From contig JAFCIZ010000009.1 of NCBI GenBank assembly GCA_017871115.1, positions 1-64,000 of the forward strand: 64,000 nt of DNA, given 5' to 3'. This document shows, piece after piece, positions 1 to 64,000 of the stretch. Under the pieces are notes generated by a model. The model did no database searches. It saw only the letters and a list, made by a program, of their open reading frames with translations, and was not told the DNA's origin. Position 1 is the stretch's first letter, and each line of letters begins with the position of its first letter. A program made the position numbers and the translations under genes. The DNA comes from Cunninghamella blakesleeana. Taxonomy: Eukaryota; Mucoromycota; Mucoromycetes; Mucorales; Cunninghamellaceae.

Positions 1-1046
1 TACATACCATTCGGAATCGTTCTTAGCCTGAGAGATAAACCACCCTTTGTCTTTAATGTACATTTGGTTCCTAACATAGTCAGTTGGACTGACAGAAGTT
101 CCTTCTCGATCTTGAGAATGGTGGAGTGTTCGATAGATCCATATGCCGTGTTAACTTGATGATATCCTTATAATGGGTCGATGAAATAACATATCCCATT
201 ACCCTTCTATGCCATTCGTATTCATACGGAAATATATCCTGGTATTAACTCGGGTCTTCCCGACTATGGTCAATGGAAGTCCATCTATCTTCCCAGTTTC
301 TGCGTTCTTATACAATTTCGACCAATGATTCCTAGTATATTTCCCATACCACCCTTCTTCTTGATGAATGATAATGTCTCTCCGTTGTCACCTATAACAA
401 AATCTCTATTATTGTACCTTATCATAAGTCTTTCTGAAGATGATTCTTTGGTACCTTAATATATCTTCTGCCTGATATCTTTAGGAGAATAGGTTACAGA
501 TAATTTTCTCCTTAACGATGGAACTTCCACAATCATATCAAGAGGATTATCTAATTCATCAAATAATCTACTTAGAGGTGATATAACATGGGATAGTTTT
601 ATACACCATCGTTACTGTATCTATTCTATATTCTGGTATAGAATCTGTCTTTTTTATCAGATGATACAGCCTATCTTCCTCTGCCACTTGTAAATAGTAT
701 TGTCTAACTATATTTCCTACTTGAGAAATCAGCTCTTTGGACTCAGGATATTTATCTTTATATGTGTAATCCACTATACCCAATTTACCCATATGTATAA
801 CAATACATTTATGGGCTAACATTGGGTGGATATTATATTTATTCATCAGATATTTCCCCTTCTTTATCATGGACATATCATCATCCATATCTTCTACTAA
901 TTTTATACATGATGTAATGGTTCCGTTGTATCCATCCAGATCTTTCATGGTTGGATAACTACCCTTTTTTCATCTAACATATACAGAACTTCCAACGTAC
1001 ACTTGAGTTTATGTGCACTTTTTAAAGCAAGTTGAACAACATCCAT
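1..1046 (-). pseudogene. VETF-L-like gene, first copy: 5' part only, frame-broken
   Basis: This is the N-terminal part of the 788-residue protein annotated at 35318-37684, read leftwards from the start codon complement at 1044-1046 and cut by the window edge. Only one stretch (568-948) stays in frame for long. Single-base losses and gains against the second copy fall in short homopolymers, for example near 50-60, 95, 125, 230, 450 and 600. These are best explained as sequencing error, so this should not be counted as a separate or decayed gene. Confidence 0.85.
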
Positions 1047-1088
1047 TTCCAGGACGGACGCACCATTCTACCAAACAGAATCTTCACA

Positions 1089-1522
1089 TCAAATTACCAA
1101 TCGATAATACGTTTCTTCCTCTCTGAGAATACCGATTACATCGCCTTTACTAAAGTTATACCATCTGGCTACTGGATCTGTTGATAATATCTTCGGCAGT
1201 TGATGTAACTTGATGCAATATTTACTGAGGATTTCATCTACATTGTCAGTGCATACAGTATGTTTTGGTACTAATATATTGTCTAATGGTGATAATATAA
1301 GCTCTCTTTCCATAAAGACTTTCGAAGGACATGGATTCTTATTAATAATTCCATGTACTATGATGATATAATTTCCTTCATATCCTCTGTTATTAACAAC
1401 ATTTTCTACTCTGGAAACTAATGTGTCTGATCGTTTCGTTTCATCTACGTCATCATCATATATGTGTAATATCTCTATGTCTTCCCCCTATTATCCATAA
1501 AAAACTTTATAGCCCTTTCCAT
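1089..1522 (-). pseudogene. RPB5: RPB5, first copy, single frameshift
   Basis: Same gene as 37727-38161. The conserved C-terminal RPB5 region (74 residues, 1089-1313) is intact. The 5' end is out of frame because one C is missing from the C run near 1487-1491. Probably an assembly error rather than a real lesion, because the second copy is open throughout. Confidence 0.85.
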
Positions 1523-1565
1523 CTTTAAGAGATACATGTTATCATCAGAGATATACTGGTAATAA

Positions 1566-1741
1566 TCAATGGTTATTAAATTCTGCAATAATATTATTAT
1601 TTGTACTTAATGGAGAGAAAGATACGAAACCTCCTTAGATTTGACATCCTTGATGACATCCATAATTTTATCATCTTTACCTACAGGATATGTAACCAAA
1701 GAAGCACCGAGAACAATATAAAAGATGGTAAATAAATGCAT
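1566..1741 (-). pseudogene. Small secreted protein gene, first copy, frame-broken
   Basis: First copy of the gene at 38207-38383. A T is missing near 1630 (aaacctcc against aaaccttcc) and another base near 1550, so the frame is lost after the signal-peptide region. Same explanation as for its neighbours. Confidence 0.6.
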
Positions 1742-2004
1742 GTTAATTCGCAAATATATTGTTGGCCAATCAACTCTAAAAATCATATGGATATAAATTC
1801 ATATATTTTATACAATTGTATTGCATTGTCTACTCCACCTCTGAGCCTTTTTAAAAGTCCATTAAACTAATGTTAAACAGTGTGTACTCCAACTCACCAA
1901 GTTAGGTCCATAGTTATAAGGTCCATCCCTATTTTTTCTCCATCACCTCAACTTTTCTGACTCAACTTTTAAAATCGGTTCGAATTCTGACTTATGTAGT
2001 TTCC

Positions 2005-2038
2005 CTTTTATTTCTAAGTACGTACTTAGAAATAAAAG
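2005..2038. repeat. 34-bp perfect palindrome of the R element (core AAGTACGTACTT)
   Basis: A perfect dyad centred between 2021 and 2022. It starts with CTTTTA and ends with TAAAAG, around the core TTTCTAAGTACGTACTTAGA. The same sequence is present in all R copies I could read. It could extrude as a cruciform or be bound by a dimeric protein. Function unknown. Confidence 0.9.
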
Positions 2039-2105
2039 TAAGGTACCTTACCAATCACTTTGCGTTAAAATGGAAATATAGTTCCTTTGGTGATGAAATG
2101 GTGTC

Positions 2106-2141
2106 CTTTTAATATTTAGGTACGTACCTAAATATTAAAAG
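2106..2141. repeat. 36-bp perfect palindrome of the R element (core GGTACGTACC)
   Basis: A second perfect dyad, centred between 2123 and 2124, with the same CTTTTA..TAAAAG ends and the same GTACGTAC centre as the first, but with a different stem (AATATTTAGG). The two palindromes are about 100 bp apart centre to centre. The segment between them (containing tcactttgcgttaaaatgg) is strongly conserved in all copies. Confidence 0.9.
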
Positions 2142-2297
2142 TTGGACTACCTAAGTTCAATTTCGAAGTGGTTTCGAAAGTTGAGTCAAGAATTATGAGG
2201 TACCGAAGAAAAATTGGGATAAATTACCTAACTTAGGAACCAATTTGGTGAGTATAATCCATACATGGTACTGCATTAGTTTAGTAGACTTTTAAAA

Positions 2298-2420
2298 GAT
2301 CATAATATATGGGATATATATTGCAAAGTTCACATCCTTCAGAACCAAGTTGGACAGAAGCCTGAATGGTTCTTTAATGGAGGAACTTTTTAAAAGATTA
2401 GACATTATCTAGGTTTCTAA
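2298..2420. other. Non-coding tail between R1 and lectin-type gene
   Basis: About 120 bp without a gene. It holds an inverted-repeat pair, AAGTTC and AGAACC matched by GGTTCT and GAACTT (about 2319-2387), which could fold as an interrupted hairpin. It ends in TTTTTAAAA just downstream of the lectin-type gene's stop. A diverged relative of this tail follows R6 (28844-29008), the other minus-orientation element. Confidence 0.5.
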
Positions 2421-5400
2421 TTAACATGAGAAATGTACACCACAAGTACCACATTTACCACCTCTACAACTTTCCATACAATCGTTGTCAGTCTTACAAC
2501 ATTGTCCAGCTTTACCCGATCCGTCACCTAATCCTGGTTTACCACCTGTACAGATAGGTGTTGGTGTTGGTGTAGAAGTGTATGGAGGAATAGTTGTAGT
2601 AGCTCCGGGAGTAATAACATAGGGGTCCTTATTTGTATCAGTAGTACATCCTTCCTTGGTCCATTGAGATCTCAATGTAGTATCTGTGAGGGTTCCCCAA
2701 TTAACATTAGGAAGATCTTATATTTATCTTGAGCAATAGGACAGTTACAGTTATTATCTGTGTATAATTTACGAATGGCGGTATCTGTGAGAGTTCCCCA
2801 CTTACCAAGATGGGTCTGTAATGGACTTACATTATACTTGAGATAAGTACCAAAGCATGCACAATCATAGTAAATCCATTGTCCTTGAATATCCGATTTT
2901 CCTTCCATTGTTCCCCATGTCTTGAAGGGATCTACTTTGTAAGTATCCATTAAATTCTTACATTTGTCTGCAATACTCATAGGATTAACGTATGGATTGG
3001 TTGGTGTAGGAGTAGGAACAATCGTGGTAGTCGTAGTTGTTGTAGTTGGTGTTGGTGTTGGTTTTCGGGTGCCTTTTCTCCACATGGTAAGTAATAATAA
3101 CGGAACTCATCATATACACGAACAGAGTAGCTGAGGTTGCGGTGGGGCCATGATTCCCACATGGTTTGGCCATCCACATTTGTTACTTCGAATTTACCTT
3201 CGTCTGTAATAGAGGCCTTATATGGACCTGATTTACGATTGACAGTATTTTCACCAAACCAATACCATCTGTTGGTTGAATCAGATAATGCAATATCACC
3301 TTCGCTGTTAAGAAGTAAGTGGAATGGACCTGTTGTATTGGTAACACCAGCTGTATAAGAGTTCCACATGGTTCTTTCTTCGTCCTTGATGATAAAACCA
3401 CCTTTGCTATCGAGAATGGCCTTGAATCTACCATTTGGTGATTGCATACCGGTACCCGAATGAAGGAAATCGGTACAGTTTACATCCTGAGATACAATAC
3501 TTGATCTTTGTGTATTAATAGATGGATTGTCCAAGATGTAGTTATGAGGATCTTTTGTTATACCAAGTCTGGGATTGGGAGTAACAAAATCGGTAGGAAC
3601 GAGATAGTTCTGTTGATATTTATAACCTCTGGAATTAGCATATGAATTACCAATCTCGTCGAATGTACACCAAATCTTAACGTAGGCAGCATCATACAAG
3701 GACAATCTTCCGTTGTTGTCGAGGATGAGCATATAATTATCTATGGTACTGGTTGATCTTCGTGGAGAACCAACGGTGAAGTTGTTATATATATTCTGAG
3801 TTGACCATGATTCTACATAGACATTAGTGAGATATGGAGGTTTGACCTTACTCCACATATTAGCGGTTTCAATGACGAAATGACCACGAGAATTAATACG
3901 AGCACGATGTTTATATGGACTACCCGCTATAGCCTTGAATGGTGTACCTCCACTTTCCCACACACGAACAGTACCACGACTAATAATAAGATTACCTGTG
4001 ATATCCAATGAGGCAGTGAATTTACCATCTTCAGATACTAAATTATTGGAACCATCTAAGACATCACCGACGACAAGACTATTCTTGATTGTAGCTCCAT
4101 TGATATCGTCATTTACAGTAACGAAAGGTAACGCATCCTGTATAACGTCGTTACAATTAACTGTACCTATCATGAAACAATCAAGTTCAGACTTGGTTTT
4201 CTCAGTAAATTTAGCAAGGGATGCAAATGTACGTTCGGCTGTTTGTTCTTTTGTATCAGCACACAAGAAGGGCATAACAACCATTTCAGCAAGAGGGAAA
4301 CATGCGAGTTTACCACATTTCCCTGCTTCAACTGGAATATCCATACCAATGTTTGTGCCTACAACCTTTGTAACGGCGGTACTATTCTGTGTACCAGTAC
4401 CGTTTTCACCACCATTTGAAGTAGACCAATCCTTTGTGTTAGAAACTTCCACGGTCTTGGTAACCATCCTGGAATTGGTTGTCGAATCGCTTCCCCCTTC
4501 TGTAGATGTATGACTATCAGAAGTTCCTACTGTCTCCGTAGTAAGATCTTGGTTTTGTTCGGAATAGTTATCTTCCTTGATACAGAATCTTGACTACCGA
4601 GTGAAAGATTCCAACTATCTTCGCTAGTCGTACCATCACTCTTGGATGAACCTCCTCCTTTACCTCCTTCAACAGTACCAGTCGCAGTAATACCACCAAA
4701 AAGACCACCACCTTGCCAACCTACAGTACCTGATGAACTCACATGCCAATTATCATTGGATTCTTCGTTATGTGATTTACCTTGACTTCCTCCTTTGCTG
4801 ACATCCAATATTGTAACTTTGTTGGTAGAATCGCTATATCCTTTGTTGATTATAGATCCAGTAGTACGAGCACTGGATGATTCATCCGTATGTGTATCAG
4901 ATATACTCCAAGATTTTTCTATTGTATGAGATATAGTATCAGATATACTACTACTATCGGAAACAGTGCTGCTCCCACCTAATGTTTTGACATAATTAGT
5001 AGATGAACTACTAGACACCAAATAGGTAATAGCGTTTTGTTGAGAAATTTCCTTACTAACAGATATCTTACAATTGGTTGATGTTGGTGGACATGGAAGA
5101 CCAGGTTGAGGAAGATAATAGGTCTACCTATACCTGTAATGTAATTAACATTCTCTACACCAATAAGATCTACATGATATGGATTAGCCAATGGATTAAC
5201 ACTAGCTTGAGGTACACACCATTTAGTATAATTCTTTAGTTCACCCTCAGCTCTCTTATCGAGTTTATGATTGCCGTGATCAAGCTTAAGATCCTCACCG
5301 TATGGAAGTATCAACATATCCTTCAACACACTGATATCTACTGGTTTACCATCCTTGCCCCTAAGACCGCTGACAGTAATGTTAGTTCCTGGAATAACAC

Positions 5401-5467
5401 CATAATCCTTGACAGCACTCACTGCTGTTAACAGAAATGCTATAGCAAAAGATATCTTCTTTACCAT
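2421..5467 (-). pseudogene. Secreted lectin-type surface/effector protein, first copy, several frameshifts
   Basis: Same gene as the intact 1016-codon frame at 39064-42114. Here it is split into five overlapping frames (2421-2675, 2672-3085, 2977-4467, 4527-5021, 4979-5467) by single-base losses, for example G near 2710 (taggaag against tagggaag), T near 3062, and bases near 4550, 4572 and 5109. All lie in homopolymers and none recurs in the second copy, so I read them as sequence errors. Confidence 0.85.
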
Positions 5468-5530
5468 TTGTTTGTTGATCGTTGGAAAGAAGATGACATG
5501 TCTCCTAAAAAATCACGATTTCTACATTCA

Positions 5531-5884
5531 ACGATTCTAATTCTTGACCTAGTTTTAAAAATTAGTGGAAATTGAACTTAGGTAGTCCAACTTTTAATAT
5601 TTAGGTACGTACCTAAATATTAAAAGGGCACCATTTCATCACCAAAGGAACTATATTTCCATTTTAACGCAAAGTGATTGGTAAGGTACCTTACTTTTAT
5701 TTCTAAGTACGTACTTAGAAATAAAAGGGAAACTACATAAGTCAGAATTCGAACCGATTTTAAAAGTTGAGTCAGAAAAAATGGGGTGATGGAGAAAAAA
5801 TAGGGATGAACCTTATAACTATGGACCTAACTTGGTAAGTTGGAGTACACAGTGTTTAACATTAGTTTAGTAGACTTTTAAAAA
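5531..5884 (+). repeat. R2: R element lacking its left arm
   Basis: Both palindromes and the right arm (ending TAGACTTTTAAAAA) are present. The left outer arm of about 100 bp is missing, and the left boundary is a diverged stretch containing TTTTAAAAATTAG (5553 on). Orientation is plus, opposite to R1, so R1 and R2 flank the lectin-type gene as inverted repeats. It sits upstream of that gene's start and downstream of gene A's stop. Confidence 0.9.
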
Positions 5885-5905
5885 TACTATGATCTTCAGA
5901 TAAAG

Positions 5906-7194
5906 TTATGACCAGTTATGATCAACTGCTGCAGCAAATACATTATTATCCATATCGTTAGTATCCTTTATCTCATCTCCGAATCTCATAACATGAGCTA
6001 TGATACATTGTACTTGTTCGATATAATCACCAAACATCTCACTGGAATAATACACCCTTCTATTATCTTCATCAAAGGAAATACCTACTCGTCTACATGC
6101 TATATGATCATAGCTATAACATCTATTAGATATTTCTATATATTCTCTCTCTGTTTTCTTCTCTCACTATAACATTCACATCCCATTGATATATAATCAG
6201 ATTGGAGGATTCTATGAAATCGTGTAAGTCCTTCGAATCCGATACTATCTTGTACATAATCTTCATACTCTAAATTATCATCGTTGATATACACTCCAGT
6301 TTCATTGATAATGGATATGATTTCATGCTTATTATTTGGATCTTTCAGTAGGCTCCTATCACATCCCTCTATGTTGAAGACAGCCTTGGATAAATTCCTT
6401 TTTTCCTCCGTCATATCCATAAAGTTGAGACCATCAAACATATGTAGATACATTATAACTCTAAAGCTTGAATAATAGCATGATTCCATTGGTATAGTAT
6501 ATTTTTTGTATTTCTCTCCTATGTATATAGCCTTCTTTATATCACCATGACATCTCGCTAATACCCATACTATATCGGTTAGAAAATTTGGATTCCAGTC
6601 CCGACTACATCTTTTTTCTCTCAATATCTCCTCTAATGTATCTATATTTCCACTATGTGCCAAATACAATATCCTACGATTTATATCGTTTCCTATATAT
6701 TTCAAGTAAATATCATTAGGTGTCGAGTATGCAATTGCATCTTCCATAGATACCATCCTAAGAGGGTTCTCTATTGTTAAATCTAATTTGTCTAACATGC
6801 CCAACTTGTAATATATCTTGTTCATAAACAATGGATCGTATTTCATACTAGCCTCTATGTTGTTTATACCCCACATGAATTTCTTGTTGGATGATTCTTC
6901 GTAACCGTGATTTGACTCCCAACTCTCCCATATATAACATACCCTGATTATAACTTTAGGATCCATTGTACAATGGATAGCTTTCCATATAGCCAATTGG
7001 GGTGGAATGTATTTCTTCATAAACATAAGGGTTCTTATATCGGCACCCCTTTCTAATACCTGACCGAGGATAACCATAATGCCTCCTTCTAAAAATAATT
7101 TATCTCTATCCGGTTCTACTTTCAACACATAATGGATGTAGCATCCAGATAAGTTGATTATCCTTTCTTTTACTTCTTCGGGTATTTTTTCCAT
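5906..7194 (-). pseudogene. Gene A (helical-repeat-like protein), first copy, one frameshift near the 3' end
   Basis: Same gene as 42554-43843. One T is missing in the tcttct run near 6160, so the frame closes at 6136 with an altered C-terminus (352 codons instead of 429). The remaining 3' part continues in another frame to the original stop at 5906. Probably an error, since the second copy is open. Confidence 0.85.
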
Positions 7195-7290
7195 TAGAAT
7201 TCGCTGATTTATTACACCTTACAGGTTACATGTGATTTTTCAAGTTGTTTTGTTATATCATTGGGAGTTTTCTTATTCAAATCAAATCAT

Positions 7291-9542
7291 ATGAGGAAAA
7301 CATATTTACTGTTGTTCGTTCTATTGCTATTCTCTATAATAGCTGTAGATGCCACATGGAATTCAGGAAATGCTAAGGATGACTTTCCCTCGTTAGTTGA
7401 ATTAAAGTTCTTGATAGAAAGGAGCGGTATGGGCAAATATCTCGATATATTGCCTGATTTCGATCCGTCTATTCCATCGTCGAGTGCAGTCATATTTTTC
7501 CCTAGTAACGATAAAGCCCAAGGTATCAAACCGGGAGAAACCGTTCCAACTGCCGATGGTTCTCATTATGTAATGGTAGATGCAATGGGTAAAAGATTAG
7601 GACCATCGACATTTATTAAATACAACCAAAAGTGGGAATACTCGGGGGTTCTCCTATCTGAAACAAAAAGAACGGTGTATGAATACAAGAGAGATATCCA
7701 AGTAACCGGCTATAATACTCCTCAAACCCAAAGGGCTCATGTATTATATTATGGTGTACCTGTAGAAAAGACAGACTCGGTTACCTTAGGTGTTAGATCT
7801 ACAGAATATTCTATAATTAGAGAAAGGGCTGTGAAAGCTATTTTAAATCGTACAGAAAGATAAAGGATGTACTCTACAATACGCGGGTAAGTTATACACC
7901 TAGACCCACGACCAATAATCCTAATCCAGTTCCTGTTGTAGATTATTTTATTATGGCATTGGGTGATATCGAACCAACTCGTTACGATAGGGTTCGTGAT
8001 AAATTTCTGACAGTAAGTCAAGAGAGAAGAAGAGAATTATCGGATTGGATGTCAACTAATGGTAATAAGGTTGGTGTTTTGGTTAAAGATAAAAACGGAG
8101 ATTTCATCGTAGATCCTACTAAGAGTGCAACACCACGAGATTTTCAGGCTATACAGAAAGTTGTATATTTGGTTACATCACATGCCCTACCATTTATTAG
8201 AGTAGCAGAACTTGGAAAGGTTTTATGGGATTATAGTCCTACGGTAGGAGGACAAGTCAGTCCATATAATAAAGGTGGTAATGCATGTTCGTCTATGCCT
8301 ATAAAGAAAAGAGAAGCTTCTGCTACACTTAGAAAAAGAGATGGTGGTGAATGTGCAGCACCTATAGAATTTTCTGATAATTTGGACGAGGTAGAAGAAC
8401 CTACTACAAATGAGGTTATTATACAATCCGAATTAGAAGCATGGTATGGCATTGGTGTAAAACTTGGTATCAACGAAATCGGCGCTGACTATGATTGGAG
8501 TGAATTACCCCGTGATTGGGATGATTATACGGAACTTTCTCATGATTTTATCTTCAAAGGATCCACCGACATAGACGATGCCTTAGATAAGGTTGAAAAT
8601 GCCATAAGAAAGAAATTAGTTGATGCACCTGATGATGTAAGAGAAGATGTATCCAAGGCTTTGAATAAACTCAAGAGGGCCATGAGACAAAGAGTGGCCA
8701 ACTTAAAGGCCCAAGGTGGAGATATTAAGATAGATAAGCAGATTACAGCTGAAGCCAGGAAGAATTCTATGGATCGTATATCTGAAGAGTACTATAATAG
8801 ATTTTTATCTACAACCGAGGCTGATGAGATGAAAACATCAGAAGATGGAATTAGTATAGATGAAGATATGTTGGAAGGTCCAGTAGAAACCCCTTTTGGT
8901 GATTATAGAGACCCTGATAGTATTAGATCCATTGCAGAAGCTGACTTTATTTCCGCTGTAAGAGAGGCTGTACCTGAAATATTTAGCGACGGTGCTGAAA
9001 ATCCTACTAGTGTTGAACAAGGTGGTGAACAACTCCTTGATGCTACCTCTATGGTTCCTGGATCCACTAGTTACATGAATGCATTAAATAAGATCCAAGA
9101 GAAGATTAGAGCAGTCATGGATCGAGATGGAAATAAGATAAGTAAGTTCCAATACAAACGTATTAGAGCAGGTATGATGAGACTTAGAGAAGCTATCCTT
9201 AAGAGACAGGAAGCCATGGAAAAGAAGTTAGAGAATGGAATGGAAATAAAGGACTCTGAAGTTATCGACTATGAGAATGCCTACAAGACATACACCCAGA
9301 TTTATGACAAGATGCAGGAGTTTGATGCCAGTAAGTTAGATCCTACAGGAGATTCAGGAACCGAATTGGACTTTGCTAGTGATCCAGGATTTACCTTTAA
9401 GATGGAGCCTATGAAGACATTCAAGGCTACAACCGGTCTCTCTGTTAAATATGCTGCAGGTATTAAGGCCATTAAGGACTCTTTACGTAAGTTTACCAAA
9501 GGTAGAGTATCCTCTACACGAGGTACCATGCGCAATAGATAA
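7291..9542 (+). pseudogene. Gene B (secreted coiled-coil protein), first copy, one frameshift
   Basis: Same gene as 43940-46195. Relative to that copy, three bases are missing near 7648 (frame-neutral) and one A near 7826. This closes the first frame at 7863, and the remainder continues as a 529-codon frame (from 7953). The break falls in an A run and is not shared by the second copy. Confidence 0.85.
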
Positions 9543-9574
9543 ATAACCTATATGATATCCTATCTATTATGACC

Positions 9575-10022
9575 TTTTAAAATCCACTAAACTAATGCAG
9601 TATCATGTATGGATTATACTCACCAAGTTGGTTCCTAAGTTAGGTAATTTATCCTAATTTTTCTTCGTTACCCCATAATTCTTGACTCAACTTTCGAAAC
9701 CACTTCGAAATTGAACTTAGGTAGTCCAACTTTTAATATTTAGGTACGTACCTAAATATTAAAAGGACACCATTTCATCACCAAAGGAACTATATTTCCA
9801 TTTTAACGCAAAGTGATTGGTAAGGTACCTTACTTTTATTTCTAAGTACGTACTTAGAAATAAAAGGGAAACCACATAAGTCAGAATTCGAACCGATTTT
9901 AAAAGTTGAGTCAGAAAAAATGGGGTGATGGAGAAAAATTAGAGATGAACCCTATAACTATGGACCTAACTTGGTGAGTTGGAGAACACAGTGTTTAACA
10001 TGAATTTAATGGATTTTAAAAA
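9575..10022 (+). repeat. R3: R element between convergent gene B and PolB
   Basis: Full-length element in plus orientation. The inverted ends have drifted (left TTTTAAAATCCACTAAAC, right TTTAATGGATTTTAAAAA). Both palindromes are intact (9729-9764 and 9835-9868). Because both flanking genes read into it, its terminal TTTTAAAA motifs lie where termination signals of both genes are expected. Confidence 0.92.
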
Positions 10023-10038
10023 CATTAAGAAATATGCA

Positions 10039-12393
10039 TTAGAAGGGGATAATCTTAGATGAAGATAAATCCATAAGTTCCTCTATAGCAGGATTTATTT
10101 GCTTGTTGATATAATATACATAATCTATATCTAGACCTAATTCTTCCATTTCTTTTGGTGTAAACATACGCTGACCTTGTAATTTTGGTTTACCGGGGAC
10201 GTCAGCAAATATATATTCCAACCTGCCCAACTCCTGTATATTCTGTCCATCTTCTATGAGTCTGCGTGCCATAAAAACATGTGGAATATTCTTTCCCTTG
10301 TAGGATTCCAATGGTTTAACGGCCTTAGTCATGATAAGATCGTCTACTGGAACTCTACCTTCCAACAAATCATTCATAGCATTCATCACATAAGTTTGTA
10401 CATCTTCTCCGTCGTCCTTAAATATGAGCTTCGTTACTTCGGAATATAATCTCCGTGTGAAGTTACAGTAATTACGCCTATTACTTGCCACTCCTTTAGA
10501 TGATACATTGTTACCATCATACATAAGGTATTTTTTCTTGGTAATAAATGCCATCTTTTCCCAATACTTTTCCACAAGTAACTTGATGGGTGGTGGTAAT
10601 TTCGAGTTAATATACTGTGTTATATCATTGGCAACCTTTATATTTTCTTCCACATCTGTACAACCTTTATGGTATATCATACATGAATCTGTATCACCAT
10701 ATACTACCTCAACCGGAAATGGACCTGATTCTATATCCTTCACCACAGATTCTAAAATACGTCTCCCAGTGTTTGTTACACTCTCCGCTGTTCCTATATG
10801 TCCCATGTATTTGTTACCTATGAATCCGGTAATACCATACACACTGTTGGCACATATCTTGAGTGCATTTTGTCTTCTATCTAAGATCATCTTTATTAAG
10901 GGATCCTGTTCCTTTTTCATCTGATCCTTTACCATAAATCTATCATGAAGTAATTCTTTTACCAAGGTTGGTAAAATACCGGGTGGACTCTTACGGAAAA
11001 CATGTTCGGTACCTTCGATAATATTTACCTTATCCTTATTGTAACTCTTGAATGATACGTAAGTGGATGGACATATATTATAGGCTATAAGGATACTAGG
11101 ATAAAGAGATTGGAAATCCATCACGGTACACCCGGAGTATATCCCTCTCTTAGGTTCTAATACATGTGCTCCTTGGTACTTTCCTACTTCATCCTGCGAT
11201 TTTACCCTTGGTGTTAACACCAGTCCGCGGGATACACATTGGTATATAACCTGATTAAGTACTTTAAGTTGTTCTCCACGTGTGTAAATATCCTCGATAC
11301 TACATTTCATTGCACCACTCATCTCGCATACATCTGTCCATGTATAGAATTTATCGAACAAATTCAGGGTCAACACACTATCCTGGATACAGTACTTGGC
11401 TACTTTCTTGAGTCCATTTGGTTTCCTATTTCGGAAGTATTTCCACATTTTTGTTGGAGACATATCTAACTTCCCCATACCTAGGAATTTCTTGGAGACA
11501 AAATCCAAAGAGTATTTATCTAATTTCATCCGTTTAAAGAATAGCATGAGATCGATGAATACAACTCCAGGTATATGCAGCATATCATATGTATTCTGTC
11601 CGTAGGCACTTGATGACCAGTTGACCTTCTTTGATGTCCATCCATTTGGAAGTGGAAGCAACCTTAGTTGTAATCTGGATATTATATAACCAATGTCGAA
11701 ACCAAAGATGTTATAGCCGGTGATAACATGTGGGGATTCGTCCTTTATTATCTTTGCCATAATAGATATAAGATCTATTTCATCTGTTGCACATATATAC
11801 TTTACTTCTGTATCCTCGATTTCATCCGGTTCACCAACGTATATTAGATATTTCGTCGTTATATCTTCGTTGAGATAATCCTTGAACACCATAGATATCA
11901 TCTCGATTGTGTCAGATCTTCTCCATGCTTTGGGCATTCCATATCCAACACCACAGTAGGTTTCTATATCGATACAGGCTACCTTTGGGTATGTAACTTG
12001 AGTGACATCGTTTAGGTATCTAATATCGTTGACATGAATGGTAGTAGAAGAATCTGGAACATCATACCATCCTGTAAACGGGAATCCGTATGTACTGAGA
12101 AATCCAGTAATTGGATCTACATCATCCATATATTTCCTTCTGTCTGTAAGTTGTTTCATCTCCTTAATGTTTCTAAATTCTACCTTTGTATAATTACATT
12201 TCTCGGTAATATCCGTTGTAGGTGATAGAGTGAGATTCCCCCCACTTATATAACACCATGGGCGATATCCCTTGATGATTATAGTTCCTATTTCTATTGT
12301 ATACGCATTGATACATGCATCTTTATCTATGTATTCCCAATCGTATATAAATACTTTCATCAGATTGAGGGGACATGAGATGTATGCTGACAT
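10039..12393 (-). CDS. polB: Family B DNA polymerase (784 aa)
   Basis: The replicative polymerase of the element. The exonuclease motifs are visible as DIET (about residue 142), TGYNIFGFD (225-233) and YCIQDSV (334-340). The polymerase motifs are DFQSLYPSI (motif A, 426-434), NALKICANSVYG (motif B, 509-520) and YGDTDS (motif C, 565-570), followed by a KKKYLMY stretch. All catalytic acids are present. At 784 residues it is shorter than poxvirus-type enzymes (about 1000), mainly through a compact N-terminal region. I see no terminal-protein domain fused to it. The start is the first Met; Met12 (MKVFIYDWEY) is an alternative. It is head to head with the 186-aa gene, only 24 bp apart, so both promoters must be very short or overlap. 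The 3' end lies 17 bp from the edge of R3. Confidence 0.97.
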   Translation of the reverse strand: MSAYISCPLNLMKVFIYDWEYIDKDACINAYTIEIGTIIIKGYRPWCYISGGNLTLSPTTDITEKCNYTKVEFRNIKEMKQLTDRRKYMDDVDPITGFLSTYGFPFTGWYDVPDSSTTIHVNDIRYLNDVTQVTYPKVACIDIETYCGVGYGMPKAWRRSDTIEMISMVFKDYLNEDITTKYLIYVGEPDEIEDTEVKYICATDEIDLISIMAKIIKDESPHVITGYNIFGFDIGYIISRLQLRLLPLPNGWTSKKVNWSSSAYGQNTYDMLHIPGVVFIDLMLFFKRMKLDKYSLDFVSKKFLGMGKLDMSPTKMWKYFRNRKPNGLKKVAKYCIQDSVLTLNLFDKFYTWTDVCEMSGAMKCSIEDIYTRGEQLKVLNQVIYQCVSRGLVLTPRVKSQDEVGKYQGAHVLEPKRGIYSGCTVMDFQSLYPSILIAYNICPSTYVSFKSYNKDKVNIIEGTEHVFRKSPPGILPTLVKELLHDRFMVKDQMKKEQDPLIKMILDRRQNALKICANSVYGITGFIGNKYMGHIGTAESVTNTGRRILESVVKDIESGPFPVEVVYGDTDSCMIYHKGCTDVEENIKVANDITQYINSKLPPPIKLLVEKYWEKMAFITKKKYLMYDGNNVSSKGVASNRRNYCNFTRRLYSEVTKLIFKDDGEDVQTYVMNAMNDLLEGRVPVDDLIMTKAVKPLESYKGKNIPHVFMARRLIEDGQNIQELGRLEYIFADVPGKPKLQGQRMFTPKEMEELGLDIDYVYYINKQINPAIEELMDLSSSKIIPF

Positions 12394-12417
12394 AACCTAG
12401 AACTGTTATCAATAGAA

Positions 12418-12978
12418 ATGGAAGACTACCCAAAGAGAGTACATATGAGAGTTCCCATGAGGGACTACAAGAAGATCATACAAATATCTATGTTTGCCGA
12501 TCTCATGAGAGGTAATAGGGAATGTCGTGCTGCAGTCCGAAATTTAATGAGACAAACCTCAGAGGCACTTCCAGGGCTTGAACCTATATCTGTAGATAGC
12601 TACTTTAATACATTATCCAGACTCTCATCATTGGAAACAAACATAAGTAATCCACCTAGCAAAAGGGAAGGTCCAAAGACAATGTACTTTACGGATCCAC
12701 ATCCCACAACAGACTCTGTAAAGCGTCTATATCGTGAGACCAAAGGAGGTATTCCCAATGGAAAATTAAGACACGACCAACATCATGAAACATGTCCTGC
12801 AGATGTAAGAACAATGTTCTACGCGTACATACACAACAAGGAATTAATACATGAATCCGAAATACACATCGATGATTTTCTGAAGGAATTGGCACCTGAT
12901 ACATTGGGAGATATGAAGAAGATCAAACGTAATGATAGTTCGATCATATGGAAAATATGTACAGAAATACGCACTTAA
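12418..12978 (+). CDS. Unknown 186-aa protein divergent from PolB
   Basis: I do not recognise this protein. It is mildly basic overall. The N-terminal 60 residues look helical (MRDYKKIIQISMFADLMRG), a middle segment is rich in Pro, Lys and Arg, and there is a His-rich patch (HDQHHETC, around residue 122). There is no signal peptide or membrane segment, so it is probably cytosolic. It shares a 24-bp divergent intergenic gap with PolB, which suggests co-expression and perhaps a role in replication; that is inference from position only. A TTTTTAAAAA motif follows about 20 bp after its stop. Confidence 0.8.
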   Translation: MEDYPKRVHMRVPMRDYKKIIQISMFADLMRGNRECRAAVRNLMRQTSEALPGLEPISVDSYFNTLSRLSSLETNISNPPSKREGPKTMYFTDPHPTTDSVKRLYRETKGGIPNGKLRHDQHHETCPADVRTMFYAYIHNKELIHESEIHIDDFLKELAPDTLGDMKKIKRNDSSIIWKICTEIRT

Positions 12979-12999
12979 GATAAGATTCCCCTCCTCCAT

Positions 13000-13010
13000 T
13001 TTTAAAAAGG
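13000..13010. terminator. TTTTTAAAAA gene-end motif after the 186-aa gene
   Basis: A short perfect T/A palindrome between the 186-aa gene and the small membrane-protein gene. The same motif marks nearly every 3' gene end in the unit (see the finding on T4A4 punctuation). Its role as terminator or 3'-processing signal is inferred from position. Confidence 0.4.
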
Positions 13011-13057
13011 TGTTTTTGGATCTTTATTCGGATCTTAGTGGAACAAATGGTTGAAAT

Positions 13058-13255
13058 ATGGGTGATTCCCCGGATTTTGTTATTATTATCATGGTAGTGG
13101 CACCAACTATAGCACTTATTATAGCTGGTTGTATGGTATATCATAGATGTAAAAATCGTCCTGTATTATTGGTAAGATATGTTAACGAACAACAGGTACC
13201 ACAACAACCTCCATCATATCCATCCCATACGCCACATACATATCCATCTAACTGA
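13058..13255 (+). CDS. Small single-span membrane protein with PPxY motif (65 aa)
   Basis: A short N-terminal stretch is followed by one hydrophobic segment (about residues 7-27), then a basic Cys-containing stop-transfer region (HRCKNRP). The Pro/Tyr/Ser-rich tail contains PPSY at 51-54. No cleavable signal peptide is obvious, so a type III-like one-span protein with a cytosolic tail is likely. PPxY motifs recruit WW-domain ubiquitin ligases of the Nedd4/Rsp5 family and serve as late-budding or membrane-sorting signals in several enveloped viruses. Whether that applies here is inference. It lies between the 186-aa gene and R4 in the replication module. The frame is short but intact in both copies. 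Confidence 0.75.
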   Translation: MGDSPDFVIIIMVVAPTIALIIAGCMVYHRCKNRPVLLVRYVNEQQVPQQPPSYPSHTPHTYPSN

Positions 13256-13274
13256 CTCACCATCCATTATGATC

Positions 13275-13723
13275 TTTTAAAAGTCCATTAAACTAATGTA
13301 GGACTGTGTATGAATTATACTCACCAAGTTGGTTCCTAAGTTAGGTAATTTATCCTAATTTTTCTTCGTTACCCCACAATTCTTGACTCAACTTTCGAAA
13401 CCACTTCGAAATTGAACTTAGGTAGTCCAACTTTTAATATTTAGGTACGTACCTAAATATTAAAAGGGCACCATTCTATCATCAAAGGAAGTATATTTCC
13501 ATTTTAACGCAAAGTGATTGGTAAGGTACCTTACTTTTATTTCTAAGTACGTACTTAGAAATAAAAGGGAAACTACATAAGTCAGAATTCGAACCGATTT
13601 TAAAAGTTGAGTCAGAAAAAATGGGGTGATGGAGAAAAAATAGGGATGAACCTTATAACTATGGACCTAACTTGGTGAGTTGGAGTACACACTGTTTAAC
13701 ATTAGTTTAATGGACTTTTAAAA
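13275..13723 (+). repeat. R4: R element with the longest perfect inverted ends
   Basis: Plus orientation, between two convergent genes (membrane protein and TFIIS-like). Here the terminal inverted repeat is perfect for about 40 bp. It extends beyond the TTTTAAAA motif outward through GATCATAATGGATGG and inward to the CATTAGTTTAATGG block. Internal palindromes are intact, with a small local difference (cattctatcatcaaaggaagt) not seen in the others. Confidence 0.93.
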
Positions 13724-13779
13724 GATCATAATGGATGGAATCTGATGAAGATGAAGCACTAATAGATATAGGATTAGTA

Positions 13780-14040
13780 TCAGCGTGTTGACCATGTGTA
13801 ATTACACGAATGGCATCGATAGTGTATGCTTGCTCCTTCATCTGCCGATCTTGATTGAATTTCTCTATATGTTACATGATGATCGTCATTGCATTTAGGA
13901 CATTTAAATAATCGACGTCGTTTCTTTCCATCATCATCTGGTTTCTTTTCCTCCTCTTTTATCTTAGACATATATTTCTGAAGTAATTTAGGATTATGTT
14001 CCTTTAGATAGTTGATACATTCTTTAGTGTAATCGTCCAT
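13780..14040 (-). CDS. TFIIS-type zinc-ribbon transcript cleavage factor (86 aa)
   Basis: The C-terminal 40 residues are a TFIIS domain-III zinc ribbon: CPKC (47-50), the signature QSRSADEGAS (62-71) with the acidic Asp-Glu pair that enters the polymerase secondary channel, then CHSC (76-79) and a terminal Trp. The N-terminal 45 residues are charged and Lys-rich, without the TFIIS domains I and II. It should therefore act like a minimal RNA-cleavage/anti-arrest factor of the element's own RNA polymerase, or as an RPB9/TFIIS-like subunit. Its start codon overlaps that of the divergent UDG-like gene within a CATG tetranucleotide. Confidence 0.88.
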   Translation of the reverse strand: MDDYTKECINYLKEHNPKLLQKYMSKIKEEEKKPDDDGKKRRRLFKCPKCNDDHHVTYREIQSRSADEGASIHYRCHSCNYTWSTR

Positions 14041-14041
14041 G
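14038..14041. promoter_or_regulatory. CATG: overlapping start codons of two divergent genes
   Basis: The palindrome CATG supplies ATG on both strands, at 14039-14041 for the UDG-like gene and 14040-14038 for the TFIIS-like gene. Each promoter must therefore lie inside the other gene's coding sequence. The arrangement is identical in the second copy (50692-50695). Confidence 0.85.
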
Positions 14042-14662
14042 AGGGAATATCATAAATCTTGGAGAAAGTTCTTCCGATCAAACAAGGACCTCATCACAAA
14101 TATCCTTGATACATTGGGTCCAGATGGTTACTATCCATCCAGAGAGGAAATATTCTCTATATTTAGAGAGATCACAACAGAAGATATACGTGTTGTAATA
14201 GTAGGTCAAAGTCCATATCCAAATATAGATGCATGTGGTATACCGTTTATGTCATCTAGGGGAAAAAATACAGTATCTTTATGTAATATAGCCAGAGAAT
14301 TAAGGAGGGAATATCCATATCTTAATCTTCCAGACGATTATAACCTTTTAATACAATCATGGATGGAACAGGGTATATTCCTTATCAACATGGCATTCAC
14401 CATTGGTAAAGATGGTAGAGACCACTCCATATTATGGGAAGAATTCACACGAGAATTGGTCCGTTATATCATCAATGTCGATAATACTATACCTTTTGTT
14501 CTAATGGGATCTAATGCGTGGGTTCTGGATGATATTGTTGGTGGATCTCCATCTATTAAGGTACCACATCCGGTAGCAAGAGATGGTCAATTCATTGGAT
14601 GTGATGTATTTGTTCGATGCAATGATCTCCTATCATCACCAATATTATGGTGTAACTTTTAA
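14039..14662 (+). CDS. Uracil-DNA-glycosylase-like protein with altered active site (207 aa)
   Basis: The fold markers of family 1 UDG are present: VVIVGQSPYP (53-61) for the water-activating loop, ACGIPFM (65-71), QGIFLINMAFT (111-121) for the uracil-recognition strand with Asn117, and VPHPVARDG near 175-183 for the minor-groove loop with His177. The catalytic Asp expected in GQDPYP is Ser58, so glycosylase activity is doubtful. In poxviruses the UDG D4 doubles as a structural part of the polymerase processivity factor. A non-catalytic role of that kind is plausible here but inferred. The stop codon is embedded in CTTTTAAAG. Confidence 0.82.
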   Translation: MREYHKSWRKFFRSNKDLITNILDTLGPDGYYPSREEIFSIFREITTEDIRVVIVGQSPYPNIDACGIPFMSSRGKNTVSLCNIARELRREYPYLNLPDDYNLLIQSWMEQGIFLINMAFTIGKDGRDHSILWEEFTRELVRYIINVDNTIPFVLMGSNAWVLDDIVGGSPSIKVPHPVARDGQFIGCDVFVRCNDLLSSPILWCNF

Positions 14663-14710
14663 AGAAAAGGGAGAGTAATGGGAATGGGAGACTAGGGAAT
14701 GTAATGGAGG

Positions 14711-14941
14711 TCATTTGACCCGTTTATCTTCAACGGCGTTTAGGATCTGTCTAAGTACGATTAGGAGGTCATTCATACTGACATCTTGTCTGCGCGGAGA
14801 TTCTCTGGTGCATCTCTTGCACATCCGTCTATCCCCTTCATATGGGAATCTATCTACGGATTTTTTCTTGTTGCAGACGATACAGGCCTTGTATTTTTTC
14901 ATTGACGGCGTTGTAACAACATACGATTTTCTTATCAGCAT
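14711..14941 (-). CDS. Small zinc-finger protein (76 aa)
   Basis: Contains a four-cysteine zinc site, CIVC (20-23) and CKRC (41-44), separated by a basic stretch (KKKSVDRFPYEGDRR) and followed by a helical tail (VSMNDLLIVLRQILNAV). The start may be Met14 (MKKYKAC), just before the zinc site. The arrangement resembles treble-clef fingers of DNA-binding or transcription proteins. No specific family is recognised. It lies downstream of the 212-aa gene on the same strand and converges with the UDG-like gene. Confidence 0.7.
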   Translation of the reverse strand: MLIRKSYVVTTPSMKKYKACIVCNKKKSVDRFPYEGDRRMCKRCTRESPRRQDVSMNDLLIVLRQILNAVEDKRVK

Positions 14942-14974
14942 AACATTTTTTAAAAAGGTATATCGCTGCCACCG

Positions 14975-15613
14975 TTATTCCTCTTCTTCATCTTCTTCCT
15001 CTTCTTCTTCTTCTTCTTGTACAACTTCTTCTTCCTCTTCTTCTTCCTCTTCGATCTTAACTTTCTTCTTTTCCTTCTTCTTGTACTTACCCACTTCGAA
15101 ACCCAATGTGTTGAGTATGAGTGTTTCTGCAGAGTTGATGGCGAAGGTGTTTTCATCCTTTAATCCATATCTGGTCTTCTTATCATCTATGTTTTCCTTA
15201 GAGATAAGTCCAACAACCTTGTTTGTTCCAACCTTGCGTAAGATGTACTTTCTTCCAACTGGTGAGTCCTTGTTGTATTCCAATTTGGGATCCTTGGGAT
15301 GGCTTGTCCATACAATGGTACGAGCAGATGATCCTCCTCCCTTTGATCCTCCACTTCCAGAACGAACCTTCTTGTTGGATGATCTAGCTACAGTGCGTCT
15401 TTCCACATTAGCACGACGGAGCTTTATACCATCAAGTCCAATCTTTGAACAGGTTTCATCCACTACCTCAATGGACCTTTCCACATCGGCCAACATATCT
15501 GCTTTCTCCAAGGAGGTAATAACATCCGTAAGCACAGAATACACTAAGTCATACACAGCGTCGTGGGCTATGTCCTTTATGCCCTGTTTGTCAGGTTTGA
15601 GTTTCTTGGGCAT
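14975..15613 (-). CDS. Unknown protein with basic middle and poly-Glu tail (212 aa)
   Basis: Residues 1-60 are helical and mixed-charge (KDIAHDAVYDLVYSVLTDVI). Residues 60-100 are basic and Gly/Ser-rich. Residues 100-170 look like a small globular domain (PVGRKYILRKVGTNK). The last 45 residues are Lys then almost pure Glu, encoded by GAA/GAG repeats. Acidic tails of this sort occur in histone chaperones and nucleic-acid-mimicking proteins. I cannot assign a family. The start is preceded by AGTAACTAAC, nearly the same as in front of the 219-aa gene (AGTAACTAAT). A TTTTTTAAAAA motif lies just after the stop. Confidence 0.75.
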   Translation of the reverse strand: MPKKLKPDKQGIKDIAHDAVYDLVYSVLTDVITSLEKADMLADVERSIEVVDETCSKIGLDGIKLRRANVERRTVARSSNKKVRSGSGGSKGGGSSARTIVWTSHPKDPKLEYNKDSPVGRKYILRKVGTNKVVGLISKENIDDKKTRYGLKDENTFAINSAETLILNTLGFEVGKYKKKEKKKVKIEEEEEEEEEVVQEEEEEEEEDEEEE

Positions 15614-15670
15614 GTTAGTTACTGATAGGGGTTAACCTTCTTCGAGGCATTAATCAAGTCTCTTCAAAAC

Positions 15671-16687
15671 ATGGATCCAGGAGAACAAGTAGGTATTAGG
15701 TTAGCACATAGGGTATTAGCTGACATTACCCAAGATAGTCTTAGTTCATTCCATCATGCAGGTGTATCCGATAGGAGTATACTACATGGGATAACATTAC
15801 AGGAAATCATTGATGGAGCAAAAGGTGGAAATGTAGGGATGAACATTACATCATCCAACCCTGCCGAAACAAAGAAATGTATTCTCCATAGGAAATTTAA
15901 ATATTATATCAACGATATCACCAGCTCCATTACAGGATTGGGAGAAGAAGAGGAGGATTCCAATTTCTGGTATGTCATTGGTGCATCTTTGGGAATATTC
16001 CCTGAGGTTTCTATGCCATTAGATCCAGAGACTATTATCATCCGGTTCCACATAGACCACACCAAACTAAAAGAGGATTGCCGCACGTTAAAATATCTAG
16101 TGGATAACATATTTAAGGAAGTTGTAAAAGATGTGTATTACTCTCCGGATTTTATTGGTATTATCGATGTACATATCTCCAACTTGATACAATTATCCAG
16201 TATTGTACAATTGGTGGATAAAACTATTGGTATATCTGATATTAAATCATGTGATATAACCGGACCAAATACTCTATCAACCATAGGGAGTAACATTATG
16301 GAGATATGTATCCATGAATATATAGACAATCGTTATCTATCAAGTACTGATATCTATGATATAGAAAGGAATTTTGGATTGGAAGCCGCCAGACATGTTA
16401 TATACACTGAGATATTATCCAGAAACAACGGAGATAAACAGAGTGCAGATTTTATAGCCGATTTTATGACTTGTAAGGGATATGTAAGTCCATTCAAGAA
16501 AGATAATCCAATGTTAAAGGACAAAGGATTTCTGTCATCCATTGCCTTTGAGAGACCGAAGAATGATATCAAGGTAGCACTATCTGATGGAGGTATGATA
16601 GATGATATTTCATCTGTATATTCCCAATTAGCTTTAGGTAACCAGGCTGACACTGGGACTGGATCATGTTTATTTAAGACCTTTTAA
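15671..16687 (+). CDS. RPB1: RNA polymerase largest subunit, C-terminal half (RPB1 A''-like, 338 aa)
   Basis: The first residues, MDPGEQVGIRLAHRVLADIT followed by LSSFHHAGV, are the trigger-loop region of the largest RNA polymerase subunit (canonical EPGExVGxxAAQSIGEPxTQMTLxTFHxAG). Residues 225-338 match the conserved C-terminal region: DIERNFGLEAARHVIYTEIL, FIADFMTCKGYVSPF, a FERPKNDIKVAL stretch and a final GTGSCLFK. It is thus the archaeal A''-equivalent, encoded about 18 kb from the gene for the N-terminal half (33402-35321). The two products should assemble around the active centre. Compared with archaeal A'' it begins almost at the trigger loop. The jaw and foot between bridge helix and trigger loop appear to be absent from both fragments. 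The stop lies in CTTTTAAAAAA. Confidence 0.92.
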   Translation: MDPGEQVGIRLAHRVLADITQDSLSSFHHAGVSDRSILHGITLQEIIDGAKGGNVGMNITSSNPAETKKCILHRKFKYYINDITSSITGLGEEEEDSNFWYVIGASLGIFPEVSMPLDPETIIIRFHIDHTKLKEDCRTLKYLVDNIFKEVVKDVYYSPDFIGIIDVHISNLIQLSSIVQLVDKTIGISDIKSCDITGPNTLSTIGSNIMEICIHEYIDNRYLSSTDIYDIERNFGLEAARHVIYTEILSRNNGDKQSADFIADFMTCKGYVSPFKKDNPMLKDKGFLSSIAFERPKNDIKVALSDGGMIDDISSVYSQLALGNQADTGTGSCLFKTF

Positions 16688-16737
16688 AAAATGGATTAAC
16701 CATCTGACATGATAATATATGAGAATATATCATATAT

Positions 16738-17343
16738 TCAGTCGATGAGTGTTTCTTCTTCCACTTCTTCTATTGTTACTTCCTTCTTTTCCACCCTTGT
16801 TTCTTCTCTTTCCTTTTCCCTAGTGTCTTCTTCTTCATCATCATCTTCGTCATTGTCTCCATCTTCTTTTGCTTCTGGAATTGGAGCTTGTGGTGCTATC
16901 TTCTCTAAATGTCCAGCGATGATTTCTAATGCGATGTAGATGTCACGTAAAGATGTGTTGATATCACGTAAGGAAACATCTCCTCCTTTCTTCTTTGAGG
17001 ATAGTTCTTCTTCATCTTCTGAGGATGATGAGGATGAGGATGACGATGATGATGGAGAAGGAATTACAACCTTCTTTTTCTTCTTTTCTACTTTCGTTGG
17101 TTTCACTGCCTTTACCTTAGCCTTACCTTTAGACTTTGTTACCTTAGCCTTGCCTTTGCCTTTGGGACGGATTTCTTCTTCTGATGATGAAGATGAATCT
17201 TCTGAAGATGTTATATCTTCTGAGGATGATGATTCAGATGCCGATGAAGAGGATACTTCCGATGAAGAAGAAGGTGGTGGGGGTGGTGCCTTCTTTTTAC
17301 CACTGGATGTCTTTTTCTTTATGGATGTTGTAGACTTAGGCAT
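16738..17343 (-). CDS. Low-complexity Ser/Glu/Lys protein (201 aa)
   Basis: Begins with a basic segment and a run of prolines (residues 19-23). Long Ser runs mixed with Asp and Glu follow, then a Lys/Ala/Pro-rich basic block (60-92) resembling a linker-histone tail, another Ser/Glu run, and a short structured helix (SLRDINTSLRDIYIALEIIAGHLEKIAP, about 125-152). The tail is acidic. The Ser-Glu/Asp runs would be good casein kinase 2 targets. The function may be nucleic-acid condensation or charge-based scaffolding, by composition only. The mirror-image open frame on the other strand is a by-product of the repetitive codons. Confidence 0.7.
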   Translation of the reverse strand: MPKSTTSIKKKTSSGKKKAPPPPPSSSSEVSSSSASESSSSEDITSSEDSSSSSEEEIRPKGKGKAKVTKSKGKAKVKAVKPTKVEKKKKKVVIPSPSSSSSSSSSSSEDEEELSSKKKGGDVSLRDINTSLRDIYIALEIIAGHLEKIAPQAPIPEAKEDGDNDEDDDEEEDTREKEREETRVEKKEVTIEEVEEETLID

Positions 17344-17393
17344 TTGATAATGGAGCGTCTCTGCATCCTCTATTATCCATCATTCCTCAAATT

Positions 17394-17639
17394 TTAAAAA
17401 TGTACATCATATGGTTGTCTTTGTTTCTGTTTCTTCTTGGATTCTATAAGTAATAATTCTAGTTGGTGTACAACTCTTGTATCTTTTATCACCTCATTGT
17501 CATCATCAGGAGGTTGCTTGCTTTTCCTCTTTTCTAATTTATCCTTTTTGTTATATTGGTTTTTATCCATATTTGATTGGGACCTATCGATCAGTGAACA
17601 TGGGTATATCTCATTTTCCCTATATATAGTTTGTGCCAT
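17394..17639 (-). CDS. Small hydrophilic protein (81 aa)
   Basis: Unrecognised. It is highly charged, with a Lys/Gln-rich middle and end (KKQKQRQ). There is no membrane segment, and one short potential helix (VHQLELLLIESKKK). Its stop codon is part of a TTTTAAAA motif (last codon Phe), which fits the gene-end pattern of better-supported genes here and is the main reason to keep it. It is followed upstream by about 220 bp of non-coding DNA before R5. Met24 is an alternative start. Confidence 0.55.
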   Translation of the reverse strand: MAQTIYRENEIYPCSLIDRSQSNMDKNQYNKKDKLEKRKSKQPPDDDNEVIKDTRVVHQLELLLIESKKKQKQRQPYDVHF

Positions 17640-17864
17640 ATGGATGTCCGTCCCTTAGTGAATCTTTTTATTTGGAGATCTCGAGATAAATTTCATCCAT
17701 GAAATTTTCATATAGTACAATAGTATATCAATTCCCTTTGATCTATACTGTCCCCGTTATCTCCTAATTCTTGTATCCATTGAGATATATTCATATATAC
17801 ATCAGGATATATTTATATTTATATCGTTTATCAACATTCCATAAAGGATCTATCCATCATGACC
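17640..17864. other. Non-coding region upstream of the 81-aa gene
   Basis: An AT-rich stretch with no convincing gene. It contains overlapping short dyads, AGATCTCGAGAT and ATTTCATCCATGAAAT (about 17679-17709), and then an alternating ATAT-rich part (17776-17830). It may hold the promoter of the 81-aa gene. Nothing more can be said from the sequence. Confidence 0.5.
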
Positions 17865-18314
17865 TTTTAAAAGTCCACTAAACTAATGTAGAACTGTGTA
17901 TGGATTATACTCACTAAGTTGGTTCCTAAGTTAGGTAATTTATCCCAATTTTTCTTCGGTACCCCATAATTCTTGACTCAACTTTCGAAACCACTTCGAA
18001 ATTGAACTTAGGTAGTCCAACTTTTAATATTTAGGTACGTACCTAAATATTAAAAGGACACCATTTCATCACCAAAGGAACTATATTTCCATTTTAACGC
18101 AAAGTGATTGGTAAGGTACCTTACTTTTATTTCTAAGTACGTACTTAGAAATAAAAGGGAAACTACATAAGTCAGAATTCGAACCGATTTTAAAAGTTGA
18201 GTCAGAAAAAATGGGGTGATGGAGAAAAAATAGGGATGGACCTTATAACTATGGACCTAACTTGATGAGTTGGAGTACACACTGTTTAACATTAGTTTAG
18301 TGGATTTTTAAAAA
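17865..18314 (+). repeat. R5: R element between tandem minus-strand genes
   Basis: Full length, plus orientation, both palindromes intact. It separates the 81-aa gene (5' side) from the 3' end of the D6/D11-type helicase gene. Together with R6 (minus) it encloses the large module helicase-capping enzyme-D5-219 aa-RPB2 as inverted repeats 10 kb apart. Confidence 0.93.
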
Positions 18315-18328
18315 GGTCATGATATATA

Positions 18329-21046
18329 TCAGAGAAATAGGAATTTCTGTTCAAGGATCATCTTATGTTCTATTTCCTGTACGATATCTCCTGTTTTACA
18401 TCTTGTCATAGTATCCACAAAGGTTCTGAACATAGATGGGTTATTGTGTGCTAGGTCTCCCATGTTTTTATATCCATAAGGTATCACATATTTATCATAA
18501 CCCGTTAAGTATTGCATCATGGATGAAGATGGTGGAATATTGGAATGAACGTTGACAATCTGCCCGTATAATAAGGATAGATCTGCTTTGAGTATGGAAG
18601 AAAGACATCTCCCTTTACGTATAAACCTTTTATCTCCCTTGGATTTTTCTTTTCTCTTTTCGAAGATACGTGTTCTTAACCTAGACTTATTATCTATAAG
18701 GGAAATAATTAAGTATATATCTTCTTTCTTGTCTATCTTCCTCATGAACTTGTCGTGTTTATCCTGCATATAGTGTACAACATCTTTTTCCCTATCTTCT
18801 GATAGCTGATCTACATACCTCCACTTCCCATTATTTAGATATCTGAGACGATGTTGGAGCATGCTTGTCTTAGGTATAGGTAATACTGCAGTATACGCAT
18901 CTCCTGGTACACGATATCCCATAACATGATATATCCTTCCTTGATAAACAAAGAATAATGCCTCAAACATACGTGCTACATCCTTATCAAGTTTATCCTT
19001 AACGATGTTCTCAACAAAGGAAATACGATACAAAAAGGGCATATTACGCAATGAGTTAACCTTTTCCAATATGGTATAATTAGAGAATTTCTTATAGAAA
19101 AACTTTCTGTCAAACTCGGGTATGACTGGCTTTATCGGTGCGTATATCTGAGTTATAGCCTTAGATACTGATATACAGAAGAATGGCAATGATGGATCGT
19201 CGGTATAATATATCCTCCCATTGCTCTCTCTTAGGTAATATTTCTTTCCTATTCGATAATTTCTAGTGATCATCCTGTATATAGTTTCCATTGTGATACT
19301 TCGATGGACTCCATGTTTCTTCATGACTTTCTTAGTGGCTCTATCGATGGTTATGGGTATTTTTATTGTCTTTAACAGAAGTTTAATATAATATTCATAG
19401 AATGTGTCCATATAATACATGATAAATGTACTTGGATCCCCATCTTCGGAGGTATATCCAATATATCTGTCAATGGATTTTCTCTCTAATTTCTTCTCCA
19501 TAGCGCGGATCCTTTCTTGCTTCTTGTTACATATCTGTAGTTTGTATATATCGGTACCTTCTATAGTATCATTCATACCCTTATACATGGCAACGTGAAT
19601 GTAGATGTCCACAGTCCTTTCTTCTTCGGGTAAATCATCATGAGAACCACTACGTATAACTCTACCGATGGCTTGATCCACAGTAGAATCATTCCAATGG
19701 ACGGTCATCACATGGAACATACGTACGTTGAGTAATGTAATAGATTCACCTATGATTTTACTTCCGATAAGGATCTGTACATATTCTCCATATCTATTTG
19801 CTGGATGATTAAAACCTTCTAATCTGTCTGATTTATTGGGTACCAACATCTGATCTCCCACACAGAATGTATACCTTTTCTTCTTGTTGATAGTATCGAG
19901 ATGATCTCCTGTATATAGTTCATACCCATGAGCTTCCAATATATTGGCCAATAGTAGCAATCCTGAACCCAATACTTCCTCTATATATATAAATATAGAA
20001 CCTCTAGTAGATGATGTCTGAATAAGGTTCATCAACTCCCAATATTTGGAACTACATTGTCTCAGATTTGTTCCTGTTAGATATTTAGCATATTGTTGTT
20101 GTACACGATAGAAAACATAACGTAGAACACGTCGAGAACCTGTTTTCATTGACGTGATAATATGTTGATATCTTACTGGTTTCATGATGTTATCGTTGAA
20201 TAATTTCCTCCCATACATACCATCTTCGCCTGGAAAGCAAAATAGGGAAATATGCGTTAAGGTCCTATAAATATCTTTAGGTGTCCCTTTAGTTTCTTCT
20301 AAGATGTGACATTCCTTTTGATGATCTATCATATAGGATGGATAGATGGTCATTGTACCGTATGTCTCTCCATGAAATATTTTCCTAGGTCTATGCCTTA
20401 TTTTGGCATTATAAGATACCAACCCGTCGAAACATGTCGGGTTGTCAGTGAGAAGTCTCATTGTGGATTCCAATTGTTCCACATCATTCGTCATTGGAGT
20501 TGCCGTTACGAGCAATATTCTAATGTTATTTGGAAGTTTTGTTACCCTCTCCAACGATGTATATACCCTGTCTTCTCTAAGTTTTCTTACATTGTGTATC
20601 TCATCGAAGACAAAAACATGATTGCTATACCTTTGTGTAACTTGATGATCTGACATTTTCCTTATGGTATTATGTAAGGACATATAATGGTTCATAGAGA
20701 ATATCTTATTGTATTCGGATCTTCTTATGGGCAAATCAGCCATCTCATAATAGAGATCTATCTGTTTTCTAAAGTTTTCCGTACCAGAATTTCCTTTCGT
20801 GATAACCAAACATCTCTTCTTATCATGCATATAATGGTCCACTGCAATAGATATACAGATGAGGGATTTCCCAGATCCTAACATATGGAATAATAGGATA
20901 CCCTTATATGGAGTATAGGGCGATAGATATCTCCTCACGAATTCCTGATGTGGGTATAACCCTTCTTTGTTGTATAAATCTTGGAATTCCACTTTCTCTA
21001 TAAGTTCCTTTGAAATGTTCTTTGATATAATTGGATAATGATACAT
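18329..21046 (-). CDS. D6/D11-type SF2 helicase, transcription ATPase (905 aa)
   Basis: Superfamily 2 ATPase of the type used by nucleocytoplasmic viruses in early transcription or termination (poxvirus D6/VETF small subunit and D11/NPH-I). Visible motifs: I HMLGSGKS (about 55-62), II FDEIHN (147-152), III LLVTATPMTN (178-187), and VI QAIGRVIRSGS in the second RecA domain (near 465). A long C-terminal region of about 400 residues has no motif I recognise. At 905 residues it is longer than D6 or D11 of poxviruses (about 630) and closer to the larger homologues of other nucleocytoplasmic viruses. D6 and D11 functions cannot be separated from the motifs. The presence of a VETF-L-like gene favours a D6-type partner. 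Head to head with, and possibly overlapping by 16 bp, the capping enzyme gene. Confidence 0.88.
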   Translation of the reverse strand: MYHYPIISKNISKELIEKVEFQDLYNKEGLYPHQEFVRRYLSPYTPYKGILLFHMLGSGKSLICISIAVDHYMHDKKRCLVITKGNSGTENFRKQIDLYYEMADLPIRRSEYNKIFSMNHYMSLHNTIRKMSDHQVTQRYSNHVFVFDEIHNVRKLREDRVYTSLERVTKLPNNIRILLVTATPMTNDVEQLESTMRLLTDNPTCFDGLVSYNAKIRHRPRKIFHGETYGTMTIYPSYMIDHQKECHILEETKGTPKDIYRTLTHISLFCFPGEDGMYGRKLFNDNIMKPVRYQHIITSMKTGSRRVLRYVFYRVQQQYAKYLTGTNLRQCSSKYWELMNLIQTSSTRGSIFIYIEEVLGSGLLLLANILEAHGYELYTGDHLDTINKKKRYTFCVGDQMLVPNKSDRLEGFNHPANRYGEYVQILIGSKIIGESITLLNVRMFHVMTVHWNDSTVDQAIGRVIRSGSHDDLPEEERTVDIYIHVAMYKGMNDTIEGTDIYKLQICNKKQERIRAMEKKLERKSIDRYIGYTSEDGDPSTFIMYYMDTFYEYYIKLLLKTIKIPITIDRATKKVMKKHGVHRSITMETIYRMITRNYRIGKKYYLRESNGRIYYTDDPSLPFFCISVSKAITQIYAPIKPVIPEFDRKFFYKKFSNYTILEKVNSLRNMPFLYRISFVENIVKDKLDKDVARMFEALFFVYQGRIYHVMGYRVPGDAYTAVLPIPKTSMLQHRLRYLNNGKWRYVDQLSEDREKDVVHYMQDKHDKFMRKIDKKEDIYLIISLIDNKSRLRTRIFEKRKEKSKGDKRFIRKGRCLSSILKADLSLLYGQIVNVHSNIPPSSSMMQYLTGYDKYVIPYGYKNMGDLAHNNPSMFRTFVDTMTRCKTGDIVQEIEHKMILEQKFLFL

Positions 21047-23019
21047 TATATAATCTAGGAGGATGTGATGCCATTAAATTACGATGTATCGTATCATTAA
21101 TCATGGATTATCATCAGATAGAAGGTGCTGAATTGGAGTCACGAATAAAGGGTCCAATACTACATCCTGCCAATGTATTAAGACTATTATCCAGATATAG
21201 CGACTGGGAAGGTCCTTTAGAATATGAGGAGAGAAGGAGTAGAATCATGGGTATTATCGGATCTGTTTATAGATGTATAGATGATGGTCCCATTATTTTA
21301 AAGACAAAGATAGATACTCAGAAGCATAAGGATGATTGGTATAGCATTGTGTTATCCAAGGAGGAGGTACAGGATCCGGAGACTATAACCCAAGTGAGTA
21401 AATACTTTAGTACAACCAAGAAGAAAAGATGGAGTCGCTATGAAAATAACGGGGTACTAAGGCTCGATGTTACTTACTTCAATGGATCATATCAGGTAGA
21501 GATAGAGTCTCTAATTGGTGACACTGAGGGGATAGAAGATTATACAAAAGAAGTTATATCCATTCTTCAAGATTCTCCTGAATATATCTCAAGGAAAAGA
21601 TATGAACTTGTTAAAGACCATATCATGAAGGACACAATTGTAAAACATCGGTATCAAAAGCCCATTACATTAACATATCCGAGGTTTAAAGAACTAATGG
21701 AAGGGGAATGGTGTATGACGTTAAAGATGGATGGAATTAGAACCTTCTTGGTTGTATTCAACGGTATGATATACAGTATCGACACTAATGCTCATGTAAA
21801 GTTACTCAAATCCAGAATACCTTATTATACGTCACCAAATTATTATATCGTTGATTCCGAATACGTAGATGGAACATATCATGCATTTGACATCTTTCAC
21901 TCACCTAACAGCAAAGATGATGCAATATTGGATGAACGTTTTAAGGAGGTGGAATATGTTGTGAACGATATATTAAAACCATCCGGTATATCGGTTGTTG
22001 TCAAGGAGTATATTCCTTTGTCATCACCAGAAACACGGATTCAGCATATTCGCCAATTTTGGTCCAATCAGCCAACATCAGATGGTATTATATTTATAGA
22101 TCCTAATGGAACATATATGGATGCTAGGATATGGAAATGGAAACCAGAGATAACTGTGGATATATTAGATAACGATGGAATGACTGTACAGGAGATGGTT
22201 GTCACAGGAGAAGATGGGAGCATGAAATTCCTACGTTATAGATATGATAAATGGAGACCAAACTCTGAAGAAACTATTAAAGCCAACATAAGGGAAGGGT
22301 ATCCTTTAAGACATTTGTGGGATGGTCAAACATGTTTCCTTATGAGGAAGTACCACAATAAGGTTAAGAAGGGATTACTCCATAAGTATATAGGGAAGTC
22401 TTCCATATTGTTGGATATAGGTAGCGGACAAGGTGGAGATCTGAATAAATGGTCTAGTGGTGTATCCCATGTATATTGTATAGAACCGAATAAAGAATCC
22501 AGAAAGGAGTTCAAGAGGAGAATCAACGAAGGGGAATTTCCATTTGTATGTCATCTGATTAAATATTCGACCAGAGATGCAGACAGGATATGTGATAAGA
22601 TTAAAAGAGGGAGTGTACATGTTATATCCTTATTCTTTTGTTTGAATATGTTCACCAAGGAAGAGGATTGGAAAGGTCTCAAGAAGATCATTCATCATGC
22701 TGCCAATCCTCGTCGTTGTGTTATCATTGGTACATTCATGGATATGTCCCTTATAGATGGAGAAGTTAATATACCTAACATATGTCGTATTCATTGGACA
22801 TCTCCGACTGAGTATATATTTTCTCTATATGGAACCAGATTAGGAGAGGAACAGAAGGAAATTGGTGTTACATTAGATAAGATAAATAGTTGGTTACCTC
22901 ATGGATTTTGCATCAACAAAGAAAAATCTAAGATATTAGACGGTGGTGATAATAAGATGACAGATGTGGAGAAGAATATATCCTCTATGTTCAGATGTTT
23001 TGTGGCATCCAACTTTTAA
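21031..23019 (+). CDS. mRNA capping enzyme: triphosphatase-guanylyltransferase-methyltransferase (662 aa)
   Basis: All three cap-forming activities are in one chain, as in poxvirus D1 and asfarvirus NP868R. RNA triphosphatase of the tunnel type: ELESR (34-38), RLDVTY (144-149) and VEIES (156-160). Guanylyltransferase: KMDGIR (232-237, Lys232 the GMP acceptor), YYIVDSEYVDG (271-281), DGIIFID (351-357) and the KWKP end motif (369-372). Guanine-N7 methyltransferase: LLDIGSGQGGDL (460-471) with the SAM loop, CIEPNKES, and ISLFFCLNMF further on. The first Met overlaps the helicase gene by 16 bp. Met25 (21103) is an alternative, but the longer N-terminus places the ELESR motif where it lies in relatives. 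The last codons sit in AACTTTTAAAAAA. Confidence 0.95.
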   Translation: MDNDTLYNLGGCDAIKLRCIVSLIMDYHQIEGAELESRIKGPILHPANVLRLLSRYSDWEGPLEYEERRSRIMGIIGSVYRCIDDGPIILKTKIDTQKHKDDWYSIVLSKEEVQDPETITQVSKYFSTTKKKRWSRYENNGVLRLDVTYFNGSYQVEIESLIGDTEGIEDYTKEVISILQDSPEYISRKRYELVKDHIMKDTIVKHRYQKPITLTYPRFKELMEGEWCMTLKMDGIRTFLVVFNGMIYSIDTNAHVKLLKSRIPYYTSPNYYIVDSEYVDGTYHAFDIFHSPNSKDDAILDERFKEVEYVVNDILKPSGISVVVKEYIPLSSPETRIQHIRQFWSNQPTSDGIIFIDPNGTYMDARIWKWKPEITVDILDNDGMTVQEMVVTGEDGSMKFLRYRYDKWRPNSEETIKANIREGYPLRHLWDGQTCFLMRKYHNKVKKGLLHKYIGKSSILLDIGSGQGGDLNKWSSGVSHVYCIEPNKESRKEFKRRINEGEFPFVCHLIKYSTRDADRICDKIKRGSVHVISLFFCLNMFTKEEDWKGLKKIIHHAANPRRCVIIGTFMDMSLIDGEVNIPNICRIHWTSPTEYIFSLYGTRLGEEQKEIGVTLDKINSWLPHGFCINKEKSKILDGGDNKMTDVEKNISSMFRCFVASNF

Positions 23020-23193
23020 AAAATTAGCTTTTACCCCCTATATTTTTGTCTTCTATTGGATATTGTCTAACGAGTGGAAGCATAAAAACAACATAGAGAC
23101 ATAAATACAATACATATATAAAAGGAATGAAATGGGGACCTAGGGGGCATAAGGCATAACTTTTTTTATTTCGTAATTAGAGTTAAATAAGTT
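23020..23193. other. Non-coding gap with CCCCCTA / TAGGGGG inverted pair
   Basis: One of the larger gaps outside R elements, between the convergent capping enzyme and D5 genes. It contains ACCCCCTA (23033-23040) and, 100 bp on, GGGGACCTAGGGGG (23134-23147), G/C clusters that stand out in AT-rich DNA. The two can pair as a 7-bp stem closing a large AT-rich loop. A T run (TTTTTTTATTT) follows. It could be a small untranslated RNA, a 3' signal or an origin-like site. Nothing coding is visible. Confidence 0.45.
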
Positions 23194-25119
23194 TTAAAAA
23201 TCCCTATTCAATAATCTTACTCCTTCTACAATACCATCACGTATGTTATATCCTAAGGCATTTAGTTCGTCTCTGAATACCTTGTTCTCCACAGGTCTTC
23301 TTGATGTATTATCAGACACCCAATTTCTATATTCTTGATATACATGAGTTAGTGTTGTCTCTCCGACGCTATCATAGACGACCCTATCCTTGATAAATCC
23401 TAACACAGTGTTGTTCCATTCTATATATTCATCTGTTGCACGTCTTATTGCCTCAGGAATATAAAATTCTTTCATATCCTTAATACGTTGGTATTCCTCC
23501 ATTAACATTTCCAAAAATACATCTGCATATTCCACTATTTTATGCATTAACCGTTTGTCCATTAGATGATCATCCGGACCAGGATGTTTGGGTAATTTCT
23601 GATGGAATGTACTAACAAAAGGAATAACAACAAGTCTATTCTTAAAAGCCTTATCTATGCTTGGAATTTCCAAGATGGAATTGGATACAATAATTAGTTT
23701 AAACTTAGGCGTAAATGCCTTTGGAGTACTATGAAAAAGCTGGCGTGCAGTAATTACATCACCACCAGTTAATTCTTTTACAATACCAATACGTATCATC
23801 TCATTGGGATTTGGTTCTTGAAGGAAAACAGCTAACTTACCATCAAGAGCTAATAACTGTGGTGATGCATTCTCTGCTGAATTTCTTTTTCCTGTAATTA
23901 AAGAAGTTGCTGCAACTGTTACATAATCACCTAACGCCTTAGATAATAACCTTTCTATCATAGACTTCCCATTGTTTCCCTTACCCCACCATATATATAT
24001 GTGTTTATCTTTATTTCCACCTTCTAATAGGCTTGCACAAGACTGGATAAAAAAATGTAATACCTCTGCATCTGGAAACAATGTAGATAATATCTTTATT
24101 AGGATAAATCTACGACCCTTATCTAATGATGATACATCGTTGTGAGTCGTCATTGATATATAGTCCTGAGGGAATCCTTTTCTAATTATGTTTTTCTCTA
24201 CATCATATACCTTTCCATTTGCCATACCTATAAGTTTGGAATTTGCATTGAGCCTAGAAAGGAATCTATTATCGGCTAATCGATGAATAAGATCCTTCAA
24301 CACTCTTTCTCTGGCACAATAGGAACCAAGATATCTGGCCACATCTTCAAGATCTGATGATTTCAGGAAATCCACAAATATCTCACTGATCTCCATCCAA
24401 AGATCGTTCGTTGCTGCACTCTCCCATATACCATTGTTGAATCTCCAAATATCTCTACCATTGTTTGTTGATACATAACGATGTACATATGTATCATATA
24501 ACATAGTGCATATAATACCCTCTGAATGAGATCGATTCCTATGATCGTGATGTAACCCAAGTTCCTGCACTCTATATCCTGTTAATGCAGCCATGAAAAT
24601 CTTATGAGTATCAGGAGACAGCCTTGATAATTCTCCCTCCATTTCCAATCGTGAACACGGTATGGGATCTATACCTTCGCATATAACCTCCCCCATTAAC
24701 AAGGATGATTGATAGTTTATCATACCAAGTATCTTCCCACGTGGATATGAAATTGTGGAATTATACGCAATGTTTATCATTGGATTGGCAGATGAGATAG
24801 CAGAACGGATATAATCTTTCCCCATGTTAATATAATCTATTATTTCTCCAATGGTAACATCCTCTAATTCTAGATCATATGGAATATACGATAGGTAATC
24901 TCCTAGAAATTCCCTTACAGTCCTAATATATGAAGGATAAACATCTATTAGAATAAGATCTTTACCTTTCCAATGATTTCCACTTCCTCCATCTATAAAT
25001 GGGAAAAATATAACTCTATCTCCAGTATAATTTTCCTCATAAACAAGATGATAACCTCGCTGCCCTTCAGGTATGTCTTTTATGTCGTTATAGACAAACA
25101 TTCTTCTTGATGTATCCAC
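23194..25119 (-). CDS. D5-type SF3 replicative helicase (641 aa)
   Basis: AAA+ superfamily 3 helicase. Walker A is GKGNNGKS (379-386), Walker B region VFLQEPN (431-437), the B' loop TGGDVITARQL (451-461), and motif C KLIIVSN (474-480) with Asn sensor and an Arg finger in AFKNRLVVIPF (491-501). Residues about 165-360 fit the D5 N-terminal helical domain in front of the ATPase. The C-terminal part (PEAIRRATDEYIEWNNTVLG) is the usual D5 end domain. Classical D5 proteins carry a primase domain at the N-terminus. Here I see no primase motifs in residues 1-160, and a separate primase gene exists at 32561-33394. The stop is embedded in ATTTTTAAAAC. Confidence 0.93.
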   Translation of the reverse strand: MDTSRRMFVYNDIKDIPEGQRGYHLVYEENYTGDRVIFFPFIDGGSGNHWKGKDLILIDVYPSYIRTVREFLGDYLSYIPYDLELEDVTIGEIIDYINMGKDYIRSAISSANPMINIAYNSTISYPRGKILGMINYQSSLLMGEVICEGIDPIPCSRLEMEGELSRLSPDTHKIFMAALTGYRVQELGLHHDHRNRSHSEGIICTMLYDTYVHRYVSTNNGRDIWRFNNGIWESAATNDLWMEISEIFVDFLKSSDLEDVARYLGSYCARERVLKDLIHRLADNRFLSRLNANSKLIGMANGKVYDVEKNIIRKGFPQDYISMTTHNDVSSLDKGRRFILIKILSTLFPDAEVLHFFIQSCASLLEGGNKDKHIYIWWGKGNNGKSMIERLLSKALGDYVTVAATSLITGKRNSAENASPQLLALDGKLAVFLQEPNPNEMIRIGIVKELTGGDVITARQLFHSTPKAFTPKFKLIIVSNSILEIPSIDKAFKNRLVVIPFVSTFHQKLPKHPGPDDHLMDKRLMHKIVEYADVFLEMLMEEYQRIKDMKEFYIPEAIRRATDEYIEWNNTVLGFIKDRVVYDSVGETTLTHVYQEYRNWVSDNTSRRPVENKVFRDELNALGYNIRDGIVEGVRLLNRDF

Positions 25120-25162
25120 GATTAGATAAAAGTTTTTAAAAATATACTTCAGTAGGTAACCA

Positions 25163-25822
25163 TTAGTCCTTATCTCTCAAGGGGAAGATAACCTTTTGTT
25201 CTGCATATACCTGAGACACGGATACGGTAATACGATACTCTTCTCCATCTTCAGGTATGACGTAACCAAAAATAAGTGCTGGTCTAACAATAGATCTACC
25301 AATGTTTCTGATATCCAATTGTTCTTCCTCATTGTATGCAGATGTATAAACACGACCATCTTTGTTCTCGATGAGACGTGCACAGAGTACATGGCCTACA
25401 ATTTCCTTGTCATCGTTGGTGAGATCATATAGTCCCCTTATTTGGACATTACATTTTCCGTTGTTGTTCTTTTCTATCTTCTTCTTGACAGCTTGTTTCA
25501 TCCTTTCTAAGGTATCATAGAATTCTTGATGATATTCGTTGTCTGTATCCATATACAACTTGATAATATCACGACCCAATGATGTTTTGTTTCCTGTTTT
25601 CTGTACGATGTATACATCCTCTTCTACTCCATTGGTTCTGAAAAATGCAGCCTTATCTCTAACACATGTCAAGGTAAGAGGTAACTTTACACCTTTGTAT
25701 TTATAACGTATAGAAACTCGAGTGACATTCTTGTTTTCTACTTTGTCTCCAATATCTATTCTCTTCTCAGAAAAATCGGGTGGAGTAACCCATGATATAT
25801 CCTTGATATCAGGTAATGACAT
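25163..25822 (-). CDS. Unknown conserved-looking 219-aa protein, possible ssDNA-binding protein
   Basis: No signal peptide or membrane segment. The N-terminal half suggests beta strands (RVSIRYKYKGVKLPLTLTCVR), followed by a charged helix (DTLERMKQAVKKKIEKN) and more strands. This layout, a short 'Y.YKG..LPL.L' segment and then a helix, is reminiscent of the putative single-stranded-DNA-binding proteins of several nucleocytoplasmic viruses, but the similarity is from memory and weak. Location between D5 helicase and RPB2 agrees with a replication role. AGTAACTAAT precedes the start, shared with the 212-aa gene. TTTTTAAAAA follows the stop. Confidence 0.8.
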   Translation of the reverse strand: MSLPDIKDISWVTPPDFSEKRIDIGDKVENKNVTRVSIRYKYKGVKLPLTLTCVRDKAAFFRTNGVEEDVYIVQKTGNKTSLGRDIIKLYMDTDNEYHQEFYDTLERMKQAVKKKIEKNNNGKCNVQIRGLYDLTNDDKEIVGHVLCARLIENKDGRVYTSAYNEEEQLDIRNIGRSIVRPALIFGYVIPEDGEEYRITVSVSQVYAEQKVIFPLRDKD

Positions 25823-25926
25823 ATTAGTTACTTATGGTTCCACCTACCCAATATATACTGTAATTATATCTCAGTTTGATTACTATACATAAGTATATCA
25901 TAGTCCTCCTCATTGGCAAACATAAG

Positions 25927-28392
25927 ATGGATCTGTTCTACAAGAAACATGGGTATATGTCTAATATAGATACAATATTCCATGAGCGTATATCACCACC
26001 ATATTCTACATCTATTGTACCACCGGAGATAACCTCTCAGGAAGCTATCTCCCAGAAGACATCCTACTTGGCAACGGTACTCCCCGATGGATACCATATC
26101 CCTTGGATGACTGAAGAGGGTTTGTTTATCATAGGTGGTGTAGAGAAAGTACCTCTTATACAGGAACTAAGAGCAAGAGAGTCGATGTGGTGTTCCATGG
26201 ATGGTGAAGATGTTGCCATAGTTCAGACAAGATTTCCTTTAGCACCATTTCCAATAAGAATGCATATATCCAATGCATCTGATATATACATCGATGTCTC
26301 TGCATTTTCCACACAGATAGAAGAACGACTTGGAGGAAAAAAGGAGCCTACCATGTTCCACGGTGATACATCAGGGAATATACAAAAGAAGAAATATCTT
26401 GTTGTGTCCTTCGAACGCATCATATCGTTATATAATGGAAATCTACAGAAGATTATCTTAGATCAGAAGGTTGATTCTACCGTTGCTATATTCATGATGT
26501 CTTCACTCAAACCATATGAAGGCAACGTTGTTCCTATTACCAAAGATATATTGGATGATTATATATTCAAAGGTAAACCCAATGATAAGTCTGTTATATA
26601 TACTGTATGCCAGATGGTGGAAATGGGAGTGAAGTTGTACATGGGTAGGATACCACCTACAGATAGAGACCATATTGGCAATAAGATGTATAGATCATCA
26701 GGTGCATTTATTGGATCTCTGTTGGATAGTTTGGTTAAATATAATAAGCCTTCAGCGATGGAAAAAGCAATAGATGATAGCATCATATCCATCTTAAGGA
26801 CAGGTGTAATGTCTGTAAATGGTCGTATGTATCCAAAAATGGTCATTCAGGCTGGTAGACGATCCACATTCGATACCATATCTAGCATTAGGAAGATTGT
26901 TATTCCATGCGACGAAAATTCTGCATCCAGAAAGATGAGACAGCTTCATCCATCTCAATCAGGGTATATATGCCTATCTGAAACACCAGAAGGTAAGTCA
27001 ACAGGTCTGGTAAAACATCTTGCTATTACAGCAGTTATCAGTCCTTATGTTGATAGAAGAGATATATATAGATACATAAAGAAATATCTCAATGAAGATG
27101 GTAAAATACCTGTATTTATAGACGGTATGTGTATCGGCTATTTATCCCATTATAGATGGTGTTATCGTAAGTATATCAAAGCTAAACATCCGTATGCATC
27201 TGTGAACATGGATGAAATAAACAACAAACTATATATACGTACATGGAGTGGAAGATTAATGTGTCCGATGTGGACTGGAGTAAGTAGACCGTACGATACA
27301 TGGGATGACATGATAAGGCGTGGTGTAGTAGAATATAGGGATGCATTAGAACCAAGAGGTGAGTTGCTTCATCCATCGGCTATCTTCGGTACATCTGCTT
27401 CTATGGTACCATTTGCTAATCATAACCAAGGTGCAAGAAATATATTTGCTTCCTCAATGGTCAAACAGGCCATGCAACTCGGTGAACCTATGGATGAGGG
27501 AAAAACCTTAAACTATGGACAAGTACCACTTATTACAACAATGGCTAGTCAGTTGTTAGGTCATGATGAAGCTCCTAACGGAATTAACTTAATAGTGGCT
27601 GTAATGTCCTATACAGGATATAACATGGAAGATGCAATTATCGTTAATAAATCAGCTGTAGAAAGAGGATTATTTTCATCAATGGCCGATATGGAACATC
27701 GATTCCTATCTGTAGGAGACAAAATCGCTTCCCGGCATGCACAAAAAGGTGTAGTGGGTATTATACTTCCATCAGAAGATATGCCATACACAGAAGATGG
27801 TACTATACCCGATATCTTATTTAATCCACATGGTATACCATCTCGTATGACAATTGGACATATGTTAGAGAGTATTATAGGTATCCAATGTGTCATTGAT
27901 GGAAAGAGGATGGATGGAACATCATTTACATCGCTGGATATACATGATATATTAGAGACGGAAGAGAGAAACAGTACAACAATGTATAATGGTATGACAG
28001 GTGATATCATAGAGGGGCATAGTTATTTCTTAGGTATGATATACTATATGCCTCTTCGCCATCAGTCTAAAGATAAGATATATATCAGATGGATAGGTCC
28101 TACCGAGATATTTTCACGTCAACCAGTATCTGGTAAGAAGCATGGTGGGGGACTTAAATTAGGTGAGATGGAAATGGATGCTCTGATTTCCCATGGTGCA
28201 TCTAATGTACTCATGGATGCGATACGTCAGAGTGATATGTGTTCTATCTTTATATGTCGTCGTTGTGGAGATTTCCCTGTATATAAATGTCATCACAATG
28301 GTAACATAGAACGCAGAGATATCCCTTATGCTATGAAGATATTTGCTGATCTAGCCAAATGTGCCAATATATCTGTATCCATGAAAGAATAA
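25927..28392 (+). CDS. RPB2: RNA polymerase second-largest subunit (RPB2, 821 aa)
   Basis: Catalytic subunit of the element's DNA-directed RNA polymerase. Readable landmarks: SETPEGKSTGLVKHL (fork region), NHNQGARNIFASSMVKQAM (rifampicin-pocket-like region), GYNMEDAIIVNKSAVERGL (about 564-583, hybrid-binding domain), KIASRHAQKGVVG (about 599-611, active-centre Lys/His), LGEMEMDALISHGAS (about 745-759) and a C-terminal zinc site starting CRRCG. At 821 residues it is much shorter than eukaryotic RPB2 (about 1150-1200), so lobe and protrusion regions must be reduced. I chose the start at MDLFYKKH (25927). The frame is open to an upstream Met at 25876, but the extra 17 residues look unlike a subunit N-terminus. 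The stop is followed at once by R6. Confidence 0.96.
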   Translation: MDLFYKKHGYMSNIDTIFHERISPPYSTSIVPPEITSQEAISQKTSYLATVLPDGYHIPWMTEEGLFIIGGVEKVPLIQELRARESMWCSMDGEDVAIVQTRFPLAPFPIRMHISNASDIYIDVSAFSTQIEERLGGKKEPTMFHGDTSGNIQKKKYLVVSFERIISLYNGNLQKIILDQKVDSTVAIFMMSSLKPYEGNVVPITKDILDDYIFKGKPNDKSVIYTVCQMVEMGVKLYMGRIPPTDRDHIGNKMYRSSGAFIGSLLDSLVKYNKPSAMEKAIDDSIISILRTGVMSVNGRMYPKMVIQAGRRSTFDTISSIRKIVIPCDENSASRKMRQLHPSQSGYICLSETPEGKSTGLVKHLAITAVISPYVDRRDIYRYIKKYLNEDGKIPVFIDGMCIGYLSHYRWCYRKYIKAKHPYASVNMDEINNKLYIRTWSGRLMCPMWTGVSRPYDTWDDMIRRGVVEYRDALEPRGELLHPSAIFGTSASMVPFANHNQGARNIFASSMVKQAMQLGEPMDEGKTLNYGQVPLITTMASQLLGHDEAPNGINLIVAVMSYTGYNMEDAIIVNKSAVERGLFSSMADMEHRFLSVGDKIASRHAQKGVVGIILPSEDMPYTEDGTIPDILFNPHGIPSRMTIGHMLESIIGIQCVIDGKRMDGTSFTSLDIHDILETEERNSTTMYNGMTGDIIEGHSYFLGMIYYMPLRHQSKDKIYIRWIGPTEIFSRQPVSGKKHGGGLKLGEMEMDALISHGASNVLMDAIRQSDMCSIFICRRCGDFPVYKCHHNGNIERRDIPYAMKIFADLAKCANISVSMKE

Positions 28393-28843
28393 TTTTTTAA
28401 AAATCCACTAAACTAATGTTAAACAGTGTGTTCTCCAACTCACCAAGTTAGGTCCATAGTTATAAGGTTCTTCCCTATTTTTTCTTCATCACCCCATTTT
28501 TTCTGACTCAACTTTTAAAATCGGTTCGAATTCTGACTTATGTAGTTTCCCTTTTATTTCTAAGTACGTACTTAGAAATAAAAGTAAGGTACCCTGCCAA
28601 TCACTTTGCGTTAAAATGGAAATATAGTTCCTTTGGTGATAAAATGGTGCCCTTTTAATATTTAGGTACGTACCTAAATATTAAAAGTTGGACTACCTAA
28701 GTTCAATTTCGAAGTGGTTTCGAAAGTTGAGTCAAGAATTATGGGGTACCGAAGAAAAATTGGGATAAATTACCTAACTTAGGAACCAACTTGGTGAGTA
28801 TAATTCATACAGAGTCCTACATTAGTTTAGTAGACTTTTAAAA
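28393..28843 (-). repeat. R6: R element, minus orientation, inverted partner of R7
   Basis: Begins at TTTTTTAAAAATCCACTAAA directly after the RPB2 stop and ends at TAGACTTTTAAAAG. Palindromes at 28555-28588 and 28653-28688 are intact. It is almost exactly the reverse complement of R7. The similarity continues past the element's end: the 45 bp after R6 (28844-28888, TCATTGTCGATAGGACATATAT..) reappear inverted in front of R7. Confidence 0.94.
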
Positions 28844-29008
28844 GATCATTGTCGATAGGACATATATAAAAATTAATAAGGATAATATTACAAAGCTCCT
28901 ACTTTTCCTTAATGGTTGAATGGGACAGGGATCTGAATAGTTTCAGCCCCCTCTTTAGTGGAGAAACTTTTAAAAAGGTTATATTATATTGTATATCATA
29001 TAGGTTAT
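28844..29008. other. Non-coding tail between R6 and gene B'
   Basis: The first 45 bp form an inverted repeat with 32041-32087 beside R7. The rest (to 28980) is a diverged relative of the tail after R1, sharing TTNCAAAG.., GGACAG.., CTGAATNGTT and the final AACTTTTTAAAA. No gene is visible. The final TTTTAAAAA lies 30 bp beyond the stop of B'. Confidence 0.5.
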
Positions 29009-31251
29009 TTATCTATTGCGCATGGTACCTCGTGTAGAGGATACCCTACCTTTGGTAAACTTACGTAAGGAATCCTTAATGGCCTTAATACCTGCAGCAT
29101 ATTTAACAGAGAGACCGGTTGTAGCCTTAAATGTCTTCATAGGCTCCATCTTAAAGCTAAATCCTGGATCGTTTGCAAAATCCAATTCGGTTCCTGAATC
29201 TCCTGTAGGATCTAATTTATTTTCATCAAGGCTCTGCATCTTATCATATATCTGGGTGTATGTCTTGTAGGCATTCTCATAGTCGATAACTTCAGAGTCC
29301 TTTATTTCCATTCCATTCTCTAACTTCTTTTCCATGGCTTCTTGTCTCTTAAGGATAGCTTCTCTAAGTCTCATCATACCTGCTCTAATACGTTTGTATT
29401 GGAACTTAGTTATCTTGTTTCCATCTCGATCCATAACTGTTCTGATCTTTTCTTGAATCTTATTTAATGCATTCATGTAACTAGTGGATCCAGGAATCAT
29501 AGAGGTAGTATCAAGAAGCTGTTCACCACCTTGTTCAACACTAGTAGGATTTTCAGCACCTTCGCTAAATATCTCAGGCACAGCCTCTTTTACAGCAGCA
29601 ATAAAATCAGCTTCTGCAATGGATCTGACACTGTCAGGGTCTCTATAATCACCAAAAGGGGTTTCTACTGGACCTTCGGAACCATCATAACCATCTATAT
29701 CAAGGCCTCCATCTTCTGATTCTGATGTCATCATCTCATCCATCTCTGTGGTAGATGAAAATTTCTTATAATAGTCTTCAGATATACGATCCATAGAGTT
29801 CTTTCTGGCTTCAGCTGTAATCTGCTTATCTATCTTGATATCACCACCTTGAGCCTTTAAGTTGGCTACTCTTTGTCTTATGGCCCTCTTGAGTTTGTTC
29901 AAAGCCTTGGATACATCTTCTCTTACATCATCAGGTGCATCAACCAATTTCTTTCTGATGGCATCTTCAACCTTATCTAAGGCATCATCTATGTCGGTGG
30001 ATCCCTTGAAGATAAAATCATGAGAAAGTTCTGTATAATCATCCCAATCACGAGGTAATTCACTCCAATCGTAATCAGCTCCGATTTCACTGATACCAAG
30101 TTTTACACCAATTCCATATAATGCTTCTAATTCGGATTGTATAATAACCTCATTTGTAGTAGATTCCAACCCCATATCATCTAAGCTATTCATCTCAAAT
30201 GATGCTGCACATGAATCTCCATCTCTCTTGATAAATCGAGATAATTTCCTTTTCTTTAGTGGAGATGCAGAACATGCATTCCCTCCAGCATTATATGGAT
30301 TAGCCATATGATTGGGATCCGGATGTGCATCATATACCACTTTACCAAGATCTGATACTCTAACAAATGGTGTTACATGTTCCTCTACTTCTACAGCCTT
30401 AGGTAATGTTAATGGTTTAACATCTATACCTGATATTCTACCCTGTGCATCTTTCACCCATTTTACTGTTCCAATTCTTGCATTATTCCTTGTAATCCAT
30501 CCGACTAACTCGCTCCTTCTGGCTTGACTAACCCTAAGATAACCATCTCTGATAACTTCAAACCTTCCTTGATCATGTTGAACTAGTGCATCTGCTATAG
30601 TAATTCTGGATGTACCTACTGTTACCTACTTGATGAGAGAGCATTCTTTATAAACTTATATGCACTAGCAAATGTTTTTGCTCTGACATCTCTAATTATA
30701 GAATAATCTACTGATCTAACGGCAGTATTAGCAGAGAGGTTAGGTTTATCCACCGGTACTCCATGATATAACCCAGTAGCCTGTTGCTCTATTGTCATTG
30801 GTCCATTTCGATCGCCGTGTACTGTAATATCCCTACGATATACGTGGGTTGCATATTTAGATTCTGGTGAATTGGTACGTAAAAATACCCATTTATCTCC
30901 GTTTCTAACAATCGTTGTTTTTATCGTTGGACGCTTATTTACCTCATTATCTATTATAAGATAAACTCCATCTCTATTTGGAATAGTAGCAGGTTCTACC
31001 AAAATGGTTACATGTGAACCTCTTGGAGGTGGAAATGGCAAATATTTTGGGACAGATGGATCGTAATCAGGTAATAATGGAAGTCGTCCATTTAAACCGG
31101 CATCATCTATGAGTTTCTTAAGCTCTGATAGAGGTGGAAAGTCATCTTTATCTGCATCTTCAGGTAAAGGATTCCATGAGGCATACACAATGTATGGAAC
31201 TATGTAAAATATCAAAAGGAGTGACAAATATATTTTCTTCATATAATCCAA
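29009..31251 (-). pseudogene. Gene B': diverged paralogue of secreted protein B, one frameshift
   Basis: Two frames make up one gene. 31251-30622 encodes a signal peptide (hydrophobic residues 6-20) and an N-terminal domain. A second frame, open from just upstream of 30622 to 29009, matches the rest of gene B. The junction has adjacent stops in both frames (near 30622-30630), as expected from one missing or added base. This part of the unit is seen only once, so error and real lesion cannot be separated. The C-terminal 400 residues are nearly identical to B. The N-terminal third is only distantly similar. Lys-Arg sites occur in the same place as in B (KKRK and IKRDG around 30225-30260). A basic tail ending TRGTMRNR is shared with B. 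Confidence 0.82.
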
Positions 31252-31304
31252 TTCGAATAATACATATGTTTAACTTGTCTAAACAACTTGGAAAATCACC
31301 TGCA

Positions 31305-32018
31305 ATGAAAATTCTACCAGATGAAATAAAAGAGATAATCATCTCAATGTCAGGATGTTATGTCCACTATGTATTGGGAAGGGAGCCTGATAGAAAAAAA
31401 TTATTTTTGGAAGGAGGCATTATGGTTATTCTTGGTCAAGTTTTAGAAAGAGGAGCTGATATAAGGACCCTTATTTTCATGAAACAGTATATATCGTTCG
31501 ATATGGCCATACGCAAAACCATATCCTACACACATAATTTATCTACCATTGTCAGAATTTGTCTTATATGGGATTGCTGGAAATCAGATCATGGATATGT
31601 AGAGTCTGTAATCACTCGATTCAGATGGGGTATGGACAACATACAATACGAATTAAATCCATGGTCTAGGAATCTTATTTGCTATGCGTATGGAGCAGTA
31701 GATGAAATAGATATGAATATCGATGATCCTCTGAAATATGTTCATGAAACAGGTGATTTTCTATTTTATAATGTAAAATATAAAGGCTTAACCGAAAAGG
31801 AATATATAGATAAATCCAATCTATGTTTCCAATATCGTCATATATGTCATAATAACATAGCAGATTTGGAATTCGACGACGAAAACAGAATAGTATATTA
31901 TCCCAAAGTAGAAGGTGGTTATAGTACCGAAGAAATACAGTGTATTGTTGCTCATCAAATGTATTTTGGTAAAGAGGGTATAGAACCTTCATACGATGAT
32001 AATCCATGGTATAGGTAG
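31305..32018 (+). CDS. Gene A': shortened paralogue of gene A (237 aa)
   Basis: The N-terminal 120 residues are clearly homologous to gene A (SGCYVHYVLGREPDRKKLF; GGIMVILGQVLERGADIRTL), and the C-terminal 70 residues match A's end (DENRIVYY; IQCIVAHQM). The roughly 170-residue helical-repeat centre of A is missing. The start at 31305 (MKILPDE) aligns with A's start. An upstream Met at 31266 is in frame. It is head to head with B' as A is with B. No signal peptide, so probably cytosolic. Function unknown. Confidence 0.8.
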   Translation: MKILPDEIKEIIISMSGCYVHYVLGREPDRKKLFLEGGIMVILGQVLERGADIRTLIFMKQYISFDMAIRKTISYTHNLSTIVRICLIWDCWKSDHGYVESVITRFRWGMDNIQYELNPWSRNLICYAYGAVDEIDMNIDDPLKYVHETGDFLFYNVKYKGLTEKEYIDKSNLCFQYRHICHNNIADLEFDDENRIVYYPKVEGGYSTEEIQCIVAHQMYFGKEGIEPSYDDNPWYR

Positions 32019-32087
32019 GTATAACAGAATATATTTATGGTTATATTATCCTTATTAATTTTTATACATGTCCTATCGACAATGATC
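32019..32087. repeat. Inverted copy of the R6 flank
   Basis: ATATTATCCTTATTAATTTT and the following TATACATGTCCTATCGACAA are the reverse complement of the sequence right after R6 (28844-28890), with one mismatch. With R6 and R7 they make inverted repeats of about 495 bp around the B'/A' module. Confidence 0.85.
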
Positions 32088-32536
32088 TTTTAAAAGTCTA
32101 CTAAATTCATGTAGGACTCTGTATGAATTATACTCACTAAGTTGGTTCCTAAGTTAGGTAATTTATCCCAATTTTTCTTCGGTACCCCATAATTCTTGAC
32201 TCAACTTTCGAAACCACTTCGAAATTGAACTTAGGTAGTCCAACTTTTAATATTTAGGTACGTACCTAAATATTAAAAGGACACCATTTCATCACCAAAG
32301 GAACTATATTTCCATTTTAACGCAAAGTGATTGGTAAGGTACCTTACTTTTATTTCTAAGTACGTACTTAGAAATAAAAGGGAAACTACATAAGTCAGAA
32401 TTCGAACCGATTTTAAAAGTTGAGTCAGAAAAAATAGGGTGATGAAGAAAAAATAGGGATGGACCTTATAACTATGGACCTAACTTGGTGAGTTGGAGAA
32501 CACACTGTTTAACATTAGTTTAGTGGATTTTTAAAA
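32088..32536 (+). repeat. R7: R element between convergent A' and primase genes
   Basis: Plus orientation, palindromes at 32242-32277 and 32348-32381. Nearly identical to the reverse complement of R6, and closest to it among all R copies (shared gttctccaac and tcttcatcacc variants), which suggests recent duplication or conversion between the two. Confidence 0.94.
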
Positions 32537-32560
32537 GATCATGAAATAGTTATATATTAT

Positions 32561-33394
32561 CTAACAACGACGACAATATAACTTACCATTGACAATATAT
32601 GGATTTTCATGATCGTGAATCCTATTACATGTAGTACAATATGTAGATTTTTCTCTATTTAATAAAATTATTCCATCTTTGGTATATCCTCTGATTGTAA
32701 ATCCATCAGGTATTGTAATCAATGGCTGATTATCTCTATGAGTATCATATGAATGATAATACGAATCATATATAGTATAAATTCCACTATCTATAGCAAT
32801 ATCTAGTATCTGATCCGTATGTACATGATAACAACAATCATTGGTATATCCAATTAGACCCTTCTTCCAAATGTGGATATCGGATATATCTCCATAACCG
32901 TCTAAATATTTCCATCTGTATTCCAAATACTTGGTACTCCCTTCAAGTCTAAACATCTGTATTCTTTTATATACTCCTAAATCCAAACAGTAGATCTCTC
33001 CAACAATAGAATAAAGTATATTACCTAACATTTGACAACAACCATTGTTCTCAAAGCATACATTAGATACAACGATATGATGTGATGTGCGTATGTTATA
33101 TACCATTAATTCTACATTACGAATACCCAAACGTCTAAATAGCCTCTTGATTTCATGGAGTAGTCTTTTTAATTGTATATCTGATAGCTTTGTGTCTATA
33201 TCGACTCTGAATTTCTGAGGTCCGGGACGTATCACCTCACTGCAATTACGCTGTACAGGATGGATATCCTGAGTATAGAAGCGGTAAAAATCATCAATGG
33301 AATCCCAAATGTAGAACATTGCATTCTTCTGTTGTATAATAAATTGGTTGTTACTGATTTCATCCAATGGTGGTAGGGTGTGGAATATCTTCAT
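32561..33394 (-). CDS. Archaeo-eukaryotic DNA primase, stand-alone (277 aa)
   Basis: Primase small-subunit/herpes-pox type. Catalytic DxD is in FRVDIDTKL (Asp64, Asp66). SHH in TSHHIVV (104-106) fits motif II. CLDLGVYKRIQMFRLEGSTK (136-155) fits motif III, with Asp138 and the following Arg and Lys. A C-terminal zinc site (CTTC then H..H and YCRRC) is like that of herpesvirus UL52-type primases. In most nucleocytoplasmic viruses this domain is fused to the D5 helicase; here it is separate. I take the start at 33392-33394 (MKIFHTLPP). A longer frame to 33529 would run through the RPB1 gene. Only 7 bp separate it from the divergent RPB1 start. Confidence 0.88.
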   Translation of the reverse strand: MKIFHTLPPLDEISNNQFIIQQKNAMFYIWDSIDDFYRFYTQDIHPVQRNCSEVIRPGPQKFRVDIDTKLSDIQLKRLLHEIKRLFRRLGIRNVELMVYNIRTSHHIVVSNVCFENNGCCQMLGNILYSIVGEIYCLDLGVYKRIQMFRLEGSTKYLEYRWKYLDGYGDISDIHIWKKGLIGYTNDCCYHVHTDQILDIAIDSGIYTIYDSYYHSYDTHRDNQPLITIPDGFTIRGYTKDGIILLNREKSTYCTTCNRIHDHENPYIVNGKLYCRRC

Positions 33395-33401
33395 AGCAAC
33401 A
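33395..33401. promoter_or_regulatory. 7-bp gap between divergent primase and RPB1 start codons
   Basis: The sequence between the two ATGs is AGCAACA on the plus strand. No room exists for separate promoters or leaders, so each promoter must extend into the other gene, and the mRNAs must be leaderless or begin inside the neighbour. Confidence 0.7.
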
Positions 33402-35321
33402 ATGGAATTGTCTTTTATGTCTGATGAAGACGTACAGAAATGTGCTACCTTTAGTATGAACGAAAGGTTCGACTTATACGATGAACGATTCGGTTCTATC
33501 AAGTCAACTTCTAAGTGTGCAACATGCAATAGAACAGAAAATACAGGATGCTTTGGACACTATGCTAATTTGTATCTGGGTGTGGATATATTTCATCCTG
33601 TATTTCATGCAGAATTATCAACAGCTATAAACGAAATGTGTCAGCATTGTGGTCATCAACACGGAAATATTACCGAGCATATAAAATCAGGAATTAAATG
33701 TGCAGCATGTAAGAAGAATACTTATATAGATTATAATATATTTCCTACACAATCATACATCATGAAACGTAAGTATGGAACAGGAAATGCACTAACTCCA
33801 GGACAATGCAAAGATATATTGGGACATGATCATCCAAAGAGGAAGTACATTATTAGTTATATCATCATTCCACCTACAGGTATTCGTCCACCTGAAAACG
33901 TAGAATGGCCCTCTGATATATCTAGATTATACACTAGAATTGTTAACTCAGTTCAGACCCCAACAAATGGTCTAAGACACTTAAGGAGAATCAACGATTT
34001 ATACAATTCCATCGTTGGTTATGTTAAGAAGGATGGTGTAATAAGGGCTTTATCTGGAAAACAAGGTATTTTCCGTATGTTAATGTTAGGAAAGAGGTTA
34101 AACAGATCAGCTAGATTGGTAATCGTTGGTGATCCATACTTGGACATCGATGAGATTCGCATTCCCCCTATTGTATCCGAAACAATAAAGATACCTGAGA
34201 GAGTATGGAATGGTAATGTAGATAACATGAAGAAAATGGCTAGAGATGGTAAGGTATGGTGGCCATCTGAAGATTGTATGGCACTTGAGGATCACATCAT
34301 CATTGGGAGAGTATATGATAGAATGTTACAAGATGGAGATATTGTTCTGTTCAATCGCCAACCATCTCTGTCTAAACACTCTGTATTGGCATTCAAGGTT
34401 AGAATAGGACAGGGGAATGTATTTGCGCTTAATCCAGCGGTAACAACATCATTCAATGCCGATTTCGATGGAGATGAGATGAACATATATGCAGGTTATG
34501 GATTGGAAGCAAAAGCGGAGTTAATAGAATTGTGTTATGTCACAAAGAATATCTTTGATCCTATTACCAAACGAGTATATATTAAGCCCATCCAAGATGT
34601 AGTTAGTGGAGCCTATATGATGAGCCAAAATTTAACTCAGGAAGTACCAAGGTTTATCTACGAGCAGATAATCATGACGCTAGGAATAAAGTCGAAAAAG
34701 GAAGGTATTATAACCAATAAGGATATACTTTCCTTAGTCATTGAAGATCTTCCATCATCTACACTTGATGAAAAATTTCTATGTCATACATACATACTTA
34801 AAATAGGAATGGAAAGGGCCAGAGAGTATATCAAGAATATCCAATTAGCGATCCTTTACTGGCTAACATACTATAATGGATTTACCTTGAAATTAAGGGA
34901 TATTCAATGGGACAGAGAAGATACACAGAAATATAATTCTGGAAGTATGGATCCAGAGGATGTAATACACAAATCCATGACAAAGTATCATACATCATCA
35001 AGTAGAAACCCATTGTCCATCATGATAAGAAGTGGAGCAAAAGGAAAGGACATTGGAGCATCACAGATGGCTATATCTCTGGGCAGACAATATCCTGGTG
35101 ATGGAAAACCAGTGGTTATATCCAACGGATACACCCAGGGACTTAATGCAGAAGAGTATTTCTATCAGGCATCTGCAAGTCTCTCAGGAATTATCGATAT
35201 TGGTACAAATGTATCCACCATTGGTTACGCTAATCGTAGGGTAAGTAAGTTGACCACAGATATAGTTAGGAATTACAACGGTGTTATCGGCAGTAAGAAA
35301 CAAGTCGTTCGGTTCTTTTAA
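33402..35321 (+). CDS. RPB1: RNA polymerase largest subunit, N-terminal half (RPB1 A'-like, 639 aa)
   Basis: Clamp zinc sites: CATC..CFGHY (39-53), CQHC (80-83) and CAAC (100-103). SGKQGIFRMLMLGKRLNRSA (218-237) is the switch/rudder region, VLFNRQPSLSKHSV (315-328) precedes the active site, and NADFDGDEMN (352-361) holds the three metal-binding Asp. The end, GLNAEEYFYQASASLSGIID followed by TGYANRRVSK, is the bridge helix. The chain stops about 20 residues later at VVRFF, where full-length RPB1 would go on into foot, jaw and trigger loop. The trigger loop and C-terminal part are encoded at 15671-16687. The start is MELSFMSDEDV. The stop shares a TTTTAAAA motif with the convergent VETF-L-like gene. 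Confidence 0.96.
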   Translation: MELSFMSDEDVQKCATFSMNERFDLYDERFGSIKSTSKCATCNRTENTGCFGHYANLYLGVDIFHPVFHAELSTAINEMCQHCGHQHGNITEHIKSGIKCAACKKNTYIDYNIFPTQSYIMKRKYGTGNALTPGQCKDILGHDHPKRKYIISYIIIPPTGIRPPENVEWPSDISRLYTRIVNSVQTPTNGLRHLRRINDLYNSIVGYVKKDGVIRALSGKQGIFRMLMLGKRLNRSARLVIVGDPYLDIDEIRIPPIVSETIKIPERVWNGNVDNMKKMARDGKVWWPSEDCMALEDHIIIGRVYDRMLQDGDIVLFNRQPSLSKHSVLAFKVRIGQGNVFALNPAVTTSFNADFDGDEMNIYAGYGLEAKAELIELCYVTKNIFDPITKRVYIKPIQDVVSGAYMMSQNLTQEVPRFIYEQIIMTLGIKSKKEGIITNKDILSLVIEDLPSSTLDEKFLCHTYILKIGMERAREYIKNIQLAILYWLTYYNGFTLKLRDIQWDREDTQKYNSGSMDPEDVIHKSMTKYHTSSSRNPLSIMIRSGAKGKDIGASQMAISLGRQYPGDGKPVVISNGYTQGLNAEEYFYQASASLSGIIDIGTNVSTIGYANRRVSKLTTDIVRNYNGVIGSKKQVVRFF

Positions 35322-35323
35322 AA
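35316..35323. terminator. Shared TTTTAAAA: two convergent stop codons in one palindrome
   Basis: TTTTAAAA reads Phe-stop on both strands. The RPB1 stop is 35319-35321 and the opposing gene's stop is the complement of 35318-35320. Clear example of the gene-end motif found throughout the unit. Confidence 0.75.
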
Positions 35324-37684
35324 ATCCATCCAACGTTGGAAGGAATCATCATCAGGAAAATATATATATTCCGATGTAGTAGATATCCATTTCTTATCAG
35401 GATGATACTCTAACATATGGTTATATAGTTTACTACATTTGGATAACATTTCATCCCTAGATATGGCAGGACATTTGTAATAAGGTCTTGTGGAACATTC
35501 TATTGTTTCTCCACTTTTCGTTAGGATAAGAACGCATTTACCATTCTCATCTATATATTGCCACTTGGGATGCTTTGGAAGCATGGCCCAATCATGAGAT
35601 GGAGCCTGGGTACATAATCTCTTTGTAGATACCAAACTTGTTACCAGAACATCTTCTGTTGGAAATATACATGTATCATTGTTAACGATTATTTCGTAGT
35701 TCACATATGTATCTTGGTATAATTTCCTTGTATTCCTCAAGATCATGATATACTTTCTATATCTACAGGGTTCCCATATGTAATAGGATTTAAATTTCGG
35801 TACAGATATTTTGTATCTTCCAGATTGGTCTACATGAATGATGATGATATTGCACTTGAATCTTTCTTCATACAAGCGATAATACACTGTACCATCTATA
35901 TCATCTACTTTGGCTAATTGCTCCCTGATTATATCATCAGGAACATTCCACAACTCTTGTCTTAATACATTCAGATGTTTCTCTTCGGTCTTCAAGAAAA
36001 GATCATCCTTATCACCGAATGCATATCTGAGACATGATGTAAATGTACCACCTGTACCCAATCTTCTATAGTCTGAAACACCATATTCGGCTTCCATCAT
36101 CCTTGGTATTGGACCTCTTCTTCCAGGTGCTAATATCTTAAGTGTCTTAATATCCTTCATACGTTTTTCTGAACCGGGAGCATCATCGTTATGATAATAT
36201 TGGTATGTCCTCTTGGATGGATTAACGAAATGGTTTGAGGTGTAACATACAATAATATATTTAAAGAGGGATTTATTGGATAGTCTATTTATCTTGAGTC
36301 CTACATAGAGATCATCTGATGGTGATGTATACCATCTGGAATATTTGTTATCATCTTCTTTGGGATACTTTATAACCAATCTACCTATAGATTCATATGC
36401 TTTGACATCCTCTTCTGTCTCTAATAATATAGGAAGTTTATGACATTCCCTTGTGTAGTTTCTAACAAATAATTCAGGTAATTGCTTACGTAAATCATCT
36501 ATCTTGCTCCCGCGTGACTGATAACCTGATTTCTTCTTCTTCTTCAATGAGAATTCATGCAACATTTTCTCACCTACTACTATGGGATATAATTCTTTGT
36601 ATCGCTCCAGTAGTTGGCATATGATAACTATACTACATACCATTCGGAAATCGTTCTTAGCCTGAGAGATAACCACCCCTTTGTCTTTAAATGTACATTT
36701 GGTTCCTAACATAGTCAGTTGGACTGACAGAAGTTCCTTCTCGATCTTGAGAATTGGTGGAGTGTTCGATAGATCCATATGCCGTGTTAACTTGATGATA
36801 TCCTTATAATGGGTCGATGAAATAACATATCCCATTACCCTTCTATGCCATTCGTATTCATACGGAAAATATATCCTGGTATTAACTCGGGTCTTCCCGA
36901 CTATGGTCAATGGAAGTCCATCTATCTTCCCAGTTTCTGCGTTCTTATACCAATTTCGACCAATGATTCCTAGTATATTTCCCATACCACCCTTCTTCTT
37001 GATGAATGATAATGTCTCTCCGTTGTCACCTATAACAAAATCTCTATTATTGTACCTTATCATAAGTCTTTCTGAAGATGATTCTTTTGGTACCTTAATA
37101 TATCTTCTGCCTATATCTTTAGGAGAATAGGTTACAGATAATTTTCTCCTTAACGATGGAACTTCCACAATCATATCAAGAGGATTATCTAATTCATCAA
37201 ATAATCTACTTAGAGGTGATATAACATGGGATAGTTTATACACCATCGTTACTGTATCTATTCTATATTCTGGTATAGAATCTGTCTTTTTTATCAGATG
37301 ATACAGCCTATCTTCCTCTGCCACTTGTAAATAGTATTGTCTAACTATATTTCCTACTTGAGAAATCAGCTCTTTGGACTCAGGATATTTATCTTTATAT
37401 GTGTAATCCACTATACCCAATTTACCCATATGTATAACAATACATTTATGGGCTAACATTGGGTGGATATTATATTTATTCATCAGATATTTCCCCTTCT
37501 TTATCATGGACATATCATCATCCATATCTTCTACTAATTTTATACATGATGTAATGGTTCCGTTGTATCCATCCAGATCTTTCATGGGTTGGATAACTAC
37601 CCTTTTTTCATCTAACATATACAGAACTTCCAACGTACACTTGAGTTTATGTGCACTTTTTAAAGCAAGTTGAACAACATCCAT
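35318..37684 (-). CDS. Probable early transcription factor large subunit (A7/VETF-L-like, 788 aa)
   Basis: Assigned by partial motifs. LPELFVRNYTRECHKLPIL (about 405-425) followed by VIKYPKE, then RWYTSPSDDLYVGLKINRLS (about 450-470), and later LAPGRRGPIPRM with GGTFTSCLRYAFG, follow the order seen in VETF-L/A7-type proteins of poxviruses, asfarviruses and mimivirus-like viruses. In poxviruses this protein pairs with D6 to recognise early promoters from inside the particle. A D6-type helicase is present here (18329-21046). It is shorter than its relatives, which often exceed 1000 residues. There is a basic run (KKKKKSGYQSRGSK, near 390). Downstream of RPB5 on the same strand. Its stop overlaps that of RPB1. 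Confidence 0.6.
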   Translation of the reverse strand: MDVVQLALKSAHKLKCTLEVLYMLDEKRVVIQPMKDLDGYNGTITSCIKLVEDMDDDMSMIKKGKYLMNKYNIHPMLAHKCIVIHMGKLGIVDYTYKDKYPESKELISQVGNIVRQYYLQVAEEDRLYHLIKKTDSIPEYRIDTVTMVYKLSHVISPLSRLFDELDNPLDMIVEVPSLRRKLSVTYSPKDIGRRYIKVPKESSSERLMIRYNNRDFVIGDNGETLSFIKKKGGMGNILGIIGRNWYKNAETGKIDGLPLTIVGKTRVNTRIYFPYEYEWHRRVMGYVISSTHYKDIIKLTRHMDLSNTPPILKIEKELLSVQLTMLGTKCTFKDKGVVISQAKNDFRMVCSIVIICQLLERYKELYPIVVGEKMLHEFSLKKKKKSGYQSRGSKIDDLRKQLPELFVRNYTRECHKLPILLETEEDVKAYESIGRLVIKYPKEDDNKYSRWYTSPSDDLYVGLKINRLSNKSLFKYIIVCYTSNHFVNPSKRTYQYYHNDDAPGSEKRMKDIKTLKILAPGRRGPIPRMMEAEYGVSDYRRLGTGGTFTSCLRYAFGDKDDLFLKTEEKHLNVLRQELWNVPDDIIREQLAKVDDIDGTVYYRLYEERFKCNIIIIHVDQSGRYKISVPKFKSYYIWEPCRYRKYIMILRNTRKLYQDTYVNYEIIVNNDTCIFPTEDVLVTSLVSTKRLCTQAPSHDWAMLPKHPKWQYIDENGKCVLILTKSGETIECSTRPYYKCPAISRDEMLSKCSKLYNHMLEYHPDKKWISTTSEYIYFPDDDSFQRWMDF

Positions 37685-37726
37685 TTCCAGGACGGACGCA
37701 CCATTCTACCAAACAGAATCTTCACA

Positions 37727-38161
37727 TCAAATTACCAATCGATAATACGTTTCTTCCTCTCTGAGAATACCGATTACATCGCCTTTACTAAAGTTATACC
37801 ATCTGGCTACTGGATCTGTTGATAATATCTTCGGCAGTTGATGTAACTTGATGCAATATTTACTGAGGATTTCATCTACATTGTCAGTGCATACAGTATG
37901 TTTTGGTACTAATATATTGTCTAATGGTGATAATATAAGCTCTCTTTCCATAAAGACTTTCGAAGGACATGGATTCTTATTAATAATTCCATGTACTATG
38001 ATGATATAATTTCCTTCATATCCTCTGTTATTAACAACATTTTCTACTCTGGAAACTAATGTGTCTGATCGTTTCGTTTCATCTACGTCATCATCATATA
38101 TGTGTAATATCTCTATGTCTTCCCCCCTATTATCCATAAAAAACTTTATAGCCCTTTCCAT
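37727..38161 (-). CDS. RPB5: RNA polymerase subunit RPB5 (144 aa)
   Basis: The C-terminal 75 residues are a typical RPB5/RpoH assembly domain: ILVPKHTVCT, then DEILSKYCIKLHQLPKIL, STDPVARWYNFSKGDVIGI (canonical DPVARYxGxxxGDVVKI) and a short YRLVI end. The N-terminal 65 residues (YIIIVHGIINKNPCPSK) recall a shortened eukaryote-type jaw domain, so the chain is intermediate between archaeal (about 80) and eukaryotic (about 210) forms. The gene lies between the VETF-L-like gene and the small secreted gene, all on the same strand. TCTTTTAAGA precedes the start. Confidence 0.92.
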   Translation of the reverse strand: MERAIKFFMDNRGEDIEILHIYDDDVDETKRSDTLVSRVENVVNNRGYEGNYIIIVHGIINKNPCPSKVFMERELILSPLDNILVPKHTVCTDNVDEILSKYCIKLHQLPKILSTDPVARWYNFSKGDVIGILREEETYYRLVI

Positions 38162-38206
38162 CTTTTAAGAGATACATGTTATCATCAGAGAATATACTGG
38201 TAATAA

Positions 38207-38383
38207 TCAATGGTTATTAAATTCTGCAATAATATTATTATTTGTACTTAATGGAGAGAAAGATACGAAACCTTCCTTAGATTTGACATCCTTGATGACA
38301 TCCATAATTTTATCATCTTTACCTACAGGATATGTAACCAAAGAAGCACCGAGAACAATATAAAAGATGGTAAATAAATGCAT
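38207..38383 (-). CDS. Small secreted or membrane-anchored protein (58 aa)
   Basis: The N-terminus MHLFTIFYIVLGASLVTYPVG looks like a signal peptide or anchor, followed by about 35 polar residues (KDDKIMDVIKDVKSKEGF). The frame is open to an upstream Met (38416), but Met at 38383 places the hydrophobic stretch at the N-terminus. No family recognised. Between RPB5 and R1. Confidence 0.55.
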   Translation of the reverse strand: MHLFTIFYIVLGASLVTYPVGKDDKIMDVIKDVKSKEGFVSFSPLSTNNNIIAEFNNH

Positions 38384-38490
38384 GTTAATTCGCAAATAAT
38401 ATTGTTGGCCAATCAACTCTAAAAATCATATGGATATAAATTCATATATTTTATACAATTGTATTGCATTGTCTACTCCACCTCTGAGCC

Positions 38491-38940
38491 TTTTTAAAAG
38501 TCCATTAAACTAATGTTAAACAGTGTGTACTCCAACTCACCAAGTTAGGTCCATAGTTATAAGGTCCATCCCTATTTTTTCTCCATCACCTCAACTTTTC
38601 TGACTCAACTTTTAAAATCGGTTCGAATTCTGACTTATGTAGTTTCCCTTTTATTTCTAAGTACGTACTTAGAAATAAAAGTAAGGTACCTTACCAATCA
38701 CTTTGCGTTAAAATGGAAATATAGTTCCTTTGGTGATGAAATGGTGTCCTTTTAATATTTAGGTACGTACCTAAATATTAAAAGTTGGACTACCTAAGTT
38801 CAATTTCGAAGTGGTTTCGAAAGTTGAGTCAAGAATTATGAGGTACCGAAGAAAAATTGGGATAAATTACCTAACTTAGGAACCAATTTGGTGAGTATAA
38901 TCCATACATGGTACTGCATTAGTTTAGTAGACTTTTAAAA
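38491..38940 (-). repeat. R1, second copy
   Basis: Base-for-base the same element as 1848-2297 as far as I could read, with the same minor variants (ctccatcacctcaac; accaatttgg). This supports one unit read twice rather than two diverged units. As a repeat boundary it closes the module primase-RPB1-VETF-L-RPB5-small secreted protein. Confidence 0.94.
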
Positions 38941-39063
38941 GATCATAATATATGGGATATATATTGCAAAGTTCACATCCTTCAGAACCAAGTTGGACAG
39001 AAGCCTGAATGGTTCTTTAATGGAGGAACTTTTTAAAAGATTAGACATTATCTAGGTTTCTAA
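38941..39063. other. Non-coding tail after R1, second copy
   Basis: Same sequence as 2298-2420, including the interrupted inverted repeat (AAGTTC..AGAACC with GGTTCT..GAACTT, 38969-39030) and the final TTTTTAAAA. Confidence 0.5.
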
Positions 39064-42000
39064 TTAACATGAGAAATGTACACCACAAGTACCACATTTA
39101 CCACCTCTACAACTTTCCATACAATCGTTGTCAGTCTTACAACATTGTCCAGCTTTACCCGATCCGTCACCTAATCCTGGTTTACCACCTGTACAGATAG
39201 GTGTTGGTGTTGGTGTAGAAGTGTATGGAGGAATAGTTGTAGTAGCTCCGGGAGTAATAACATAGGGGTCCTTATTTGTATCAGTAGTACATCCTTCCTT
39301 GGTCCATTGAGATCTCAATGTAGTATCTGTGAGGGTTCCCCAATTAACATTAGGGAAGATCTTATATTTATCTTGAGCAATAGGACAGTTACAGTTATTA
39401 TCTGTGTATAATTTACGAATGGCGGTATCTGTGAGAGTTCCCCACTTACCAAGATGGGTCTGTAATGGACTTACATTATACTTGAGATAAGTACCAAAGC
39501 ATGCACAATCATAGTAAATCCATTGTCCTTGAATATCCGATTTTCCTTCCATTGTTCCCCATGTCTTGAAGGGATCTACTTTGTAAGTATCCATTAAATT
39601 CTTACATTTGTCTGCAATACTCATAGGATTAACGTATGGATTGGTTGGTGTAGGAGTAGGAACAATCGTGGTAGTCGTAGTTGTTGTAGTTGGTGTTGGT
39701 GTTGGTTTTTCGGGTGCCTTTTCTCCACATGGTAAGTAATAATAACGGAACTCATCATATACACGAACAGAGTAGCTGAGGTTGCGGTGGGGCCATGATT
39801 CCCACATGGTTTGGCCATCCACATTTGTTACTTCGAATTTACCTTCGTCTGTAATAGAGGCCTTATATGGACCTGATTTACGATTGACAGTATTTTCACC
39901 AAACCAATACCATCTGTTGGTTGAATCAGATAATGCAATATCACCTTCGCTGTTAAGAAGTAAGTGGAATGGACCTGTTGTATTGGTAACACCAGCTGTA
40001 TAAGAGTTCCACATGGTTCTTTCTTCGTCCTTGATGATAAAACCACCTTTGCTATCGAGAATGGCCTTGAATCTACCATTTGGTGATTGCATACCGGTAC
40101 CCGAATGAAGGAAATCGGTACAGTTTACATCCTGAGATACAATACTTGATCTTTGTGTATTAATAGATGGATTGTCCAAGATGTAGTTATGAGGATCTTT
40201 TGTTATACCAAGTCTGGGATTGGGAGTAACAAAATCGGTAGGAACGAGATAGTTCTGTTGATATTTATAACCTCTGGAATTAGCATATGAATTACCAATC
40301 TCGTCGAATGTACACCAAATCTTAACGTAGGCAGCATCATACAAGGACAATCTTCCGTTGTTGTCGAGGATGAGCATATAATTATCTATGGTACTGGTTG
40401 ATCTTCGTGGAGAACCAACGGTGAAGTTGTTATATATATTCTGAGTTGACCATGATTCTACATAGACATTAGTGAGATATGGAGGTTTGACCTTACTCCA
40501 CATATTAGCGGTTTCAATGACGAAATGACCACGAGAATTAATACGAGCACGATGTTTATATGGACTACCCGCTATAGCCTTGAATGGTGTACCTCCACTT
40601 TCCCACACACGAACAGTACCACGACTAATAATAAGATTACCTGTGATATCCAATGAGGCAGTGAATTTACCATCTTCAGATACTAAATTATTGGAACCAT
40701 CTAAGACATCACCGACGACAAGACTATTCTTGATTGTAGCTCCATTGATATCGTCATTTACAGTAACGAAAGGTAACGCATCCTGTATAACGTCGTTACA
40801 ATTAACTGTACCTATCATGAAACAATCAAGTTCAGACTTGGTTTTCTCAGTAAATTTAGCAAGGGATGCAAATGTACGTTCGGCTGTTTGTTCTTTTGTA
40901 TCAGCACACAAGAAGGGCATAACAACCATTTCAGCAAGAGGGAAACATGCGAGTTTACCACATTTCCCTGCTTCAACTGGAATATCCATACCAATGTTTG
41001 TGCCTACAACCTTTGTAACGGCGGTACTATTCTGTGTACCAGTACCGTTTTCACCACCATTTGAAGTAGACCAATCCTTTGTGTTAGAAACTTCCACGGT
41101 CTTGGTAACCATCCTGGAATTGGTTGTCGAATCGCTTCCCCCTTCTGTAGATGTATGACTATCAGAAGTTCCTACTGTCTCCGTAGTAAGATCTTGGGTT
41201 TGTTCGGAATAGTTATCTTCCCTTGATACAGAATCTTGACTACCGAGTGAAAGATTCCAACTATCTTCGCTAGTCGTACCATCACTCTTGGATGAACCTC
41301 CTCCTTTACCTCCTTCAACAGTACCAGTCGCAGTAATACCACCAAAAAGACCACCACCTTGCCAACCTACAGTACCTGATGAACTCACATGCCAATTATC
41401 ATTGGATTCTTCGTTATGTGATTTACCTTGACTTCCTCCTTTGCTGACATCCAATATTGTAACTTTGTTGGTAGAATCGCTATATCCTTTGTTGATTATA
41501 GATCCAGTAGTACGAGCACTGGATGATTCATCCGTATGTGTATCAGATATACTCCAAGATTTTTCTATTGTATGAGATATAGTATCAGATATACTACTAC
41601 TATCGGAAACAGTGCTGCTCCCACCTAATGTTTTGACATAATTAGTAGATGAACTACTAGACACCAAATAGGTAATAGCGTTTTGTTGAGAAATTTCCTT
41701 ACTAACAGATATCTTACAATTGGTTGATGTTGGTGGACATGGAAGACCAGGTTGAGGAAAGATAATAGGTCTACCTATACCTGTAATGTAATTAACATTC
41801 TCTACACCAATAAGATCTACATGATATGGATTAGCCAATGGATTAACACTAGCTTGAGGTACACACCATTTAGTATAATTCTTTAGTTCACCCTCAGCTC
41901 TCTTATCGAGTTTATGATTGCCGTGATCAAGCTTAAGATCCTCACCGTATGGAAGTATCAACATATCCTTCAACACACTGATATCTACTGGTTTACCATC

Positions 42001-42114
42001 CTTGCCCCTAAGACCGCTGACAGTAATGTTAGTTCCTGGAATAACACCATAATCCTTGACAGCACTCACTGCTGTTAACAGAAATGCTATAGCAAAAGAT
42101 ATCTTCTTTACCAT
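39064..42114 (-). CDS. Secreted multidomain lectin-type surface or effector protein (1016 aa)
   Basis: Signal peptide at residues 1-18. A Lys-Arg site of the Kex2 kind (LDKRAEGE, 69-76) may release the mature chain. Residues 151-370 are Ser/Thr/Gly-rich with alternating polar residues (KSWSISDTHTDESS), as in cell-wall adhesins or amphipathic strands of aerolysin-type pore formers; I cannot decide which. A Cys-containing segment follows (385-440). Residues about 475-810 contain repeats of bulb-type lectin character (FTASLDITGNLIISRG..VWESG; GRFKAILDSKGGFIIKD..MWNS; YKASITDEGKFEV..MWESW). A Pro/Thr linker follows, then two WGTLTDT repeats, a second Pro/Thr linker and an eight-Cys tail of knottin-like spacing. 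Host-cell or cell-wall binding is likely. Whether virion spike, adhesin or killer-type effector is open. It is alone in its module between inverted R1 and R2. Confidence 0.85.
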   Translation of the reverse strand: MVKKISFAIAFLLTAVSAVKDYGVIPGTNITVSGLRGKDGKPVDISVLKDMLILPYGEDLKLDHGNHKLDKRAEGELKNYTKWCVPQASVNPLANPYHVDLIGVENVNYITGIGRPIIFPQPGLPCPPTSTNCKISVSKEISQQNAITYLVSSSSSTNYVKTLGGSSTVSDSSSISDTISHTIEKSWSISDTHTDESSSARTTGSIINKGYSDSTNKVTILDVSKGGSQGKSHNEESNDNWHVSSSGTVGWQGGGLFGGITATGTVEGGKGGGSSKSDGTTSEDSWNLSLGSQDSVSREDNYSEQTQDLTTETVGTSDSHTSTEGGSDSTTNSRMVTKTVEVSNTKDWSTSNGGENGTGTQNSTAVTKVVGTNIGMDIPVEAGKCGKLACFPLAEMVVMPFLCADTKEQTAERTFASLAKFTEKTKSELDCFMIGTVNCNDVIQDALPFVTVNDDINGATIKNSLVVGDVLDGSNNLVSEDGKFTASLDITGNLIISRGTVRVWESGGTPFKAIAGSPYKHRARINSRGHFVIETANMWSKVKPPYLTNVYVESWSTQNIYNNFTVGSPRRSTSTIDNYMLILDNNGRLSLYDAAYVKIWCTFDEIGNSYANSRGYKYQQNYLVPTDFVTPNPRLGITKDPHNYILDNPSINTQRSSIVSQDVNCTDFLHSGTGMQSPNGRFKAILDSKGGFIIKDEERTMWNSYTAGVTNTTGPFHLLLNSEGDIALSDSTNRWYWFGENTVNRKSGPYKASITDEGKFEVTNVDGQTMWESWPHRNLSYSVRVYDEFRYYYLPCGEKAPEKPTPTPTTTTTTTTIVPTPTPTNPYVNPMSIADKCKNLMDTYKVDPFKTWGTMEGKSDIQGQWIYYDCACFGTYLKYNVSPLQTHLGKWGTLTDTAIRKLYTDNNCNCPIAQDKYKIFPNVNWGTLTDTTLRSQWTKEGCTTDTNKDPYVITPGATTTIPPYTSTPTPTPICTGGKPGLGDGSGKAGQCCKTDNDCMESCRGGKCGTCGVHFSC

Positions 42115-42180
42115 TTGTTTGTTGATCGTTGGAAAGAAGATGACATGTCTCCTAAAAAATCACGATTTCTACATTCAACG

Positions 42181-42532
42181 ATTCTAATTCTTGACCTAGT
42201 TTTAAAAATTAGTTGGAAATTGAACTTAGGTAGTCCAACTTTTAATATTTAGGTACGTACCTAAATATTAAAAGGGCACCATTTCATCACCAAAGGAACT
42301 ATATTTCCATTTTAACGCAAAGTGATTGGTAAGGTACCTTACTTTTATTTCTAAGTACGTACTTAGAAATAAAAGGGAAACTACATAAGTCAGAATTCGA
42401 ACCGATTTTAAAAGTTGAGTCAGAAAAAATGGGGTGATGGAGAAAAAATAGGGATGAACCTTATAACTATGGACCTAACTTGGTAAGTTGGAGTACACAG
42501 TGTTTAACATTAGTTTAGTAGACTTTTAAAAA
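42181..42532 (+). repeat. R2, second copy (left arm missing)
   Basis: Same truncated element as 5531-5884, differing by a one-base indel (agttggaaatt against agtggaaatt). The missing left arm is therefore a real feature of R2 and not an error of the first copy. Confidence 0.92.
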
Positions 42533-42553
42533 TACTATGATCTTCAGATAAAG

Positions 42554-43843
42554 TTATGACCAGTTATGATCAACTGCTGCAGCAAATACATTATTATCCA
42601 TATCGTTAGTATCCTTTATCTCATCTCCGAATCTCATAACATGAGCTATGATACATTGTACTTGTTCGATATAATCACCAAACATCTCACTGGAATAATA
42701 CACCCTTCTATTATCTTCATCAAAGGAAATACCTACTCGTCTACATGCTATATGATCATAGCTATAACATCTATTAGATATTTCTATATATTCTCTCTCT
42801 GTTTTCTTCTTCTCACTATAACATTCACATCCCATTGATATATAATCAGATTGGAGGATTCTATGAAATCGTGTAAGTCCTTCGAATCCGATACTATCTT
42901 GTACATAATCTTCATACTCTAAATTATCATCGTTGATATACACTCCAGTTTCATTGATAATGGATATGATTTCATGCTTATTATTTGGATCTTTCAGTAG
43001 GCTCCTATCACATCCCTCTATGTTGAAGACAGCCTTGGATAAATTCCTTTTTTCCTCCGTCATATCCATAAAGTTGAGACCATCAAACATATGTAGATAC
43101 ATTATAACTCTAAAGCTTGAATAATAGCATGATTCCATTGGTATAGTATATTTTTTGTATTTCTCTCCTATGTATATAGCCTTCTTTATATCACCATGAC
43201 ATCTCGCTAATACCCATACTATATCGGTTAGAAAATTTGGATTCCAGTCCCGACTACATCTTTTTTCTCTCAATATCTCCTCTAATGTATCTATATTTCC
43301 ACTATGTGCCAAATACAATATCCTACGATTTATATCGTTTCCTATATATTTCAAGTAAATATCATTAGGTGTCGAGTATGCAATTGCATCTTCCATAGAT
43401 ACCATCCTAAGAGGGTTCTCTATTGTTAAATCTAATTTGTCTAACATGCCCAACTTGTAATATATCTTGTTCATAAACAATGGATCGTATTTCATACTAG
43501 CCTCTATGTTGTTTATACCCCACATGAATTTCTTGTTGGATGATTCTTCGTAACCGTGATTTGACTCCCAACTCTCCCATATATAACATACCCTGATTAT
43601 AACTTTAGGATCCATTGTACAATGGATAGCTTTCCATATAGCCAATTGGGGTGGAATGTATTTCTTCATAAACATAAGGGTTCTTATATCGGCACCCCTT
43701 TCTAATACCTGACCGAGGATAACCATAATGCCTCCTTCTAAAAATAATTTATCTCTATCCGGTTCTACTTTCAACACATAATGGATGTAGCATCCAGATA
43801 AGTTGATTATCCTTTCTTTTACTTCTTCGGGTATTTTTTCCAT
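42554..43843 (-). CDS. Gene A: unknown protein with ankyrin/MGF-like helical repeats (429 aa)
   Basis: No signal peptide or transmembrane segment. The N-terminal 120 residues (SGCYIHYVLKVEPDRDKLF; GGIMVILGQVLERGADIRTL) and the C-terminal 60 residues are shared with A'. The centre has paired-helix units such as RILYLAHSGNIDTLEEILRE and VLARCHGDIKKAIYIGEKY, reminiscent of ankyrin-like repeats in multigene-family proteins of large DNA viruses. That likeness is by pattern only. It is head to head with secreted gene B, and the pair exists twice in the unit, so A and B probably work together. Possible roles are an intracellular partner or host-interaction factor; neither is demonstrated. Confidence 0.82.
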   Translation of the reverse strand: MEKIPEEVKERIINLSGCYIHYVLKVEPDRDKLFLEGGIMVILGQVLERGADIRTLMFMKKYIPPQLAIWKAIHCTMDPKVIIRVCYIWESWESNHGYEESSNKKFMWGINNIEASMKYDPLFMNKIYYKLGMLDKLDLTIENPLRMVSMEDAIAYSTPNDIYLKYIGNDINRRILYLAHSGNIDTLEEILREKRCSRDWNPNFLTDIVWVLARCHGDIKKAIYIGEKYKKYTIPMESCYYSSFRVIMYLHMFDGLNFMDMTEEKRNLSKAVFNIEGCDRSLLKDPNNKHEIISIINETGVYINDDNLEYEDYVQDSIGFEGLTRFHRILQSDYISMGCECYSEKKKTEREYIEISNRCYSYDHIACRRVGISFDEDNRRVYYSSEMFGDYIEQVQCIIAHVMRFGDEIKDTNDMDNNVFAAAVDHNWS

Positions 43844-43939
43844 TAGAATTCGCTGATTTATTACACCTTACAGGTTACATGTGATTTTTCAAGTTGTTTT
43901 GTTATATCATTGGGAGTTTTCTTATTCAAATCAAATCAT

Positions 43940-46195
43940 ATGAGGAAAACATATTTACTGTTGTTCGTTCTATTGCTATTCTCTATAATAGCTGTAGATG
44001 CCACATGGAATTCAGGAAATGCTAAGGATGACTTTCCCTCGTTAGTTGAATTAAAGTTCTTGATAGAAAGGAGCGGTATGGGCAAATATCTCGATATATT
44101 GCCTGATTTCGATCCGTCTATTCCATCGTCGAGTGCAGTCATATTTTTCCCTAGTAACGATAAAGCCCAAGGTATCAAACCGGGAGAAACCGTTCCAACT
44201 GCCGATGGTTCTCATTATGTAATGGTAGATGCAATGGGTAAAAGATTAGGACCATCGACATTTATTAAATACAACCAAAAGTGGGAATACTCGGGGAAGG
44301 TTCTCCTATCTGAAACAAAAAGAACGGTGTATGAATACAAGAGAGATATCCAAGTAACCGGCTATAATACTCCTCAAACCCAAAGGGCTCATGTATTATA
44401 TTATGGTGTACCTGTAGAAAAGACAGACTCGGTTACCTTAGGTGTTAGATCTACAGAATATTCTATAATTAGAGAAAAGGGCTGTGAAAGCTATTTTAAA
44501 TCGTACAGAAAGATAAAGGATGTACTCTACAATACGCGGGTAAGTTATACACCTAGACCCACGACCAATAATCCTAATCCAGTTCCTGTTGTAGATTATT
44601 TTATTATGGCATTGGGTGATATCGAACCAACTCGTTACGATAGGGTTCGTGATAAATTTCTGACAGTAAGTCAAGAGAGAAGAAGAGAATTATCGGATTG
44701 GATGTCAACTAATGGTAATAAGGTTGGTGTTTTGGTTAAAGATAAAAACGGAGATTTCATCGTAGATCCTACTAAGAGTGCAACACCACGAGATTTTCAG
44801 GCTATACAGAAAGTTGTATATTTGGTTACATCACATGCCCTACCATTTATTAGAGTAGCAGAACTTGGAAAGGTTTTATGGGATTATAGTCCTACGGTAG
44901 GAGGACAAGTCAGTCCATATAATAAAGGTGGTAATGCATGTTCGTCTATGCCTATAAAGAAAAGAGAAGCTTCTGCTACACTTAGAAAAAGAGATGGTGG
45001 TGAATGTGCAGCACCTATAGAATTTTCTGATAATTTGGACGAGGTAGAAGAACCTACTACAAATGAGGTTATTATACAATCCGAATTAGAAGCATGGTAT
45101 GGCATTGGTGTAAAACTTGGTATCAACGAAATCGGCGCTGACTATGATTGGAGTGAATTACCCCGTGATTGGGATGATTATACGGAACTTTCTCATGATT
45201 TTATCTTCAAAGGATCCACCGACATAGACGATGCCTTAGATAAGGTTGAAAATGCCATAAGAAAGAAATTAGTTGATGCACCTGATGATGTAAGAGAAGA
45301 TGTATCCAAGGCTTTGAATAAACTCAAGAGGGCCATGAGACAAAGAGTGGCCAACTTAAAGGCCCAAGGTGGAGATATTAAGATAGATAAGCAGATTACA
45401 GCTGAAGCCAGGAAGAATTCTATGGATCGTATATCTGAAGAGTACTATAATAGATTTTTATCTACAACCGAGGCTGATGAGATGAAAACATCAGAAGATG
45501 GAATTAGTATAGATGAAGATATGTTGGAAGGTCCAGTAGAAACCCCTTTTGGTGATTATAGAGACCCTGATAGTATTAGATCCATTGCAGAAGCTGACTT
45601 TATTTCCGCTGTAAGAGAGGCTGTACCTGAAATATTTAGCGACGGTGCTGAAAATCCTACTAGTGTTGAACAAGGTGGTGAACAACTCCTTGATGCTACC
45701 TCTATGGTTCCTGGATCCACTAGTTACATGAATGCATTAAATAAGATCCAAGAGAAGATTAGAGCAGTCATGGATCGAGATGGAAATAAGATAAGTAAGT
45801 TCCAATACAAACGTATTAGAGCAGGTATGATGAGACTTAGAGAAGCTATCCTTAAGAGACAGGAAGCCATGGAAAAGAAGTTAGAGAATGGAATGGAAAT
45901 AAAGGACTCTGAAGTTATCGACTATGAGAATGCCTACAAGACATACACCCAGATTTATGACAAGATGCAGGAGTTTGATGCCAGTAAGTTAGATCCTACA
46001 GGAGATTCAGGAACCGAATTGGACTTTGCTAGTGATCCAGGATTTACCTTTAAGATGGAGCCTATGAAGACATTCAAGGCTACAACCGGTCTCTCTGTTA
46101 AATATGCTGCAGGTATTAAGGCCATTAAGGACTCTTTACGTAAGTTTACCAAAGGTAGAGTATCCTCTACACGAGGTACCATGCGCAATAGATAA
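43940..46195 (+). CDS. Gene B: secreted coiled-coil protein with dibasic processing sites (751 aa)
   Basis: Start at MRKTYLLLF, giving a classical signal peptide (about residues 1-22). The N-terminal domain (to about 330) has the motif KDDFPSLVELKFLIE and is poorly conserved with B'. Around residues 335-355 lies a Cys-flanked region with two dibasic sites, PIKKREA and LRKRDGG, suited to Kex2/furin cleavage. The remainder is highly charged and mostly helical, with coiled-coil stretches (AIRKKLVDAPDDVREDVSKA; RMRLREAILKRQEAMEKKLE-like) and a basic tail. No transmembrane segment besides the signal. It is likely a secreted or envelope-lumen protein made as a precursor. Function unknown. It converges on PolB across R3. 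Confidence 0.82.
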   Translation: MRKTYLLLFVLLLFSIIAVDATWNSGNAKDDFPSLVELKFLIERSGMGKYLDILPDFDPSIPSSSAVIFFPSNDKAQGIKPGETVPTADGSHYVMVDAMGKRLGPSTFIKYNQKWEYSGKVLLSETKRTVYEYKRDIQVTGYNTPQTQRAHVLYYGVPVEKTDSVTLGVRSTEYSIIREKGCESYFKSYRKIKDVLYNTRVSYTPRPTTNNPNPVPVVDYFIMALGDIEPTRYDRVRDKFLTVSQERRRELSDWMSTNGNKVGVLVKDKNGDFIVDPTKSATPRDFQAIQKVVYLVTSHALPFIRVAELGKVLWDYSPTVGGQVSPYNKGGNACSSMPIKKREASATLRKRDGGECAAPIEFSDNLDEVEEPTTNEVIIQSELEAWYGIGVKLGINEIGADYDWSELPRDWDDYTELSHDFIFKGSTDIDDALDKVENAIRKKLVDAPDDVREDVSKALNKLKRAMRQRVANLKAQGGDIKIDKQITAEARKNSMDRISEEYYNRFLSTTEADEMKTSEDGISIDEDMLEGPVETPFGDYRDPDSIRSIAEADFISAVREAVPEIFSDGAENPTSVEQGGEQLLDATSMVPGSTSYMNALNKIQEKIRAVMDRDGNKISKFQYKRIRAGMMRLREAILKRQEAMEKKLENGMEIKDSEVIDYENAYKTYTQIYDKMQEFDASKLDPTGDSGTELDFASDPGFTFKMEPMKTFKATTGLSVKYAAGIKAIKDSLRKFTKGRVSSTRGTMRNR

Positions 46196-46227
46196 ATAAC
46201 CTATATGATATCCTATCTATTATGACC

Positions 46228-46676
46228 TTTTTAAAATCCACTAAACTAATGCAGTATCATGTATGGATTATACTCACCAAGTTGGTTCCTAAGTTAGGTA
46301 ATTTATCCTAATTTTTCTTCGTTACCCCATAATTCTTGACTCAACTTTCGAAACCACTTCGAAATTGAACTTAGGTAGTCCAACTTTTAATATTTAGGTA
46401 CGTACCTAAATATTAAAAGGACACCATTTCATCACCAAAGGAACTATATTTCCATTTTAACGCAAAGTGATTGGTAAGGTACCTTACTTTTATTTCTAAG
46501 TACGTACTTAGAAATAAAAGGGAAACCACATAAGTCAGAATTCGAACCGATTTTAAAAGTTGAGTCAGAAAAAATGGGGTGATGGAGAAAAATTAGAGAT
46601 GAACCCTATAACTATGGACCTAACTTGGTGAGTTGGAGAACACAGTGTTTAACATGAATTTAATGGATTTTAAAAA
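46228..46676 (+). repeat. R3, second copy
   Basis: Same as 9575-10022 with one extra T in the left TTTTTAAAA. Separates gene B and PolB, both of which read into it. Confidence 0.92.
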
Positions 46677-46692
46677 CATTAAGAAATATGCA

Positions 46693-49047
46693 TTAGAAGG
46701 GGATAATCTTAGATGAAGATAAATCCATAAGTTCCTCTATAGCAGGATTTATTTGCTTGTTGATATAATATACATAATCTATATCTAGACCTAATTCTTC
46801 CATTTCTTTTGGTGTAAACATACGCTGACCTTGTAATTTTGGTTTACCGGGGACGTCAGCAAATATATATTCCAACCTGCCCAACTCCTGTATATTCTGT
46901 CCATCTTCTATGAGTCTGCGTGCCATAAAAACATGTGGAATATTCTTTCCCTTGTAGGATTCCAATGGTTTAACGGCCTTAGTCATGATAAGATCGTCTA
47001 CTGGAACTCTACCTTCCAACAAATCATTCATAGCATTCATCACATAAGTTTGTACATCTTCTCCGTCGTCCTTAAATATGAGCTTCGTTACTTCGGAATA
47101 TAATCTCCGTGTGAAGTTACAGTAATTACGCCTATTACTTGCCACTCCTTTAGATGATACATTGTTACCATCATACATAAGGTATTTTTTCTTGGTAATA
47201 AATGCCATCTTTTCCCAATACTTTTCCACAAGTAACTTGATGGGTGGTGGTAATTTCGAGTTAATATACTGTGTTATATCATTGGCAACCTTTATATTTT
47301 CTTCCACATCTGTACAACCTTTATGGTATATCATACATGAATCTGTATCACCATATACTACCTCAACCGGAAATGGACCTGATTCTATATCCTTCACCAC
47401 AGATTCTAAAATACGTCTCCCAGTGTTTGTTACACTCTCCGCTGTTCCTATATGTCCCATGTATTTGTTACCTATGAATCCGGTAATACCATACACACTG
47501 TTGGCACATATCTTGAGTGCATTTTGTCTTCTATCTAAGATCATCTTTATTAAGGGATCCTGTTCCTTTTTCATCTGATCCTTTACCATAAATCTATCAT
47601 GAAGTAATTCTTTTACCAAGGTTGGTAAAATACCGGGTGGACTCTTACGGAAAACATGTTCGGTACCTTCGATAATATTTACCTTATCCTTATTGTAACT
47701 CTTGAATGATACGTAAGTGGATGGACATATATTATAGGCTATAAGGATACTAGGATAAAGAGATTGGAAATCCATCACGGTACACCCGGAGTATATCCCT
47801 CTCTTAGGTTCTAATACATGTGCTCCTTGGTACTTTCCTACTTCATCCTGCGATTTTACCCTTGGTGTTAACACCAGTCCGCGGGATACACATTGGTATA
47901 TAACCTGATTAAGTACTTTAAGTTGTTCTCCACGTGTGTAAATATCCTCGATACTACATTTCATTGCACCACTCATCTCGCATACATCTGTCCATGTATA
48001 GAATTTATCGAACAAATTCAGGGTCAACACACTATCCTGGATACAGTACTTGGCTACTTTCTTGAGTCCATTTGGTTTCCTATTTCGGAAGTATTTCCAC
48101 ATTTTTGTTGGAGACATATCTAACTTCCCCATACCTAGGAATTTCTTGGAGACAAAATCCAAAGAGTATTTATCTAATTTCATCCGTTTAAAGAATAGCA
48201 TGAGATCGATGAATACAACTCCAGGTATATGCAGCATATCATATGTATTCTGTCCGTAGGCACTTGATGACCAGTTGACCTTCTTTGATGTCCATCCATT
48301 TGGAAGTGGAAGCAACCTTAGTTGTAATCTGGATATTATATAACCAATGTCGAAACCAAAGATGTTATAGCCGGTGATAACATGTGGGGATTCGTCCTTT
48401 ATTATCTTTGCCATAATAGATATAAGATCTATTTCATCTGTTGCACATATATACTTTACTTCTGTATCCTCGATTTCATCCGGTTCACCAACGTATATTA
48501 GATATTTCGTCGTTATATCTTCGTTGAGATAATCCTTGAACACCATAGATATCATCTCGATTGTGTCAGATCTTCTCCATGCTTTGGGCATTCCATATCC
48601 AACACCACAGTAGGTTTCTATATCGATACAGGCTACCTTTGGGTATGTAACTTGAGTGACATCGTTTAGGTATCTAATATCGTTGACATGAATGGTAGTA
48701 GAAGAATCTGGAACATCATACCATCCTGTAAACGGGAATCCGTATGTACTGAGAAATCCAGTAATTGGATCTACATCATCCATATATTTCCTTCTGTCTG
48801 TAAGTTGTTTCATCTCCTTAATGTTTCTAAATTCTACCTTTGTATAATTACATTTCTCGGTAATATCCGTTGTAGGTGATAGAGTGAGATTCCCCCCACT
48901 TATATAACACCATGGGCGATATCCCTTGATGATTATAGTTCCTATTTCTATTGTATACGCATTGATACATGCATCTTTATCTATGTATTCCCAATCGTAT
49001 ATAAATACTTTCATCAGATTGAGGGGACATGAGATGTATGCTGACAT
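46693..49047 (-). CDS. polB: Family B DNA polymerase, second copy (784 aa)
   Basis: The encoded protein is identical to that at 10039-12393, with all exonuclease and polymerase motifs present. No indel separates the two copies over 2.35 kb, so the first-copy errors are concentrated to the left of this gene. Confidence 0.97.
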   Translation of the reverse strand: MSAYISCPLNLMKVFIYDWEYIDKDACINAYTIEIGTIIIKGYRPWCYISGGNLTLSPTTDITEKCNYTKVEFRNIKEMKQLTDRRKYMDDVDPITGFLSTYGFPFTGWYDVPDSSTTIHVNDIRYLNDVTQVTYPKVACIDIETYCGVGYGMPKAWRRSDTIEMISMVFKDYLNEDITTKYLIYVGEPDEIEDTEVKYICATDEIDLISIMAKIIKDESPHVITGYNIFGFDIGYIISRLQLRLLPLPNGWTSKKVNWSSSAYGQNTYDMLHIPGVVFIDLMLFFKRMKLDKYSLDFVSKKFLGMGKLDMSPTKMWKYFRNRKPNGLKKVAKYCIQDSVLTLNLFDKFYTWTDVCEMSGAMKCSIEDIYTRGEQLKVLNQVIYQCVSRGLVLTPRVKSQDEVGKYQGAHVLEPKRGIYSGCTVMDFQSLYPSILIAYNICPSTYVSFKSYNKDKVNIIEGTEHVFRKSPPGILPTLVKELLHDRFMVKDQMKKEQDPLIKMILDRRQNALKICANSVYGITGFIGNKYMGHIGTAESVTNTGRRILESVVKDIESGPFPVEVVYGDTDSCMIYHKGCTDVEENIKVANDITQYINSKLPPPIKLLVEKYWEKMAFITKKKYLMYDGNNVSSKGVASNRRNYCNFTRRLYSEVTKLIFKDDGEDVQTYVMNAMNDLLEGRVPVDDLIMTKAVKPLESYKGKNIPHVFMARRLIEDGQNIQELGRLEYIFADVPGKPKLQGQRMFTPKEMEELGLDIDYVYYINKQINPAIEELMDLSSSKIIPF

Positions 49048-49071
49048 AACCTAGAACTGTTATCAATAGAA

Positions 49072-49632
49072 ATGGAAGACTACCCAAAGAGAGTACATAT
49101 GAGAGTTCCCATGAGGGACTACAAGAAGATCATACAAATATCTATGTTTGCCGATCTCATGAGAGGTAATAGGGAATGTCGTGCTGCAGTCCGAAATTTA
49201 ATGAGACAAACCTCAGAGGCACTTCCAGGGCTTGAACCTATATCTGTAGATAGCTACTTTAATACATTATCCAGACTCTCATCATTGGAAACAAACATAA
49301 GTAATCCACCTAGCAAAAGGGAAGGTCCAAAGACAATGTACTTTACGGATCCACATCCCACAACAGACTCTGTAAAGCGTCTATATCGTGAGACCAAAGG
49401 AGGTATTCCCAATGGAAAATTAAGACACGACCAACATCATGAAACATGTCCTGCAGATGTAAGAACAATGTTCTACGCGTACATACACAACAAGGAATTA
49501 ATACATGAATCCGAAATACACATCGATGATTTTCTGAAGGAATTGGCACCTGATACATTGGGAGATATGAAGAAGATCAAACGTAATGATAGTTCGATCA
49601 TATGGAAAATATGTACAGAAATACGCACTTAA
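49072..49632 (+). CDS. Unknown 186-aa protein, second copy
   Basis: Identical protein to 12418-12978, with the same 24-bp divergent gap to PolB. Unrecognised; conserved open frame in both copies. Confidence 0.8.
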   Translation: MEDYPKRVHMRVPMRDYKKIIQISMFADLMRGNRECRAAVRNLMRQTSEALPGLEPISVDSYFNTLSRLSSLETNISNPPSKREGPKTMYFTDPHPTTDSVKRLYRETKGGIPNGKLRHDQHHETCPADVRTMFYAYIHNKELIHESEIHIDDFLKELAPDTLGDMKKIKRNDSSIIWKICTEIRT

Positions 49633-49711
49633 GATAAGATTCCCCTCCTCCATTTTTAAAAAGGTGTTTTTGGATCTTTATTCGGATCTTAGTGGAACAA
49701 ATGGTTGAAAT

Positions 49712-49909
49712 ATGGGTGATTCCCCGGATTTTGTTATTATTATCATGGTAGTGGCACCAACTATAGCACTTATTATAGCTGGTTGTATGGTATATCATAG
49801 ATGTAAAAATCGTCCTGTATTATTGGTAAGATATGTTAACGAACAACAGGTACCACAACAACCTCCATCATATCCATCCCATACGCCACATACATATCCA
49901 TCTAACTGA
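49712..49909 (+). CDS. PPxY one-span membrane protein, second copy (65 aa)
   Basis: Identical to 13058-13255: one hydrophobic span, basic Cys flank, PPSY in the tail. Ends 20 bp before R4. Confidence 0.75.
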   Translation: MGDSPDFVIIIMVVAPTIALIIAGCMVYHRCKNRPVLLVRYVNEQQVPQQPPSYPSHTPHTYPSN

Positions 49910-49928
49910 CTCACCATCCATTATGATC

Positions 49929-50377
49929 TTTTAAAAGTCCATTAAACTAATGTAGGACTGTGTATGAATTATACTCACCAAGTTGGTTCCTAAGTTAGGT
50001 AATTTATCCTAATTTTTCTTCGTTACCCCACAATTCTTGACTCAACTTTCGAAACCACTTCGAAATTGAACTTAGGTAGTCCAACTTTTAATATTTAGGT
50101 ACGTACCTAAATATTAAAAGGGCACCATTCTATCATCAAAGGAAGTATATTTCCATTTTAACGCAAAGTGATTGGTAAGGTACCTTACTTTTATTTCTAA
50201 GTACGTACTTAGAAATAAAAGGGAAACTACATAAGTCAGAATTCGAACCGATTTTAAAAGTTGAGTCAGAAAAAATGGGGTGATGGAGAAAAAATAGGGA
50301 TGAACCTTATAACTATGGACCTAACTTGGTGAGTTGGAGTACACACTGTTTAACATTAGTTTAATGGACTTTTAAAA
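49929..50377 (+). repeat. R4, second copy
   Basis: Same as 13275-13723, including the long perfect inverted ends and the local variant between the left palindrome and tatatttcc. Confidence 0.93.
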
Positions 50378-50433
50378 GATCATAATGGATGGAATCTGAT
50401 GAAGATGAAGCACTAATAGATATAGGATTAGTA

Positions 50434-50694
50434 TCAGCGTGTTGACCATGTGTAATTACACGAATGGCATCGATAGTGTATGCTTGCTCCTTCATCTGCC
50501 GATCTTGATTGAATTTCTCTATATGTTACATGATGATCGTCATTGCATTTAGGACATTTAAATAATCGACGTCGTTTCTTTCCATCATCATCTGGTTTCT
50601 TTTCCTCCTCTTTTATCTTAGACATATATTTCTGAAGTAATTTAGGATTATGTTCCTTTAGATAGTTGATACATTCTTTAGTGTAATCGTCCAT
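50434..50694 (-). CDS. TFIIS-type zinc-ribbon factor, second copy (86 aa)
   Basis: Identical to 13780-14040 (CPKC, QSRSADEGAS, CHSC). Start codon overlaps that of the UDG-like gene in CATG at 50692-50695. Confidence 0.88.
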   Translation of the reverse strand: MDDYTKECINYLKEHNPKLLQKYMSKIKEEEKKPDDDGKKRRRLFKCPKCNDDHHVTYREIQSRSADEGASIHYRCHSCNYTWSTR

Positions 50695-51316
50695 GAGGGA
50701 ATATCATAAATCTTGGAGAAAGTTCTTCCGATCAAACAAGGACCTCATCACAAATATCCTTGATACATTGGGTCCAGATGGTTACTATCCATCCAGAGAG
50801 GAAATATTCTCTATATTTAGAGAGATCACAACAGAAGATATACGTGTTGTAATAGTAGGTCAAAGTCCATATCCAAATATAGATGCATGTGGTATACCGT
50901 TTATGTCATCTAGGGGAAAAAATACAGTATCTTTATGTAATATAGCCAGAGAATTAAGGAGGGAATATCCATATCTTAATCTTCCAGACGATTATAACCT
51001 TTTAATACAATCATGGATGGAACAGGGTATATTCCTTATCAACATGGCATTCACCATTGGTAAAGATGGTAGAGACCACTCCATATTATGGGAAGAATTC
51101 ACACGAGAATTGGTCCGTTATATCATCAATGTCGATAATACTATACCTTTTGTTCTAATGGGATCTAATGCGTGGGTTCTGGATGATATTGTTGGTGGAT
51201 CTCCATCTATTAAGGTACCACATCCGGTAGCAAGAGATGGTCAATTCATTGGATGTGATGTATTTGTTCGATGCAATGATCTCCTATCATCACCAATATT
51301 ATGGTGTAACTTTTAA
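50693..51316 (+). CDS. UDG-like protein, second copy (207 aa)
   Basis: Identical protein, again with Ser in place of the catalytic Asp (GQSPYP), so the substitution is not a local read error. The stop motif reads CTTTTAAAAG here. The first copy lacks one A, the last indel before the offset becomes constant. Confidence 0.82.
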   Translation: MREYHKSWRKFFRSNKDLITNILDTLGPDGYYPSREEIFSIFREITTEDIRVVIVGQSPYPNIDACGIPFMSSRGKNTVSLCNIARELRREYPYLNLPDDYNLLIQSWMEQGIFLINMAFTIGKDGRDHSILWEEFTRELVRYIINVDNTIPFVLMGSNAWVLDDIVGGSPSIKVPHPVARDGQFIGCDVFVRCNDLLSSPILWCNF

Positions 51317-51365
51317 AAGAAAAGGGAGAGTAATGGGAATGGGAGACTAGGGAATGTAATGGAGG

Positions 51366-51596
51366 TCATTTGACCCGTTTATCTTCAACGGCGTTTAGGA
51401 TCTGTCTAAGTACGATTAGGAGGTCATTCATACTGACATCTTGTCTGCGCGGAGATTCTCTGGTGCATCTCTTGCACATCCGTCTATCCCCTTCATATGG
51501 GAATCTATCTACGGATTTTTTCTTGTTGCAGACGATACAGGCCTTGTATTTTTTCATTGACGGCGTTGTAACAACATACGATTTTCTTATCAGCAT
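51366..51596 (-). CDS. Small zinc-finger protein, second copy (76 aa)
   Basis: Identical to 14711-14941, with CIVC and CKRC pairs intact. Confidence 0.7.
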   Translation of the reverse strand: MLIRKSYVVTTPSMKKYKACIVCNKKKSVDRFPYEGDRRMCKRCTRESPRRQDVSMNDLLIVLRQILNAVEDKRVK

Positions 51597-51629
51597 AACA
51601 TTTTTTAAAAAGGTATATCGCTGCCACCG

Positions 51630-52268
51630 TTATTCCTCTTCTTCATCTTCTTCCTCTTCTTCTTCTTCTTCTTGTACAACTTCTTCTTCCTCTTCTTCTT
51701 CCTCTTCGATCTTAACTTTCTTCTTTTCCTTCTTCTTGTACTTACCCACTTCGAAACCCAATGTGTTGAGTATGAGTGTTTCTGCAGAGTTGATGGCGAA
51801 GGTGTTTTCATCCTTTAATCCATATCTGGTCTTCTTATCATCTATGTTTTCCTTAGAGATAAGTCCAACAACCTTGTTTGTTCCAACCTTGCGTAAGATG
51901 TACTTTCTTCCAACTGGTGAGTCCTTGTTGTATTCCAATTTGGGATCCTTGGGATGGCTTGTCCATACAATGGTACGAGCAGATGATCCTCCTCCCTTTG
52001 ATCCTCCACTTCCAGAACGAACCTTCTTGTTGGATGATCTAGCTACAGTGCGTCTTTCCACATTAGCACGACGGAGCTTTATACCATCAAGTCCAATCTT
52101 TGAACAGGTTTCATCCACTACCTCAATGGACCTTTCCACATCGGCCAACATATCTGCTTTCTCCAAGGAGGTAATAACATCCGTAAGCACAGAATACACT
52201 AAGTCATACACAGCGTCGTGGGCTATGTCCTTTATGCCCTGTTTGTCAGGTTTGAGTTTCTTGGGCAT
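51630..52268 (-). CDS. Poly-Glu-tailed 212-aa protein, second copy
   Basis: Identical to 14975-15613. The GAA/GAG repeat tract has the same length in both copies, so it has not slipped or been mis-assembled. Confidence 0.75.
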   Translation of the reverse strand: MPKKLKPDKQGIKDIAHDAVYDLVYSVLTDVITSLEKADMLADVERSIEVVDETCSKIGLDGIKLRRANVERRTVARSSNKKVRSGSGGSKGGGSSARTIVWTSHPKDPKLEYNKDSPVGRKYILRKVGTNKVVGLISKENIDDKKTRYGLKDENTFAINSAETLILNTLGFEVGKYKKKEKKKVKIEEEEEEEEEVVQEEEEEEEEDEEEE

Positions 52269-52325
52269 GTTAGTTACTGATAGGGGTTAACCTTCTTCGA
52301 GGCATTAATCAAGTCTCTTCAAAAC

Positions 52326-53342
52326 ATGGATCCAGGAGAACAAGTAGGTATTAGGTTAGCACATAGGGTATTAGCTGACATTACCCAAGATAGTCTTAGT
52401 TCATTCCATCATGCAGGTGTATCCGATAGGAGTATACTACATGGGATAACATTACAGGAAATCATTGATGGAGCAAAAGGTGGAAATGTAGGGATGAACA
52501 TTACATCATCCAACCCTGCCGAAACAAAGAAATGTATTCTCCATAGGAAATTTAAATATTATATCAACGATATCACCAGCTCCATTACAGGATTGGGAGA
52601 AGAAGAGGAGGATTCCAATTTCTGGTATGTCATTGGTGCATCTTTGGGAATATTCCCTGAGGTTTCTATGCCATTAGATCCAGAGACTATTATCATCCGG
52701 TTCCACATAGACCACACCAAACTAAAAGAGGATTGCCGCACGTTAAAATATCTAGTGGATAACATATTTAAGGAAGTTGTAAAAGATGTGTATTACTCTC
52801 CGGATTTTATTGGTATTATCGATGTACATATCTCCAACTTGATACAATTATCCAGTATTGTACAATTGGTGGATAAAACTATTGGTATATCTGATATTAA
52901 ATCATGTGATATAACCGGACCAAATACTCTATCAACCATAGGGAGTAACATTATGGAGATATGTATCCATGAATATATAGACAATCGTTATCTATCAAGT
53001 ACTGATATCTATGATATAGAAAGGAATTTTGGATTGGAAGCCGCCAGACATGTTATATACACTGAGATATTATCCAGAAACAACGGAGATAAACAGAGTG
53101 CAGATTTTATAGCCGATTTTATGACTTGTAAGGGATATGTAAGTCCATTCAAGAAAGATAATCCAATGTTAAAGGACAAAGGATTTCTGTCATCCATTGC
53201 CTTTGAGAGACCGAAGAATGATATCAAGGTAGCACTATCTGATGGAGGTATGATAGATGATATTTCATCTGTATATTCCCAATTAGCTTTAGGTAACCAG
53301 GCTGACACTGGGACTGGATCATGTTTATTTAAGACCTTTTAA
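52326..53342 (+). CDS. RPB1: RPB1 C-terminal half (A''-like), second copy (338 aa)
   Basis: Identical to 15671-16687. In both copies the frame is closed upstream and opens with MDPGEQVG, so the split from the N-terminal half is not caused by a local frameshift. Confidence 0.92.
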   Translation: MDPGEQVGIRLAHRVLADITQDSLSSFHHAGVSDRSILHGITLQEIIDGAKGGNVGMNITSSNPAETKKCILHRKFKYYINDITSSITGLGEEEEDSNFWYVIGASLGIFPEVSMPLDPETIIIRFHIDHTKLKEDCRTLKYLVDNIFKEVVKDVYYSPDFIGIIDVHISNLIQLSSIVQLVDKTIGISDIKSCDITGPNTLSTIGSNIMEICIHEYIDNRYLSSTDIYDIERNFGLEAARHVIYTEILSRNNGDKQSADFIADFMTCKGYVSPFKKDNPMLKDKGFLSSIAFERPKNDIKVALSDGGMIDDISSVYSQLALGNQADTGTGSCLFKTF

Positions 53343-53392
53343 AAAATGGATTAACCATCTGACATGATAATATATGAGAATATATCATATAT

Positions 53393-53998
53393 TCAGTCGA
53401 TGAGTGTTTCTTCTTCCACTTCTTCTATTGTTACTTCCTTCTTTTCCACCCTTGTTTCTTCTCTTTCCTTTTCCCTAGTGTCTTCTTCTTCATCATCATC
53501 TTCGTCATTGTCTCCATCTTCTTTTGCTTCTGGAATTGGAGCTTGTGGTGCTATCTTCTCTAAATGTCCAGCGATGATTTCTAATGCGATGTAGATGTCA
53601 CGTAAAGATGTGTTGATATCACGTAAGGAAACATCTCCTCCTTTCTTCTTTGAGGATAGTTCTTCTTCATCTTCTGAGGATGATGAGGATGAGGATGACG
53701 ATGATGATGGAGAAGGAATTACAACCTTCTTTTTCTTCTTTTCTACTTTCGTTGGTTTCACTGCCTTTACCTTAGCCTTACCTTTAGACTTTGTTACCTT
53801 AGCCTTGCCTTTGCCTTTGGGACGGATTTCTTCTTCTGATGATGAAGATGAATCTTCTGAAGATGTTATATCTTCTGAGGATGATGATTCAGATGCCGAT
53901 GAAGAGGATACTTCCGATGAAGAAGAAGGTGGTGGGGGTGGTGCCTTCTTTTTACCACTGGATGTCTTTTTCTTTATGGATGTTGTAGACTTAGGCAT
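53393..53998 (-). CDS. Low-complexity Ser/Glu/Lys protein, second copy (201 aa)
   Basis: Identical to 16738-17343, including the lengths of the Ser runs. Confidence 0.7.
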   Translation of the reverse strand: MPKSTTSIKKKTSSGKKKAPPPPPSSSSEVSSSSASESSSSEDITSSEDSSSSSEEEIRPKGKGKAKVTKSKGKAKVKAVKPTKVEKKKKKVVIPSPSSSSSSSSSSSEDEEELSSKKKGGDVSLRDINTSLRDIYIALEIIAGHLEKIAPQAPIPEAKEDGDNDEDDDEEEDTREKEREETRVEKKEVTIEEVEEETLID

Positions 53999-54048
53999 TT
54001 GATAATGGAGCGTCTCTGCATCCTCTATTATCCATCATTCCTCAAATT

Positions 54049-54294
54049 TTAAAAATGTACATCATATGGTTGTCTTTGTTTCTGTTTCTTCTTGGATTCT
54101 ATAAGTAATAATTCTAGTTGGTGTACAACTCTTGTATCTTTTATCACCTCATTGTCATCATCAGGAGGTTGCTTGCTTTTCCTCTTTTCTAATTTATCCT
54201 TTTTGTTATATTGGTTTTTATCCATATTTGATTGGGACCTATCGATCAGTGAACATGGGTATATCTCATTTTCCCTATATATAGTTTGTGCCAT
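54049..54294 (-). CDS. Small hydrophilic protein, second copy (81 aa)
   Basis: Identical to 17394-17639, with the Phe-stop end inside TTTTAAAAA. Confidence 0.55.
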   Translation of the reverse strand: MAQTIYRENEIYPCSLIDRSQSNMDKNQYNKKDKLEKRKSKQPPDDDNEVIKDTRVVHQLELLLIESKKKQKQRQPYDVHF

Positions 54295-54519
54295 ATGGAT
54301 GTCCGTCCCTTAGTGAATCTTTTTATTTGGAGATCTCGAGATAAATTTCATCCATGAAATTTTCATATAGTACAATAGTATATCAATTCCCTTTGATCTA
54401 TACTGTCCCCGTTATCTCCTAATTCTTGTATCCATTGAGATATATTCATATATACATCAGGATATATTTATATTTATATCGTTTATCAACATTCCATAAA
54501 GGATCTATCCATCATGACC
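54295..54519. other. Non-coding region upstream of the 81-aa gene, second copy
   Basis: Same as 17640-17864: overlapping dyads AGATCTCGAGAT and ATTTCATCCATGAAAT, then an ATAT-rich stretch up to R5. No gene seen. Confidence 0.5.
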
Positions 54520-54969
54520 TTTTAAAAGTCCACTAAACTAATGTAGAACTGTGTATGGATTATACTCACTAAGTTGGTTCCTAAGTTAGGTAATTTATCC
54601 CAATTTTTCTTCGGTACCCCATAATTCTTGACTCAACTTTCGAAACCACTTCGAAATTGAACTTAGGTAGTCCAACTTTTAATATTTAGGTACGTACCTA
54701 AATATTAAAAGGACACCATTTCATCACCAAAGGAACTATATTTCCATTTTAACGCAAAGTGATTGGTAAGGTACCTTACTTTTATTTCTAAGTACGTACT
54801 TAGAAATAAAAGGGAAACTACATAAGTCAGAATTCGAACCGATTTTAAAAGTTGAGTCAGAAAAAATGGGGTGATGGAGAAAAAATAGGGATGGACCTTA
54901 TAACTATGGACCTAACTTGATGAGTTGGAGTACACACTGTTTAACATTAGTTTAGTGGATTTTTAAAAA
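54520..54969 (+). repeat. R5, second copy
   Basis: Same as 17865-18314, both palindromes intact. Confidence 0.93.
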
Positions 54970-54983
54970 GGTCATGATATATA

Positions 54984-57701
54984 TCAGAGAAATAGGAATT
55001 TCTGTTCAAGGATCATCTTATGTTCTATTTCCTGTACGATATCTCCTGTTTTACATCTTGTCATAGTATCCACAAAGGTTCTGAACATAGATGGGTTATT
55101 GTGTGCTAGGTCTCCCATGTTTTTATATCCATAAGGTATCACATATTTATCATAACCCGTTAAGTATTGCATCATGGATGAAGATGGTGGAATATTGGAA
55201 TGAACGTTGACAATCTGCCCGTATAATAAGGATAGATCTGCTTTGAGTATGGAAGAAAGACATCTCCCTTTACGTATAAACCTTTTATCTCCCTTGGATT
55301 TTTCTTTTCTCTTTTCGAAGATACGTGTTCTTAACCTAGACTTATTATCTATAAGGGAAATAATTAAGTATATATCTTCTTTCTTGTCTATCTTCCTCAT
55401 GAACTTGTCGTGTTTATCCTGCATATAGTGTACAACATCTTTTTCCCTATCTTCTGATAGCTGATCTACATACCTCCACTTCCCATTATTTAGATATCTG
55501 AGACGATGTTGGAGCATGCTTGTCTTAGGTATAGGTAATACTGCAGTATACGCATCTCCTGGTACACGATATCCCATAACATGATATATCCTTCCTTGAT
55601 AAACAAAGAATAATGCCTCAAACATACGTGCTACATCCTTATCAAGTTTATCCTTAACGATGTTCTCAACAAAGGAAATACGATACAAAAAGGGCATATT
55701 ACGCAATGAGTTAACCTTTTCCAATATGGTATAATTAGAGAATTTCTTATAGAAAAACTTTCTGTCAAACTCGGGTATGACTGGCTTTATCGGTGCGTAT
55801 ATCTGAGTTATAGCCTTAGATACTGATATACAGAAGAATGGCAATGATGGATCGTCGGTATAATATATCCTCCCATTGCTCTCTCTTAGGTAATATTTCT
55901 TTCCTATTCGATAATTTCTAGTGATCATCCTGTATATAGTTTCCATTGTGATACTTCGATGGACTCCATGTTTCTTCATGACTTTCTTAGTGGCTCTATC
56001 GATGGTTATGGGTATTTTTATTGTCTTTAACAGAAGTTTAATATAATATTCATAGAATGTGTCCATATAATACATGATAAATGTACTTGGATCCCCATCT
56101 TCGGAGGTATATCCAATATATCTGTCAATGGATTTTCTCTCTAATTTCTTCTCCATAGCGCGGATCCTTTCTTGCTTCTTGTTACATATCTGTAGTTTGT
56201 ATATATCGGTACCTTCTATAGTATCATTCATACCCTTATACATGGCAACGTGAATGTAGATGTCCACAGTCCTTTCTTCTTCGGGTAAATCATCATGAGA
56301 ACCACTACGTATAACTCTACCGATGGCTTGATCCACAGTAGAATCATTCCAATGGACGGTCATCACATGGAACATACGTACGTTGAGTAATGTAATAGAT
56401 TCACCTATGATTTTACTTCCGATAAGGATCTGTACATATTCTCCATATCTATTTGCTGGATGATTAAAACCTTCTAATCTGTCTGATTTATTGGGTACCA
56501 ACATCTGATCTCCCACACAGAATGTATACCTTTTCTTCTTGTTGATAGTATCGAGATGATCTCCTGTATATAGTTCATACCCATGAGCTTCCAATATATT
56601 GGCCAATAGTAGCAATCCTGAACCCAATACTTCCTCTATATATATAAATATAGAACCTCTAGTAGATGATGTCTGAATAAGGTTCATCAACTCCCAATAT
56701 TTGGAACTACATTGTCTCAGATTTGTTCCTGTTAGATATTTAGCATATTGTTGTTGTACACGATAGAAAACATAACGTAGAACACGTCGAGAACCTGTTT
56801 TCATTGACGTGATAATATGTTGATATCTTACTGGTTTCATGATGTTATCGTTGAATAATTTCCTCCCATACATACCATCTTCGCCTGGAAAGCAAAATAG
56901 GGAAATATGCGTTAAGGTCCTATAAATATCTTTAGGTGTCCCTTTAGTTTCTTCTAAGATGTGACATTCCTTTTGATGATCTATCATATAGGATGGATAG
57001 ATGGTCATTGTACCGTATGTCTCTCCATGAAATATTTTCCTAGGTCTATGCCTTATTTTGGCATTATAAGATACCAACCCGTCGAAACATGTCGGGTTGT
57101 CAGTGAGAAGTCTCATTGTGGATTCCAATTGTTCCACATCATTCGTCATTGGAGTTGCCGTTACGAGCAATATTCTAATGTTATTTGGAAGTTTTGTTAC
57201 CCTCTCCAACGATGTATATACCCTGTCTTCTCTAAGTTTTCTTACATTGTGTATCTCATCGAAGACAAAAACATGATTGCTATACCTTTGTGTAACTTGA
57301 TGATCTGACATTTTCCTTATGGTATTATGTAAGGACATATAATGGTTCATAGAGAATATCTTATTGTATTCGGATCTTCTTATGGGCAAATCAGCCATCT
57401 CATAATAGAGATCTATCTGTTTTCTAAAGTTTTCCGTACCAGAATTTCCTTTCGTGATAACCAAACATCTCTTCTTATCATGCATATAATGGTCCACTGC
57501 AATAGATATACAGATGAGGGATTTCCCAGATCCTAACATATGGAATAATAGGATACCCTTATATGGAGTATAGGGCGATAGATATCTCCTCACGAATTCC
57601 TGATGTGGGTATAACCCTTCTTTGTTGTATAAATCTTGGAATTCCACTTTCTCTATAAGTTCCTTTGAAATGTTCTTTGATATAATTGGATAATGATACA
57701 T
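54984..57701 (-). CDS. D6/D11-type SF2 helicase, second copy (905 aa)
   Basis: Identical to 18329-21046, offset exactly 36,655. Motifs HMLGSGKS, FDEIHN, TATPM and QAIGRVIRSG present. Confidence 0.88.
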   Translation of the reverse strand: MYHYPIISKNISKELIEKVEFQDLYNKEGLYPHQEFVRRYLSPYTPYKGILLFHMLGSGKSLICISIAVDHYMHDKKRCLVITKGNSGTENFRKQIDLYYEMADLPIRRSEYNKIFSMNHYMSLHNTIRKMSDHQVTQRYSNHVFVFDEIHNVRKLREDRVYTSLERVTKLPNNIRILLVTATPMTNDVEQLESTMRLLTDNPTCFDGLVSYNAKIRHRPRKIFHGETYGTMTIYPSYMIDHQKECHILEETKGTPKDIYRTLTHISLFCFPGEDGMYGRKLFNDNIMKPVRYQHIITSMKTGSRRVLRYVFYRVQQQYAKYLTGTNLRQCSSKYWELMNLIQTSSTRGSIFIYIEEVLGSGLLLLANILEAHGYELYTGDHLDTINKKKRYTFCVGDQMLVPNKSDRLEGFNHPANRYGEYVQILIGSKIIGESITLLNVRMFHVMTVHWNDSTVDQAIGRVIRSGSHDDLPEEERTVDIYIHVAMYKGMNDTIEGTDIYKLQICNKKQERIRAMEKKLERKSIDRYIGYTSEDGDPSTFIMYYMDTFYEYYIKLLLKTIKIPITIDRATKKVMKKHGVHRSITMETIYRMITRNYRIGKKYYLRESNGRIYYTDDPSLPFFCISVSKAITQIYAPIKPVIPEFDRKFFYKKFSNYTILEKVNSLRNMPFLYRISFVENIVKDKLDKDVARMFEALFFVYQGRIYHVMGYRVPGDAYTAVLPIPKTSMLQHRLRYLNNGKWRYVDQLSEDREKDVVHYMQDKHDKFMRKIDKKEDIYLIISLIDNKSRLRTRIFEKRKEKSKGDKRFIRKGRCLSSILKADLSLLYGQIVNVHSNIPPSSSMMQYLTGYDKYVIPYGYKNMGDLAHNNPSMFRTFVDTMTRCKTGDIVQEIEHKMILEQKFLFL

Positions 57702-59674
57702 TATATAATCTAGGAGGATGTGATGCCATTAAATTACGATGTATCGTATCATTAATCATGGATTATCATCAGATAGAAGGTGCTGAATTGGAGTCACGAA
57801 TAAAGGGTCCAATACTACATCCTGCCAATGTATTAAGACTATTATCCAGATATAGCGACTGGGAAGGTCCTTTAGAATATGAGGAGAGAAGGAGTAGAAT
57901 CATGGGTATTATCGGATCTGTTTATAGATGTATAGATGATGGTCCCATTATTTTAAAGACAAAGATAGATACTCAGAAGCATAAGGATGATTGGTATAGC
58001 ATTGTGTTATCCAAGGAGGAGGTACAGGATCCGGAGACTATAACCCAAGTGAGTAAATACTTTAGTACAACCAAGAAGAAAAGATGGAGTCGCTATGAAA
58101 ATAACGGGGTACTAAGGCTCGATGTTACTTACTTCAATGGATCATATCAGGTAGAGATAGAGTCTCTAATTGGTGACACTGAGGGGATAGAAGATTATAC
58201 AAAAGAAGTTATATCCATTCTTCAAGATTCTCCTGAATATATCTCAAGGAAAAGATATGAACTTGTTAAAGACCATATCATGAAGGACACAATTGTAAAA
58301 CATCGGTATCAAAAGCCCATTACATTAACATATCCGAGGTTTAAAGAACTAATGGAAGGGGAATGGTGTATGACGTTAAAGATGGATGGAATTAGAACCT
58401 TCTTGGTTGTATTCAACGGTATGATATACAGTATCGACACTAATGCTCATGTAAAGTTACTCAAATCCAGAATACCTTATTATACGTCACCAAATTATTA
58501 TATCGTTGATTCCGAATACGTAGATGGAACATATCATGCATTTGACATCTTTCACTCACCTAACAGCAAAGATGATGCAATATTGGATGAACGTTTTAAG
58601 GAGGTGGAATATGTTGTGAACGATATATTAAAACCATCCGGTATATCGGTTGTTGTCAAGGAGTATATTCCTTTGTCATCACCAGAAACACGGATTCAGC
58701 ATATTCGCCAATTTTGGTCCAATCAGCCAACATCAGATGGTATTATATTTATAGATCCTAATGGAACATATATGGATGCTAGGATATGGAAATGGAAACC
58801 AGAGATAACTGTGGATATATTAGATAACGATGGAATGACTGTACAGGAGATGGTTGTCACAGGAGAAGATGGGAGCATGAAATTCCTACGTTATAGATAT
58901 GATAAATGGAGACCAAACTCTGAAGAAACTATTAAAGCCAACATAAGGGAAGGGTATCCTTTAAGACATTTGTGGGATGGTCAAACATGTTTCCTTATGA
59001 GGAAGTACCACAATAAGGTTAAGAAGGGATTACTCCATAAGTATATAGGGAAGTCTTCCATATTGTTGGATATAGGTAGCGGACAAGGTGGAGATCTGAA
59101 TAAATGGTCTAGTGGTGTATCCCATGTATATTGTATAGAACCGAATAAAGAATCCAGAAAGGAGTTCAAGAGGAGAATCAACGAAGGGGAATTTCCATTT
59201 GTATGTCATCTGATTAAATATTCGACCAGAGATGCAGACAGGATATGTGATAAGATTAAAAGAGGGAGTGTACATGTTATATCCTTATTCTTTTGTTTGA
59301 ATATGTTCACCAAGGAAGAGGATTGGAAAGGTCTCAAGAAGATCATTCATCATGCTGCCAATCCTCGTCGTTGTGTTATCATTGGTACATTCATGGATAT
59401 GTCCCTTATAGATGGAGAAGTTAATATACCTAACATATGTCGTATTCATTGGACATCTCCGACTGAGTATATATTTTCTCTATATGGAACCAGATTAGGA
59501 GAGGAACAGAAGGAAATTGGTGTTACATTAGATAAGATAAATAGTTGGTTACCTCATGGATTTTGCATCAACAAAGAAAAATCTAAGATATTAGACGGTG
59601 GTGATAATAAGATGACAGATGTGGAGAAGAATATATCCTCTATGTTCAGATGTTTTGTGGCATCCAACTTTTAA
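57686..59674 (+). CDS. mRNA capping enzyme, second copy (662 aa)
   Basis: Identical to 21031-23019, with triphosphatase, KxDG guanylyltransferase and SAM-binding methyltransferase regions. Same start ambiguity: the alternative Met lies at 57758. Confidence 0.95.
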   Translation: MDNDTLYNLGGCDAIKLRCIVSLIMDYHQIEGAELESRIKGPILHPANVLRLLSRYSDWEGPLEYEERRSRIMGIIGSVYRCIDDGPIILKTKIDTQKHKDDWYSIVLSKEEVQDPETITQVSKYFSTTKKKRWSRYENNGVLRLDVTYFNGSYQVEIESLIGDTEGIEDYTKEVISILQDSPEYISRKRYELVKDHIMKDTIVKHRYQKPITLTYPRFKELMEGEWCMTLKMDGIRTFLVVFNGMIYSIDTNAHVKLLKSRIPYYTSPNYYIVDSEYVDGTYHAFDIFHSPNSKDDAILDERFKEVEYVVNDILKPSGISVVVKEYIPLSSPETRIQHIRQFWSNQPTSDGIIFIDPNGTYMDARIWKWKPEITVDILDNDGMTVQEMVVTGEDGSMKFLRYRYDKWRPNSEETIKANIREGYPLRHLWDGQTCFLMRKYHNKVKKGLLHKYIGKSSILLDIGSGQGGDLNKWSSGVSHVYCIEPNKESRKEFKRRINEGEFPFVCHLIKYSTRDADRICDKIKRGSVHVISLFFCLNMFTKEEDWKGLKKIIHHAANPRRCVIIGTFMDMSLIDGEVNIPNICRIHWTSPTEYIFSLYGTRLGEEQKEIGVTLDKINSWLPHGFCINKEKSKILDGGDNKMTDVEKNISSMFRCFVASNF

Positions 59675-59848
59675 AAAATTAGCTTTTACCCCCTATATTT
59701 TTGTCTTCTATTGGATATTGTCTAACGAGTGGAAGCATAAAAACAACATAGAGACATAAATACAATACATATATAAAAGGAATGAAATGGGGACCTAGGG
59801 GGCATAAGGCATAACTTTTTTTATTTCGTAATTAGAGTTAAATAAGTT
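59675..59848. other. Non-coding gap with CCCCCTA / TAGGGGG pair, second copy
   Basis: Same as 23020-23193. The G/C clusters are at 59688-59695 and 59789-59802. Confidence 0.45.
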
Positions 59849-61774
59849 TTAAAAATCCCTATTCAATAATCTTACTCCTTCTACAATACCATCACGTATG
59901 TTATATCCTAAGGCATTTAGTTCGTCTCTGAATACCTTGTTCTCCACAGGTCTTCTTGATGTATTATCAGACACCCAATTTCTATATTCTTGATATACAT
60001 GAGTTAGTGTTGTCTCTCCGACGCTATCATAGACGACCCTATCCTTGATAAATCCTAACACAGTGTTGTTCCATTCTATATATTCATCTGTTGCACGTCT
60101 TATTGCCTCAGGAATATAAAATTCTTTCATATCCTTAATACGTTGGTATTCCTCCATTAACATTTCCAAAAATACATCTGCATATTCCACTATTTTATGC
60201 ATTAACCGTTTGTCCATTAGATGATCATCCGGACCAGGATGTTTGGGTAATTTCTGATGGAATGTACTAACAAAAGGAATAACAACAAGTCTATTCTTAA
60301 AAGCCTTATCTATGCTTGGAATTTCCAAGATGGAATTGGATACAATAATTAGTTTAAACTTAGGCGTAAATGCCTTTGGAGTACTATGAAAAAGCTGGCG
60401 TGCAGTAATTACATCACCACCAGTTAATTCTTTTACAATACCAATACGTATCATCTCATTGGGATTTGGTTCTTGAAGGAAAACAGCTAACTTACCATCA
60501 AGAGCTAATAACTGTGGTGATGCATTCTCTGCTGAATTTCTTTTTCCTGTAATTAAAGAAGTTGCTGCAACTGTTACATAATCACCTAACGCCTTAGATA
60601 ATAACCTTTCTATCATAGACTTCCCATTGTTTCCCTTACCCCACCATATATATATGTGTTTATCTTTATTTCCACCTTCTAATAGGCTTGCACAAGACTG
60701 GATAAAAAAATGTAATACCTCTGCATCTGGAAACAATGTAGATAATATCTTTATTAGGATAAATCTACGACCCTTATCTAATGATGATACATCGTTGTGA
60801 GTCGTCATTGATATATAGTCCTGAGGGAATCCTTTTCTAATTATGTTTTTCTCTACATCATATACCTTTCCATTTGCCATACCTATAAGTTTGGAATTTG
60901 CATTGAGCCTAGAAAGGAATCTATTATCGGCTAATCGATGAATAAGATCCTTCAACACTCTTTCTCTGGCACAATAGGAACCAAGATATCTGGCCACATC
61001 TTCAAGATCTGATGATTTCAGGAAATCCACAAATATCTCACTGATCTCCATCCAAAGATCGTTCGTTGCTGCACTCTCCCATATACCATTGTTGAATCTC
61101 CAAATATCTCTACCATTGTTTGTTGATACATAACGATGTACATATGTATCATATAACATAGTGCATATAATACCCTCTGAATGAGATCGATTCCTATGAT
61201 CGTGATGTAACCCAAGTTCCTGCACTCTATATCCTGTTAATGCAGCCATGAAAATCTTATGAGTATCAGGAGACAGCCTTGATAATTCTCCCTCCATTTC
61301 CAATCGTGAACACGGTATGGGATCTATACCTTCGCATATAACCTCCCCCATTAACAAGGATGATTGATAGTTTATCATACCAAGTATCTTCCCACGTGGA
61401 TATGAAATTGTGGAATTATACGCAATGTTTATCATTGGATTGGCAGATGAGATAGCAGAACGGATATAATCTTTCCCCATGTTAATATAATCTATTATTT
61501 CTCCAATGGTAACATCCTCTAATTCTAGATCATATGGAATATACGATAGGTAATCTCCTAGAAATTCCCTTACAGTCCTAATATATGAAGGATAAACATC
61601 TATTAGAATAAGATCTTTACCTTTCCAATGATTTCCACTTCCTCCATCTATAAATGGGAAAAATATAACTCTATCTCCAGTATAATTTTCCTCATAAACA
61701 AGATGATAACCTCGCTGCCCTTCAGGTATGTCTTTTATGTCGTTATAGACAAACATTCTTCTTGATGTATCCAC
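59849..61774 (-). CDS. D5-type SF3 helicase, second copy (641 aa)
   Basis: Identical to 23194-25119. The absence of an N-terminal primase domain is seen again, and the upstream 219-aa gene leaves no room for one. Confidence 0.93.
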   Translation of the reverse strand: MDTSRRMFVYNDIKDIPEGQRGYHLVYEENYTGDRVIFFPFIDGGSGNHWKGKDLILIDVYPSYIRTVREFLGDYLSYIPYDLELEDVTIGEIIDYINMGKDYIRSAISSANPMINIAYNSTISYPRGKILGMINYQSSLLMGEVICEGIDPIPCSRLEMEGELSRLSPDTHKIFMAALTGYRVQELGLHHDHRNRSHSEGIICTMLYDTYVHRYVSTNNGRDIWRFNNGIWESAATNDLWMEISEIFVDFLKSSDLEDVARYLGSYCARERVLKDLIHRLADNRFLSRLNANSKLIGMANGKVYDVEKNIIRKGFPQDYISMTTHNDVSSLDKGRRFILIKILSTLFPDAEVLHFFIQSCASLLEGGNKDKHIYIWWGKGNNGKSMIERLLSKALGDYVTVAATSLITGKRNSAENASPQLLALDGKLAVFLQEPNPNEMIRIGIVKELTGGDVITARQLFHSTPKAFTPKFKLIIVSNSILEIPSIDKAFKNRLVVIPFVSTFHQKLPKHPGPDDHLMDKRLMHKIVEYADVFLEMLMEEYQRIKDMKEFYIPEAIRRATDEYIEWNNTVLGFIKDRVVYDSVGETTLTHVYQEYRNWVSDNTSRRPVENKVFRDELNALGYNIRDGIVEGVRLLNRDF

Positions 61775-61817
61775 GATTAGATAAAAGTTTTTAAAAATAT
61801 ACTTCAGTAGGTAACCA

Positions 61818-62477
61818 TTAGTCCTTATCTCTCAAGGGGAAGATAACCTTTTGTTCTGCATATACCTGAGACACGGATACGGTAATACGATACTCTTCTC
61901 CATCTTCAGGTATGACGTAACCAAAAATAAGTGCTGGTCTAACAATAGATCTACCAATGTTTCTGATATCCAATTGTTCTTCCTCATTGTATGCAGATGT
62001 ATAAACACGACCATCTTTGTTCTCGATGAGACGTGCACAGAGTACATGGCCTACAATTTCCTTGTCATCGTTGGTGAGATCATATAGTCCCCTTATTTGG
62101 ACATTACATTTTCCGTTGTTGTTCTTTTCTATCTTCTTCTTGACAGCTTGTTTCATCCTTTCTAAGGTATCATAGAATTCTTGATGATATTCGTTGTCTG
62201 TATCCATATACAACTTGATAATATCACGACCCAATGATGTTTTGTTTCCTGTTTTCTGTACGATGTATACATCCTCTTCTACTCCATTGGTTCTGAAAAA
62301 TGCAGCCTTATCTCTAACACATGTCAAGGTAAGAGGTAACTTTACACCTTTGTATTTATAACGTATAGAAACTCGAGTGACATTCTTGTTTTCTACTTTG
62401 TCTCCAATATCTATTCTCTTCTCAGAAAAATCGGGTGGAGTAACCCATGATATATCCTTGATATCAGGTAATGACAT
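61818..62477 (-). CDS. 219-aa protein, possible ssDNA-binding, second copy
   Basis: Identical to 25163-25822. Confidence 0.8.
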   Translation of the reverse strand: MSLPDIKDISWVTPPDFSEKRIDIGDKVENKNVTRVSIRYKYKGVKLPLTLTCVRDKAAFFRTNGVEEDVYIVQKTGNKTSLGRDIIKLYMDTDNEYHQEFYDTLERMKQAVKKKIEKNNNGKCNVQIRGLYDLTNDDKEIVGHVLCARLIENKDGRVYTSAYNEEEQLDIRNIGRSIVRPALIFGYVIPEDGEEYRITVSVSQVYAEQKVIFPLRDKD

Positions 62478-62581
62478 ATTAGTTACTTATGGTTCCACCT
62501 ACCCAATATATACTGTAATTATATCTCAGTTTGATTACTATACATAAGTATATCATAGTCCTCCTCATTGGCAAACATAAG

Positions 62582-64000
62582 ATGGATCTGTTCTACAAGA
62601 AACATGGGTATATGTCTAATATAGATACAATATTCCATGAGCGTATATCACCACCATATTCTACATCTATTGTACCACCGGAGATAACCTCTCAGGAAGC
62701 TATCTCCCAGAAGACATCCTACTTGGCAACGGTACTCCCCGATGGATACCATATCCCTTGGATGACTGAAGAGGGTTTGTTTATCATAGGTGGTGTAGAG
62801 AAAGTACCTCTTATACAGGAACTAAGAGCAAGAGAGTCGATGTGGTGTTCCATGGATGGTGAAGATGTTGCCATAGTTCAGACAAGATTTCCTTTAGCAC
62901 CATTTCCAATAAGAATGCATATATCCAATGCATCTGATATATACATCGATGTCTCTGCATTTTCCACACAGATAGAAGAACGACTTGGAGGAAAAAAGGA
63001 GCCTACCATGTTCCACGGTGATACATCAGGGAATATACAAAAGAAGAAATATCTTGTTGTGTCCTTCGAACGCATCATATCGTTATATAATGGAAATCTA
63101 CAGAAGATTATCTTAGATCAGAAGGTTGATTCTACCGTTGCTATATTCATGATGTCTTCACTCAAACCATATGAAGGCAACGTTGTTCCTATTACCAAAG
63201 ATATATTGGATGATTATATATTCAAAGGTAAACCCAATGATAAGTCTGTTATATATACTGTATGCCAGATGGTGGAAATGGGAGTGAAGTTGTACATGGG
63301 TAGGATACCACCTACAGATAGAGACCATATTGGCAATAAGATGTATAGATCATCAGGTGCATTTATTGGATCTCTGTTGGATAGTTTGGTTAAATATAAT
63401 AAGCCTTCAGCGATGGAAAAAGCAATAGATGATAGCATCATATCCATCTTAAGGACAGGTGTAATGTCTGTAAATGGTCGTATGTATCCAAAAATGGTCA
63501 TTCAGGCTGGTAGACGATCCACATTCGATACCATATCTAGCATTAGGAAGATTGTTATTCCATGCGACGAAAATTCTGCATCCAGAAAGATGAGACAGCT
63601 TCATCCATCTCAATCAGGGTATATATGCCTATCTGAAACACCAGAAGGTAAGTCAACAGGTCTGGTAAAACATCTTGCTATTACAGCAGTTATCAGTCCT
63701 TATGTTGATAGAAGAGATATATATAGATACATAAAGAAATATCTCAATGAAGATGGTAAAATACCTGTATTTATAGACGGTATGTGTATCGGCTATTTAT
63801 CCCATTATAGATGGTGTTATCGTAAGTATATCAAAGCTAAACATCCGTATGCATCTGTGAACATGGATGAAATAAACAACAAACTATATATACGTACATG
63901 GAGTGGAAGATTAATGTGTCCGATGTGGACTGGAGTAAGTAGACCGTACGATACATGGGATGACATGATAAGGCGTGGTGTAGTAGAATATAGGGATGCA
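62582..64000 (+). CDS. RPB2: RPB2, second copy, cut by the window end
   Basis: Same start (MDLFYKKH) and sequence as 25927 onward, with about 473 codons before the window ends. It includes the fork-region SETPEGKSTGLVKHL but not the active-centre motifs, which would lie beyond the edge. Confidence 0.95.
   Translation, partial: MDLFYKKHGYMSNIDTIFHERISPPYSTSIVPPEITSQEAISQKTSYLATVLPDGYHIPWMTEEGLFIIGGVEKVPLIQELRARESMWCSMDGEDVAIVQTRFPLAPFPIRMHISNASDIYIDVSAFSTQIEERLGGKKEPTMFHGDTSGNIQKKKYLVVSFERIISLYNGNLQKIILDQKVDSTVAIFMMSSLKPYEGNVVPITKDILDDYIFKGKPNDKSVIYTVCQMVEMGVKLYMGRIPPTDRDHIGNKMYRSSGAFIGSLLDSLVKYNKPSAMEKAIDDSIISILRTGVMSVNGRMYPKMVIQAGRRSTFDTISSIRKIVIPCDENSASRKMRQLHPSQSGYICLSETPEGKSTGLVKHLAITAVISPYVDRRDIYRYIKKYLNEDGKIPVFIDGMCIGYLSHYRWCYRKYIKAKHPYASVNMDEINNKLYIRTWSGRLMCPMWTGVSRPYDTWDDMIRRGVVEYRDA

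Follow-up and report, generated by a model that had tools for sequence, protein, structure and literature searches.

Yeast killer plasmids, or virus-like elements (VLEs), are described as encoding a conserved wall-binding subunit, toxic subunits that differ, and an immunity gene lacking a signal peptide (PMC4431711). The pGKL and pPac1 pairs are presented as linear molecules of 13.5 kb or less with terminal proteins and inverted repeats, and the same accounts hold that the reduced polymerase of yeast VLEs is unlikely to use TFIIS and that their genes have no common 3'-end sequence motif (PMC6211774, PMC4431711). For the nucleocytoplasmic viruses (Nucleocytoviricota, NCLDV), a genome size of 70 kb is given as the lower limit in an account that also reports a 1.5-Mb chromosomal NCLDV-type insertion in Rhizophagus and NCLDV-type PolB genes in basal fungi, and according to which fungi have no known dsDNA virus (PMC10640383).

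The window analysed here, 64,000 nucleotides, is part of the 74,196-bp contig JAFCIZ010000009.1 from a 31.9-Mb assembly of Cunninghamella blakesleeana. It carries a unit of about 36.65 kb, close to the 36.7 kb given in the first-pass annotation, which is repeated head to tail along the contig for two rounds plus about 910 bp:

1..36650, no strand: first copy of the unit, with 16 of the 29 inter-copy differences in its first 1.8 kb
36651..64000, no strand: second, cleaner copy, continuing to contig position 74196

The two copies (1-27345 against 36634-64000) are 99.89% identical, differing by one mismatch and 28 gap positions, a pattern like that of unpolished sequence. Frameshifts in copy 1, overlooked in the first-pass annotation, are absent from copy 2, so that two secreted proteins, of 1016 and 751 aa, are whole only in copy 2. 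Both contig ends fall within the unit, host DNA flanks are absent from the contig, and no terminal inverted repeats were seen. Searches of the whole assembly (PolB-family, D5, SEC751 and repeats) found copies of the element on this contig only. The GC content of the unit is 36.1%, versus 25-31% in eight host loci, and its genes are open frames without introns. COX1 had no match in the assembly, which indicates that the contig set does not hold everything in the cell. Host genes point to a fungus: chitin synthase matched in several places (16 exon matches), and an RPB2 exon scored higher against S. cerevisiae and other yeast chains than against those of human type.

Like pGKL1/2 and pPac1, as far as these are described in the sources above, the unit has its own RNA polymerase, a capping enzyme, a D6/D11-like helicase, no known virion and a killer-type layout. 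The parallel with yeast plasmids drawn earlier goes further than was then seen, extending to a conserved secreted lectin-type protein and to paired secreted and non-secreted genes. At the same time, the unit differs from yeast VLEs in its size of 36.65 kb, its lack of terminal inverted repeats, its D5-type and primase-like genes, its RPB5 and TFIIS, a gene-end motif common to its genes, and a PolB outside the protein-primed family. Our best reading is that it works like the yeast killer plasmids but lacks those of their defining features that were tested. With Nucleocytoviricota it has in common PolB, a D5-type helicase, a capping enzyme, a D6-like helicase, RPB1, RPB2, RPB5, TFIIS and a UDG-like protein. 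A descent intermediate between these viruses and the yeast elements, as proposed in the first-pass annotation, is a conjecture.

The replication and repair genes, with some of their neighbours, are as follows:

46693..49047 (copy 1: 10039-12393), minus strand: PolB (Pfam 3.4e-87, and tree)
23194..25101, minus strand: D5-type SF3 helicase (Pfam, NCBIfam, motifs), on this contig only
32561..33394, minus strand: primase-like protein, by motifs only (RVDID, Cys-containing end)
14039..14662, plus strand: UDG-like protein (Pfam UDG 2.7e-5, just over cut-off; motif A GQSPY)
25163..25822, minus strand: p219, for which SSB is a guess
49072..49632 (copy 1: 12418-12978), plus strand: p186, a conserved protein (49% identity in relative L043)
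13058..13255, plus strand: 65-aa protein that has PPSY and a single hydrophobic segment

PolB matched PF00136 and PF03104, with no match to the protein-primed family PF03175 at E 0.01, and the D5-type protein matched DUF5906 (1.2e-6) and NCBIfam primase_Cterm (1.5e-40); these matches, with that of the UDG-like protein, bear out the earlier assignments. The primase named in the first-pass annotation stands as far as its motifs, which are kept in a 41%-identical relative, while Pfam gave no match and the best PDB match was no better than E 0.16. Among viral contigs, no relative was recovered with RPB2 or D5 as query, and PolB patterns found nothing in prokaryote genomes.

The transcription genes comprise:

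33402..35321, plus strand: RPB1 N-terminal part with NADFDGD (Pfam 2e-39)
15671..16687, plus strand: RPB1 C-terminal part (Pfam 9.6e-10)
25927..28392, plus strand: RPB2 (Pfam 4.2e-80)
37727..38161, minus strand: RPB5-like subunit (Pfam RPB5_C 5.8e-17)
13780..14040, minus strand: TFIIS-type zinc-ribbon protein (Pfam 5.2e-13)
21103..23019, plus strand: mRNA capping enzyme with ELESRIK and KMDG motifs and an N7-methyltransferase domain
18329..21046, minus strand: D6-like SF2 helicase (PDB matches; 59% identity in L043)
35318..37684, minus strand: 788-aa DUF5757 protein (Pfam 2.6e-26), the earlier 'VETF-L'

The Pfam matches confirm the split RPB1, RPB2, RPB5 and TFIIS that had been proposed, and the split recurs in two relatives, the gene for the N-terminal part having the same end point in L043 (60% identity) and in Podila clonocystis P0126. 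A sequencing error as the source of the split is ruled out, as both copies and the two relatives agree. The helicase called D6/D11 proved D6-like, matching a PDB chain named VETFS at 2e-21, better than NPH-I (1.3e-9). For the capping enzyme, described earlier as three-domain, the cap methyltransferase was recovered by Pfam (5.5e-7) and the other two domains as motifs only. For the DUF5757 protein, a PDB sequence search at E 1 gave no match, and its putative identity as VETF-L is unproven.

Pfam scans jointly covering all 24 genes, at E limits from 0.01 to 10, found no capsid, A32 or viral-protease family above cut-off, which agrees at the sequence level with the earlier statement that none was recognisable. 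A sub-cut-off match paired the TFIIS zinc ribbon with the phage GpA_ATPase (18.8 against 25.6 bits), and among unit proteins a strict Walker A pattern occurs in D5 only. In the 31.9-Mb assembly Pox_A32 had no match (the control matched in 2 of 14 genomes); Capsid_NCLDV (PF04451) found nothing there either, a weak result since the same search had no match in any control or record. At the level of sequence, these searches support an element that lacks a capsid and has transcription and replication genes of NCLDV type. It would differ from Nucleocytoviricota in that neither a major capsid protein nor an A32 ATPase was detected, and its size is about half of their lower limit. As in the endogenous NCLDV-like regions of fungi, NCLDV-type genes lie here in a fungal assembly, but unlike the Rhizophagus chromosomal region the unit is separate and small.

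Seven repeats of about 470 bp lie at gene ends, each containing two perfect palindromes (36 and 34 bp):

1842..2330, minus strand: palindromic repeat R1
5560..5900, plus strand: palindromic repeat R2 (partial)
9545..10034, plus strand: palindromic repeat R3
13258..13735, plus strand: palindromic repeat R4
17848..18326, plus strand: palindromic repeat R5
28385..28895, minus strand: palindromic repeat R6
32036..32548, plus strand: palindromic repeat R7

Baculovirus hrs, described as proposed origins with 30-bp imperfect palindromes in AcMNPV (PMC6669502), are likewise dispersed palindromic repeats, a likeness in arrangement; the palindromes of the unit differ in being perfect, in their lengths and in their position at gene ends. 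A 17,169-bp environmental relative, which has nine of the unit genes at 41-60% identity, contains no perfect palindromes of at least 16 bp, and the palindromes are thus not common to the family.

Gene ends are also marked by a TTTTAAAA-type signal (T4+A4+, a T-run/A-run), found after 20 of 23 unit genes and after 9/9 in the environmental relative; counting an 81-aa ORF admitted solely for ending at the signal gives 21/24. One example is common to two convergent genes:

35316..35324, no strand: T4+A4+ gene-end signal

Under random placement the ten non-repeat signal sites would mark 0.6 genes on average, versus 11-12 seen, and neither the unit nor the environmental relative has a single instance of the reversed pattern, A4T4. 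T4A4 is frequent in AT-rich host loci also (22 in 36.5 kb). Stem-loop termination of the VLE kind may operate at these gene ends.

The killer-type layout involves five genes:

39064..42114 (copy 1: pieces, 2672-5467), minus strand: SLP, 1016-aa secreted lectin-type protein with signal-like N-terminus, KR site and Cys-rich end
42554..43843, minus strand: P429, candidate immunity protein without signal peptide
43940..46195, plus strand: SEC751, a candidate killer effector of 751 aa, secreted and with KR/RR sites
29009..31242, minus strand: SEC2, second SEC751-family gene, its frame broken in both unit copies
31176..32018, plus strand: P280, shorter P429 paralog

A 496-aa part of SLP matched B_lectin (2.7e-8) and the SLP family profile matched lectin structures, while the whole 1016-aa frame had no Pfam hit at E 0.1. 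Searching with the 1016-aa copy 2 frame gave eight homologs at 43-52% identity and no others, among them a gene model from Podila in which the SLP homolog is joined to RPB1; the 496-aa copy 1 fragment as query found no relative, probably because the relatives are too long for a query of that size. The Pfam scan recognised no toxin domain in SEC751, which was not found in the environmental relative, itself a fragment. SEC751/P429 and SEC2/P280 form two variable cassettes of a secreted protein and a non-secreted partner, both situated between palindromic repeats, so that recombination could swap them. With the conserved secreted lectin-type protein, these cassettes resemble the layout of killer plasmids, and by analogy we infer a toxin function for them.

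We consider it likely that the unit is an autonomous capsid-less fungal DNA element, existing as circular or head-to-tail/permuted molecules and probably cytoplasmic, a location suggested by its intron-free genes together with its own capping enzyme and polymerase. The primase-like/D5/PolB set would replicate it, the palindromic repeats serving as origins or recombination sites; its own RNA polymerase and capping enzyme would produce transcripts, the D6-like helicase perhaps acting in initiation as a factor, and these would end at the T-run/A-run signal, acting both ways between convergent genes. It would persist by being inherited and passed on through hyphal contact, not by way of virions. 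That a killer system aids it, with SLP binding the target wall, SEC751/SEC2 as variable secreted effectors and P429/P280 as immunity, is a suggestion by analogy that we put at below even chances.

A true virus with unrecognised virion proteins, in which SLP would be a surface or attachment protein and one of the unassigned proteins would form a non-standard particle or vesicle coat, appears unlikely. The conservation of SLP in its eight homologs would suit it, SLP and the 65-aa PPSY protein could serve budding, and P429, SEC751, SLP and the DUF5757 protein are each big enough for a capsid protein; against this, no capsid or A32 family rose above cut-off in the Pfam scans of the 24 genes, and SLP and the SEC proteins start with secretion-type signals, which are unusual for a double-jelly-roll capsid protein. 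Slightly less probable is that the unit is a segment of some larger NCLDV of fungi, or a defective form of it, with the capsid genes elsewhere: 5/47 PolB relatives lie on 54-95-kb contigs and a 1.5-Mb NCLDV-type insertion is reported from a fungus (PMC10640383), but 6/47 lie on 33-37-kb contigs, and the assembly gave no match to Pox_A32 or, more weakly, to Capsid_NCLDV, with the control results given above.

The head-to-tail copies, the composition unlike that of the host and the missing COX1 match would also fit an integrated tandem array or another organism's DNA in the assembly. This we regard as improbable, given the absence of host flanks on the contig, searches that found no further copy in the genome, inter-copy differences (28 gap positions, one mismatch) like those of unpolished sequence, and PolB relatives that bear fungal names. 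An oddly assembled linear cytoplasmic plasmid of the yeast type, for which a similar function set speaks as described (PMC6211774, PMC4431711), is very improbable: no terminal inverted repeats were seen, PolB is of PF00136 plus PF03104 and not of the protein-primed family, the unit has genes of D5 and primase-like type, and a longer RPB1 lies in two genes, with TFIIS besides.

For the autonomous element, relatives were sought through a PolB phylogeny, a check proposed in the first-pass annotation. PolB falls within a set of 48 sequences (SH-aLRT 100), most rows being without names and five named from fungi. Other RPB1 hits (L045-L058, 25-38%) have few further genes in common with the unit. A more speculative proposal, to which we give roughly one chance in three, is that circular NCLDV-type plasmids without capsids form an undescribed class widespread in fungi of several phyla. 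Their genes would end at bidirectional T-run/A-run signals, dispersed repeats doubling as origins would let gene blocks be shuffled, and a two-part killer system, joining swappable effector/immunity cassettes to a single conserved carrier of lectin type, would keep them in populations. If culturable Mortierella-like fungi hold a clade of such elements, capsid loss and the choice between plasmid and virus descent could be tested directly, with a bearing on the way in which NCLDV-type machinery passed to small plasmids, and so could a compact transcription system of giant-virus type and what may be a new killer system.

Upstream of the genes no strong motif emerged, no gapped word reaching 9 of 24 genes. 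The UCS ATNTGA, which stands before each gene in yeast VLEs, is mildly enriched here (7/24 upstream 100-mers versus a background of 3.5, sd 1.9), as is TGATT (9/24 versus 3.1).

Contig C9 (74,196 bp, of which the window covers C9:1-64000) is one of 12 contigs in an assembly totalling 31,936,959 bases. The two copies of the element match at 99.89% over 27.3 kb of alignment, and the remaining C9 sequence finishes the second round and runs on for ~910 bp, bearing out the ~36.7-kb unit proposed in the first-pass annotation. The 29 differences between copies are one mismatch and 28 gap positions, 25 of the latter being bases absent from copy 1; 16 of the 29 fall in the first 1.8 kb of C9, in the pattern of unpolished sequence, and copy-1 gene models at window positions 1-1800 are unreliable. 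The two-round contig fits a circle, a head-to-tail molecule or a permuted molecule alike, and the assembly does not separate them. In whole-assembly searches, matches to the D5 helicase, the secreted protein SEC751 and the repeat DNA were on C9 only; the PolB family also gave 15 mostly short pieces on four other contigs, which we take as host polymerases. GC content is 36.1% in the unit vs 25-31% in eight host loci. As to the host, chitin-synthase matches lie on four contigs, and a Pol II RPB2 exon scores highest against chains that we take to be those of S. pombe and other yeasts. We take the host to be a fungus; the low GC of its loci would fit Entomophthorales or Glomeromycotina. COX1 had no match in the assembly, which seems to lack the mitochondrial genome.

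The unit has 23 genes (counting SEC2, a second SEC751-family gene, once) plus an 81-aa ORF. Its replication genes encode PolB (with YGDTDS), a D5-type SF3 helicase (GKGNNGKS), a primase-like protein (RVDID) and a UDG-fold protein, whose motif A reads GQSPY both here and in the environmental relative contig L043. Family-1 UDG enzymes have an aspartate at that place, and poxvirus D4 is a structural factor; because GQSPY lacks this aspartate, the UDG-like protein may be a structural factor as D4 is. The transcription set comprises RPB1 (two genes), RPB2, RPB5, TFIIS, a capping enzyme and an SF2 helicase with GSGKS, whose top PDB match is VETFS. With archaeal and Pol II chains the RPB2 of the unit reached 308 and 272 bits, with viral chains 202 and 138 bits, sequence scores that neither show nor exclude descent from nucleocytoplasmic viruses (NCLDVs). 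The split of RPB1 noted earlier is confirmed and is old, since the end point of the N part coincides in the unit, in L043 and in the Podila clonocystis protein P0126. The supposed "probable VETF-L" is a DUF5757 protein with no sequence match in the PDB.

None of the 24 genes matched a capsid, A32 or viral protease family above cut-off in Pfam scans (the TFIIS zinc ribbon had a sub-cut-off match to phage GpA_ATPase, 18.8 vs 25.6 bits), and the strict Walker A pattern occurs in D5 only among the unit's genes. Pox_A32 was not found in the assembly, in a search whose control rang in 2 of 14 genomes; Capsid_NCLDV was not found either, which carries little weight as the same search rang in 0 of 14 controls and 0 of 11 viral records. 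At the sequence level, capsid genes are not recognised in the unit, and the first-pass statement that it has no recognisable capsid or A32 gene stands. The secreted lectin-type protein SLP, SEC751, its partner P429 and the DUF5757 protein are each large enough for a capsid protein.

A PolB search returned 878 matches, 120 of them listed. In a tree of these 120 and the window sequence (quick search, LG+G4), the window PolB, flagged as a long branch, falls inside a set of 48 (SH-aLRT 100) containing all five fungus-named rows among the matches listed: Mortierella sp. GBA30, Linnemannia elongata, Podila clonocystis, Bifiguratus adelaidae and Ramaria rubella. Among the 47 listed relatives, the longest contig is 33-37 kb for six (34,875; 36,641; 36,706; 36,135; 35,213; 33,074) and longer for five (54,482; 71,154; 75,848; 86,917; 95,100), the remainder being shorter; the contigs of 71,154 and 75,848, double 35.6 and 37.9 kb in length, may be dimers. 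Some listed PolB matches that fall outside the fungal set are long forms carrying PF14890, presumably an intein-type domain; another is P0116, a eukprot protein which we take to be from Spirogloea. The public gene model of P0126 (BGZ82_011604) joins SLP to the RPB1 N part, which means that part of such an element is mis-annotated in that fungal assembly.

One close relative came from the viral collection, L023/L043 (17,169 bp); its gene blocks are ordered differently from those of the unit.

Identity of L043 proteins to those of the unit
PolB: 60%
RPB1 N part: 60%
Helicase: 59%
UDG: 54%
p186: 49%
SLP: 48%
TFIIS: 48%
Capping enzyme: 41%
Primase-like protein: 41%

Positions 1-127 and 17043-17169 of L043 are exact inverted copies, which may reflect either a genuine repeat shared by two gene ends or a fold-back in the assembly. 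The RPB1 N part also matches 14 further viral-collection contigs (L045-L058; 25-38% identity, up to 322 kb); PF04451 rang in 0 of the 10 of these searched.

SLP begins with a signal-like N-terminus and finishes in a Cys-rich end that is kept in relatives; it also has a KR site, lectin-type domains and a part rich in Ser/Thr. Its homologs number eight among 7998 candidates scored, seven plus the one Podila gene model fused to RPB1. The whole frame has no Pfam match at 0.1; a 496-aa part matches B_lectin at 2.7e-8, as a domain found in 4 of 8 family members, and the family profile matches putidacin L1 and pyocin L chains at 1.3e-9 to 5.4e-8. SEC751 and SEC2 are 37% alike over the first 200 residues and 76% over residues 224-751, with no toxin family recognised in SEC751. 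Next to them, in divergent orientation, lie P429 and P280, which match at 55% over 148 N-terminal residues, P280 being without much of the middle. Both unit copies have SEC2 in a frameshifted form, so its cassette may be decaying. According to PMC4431711, zymocin and PaT have a conserved subunit that binds cell-wall chitin and differ in their toxic subunits, and the PaT immunity protein is the only product that lacks a signal peptide; the unit's secreted and partner genes match this layout and form a candidate killer kit.

The suggested parallel to yeast killer plasmids extends to the killer-type layout (SLP and the SEC/partner cassettes), and the unit would work like such a plasmid; it also carries NCLDV-type machinery, but defining features of yeast virus-like elements (VLEs) that were looked for are missing from it. 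The packaging ATPase of Nucleocytoviricota was found neither in the unit nor in the assembly. We rate the unit as a putative separate kind of element. Among the matches listed from the literature searched, with preprints outside its scope, there was no description of such an element, and "undescribed" is provisional; NCLDV-like PolB in basal fungi is attributed to Gong et al. 2020 in PMC10640383.

The unit contains 31 occurrences of the pattern T4+A4+, a sequence identical to its reverse complement; 27 are in non-coding DNA (~1.1 expected). The reversed order A4+T4+ does not occur. Of the 23 genes, 20 have a T4+A4+ site between -10 and +80 nt from the stop codon (all but RPB5, UDG and Zn76). 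The count is 21 of 24 if we include the 81-aa ORF (window 17394-17639), which we accepted as a gene on the ground that its end coincides with such a site; that end suggests a real gene. Repeats contain 21 of the sites; of the 10 outside, one is at the ORF and nine are at ends of the 23 genes. Ten sites placed at random reached a mean of 0.6 genes and a maximum of 5 (5000 trials), against 11 observed (12 with the ORF). In L043 the signal is at 9 of 9 gene ends (random mean 0.4, maximum 4, 5000 trials), two genes sharing one site and one of nine sites (9332) lying off gene ends; the safer count is 8 of 8, since the TFIIS site sits in the 127 bp at one contig end that repeat the other end in inverted form. 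Host loci also contain T4+A4+ (22 in 36.5 kb); what sets the unit apart is therefore where the pattern is placed rather than the word itself. We read the pattern as a probable signal for termination or 3' processing that can be used from either side. For yeast VLE genes, PMC6211774 reports stem loops and no common 3' sequence motif.

The ~470-bp repeat is present in seven copies, one partial, 93-98% alike, and C9 carries every one of its 30 scored matches in the assembly. Each contains perfect palindromes of 36 bp and 34 bp around TACGTA and lies at most 90 nt from a gene 3' end (within 15 nt for six of seven). A 65-aa protein (window 13058-13255) has a single hydrophobic segment and the PPxY-type motif PPSY; it was not seen in L043. 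That contig has no perfect palindrome of at least 16 bp in its 17,169 bp; it has other dispersed repeats in gene-end gaps, among them the gaps following the helicase and SLP, where the window has repeats too. The repeats of the unit would be exchange points and, like baculovirus hrs, which PMC6669502 describes as suspected origins, also origins.
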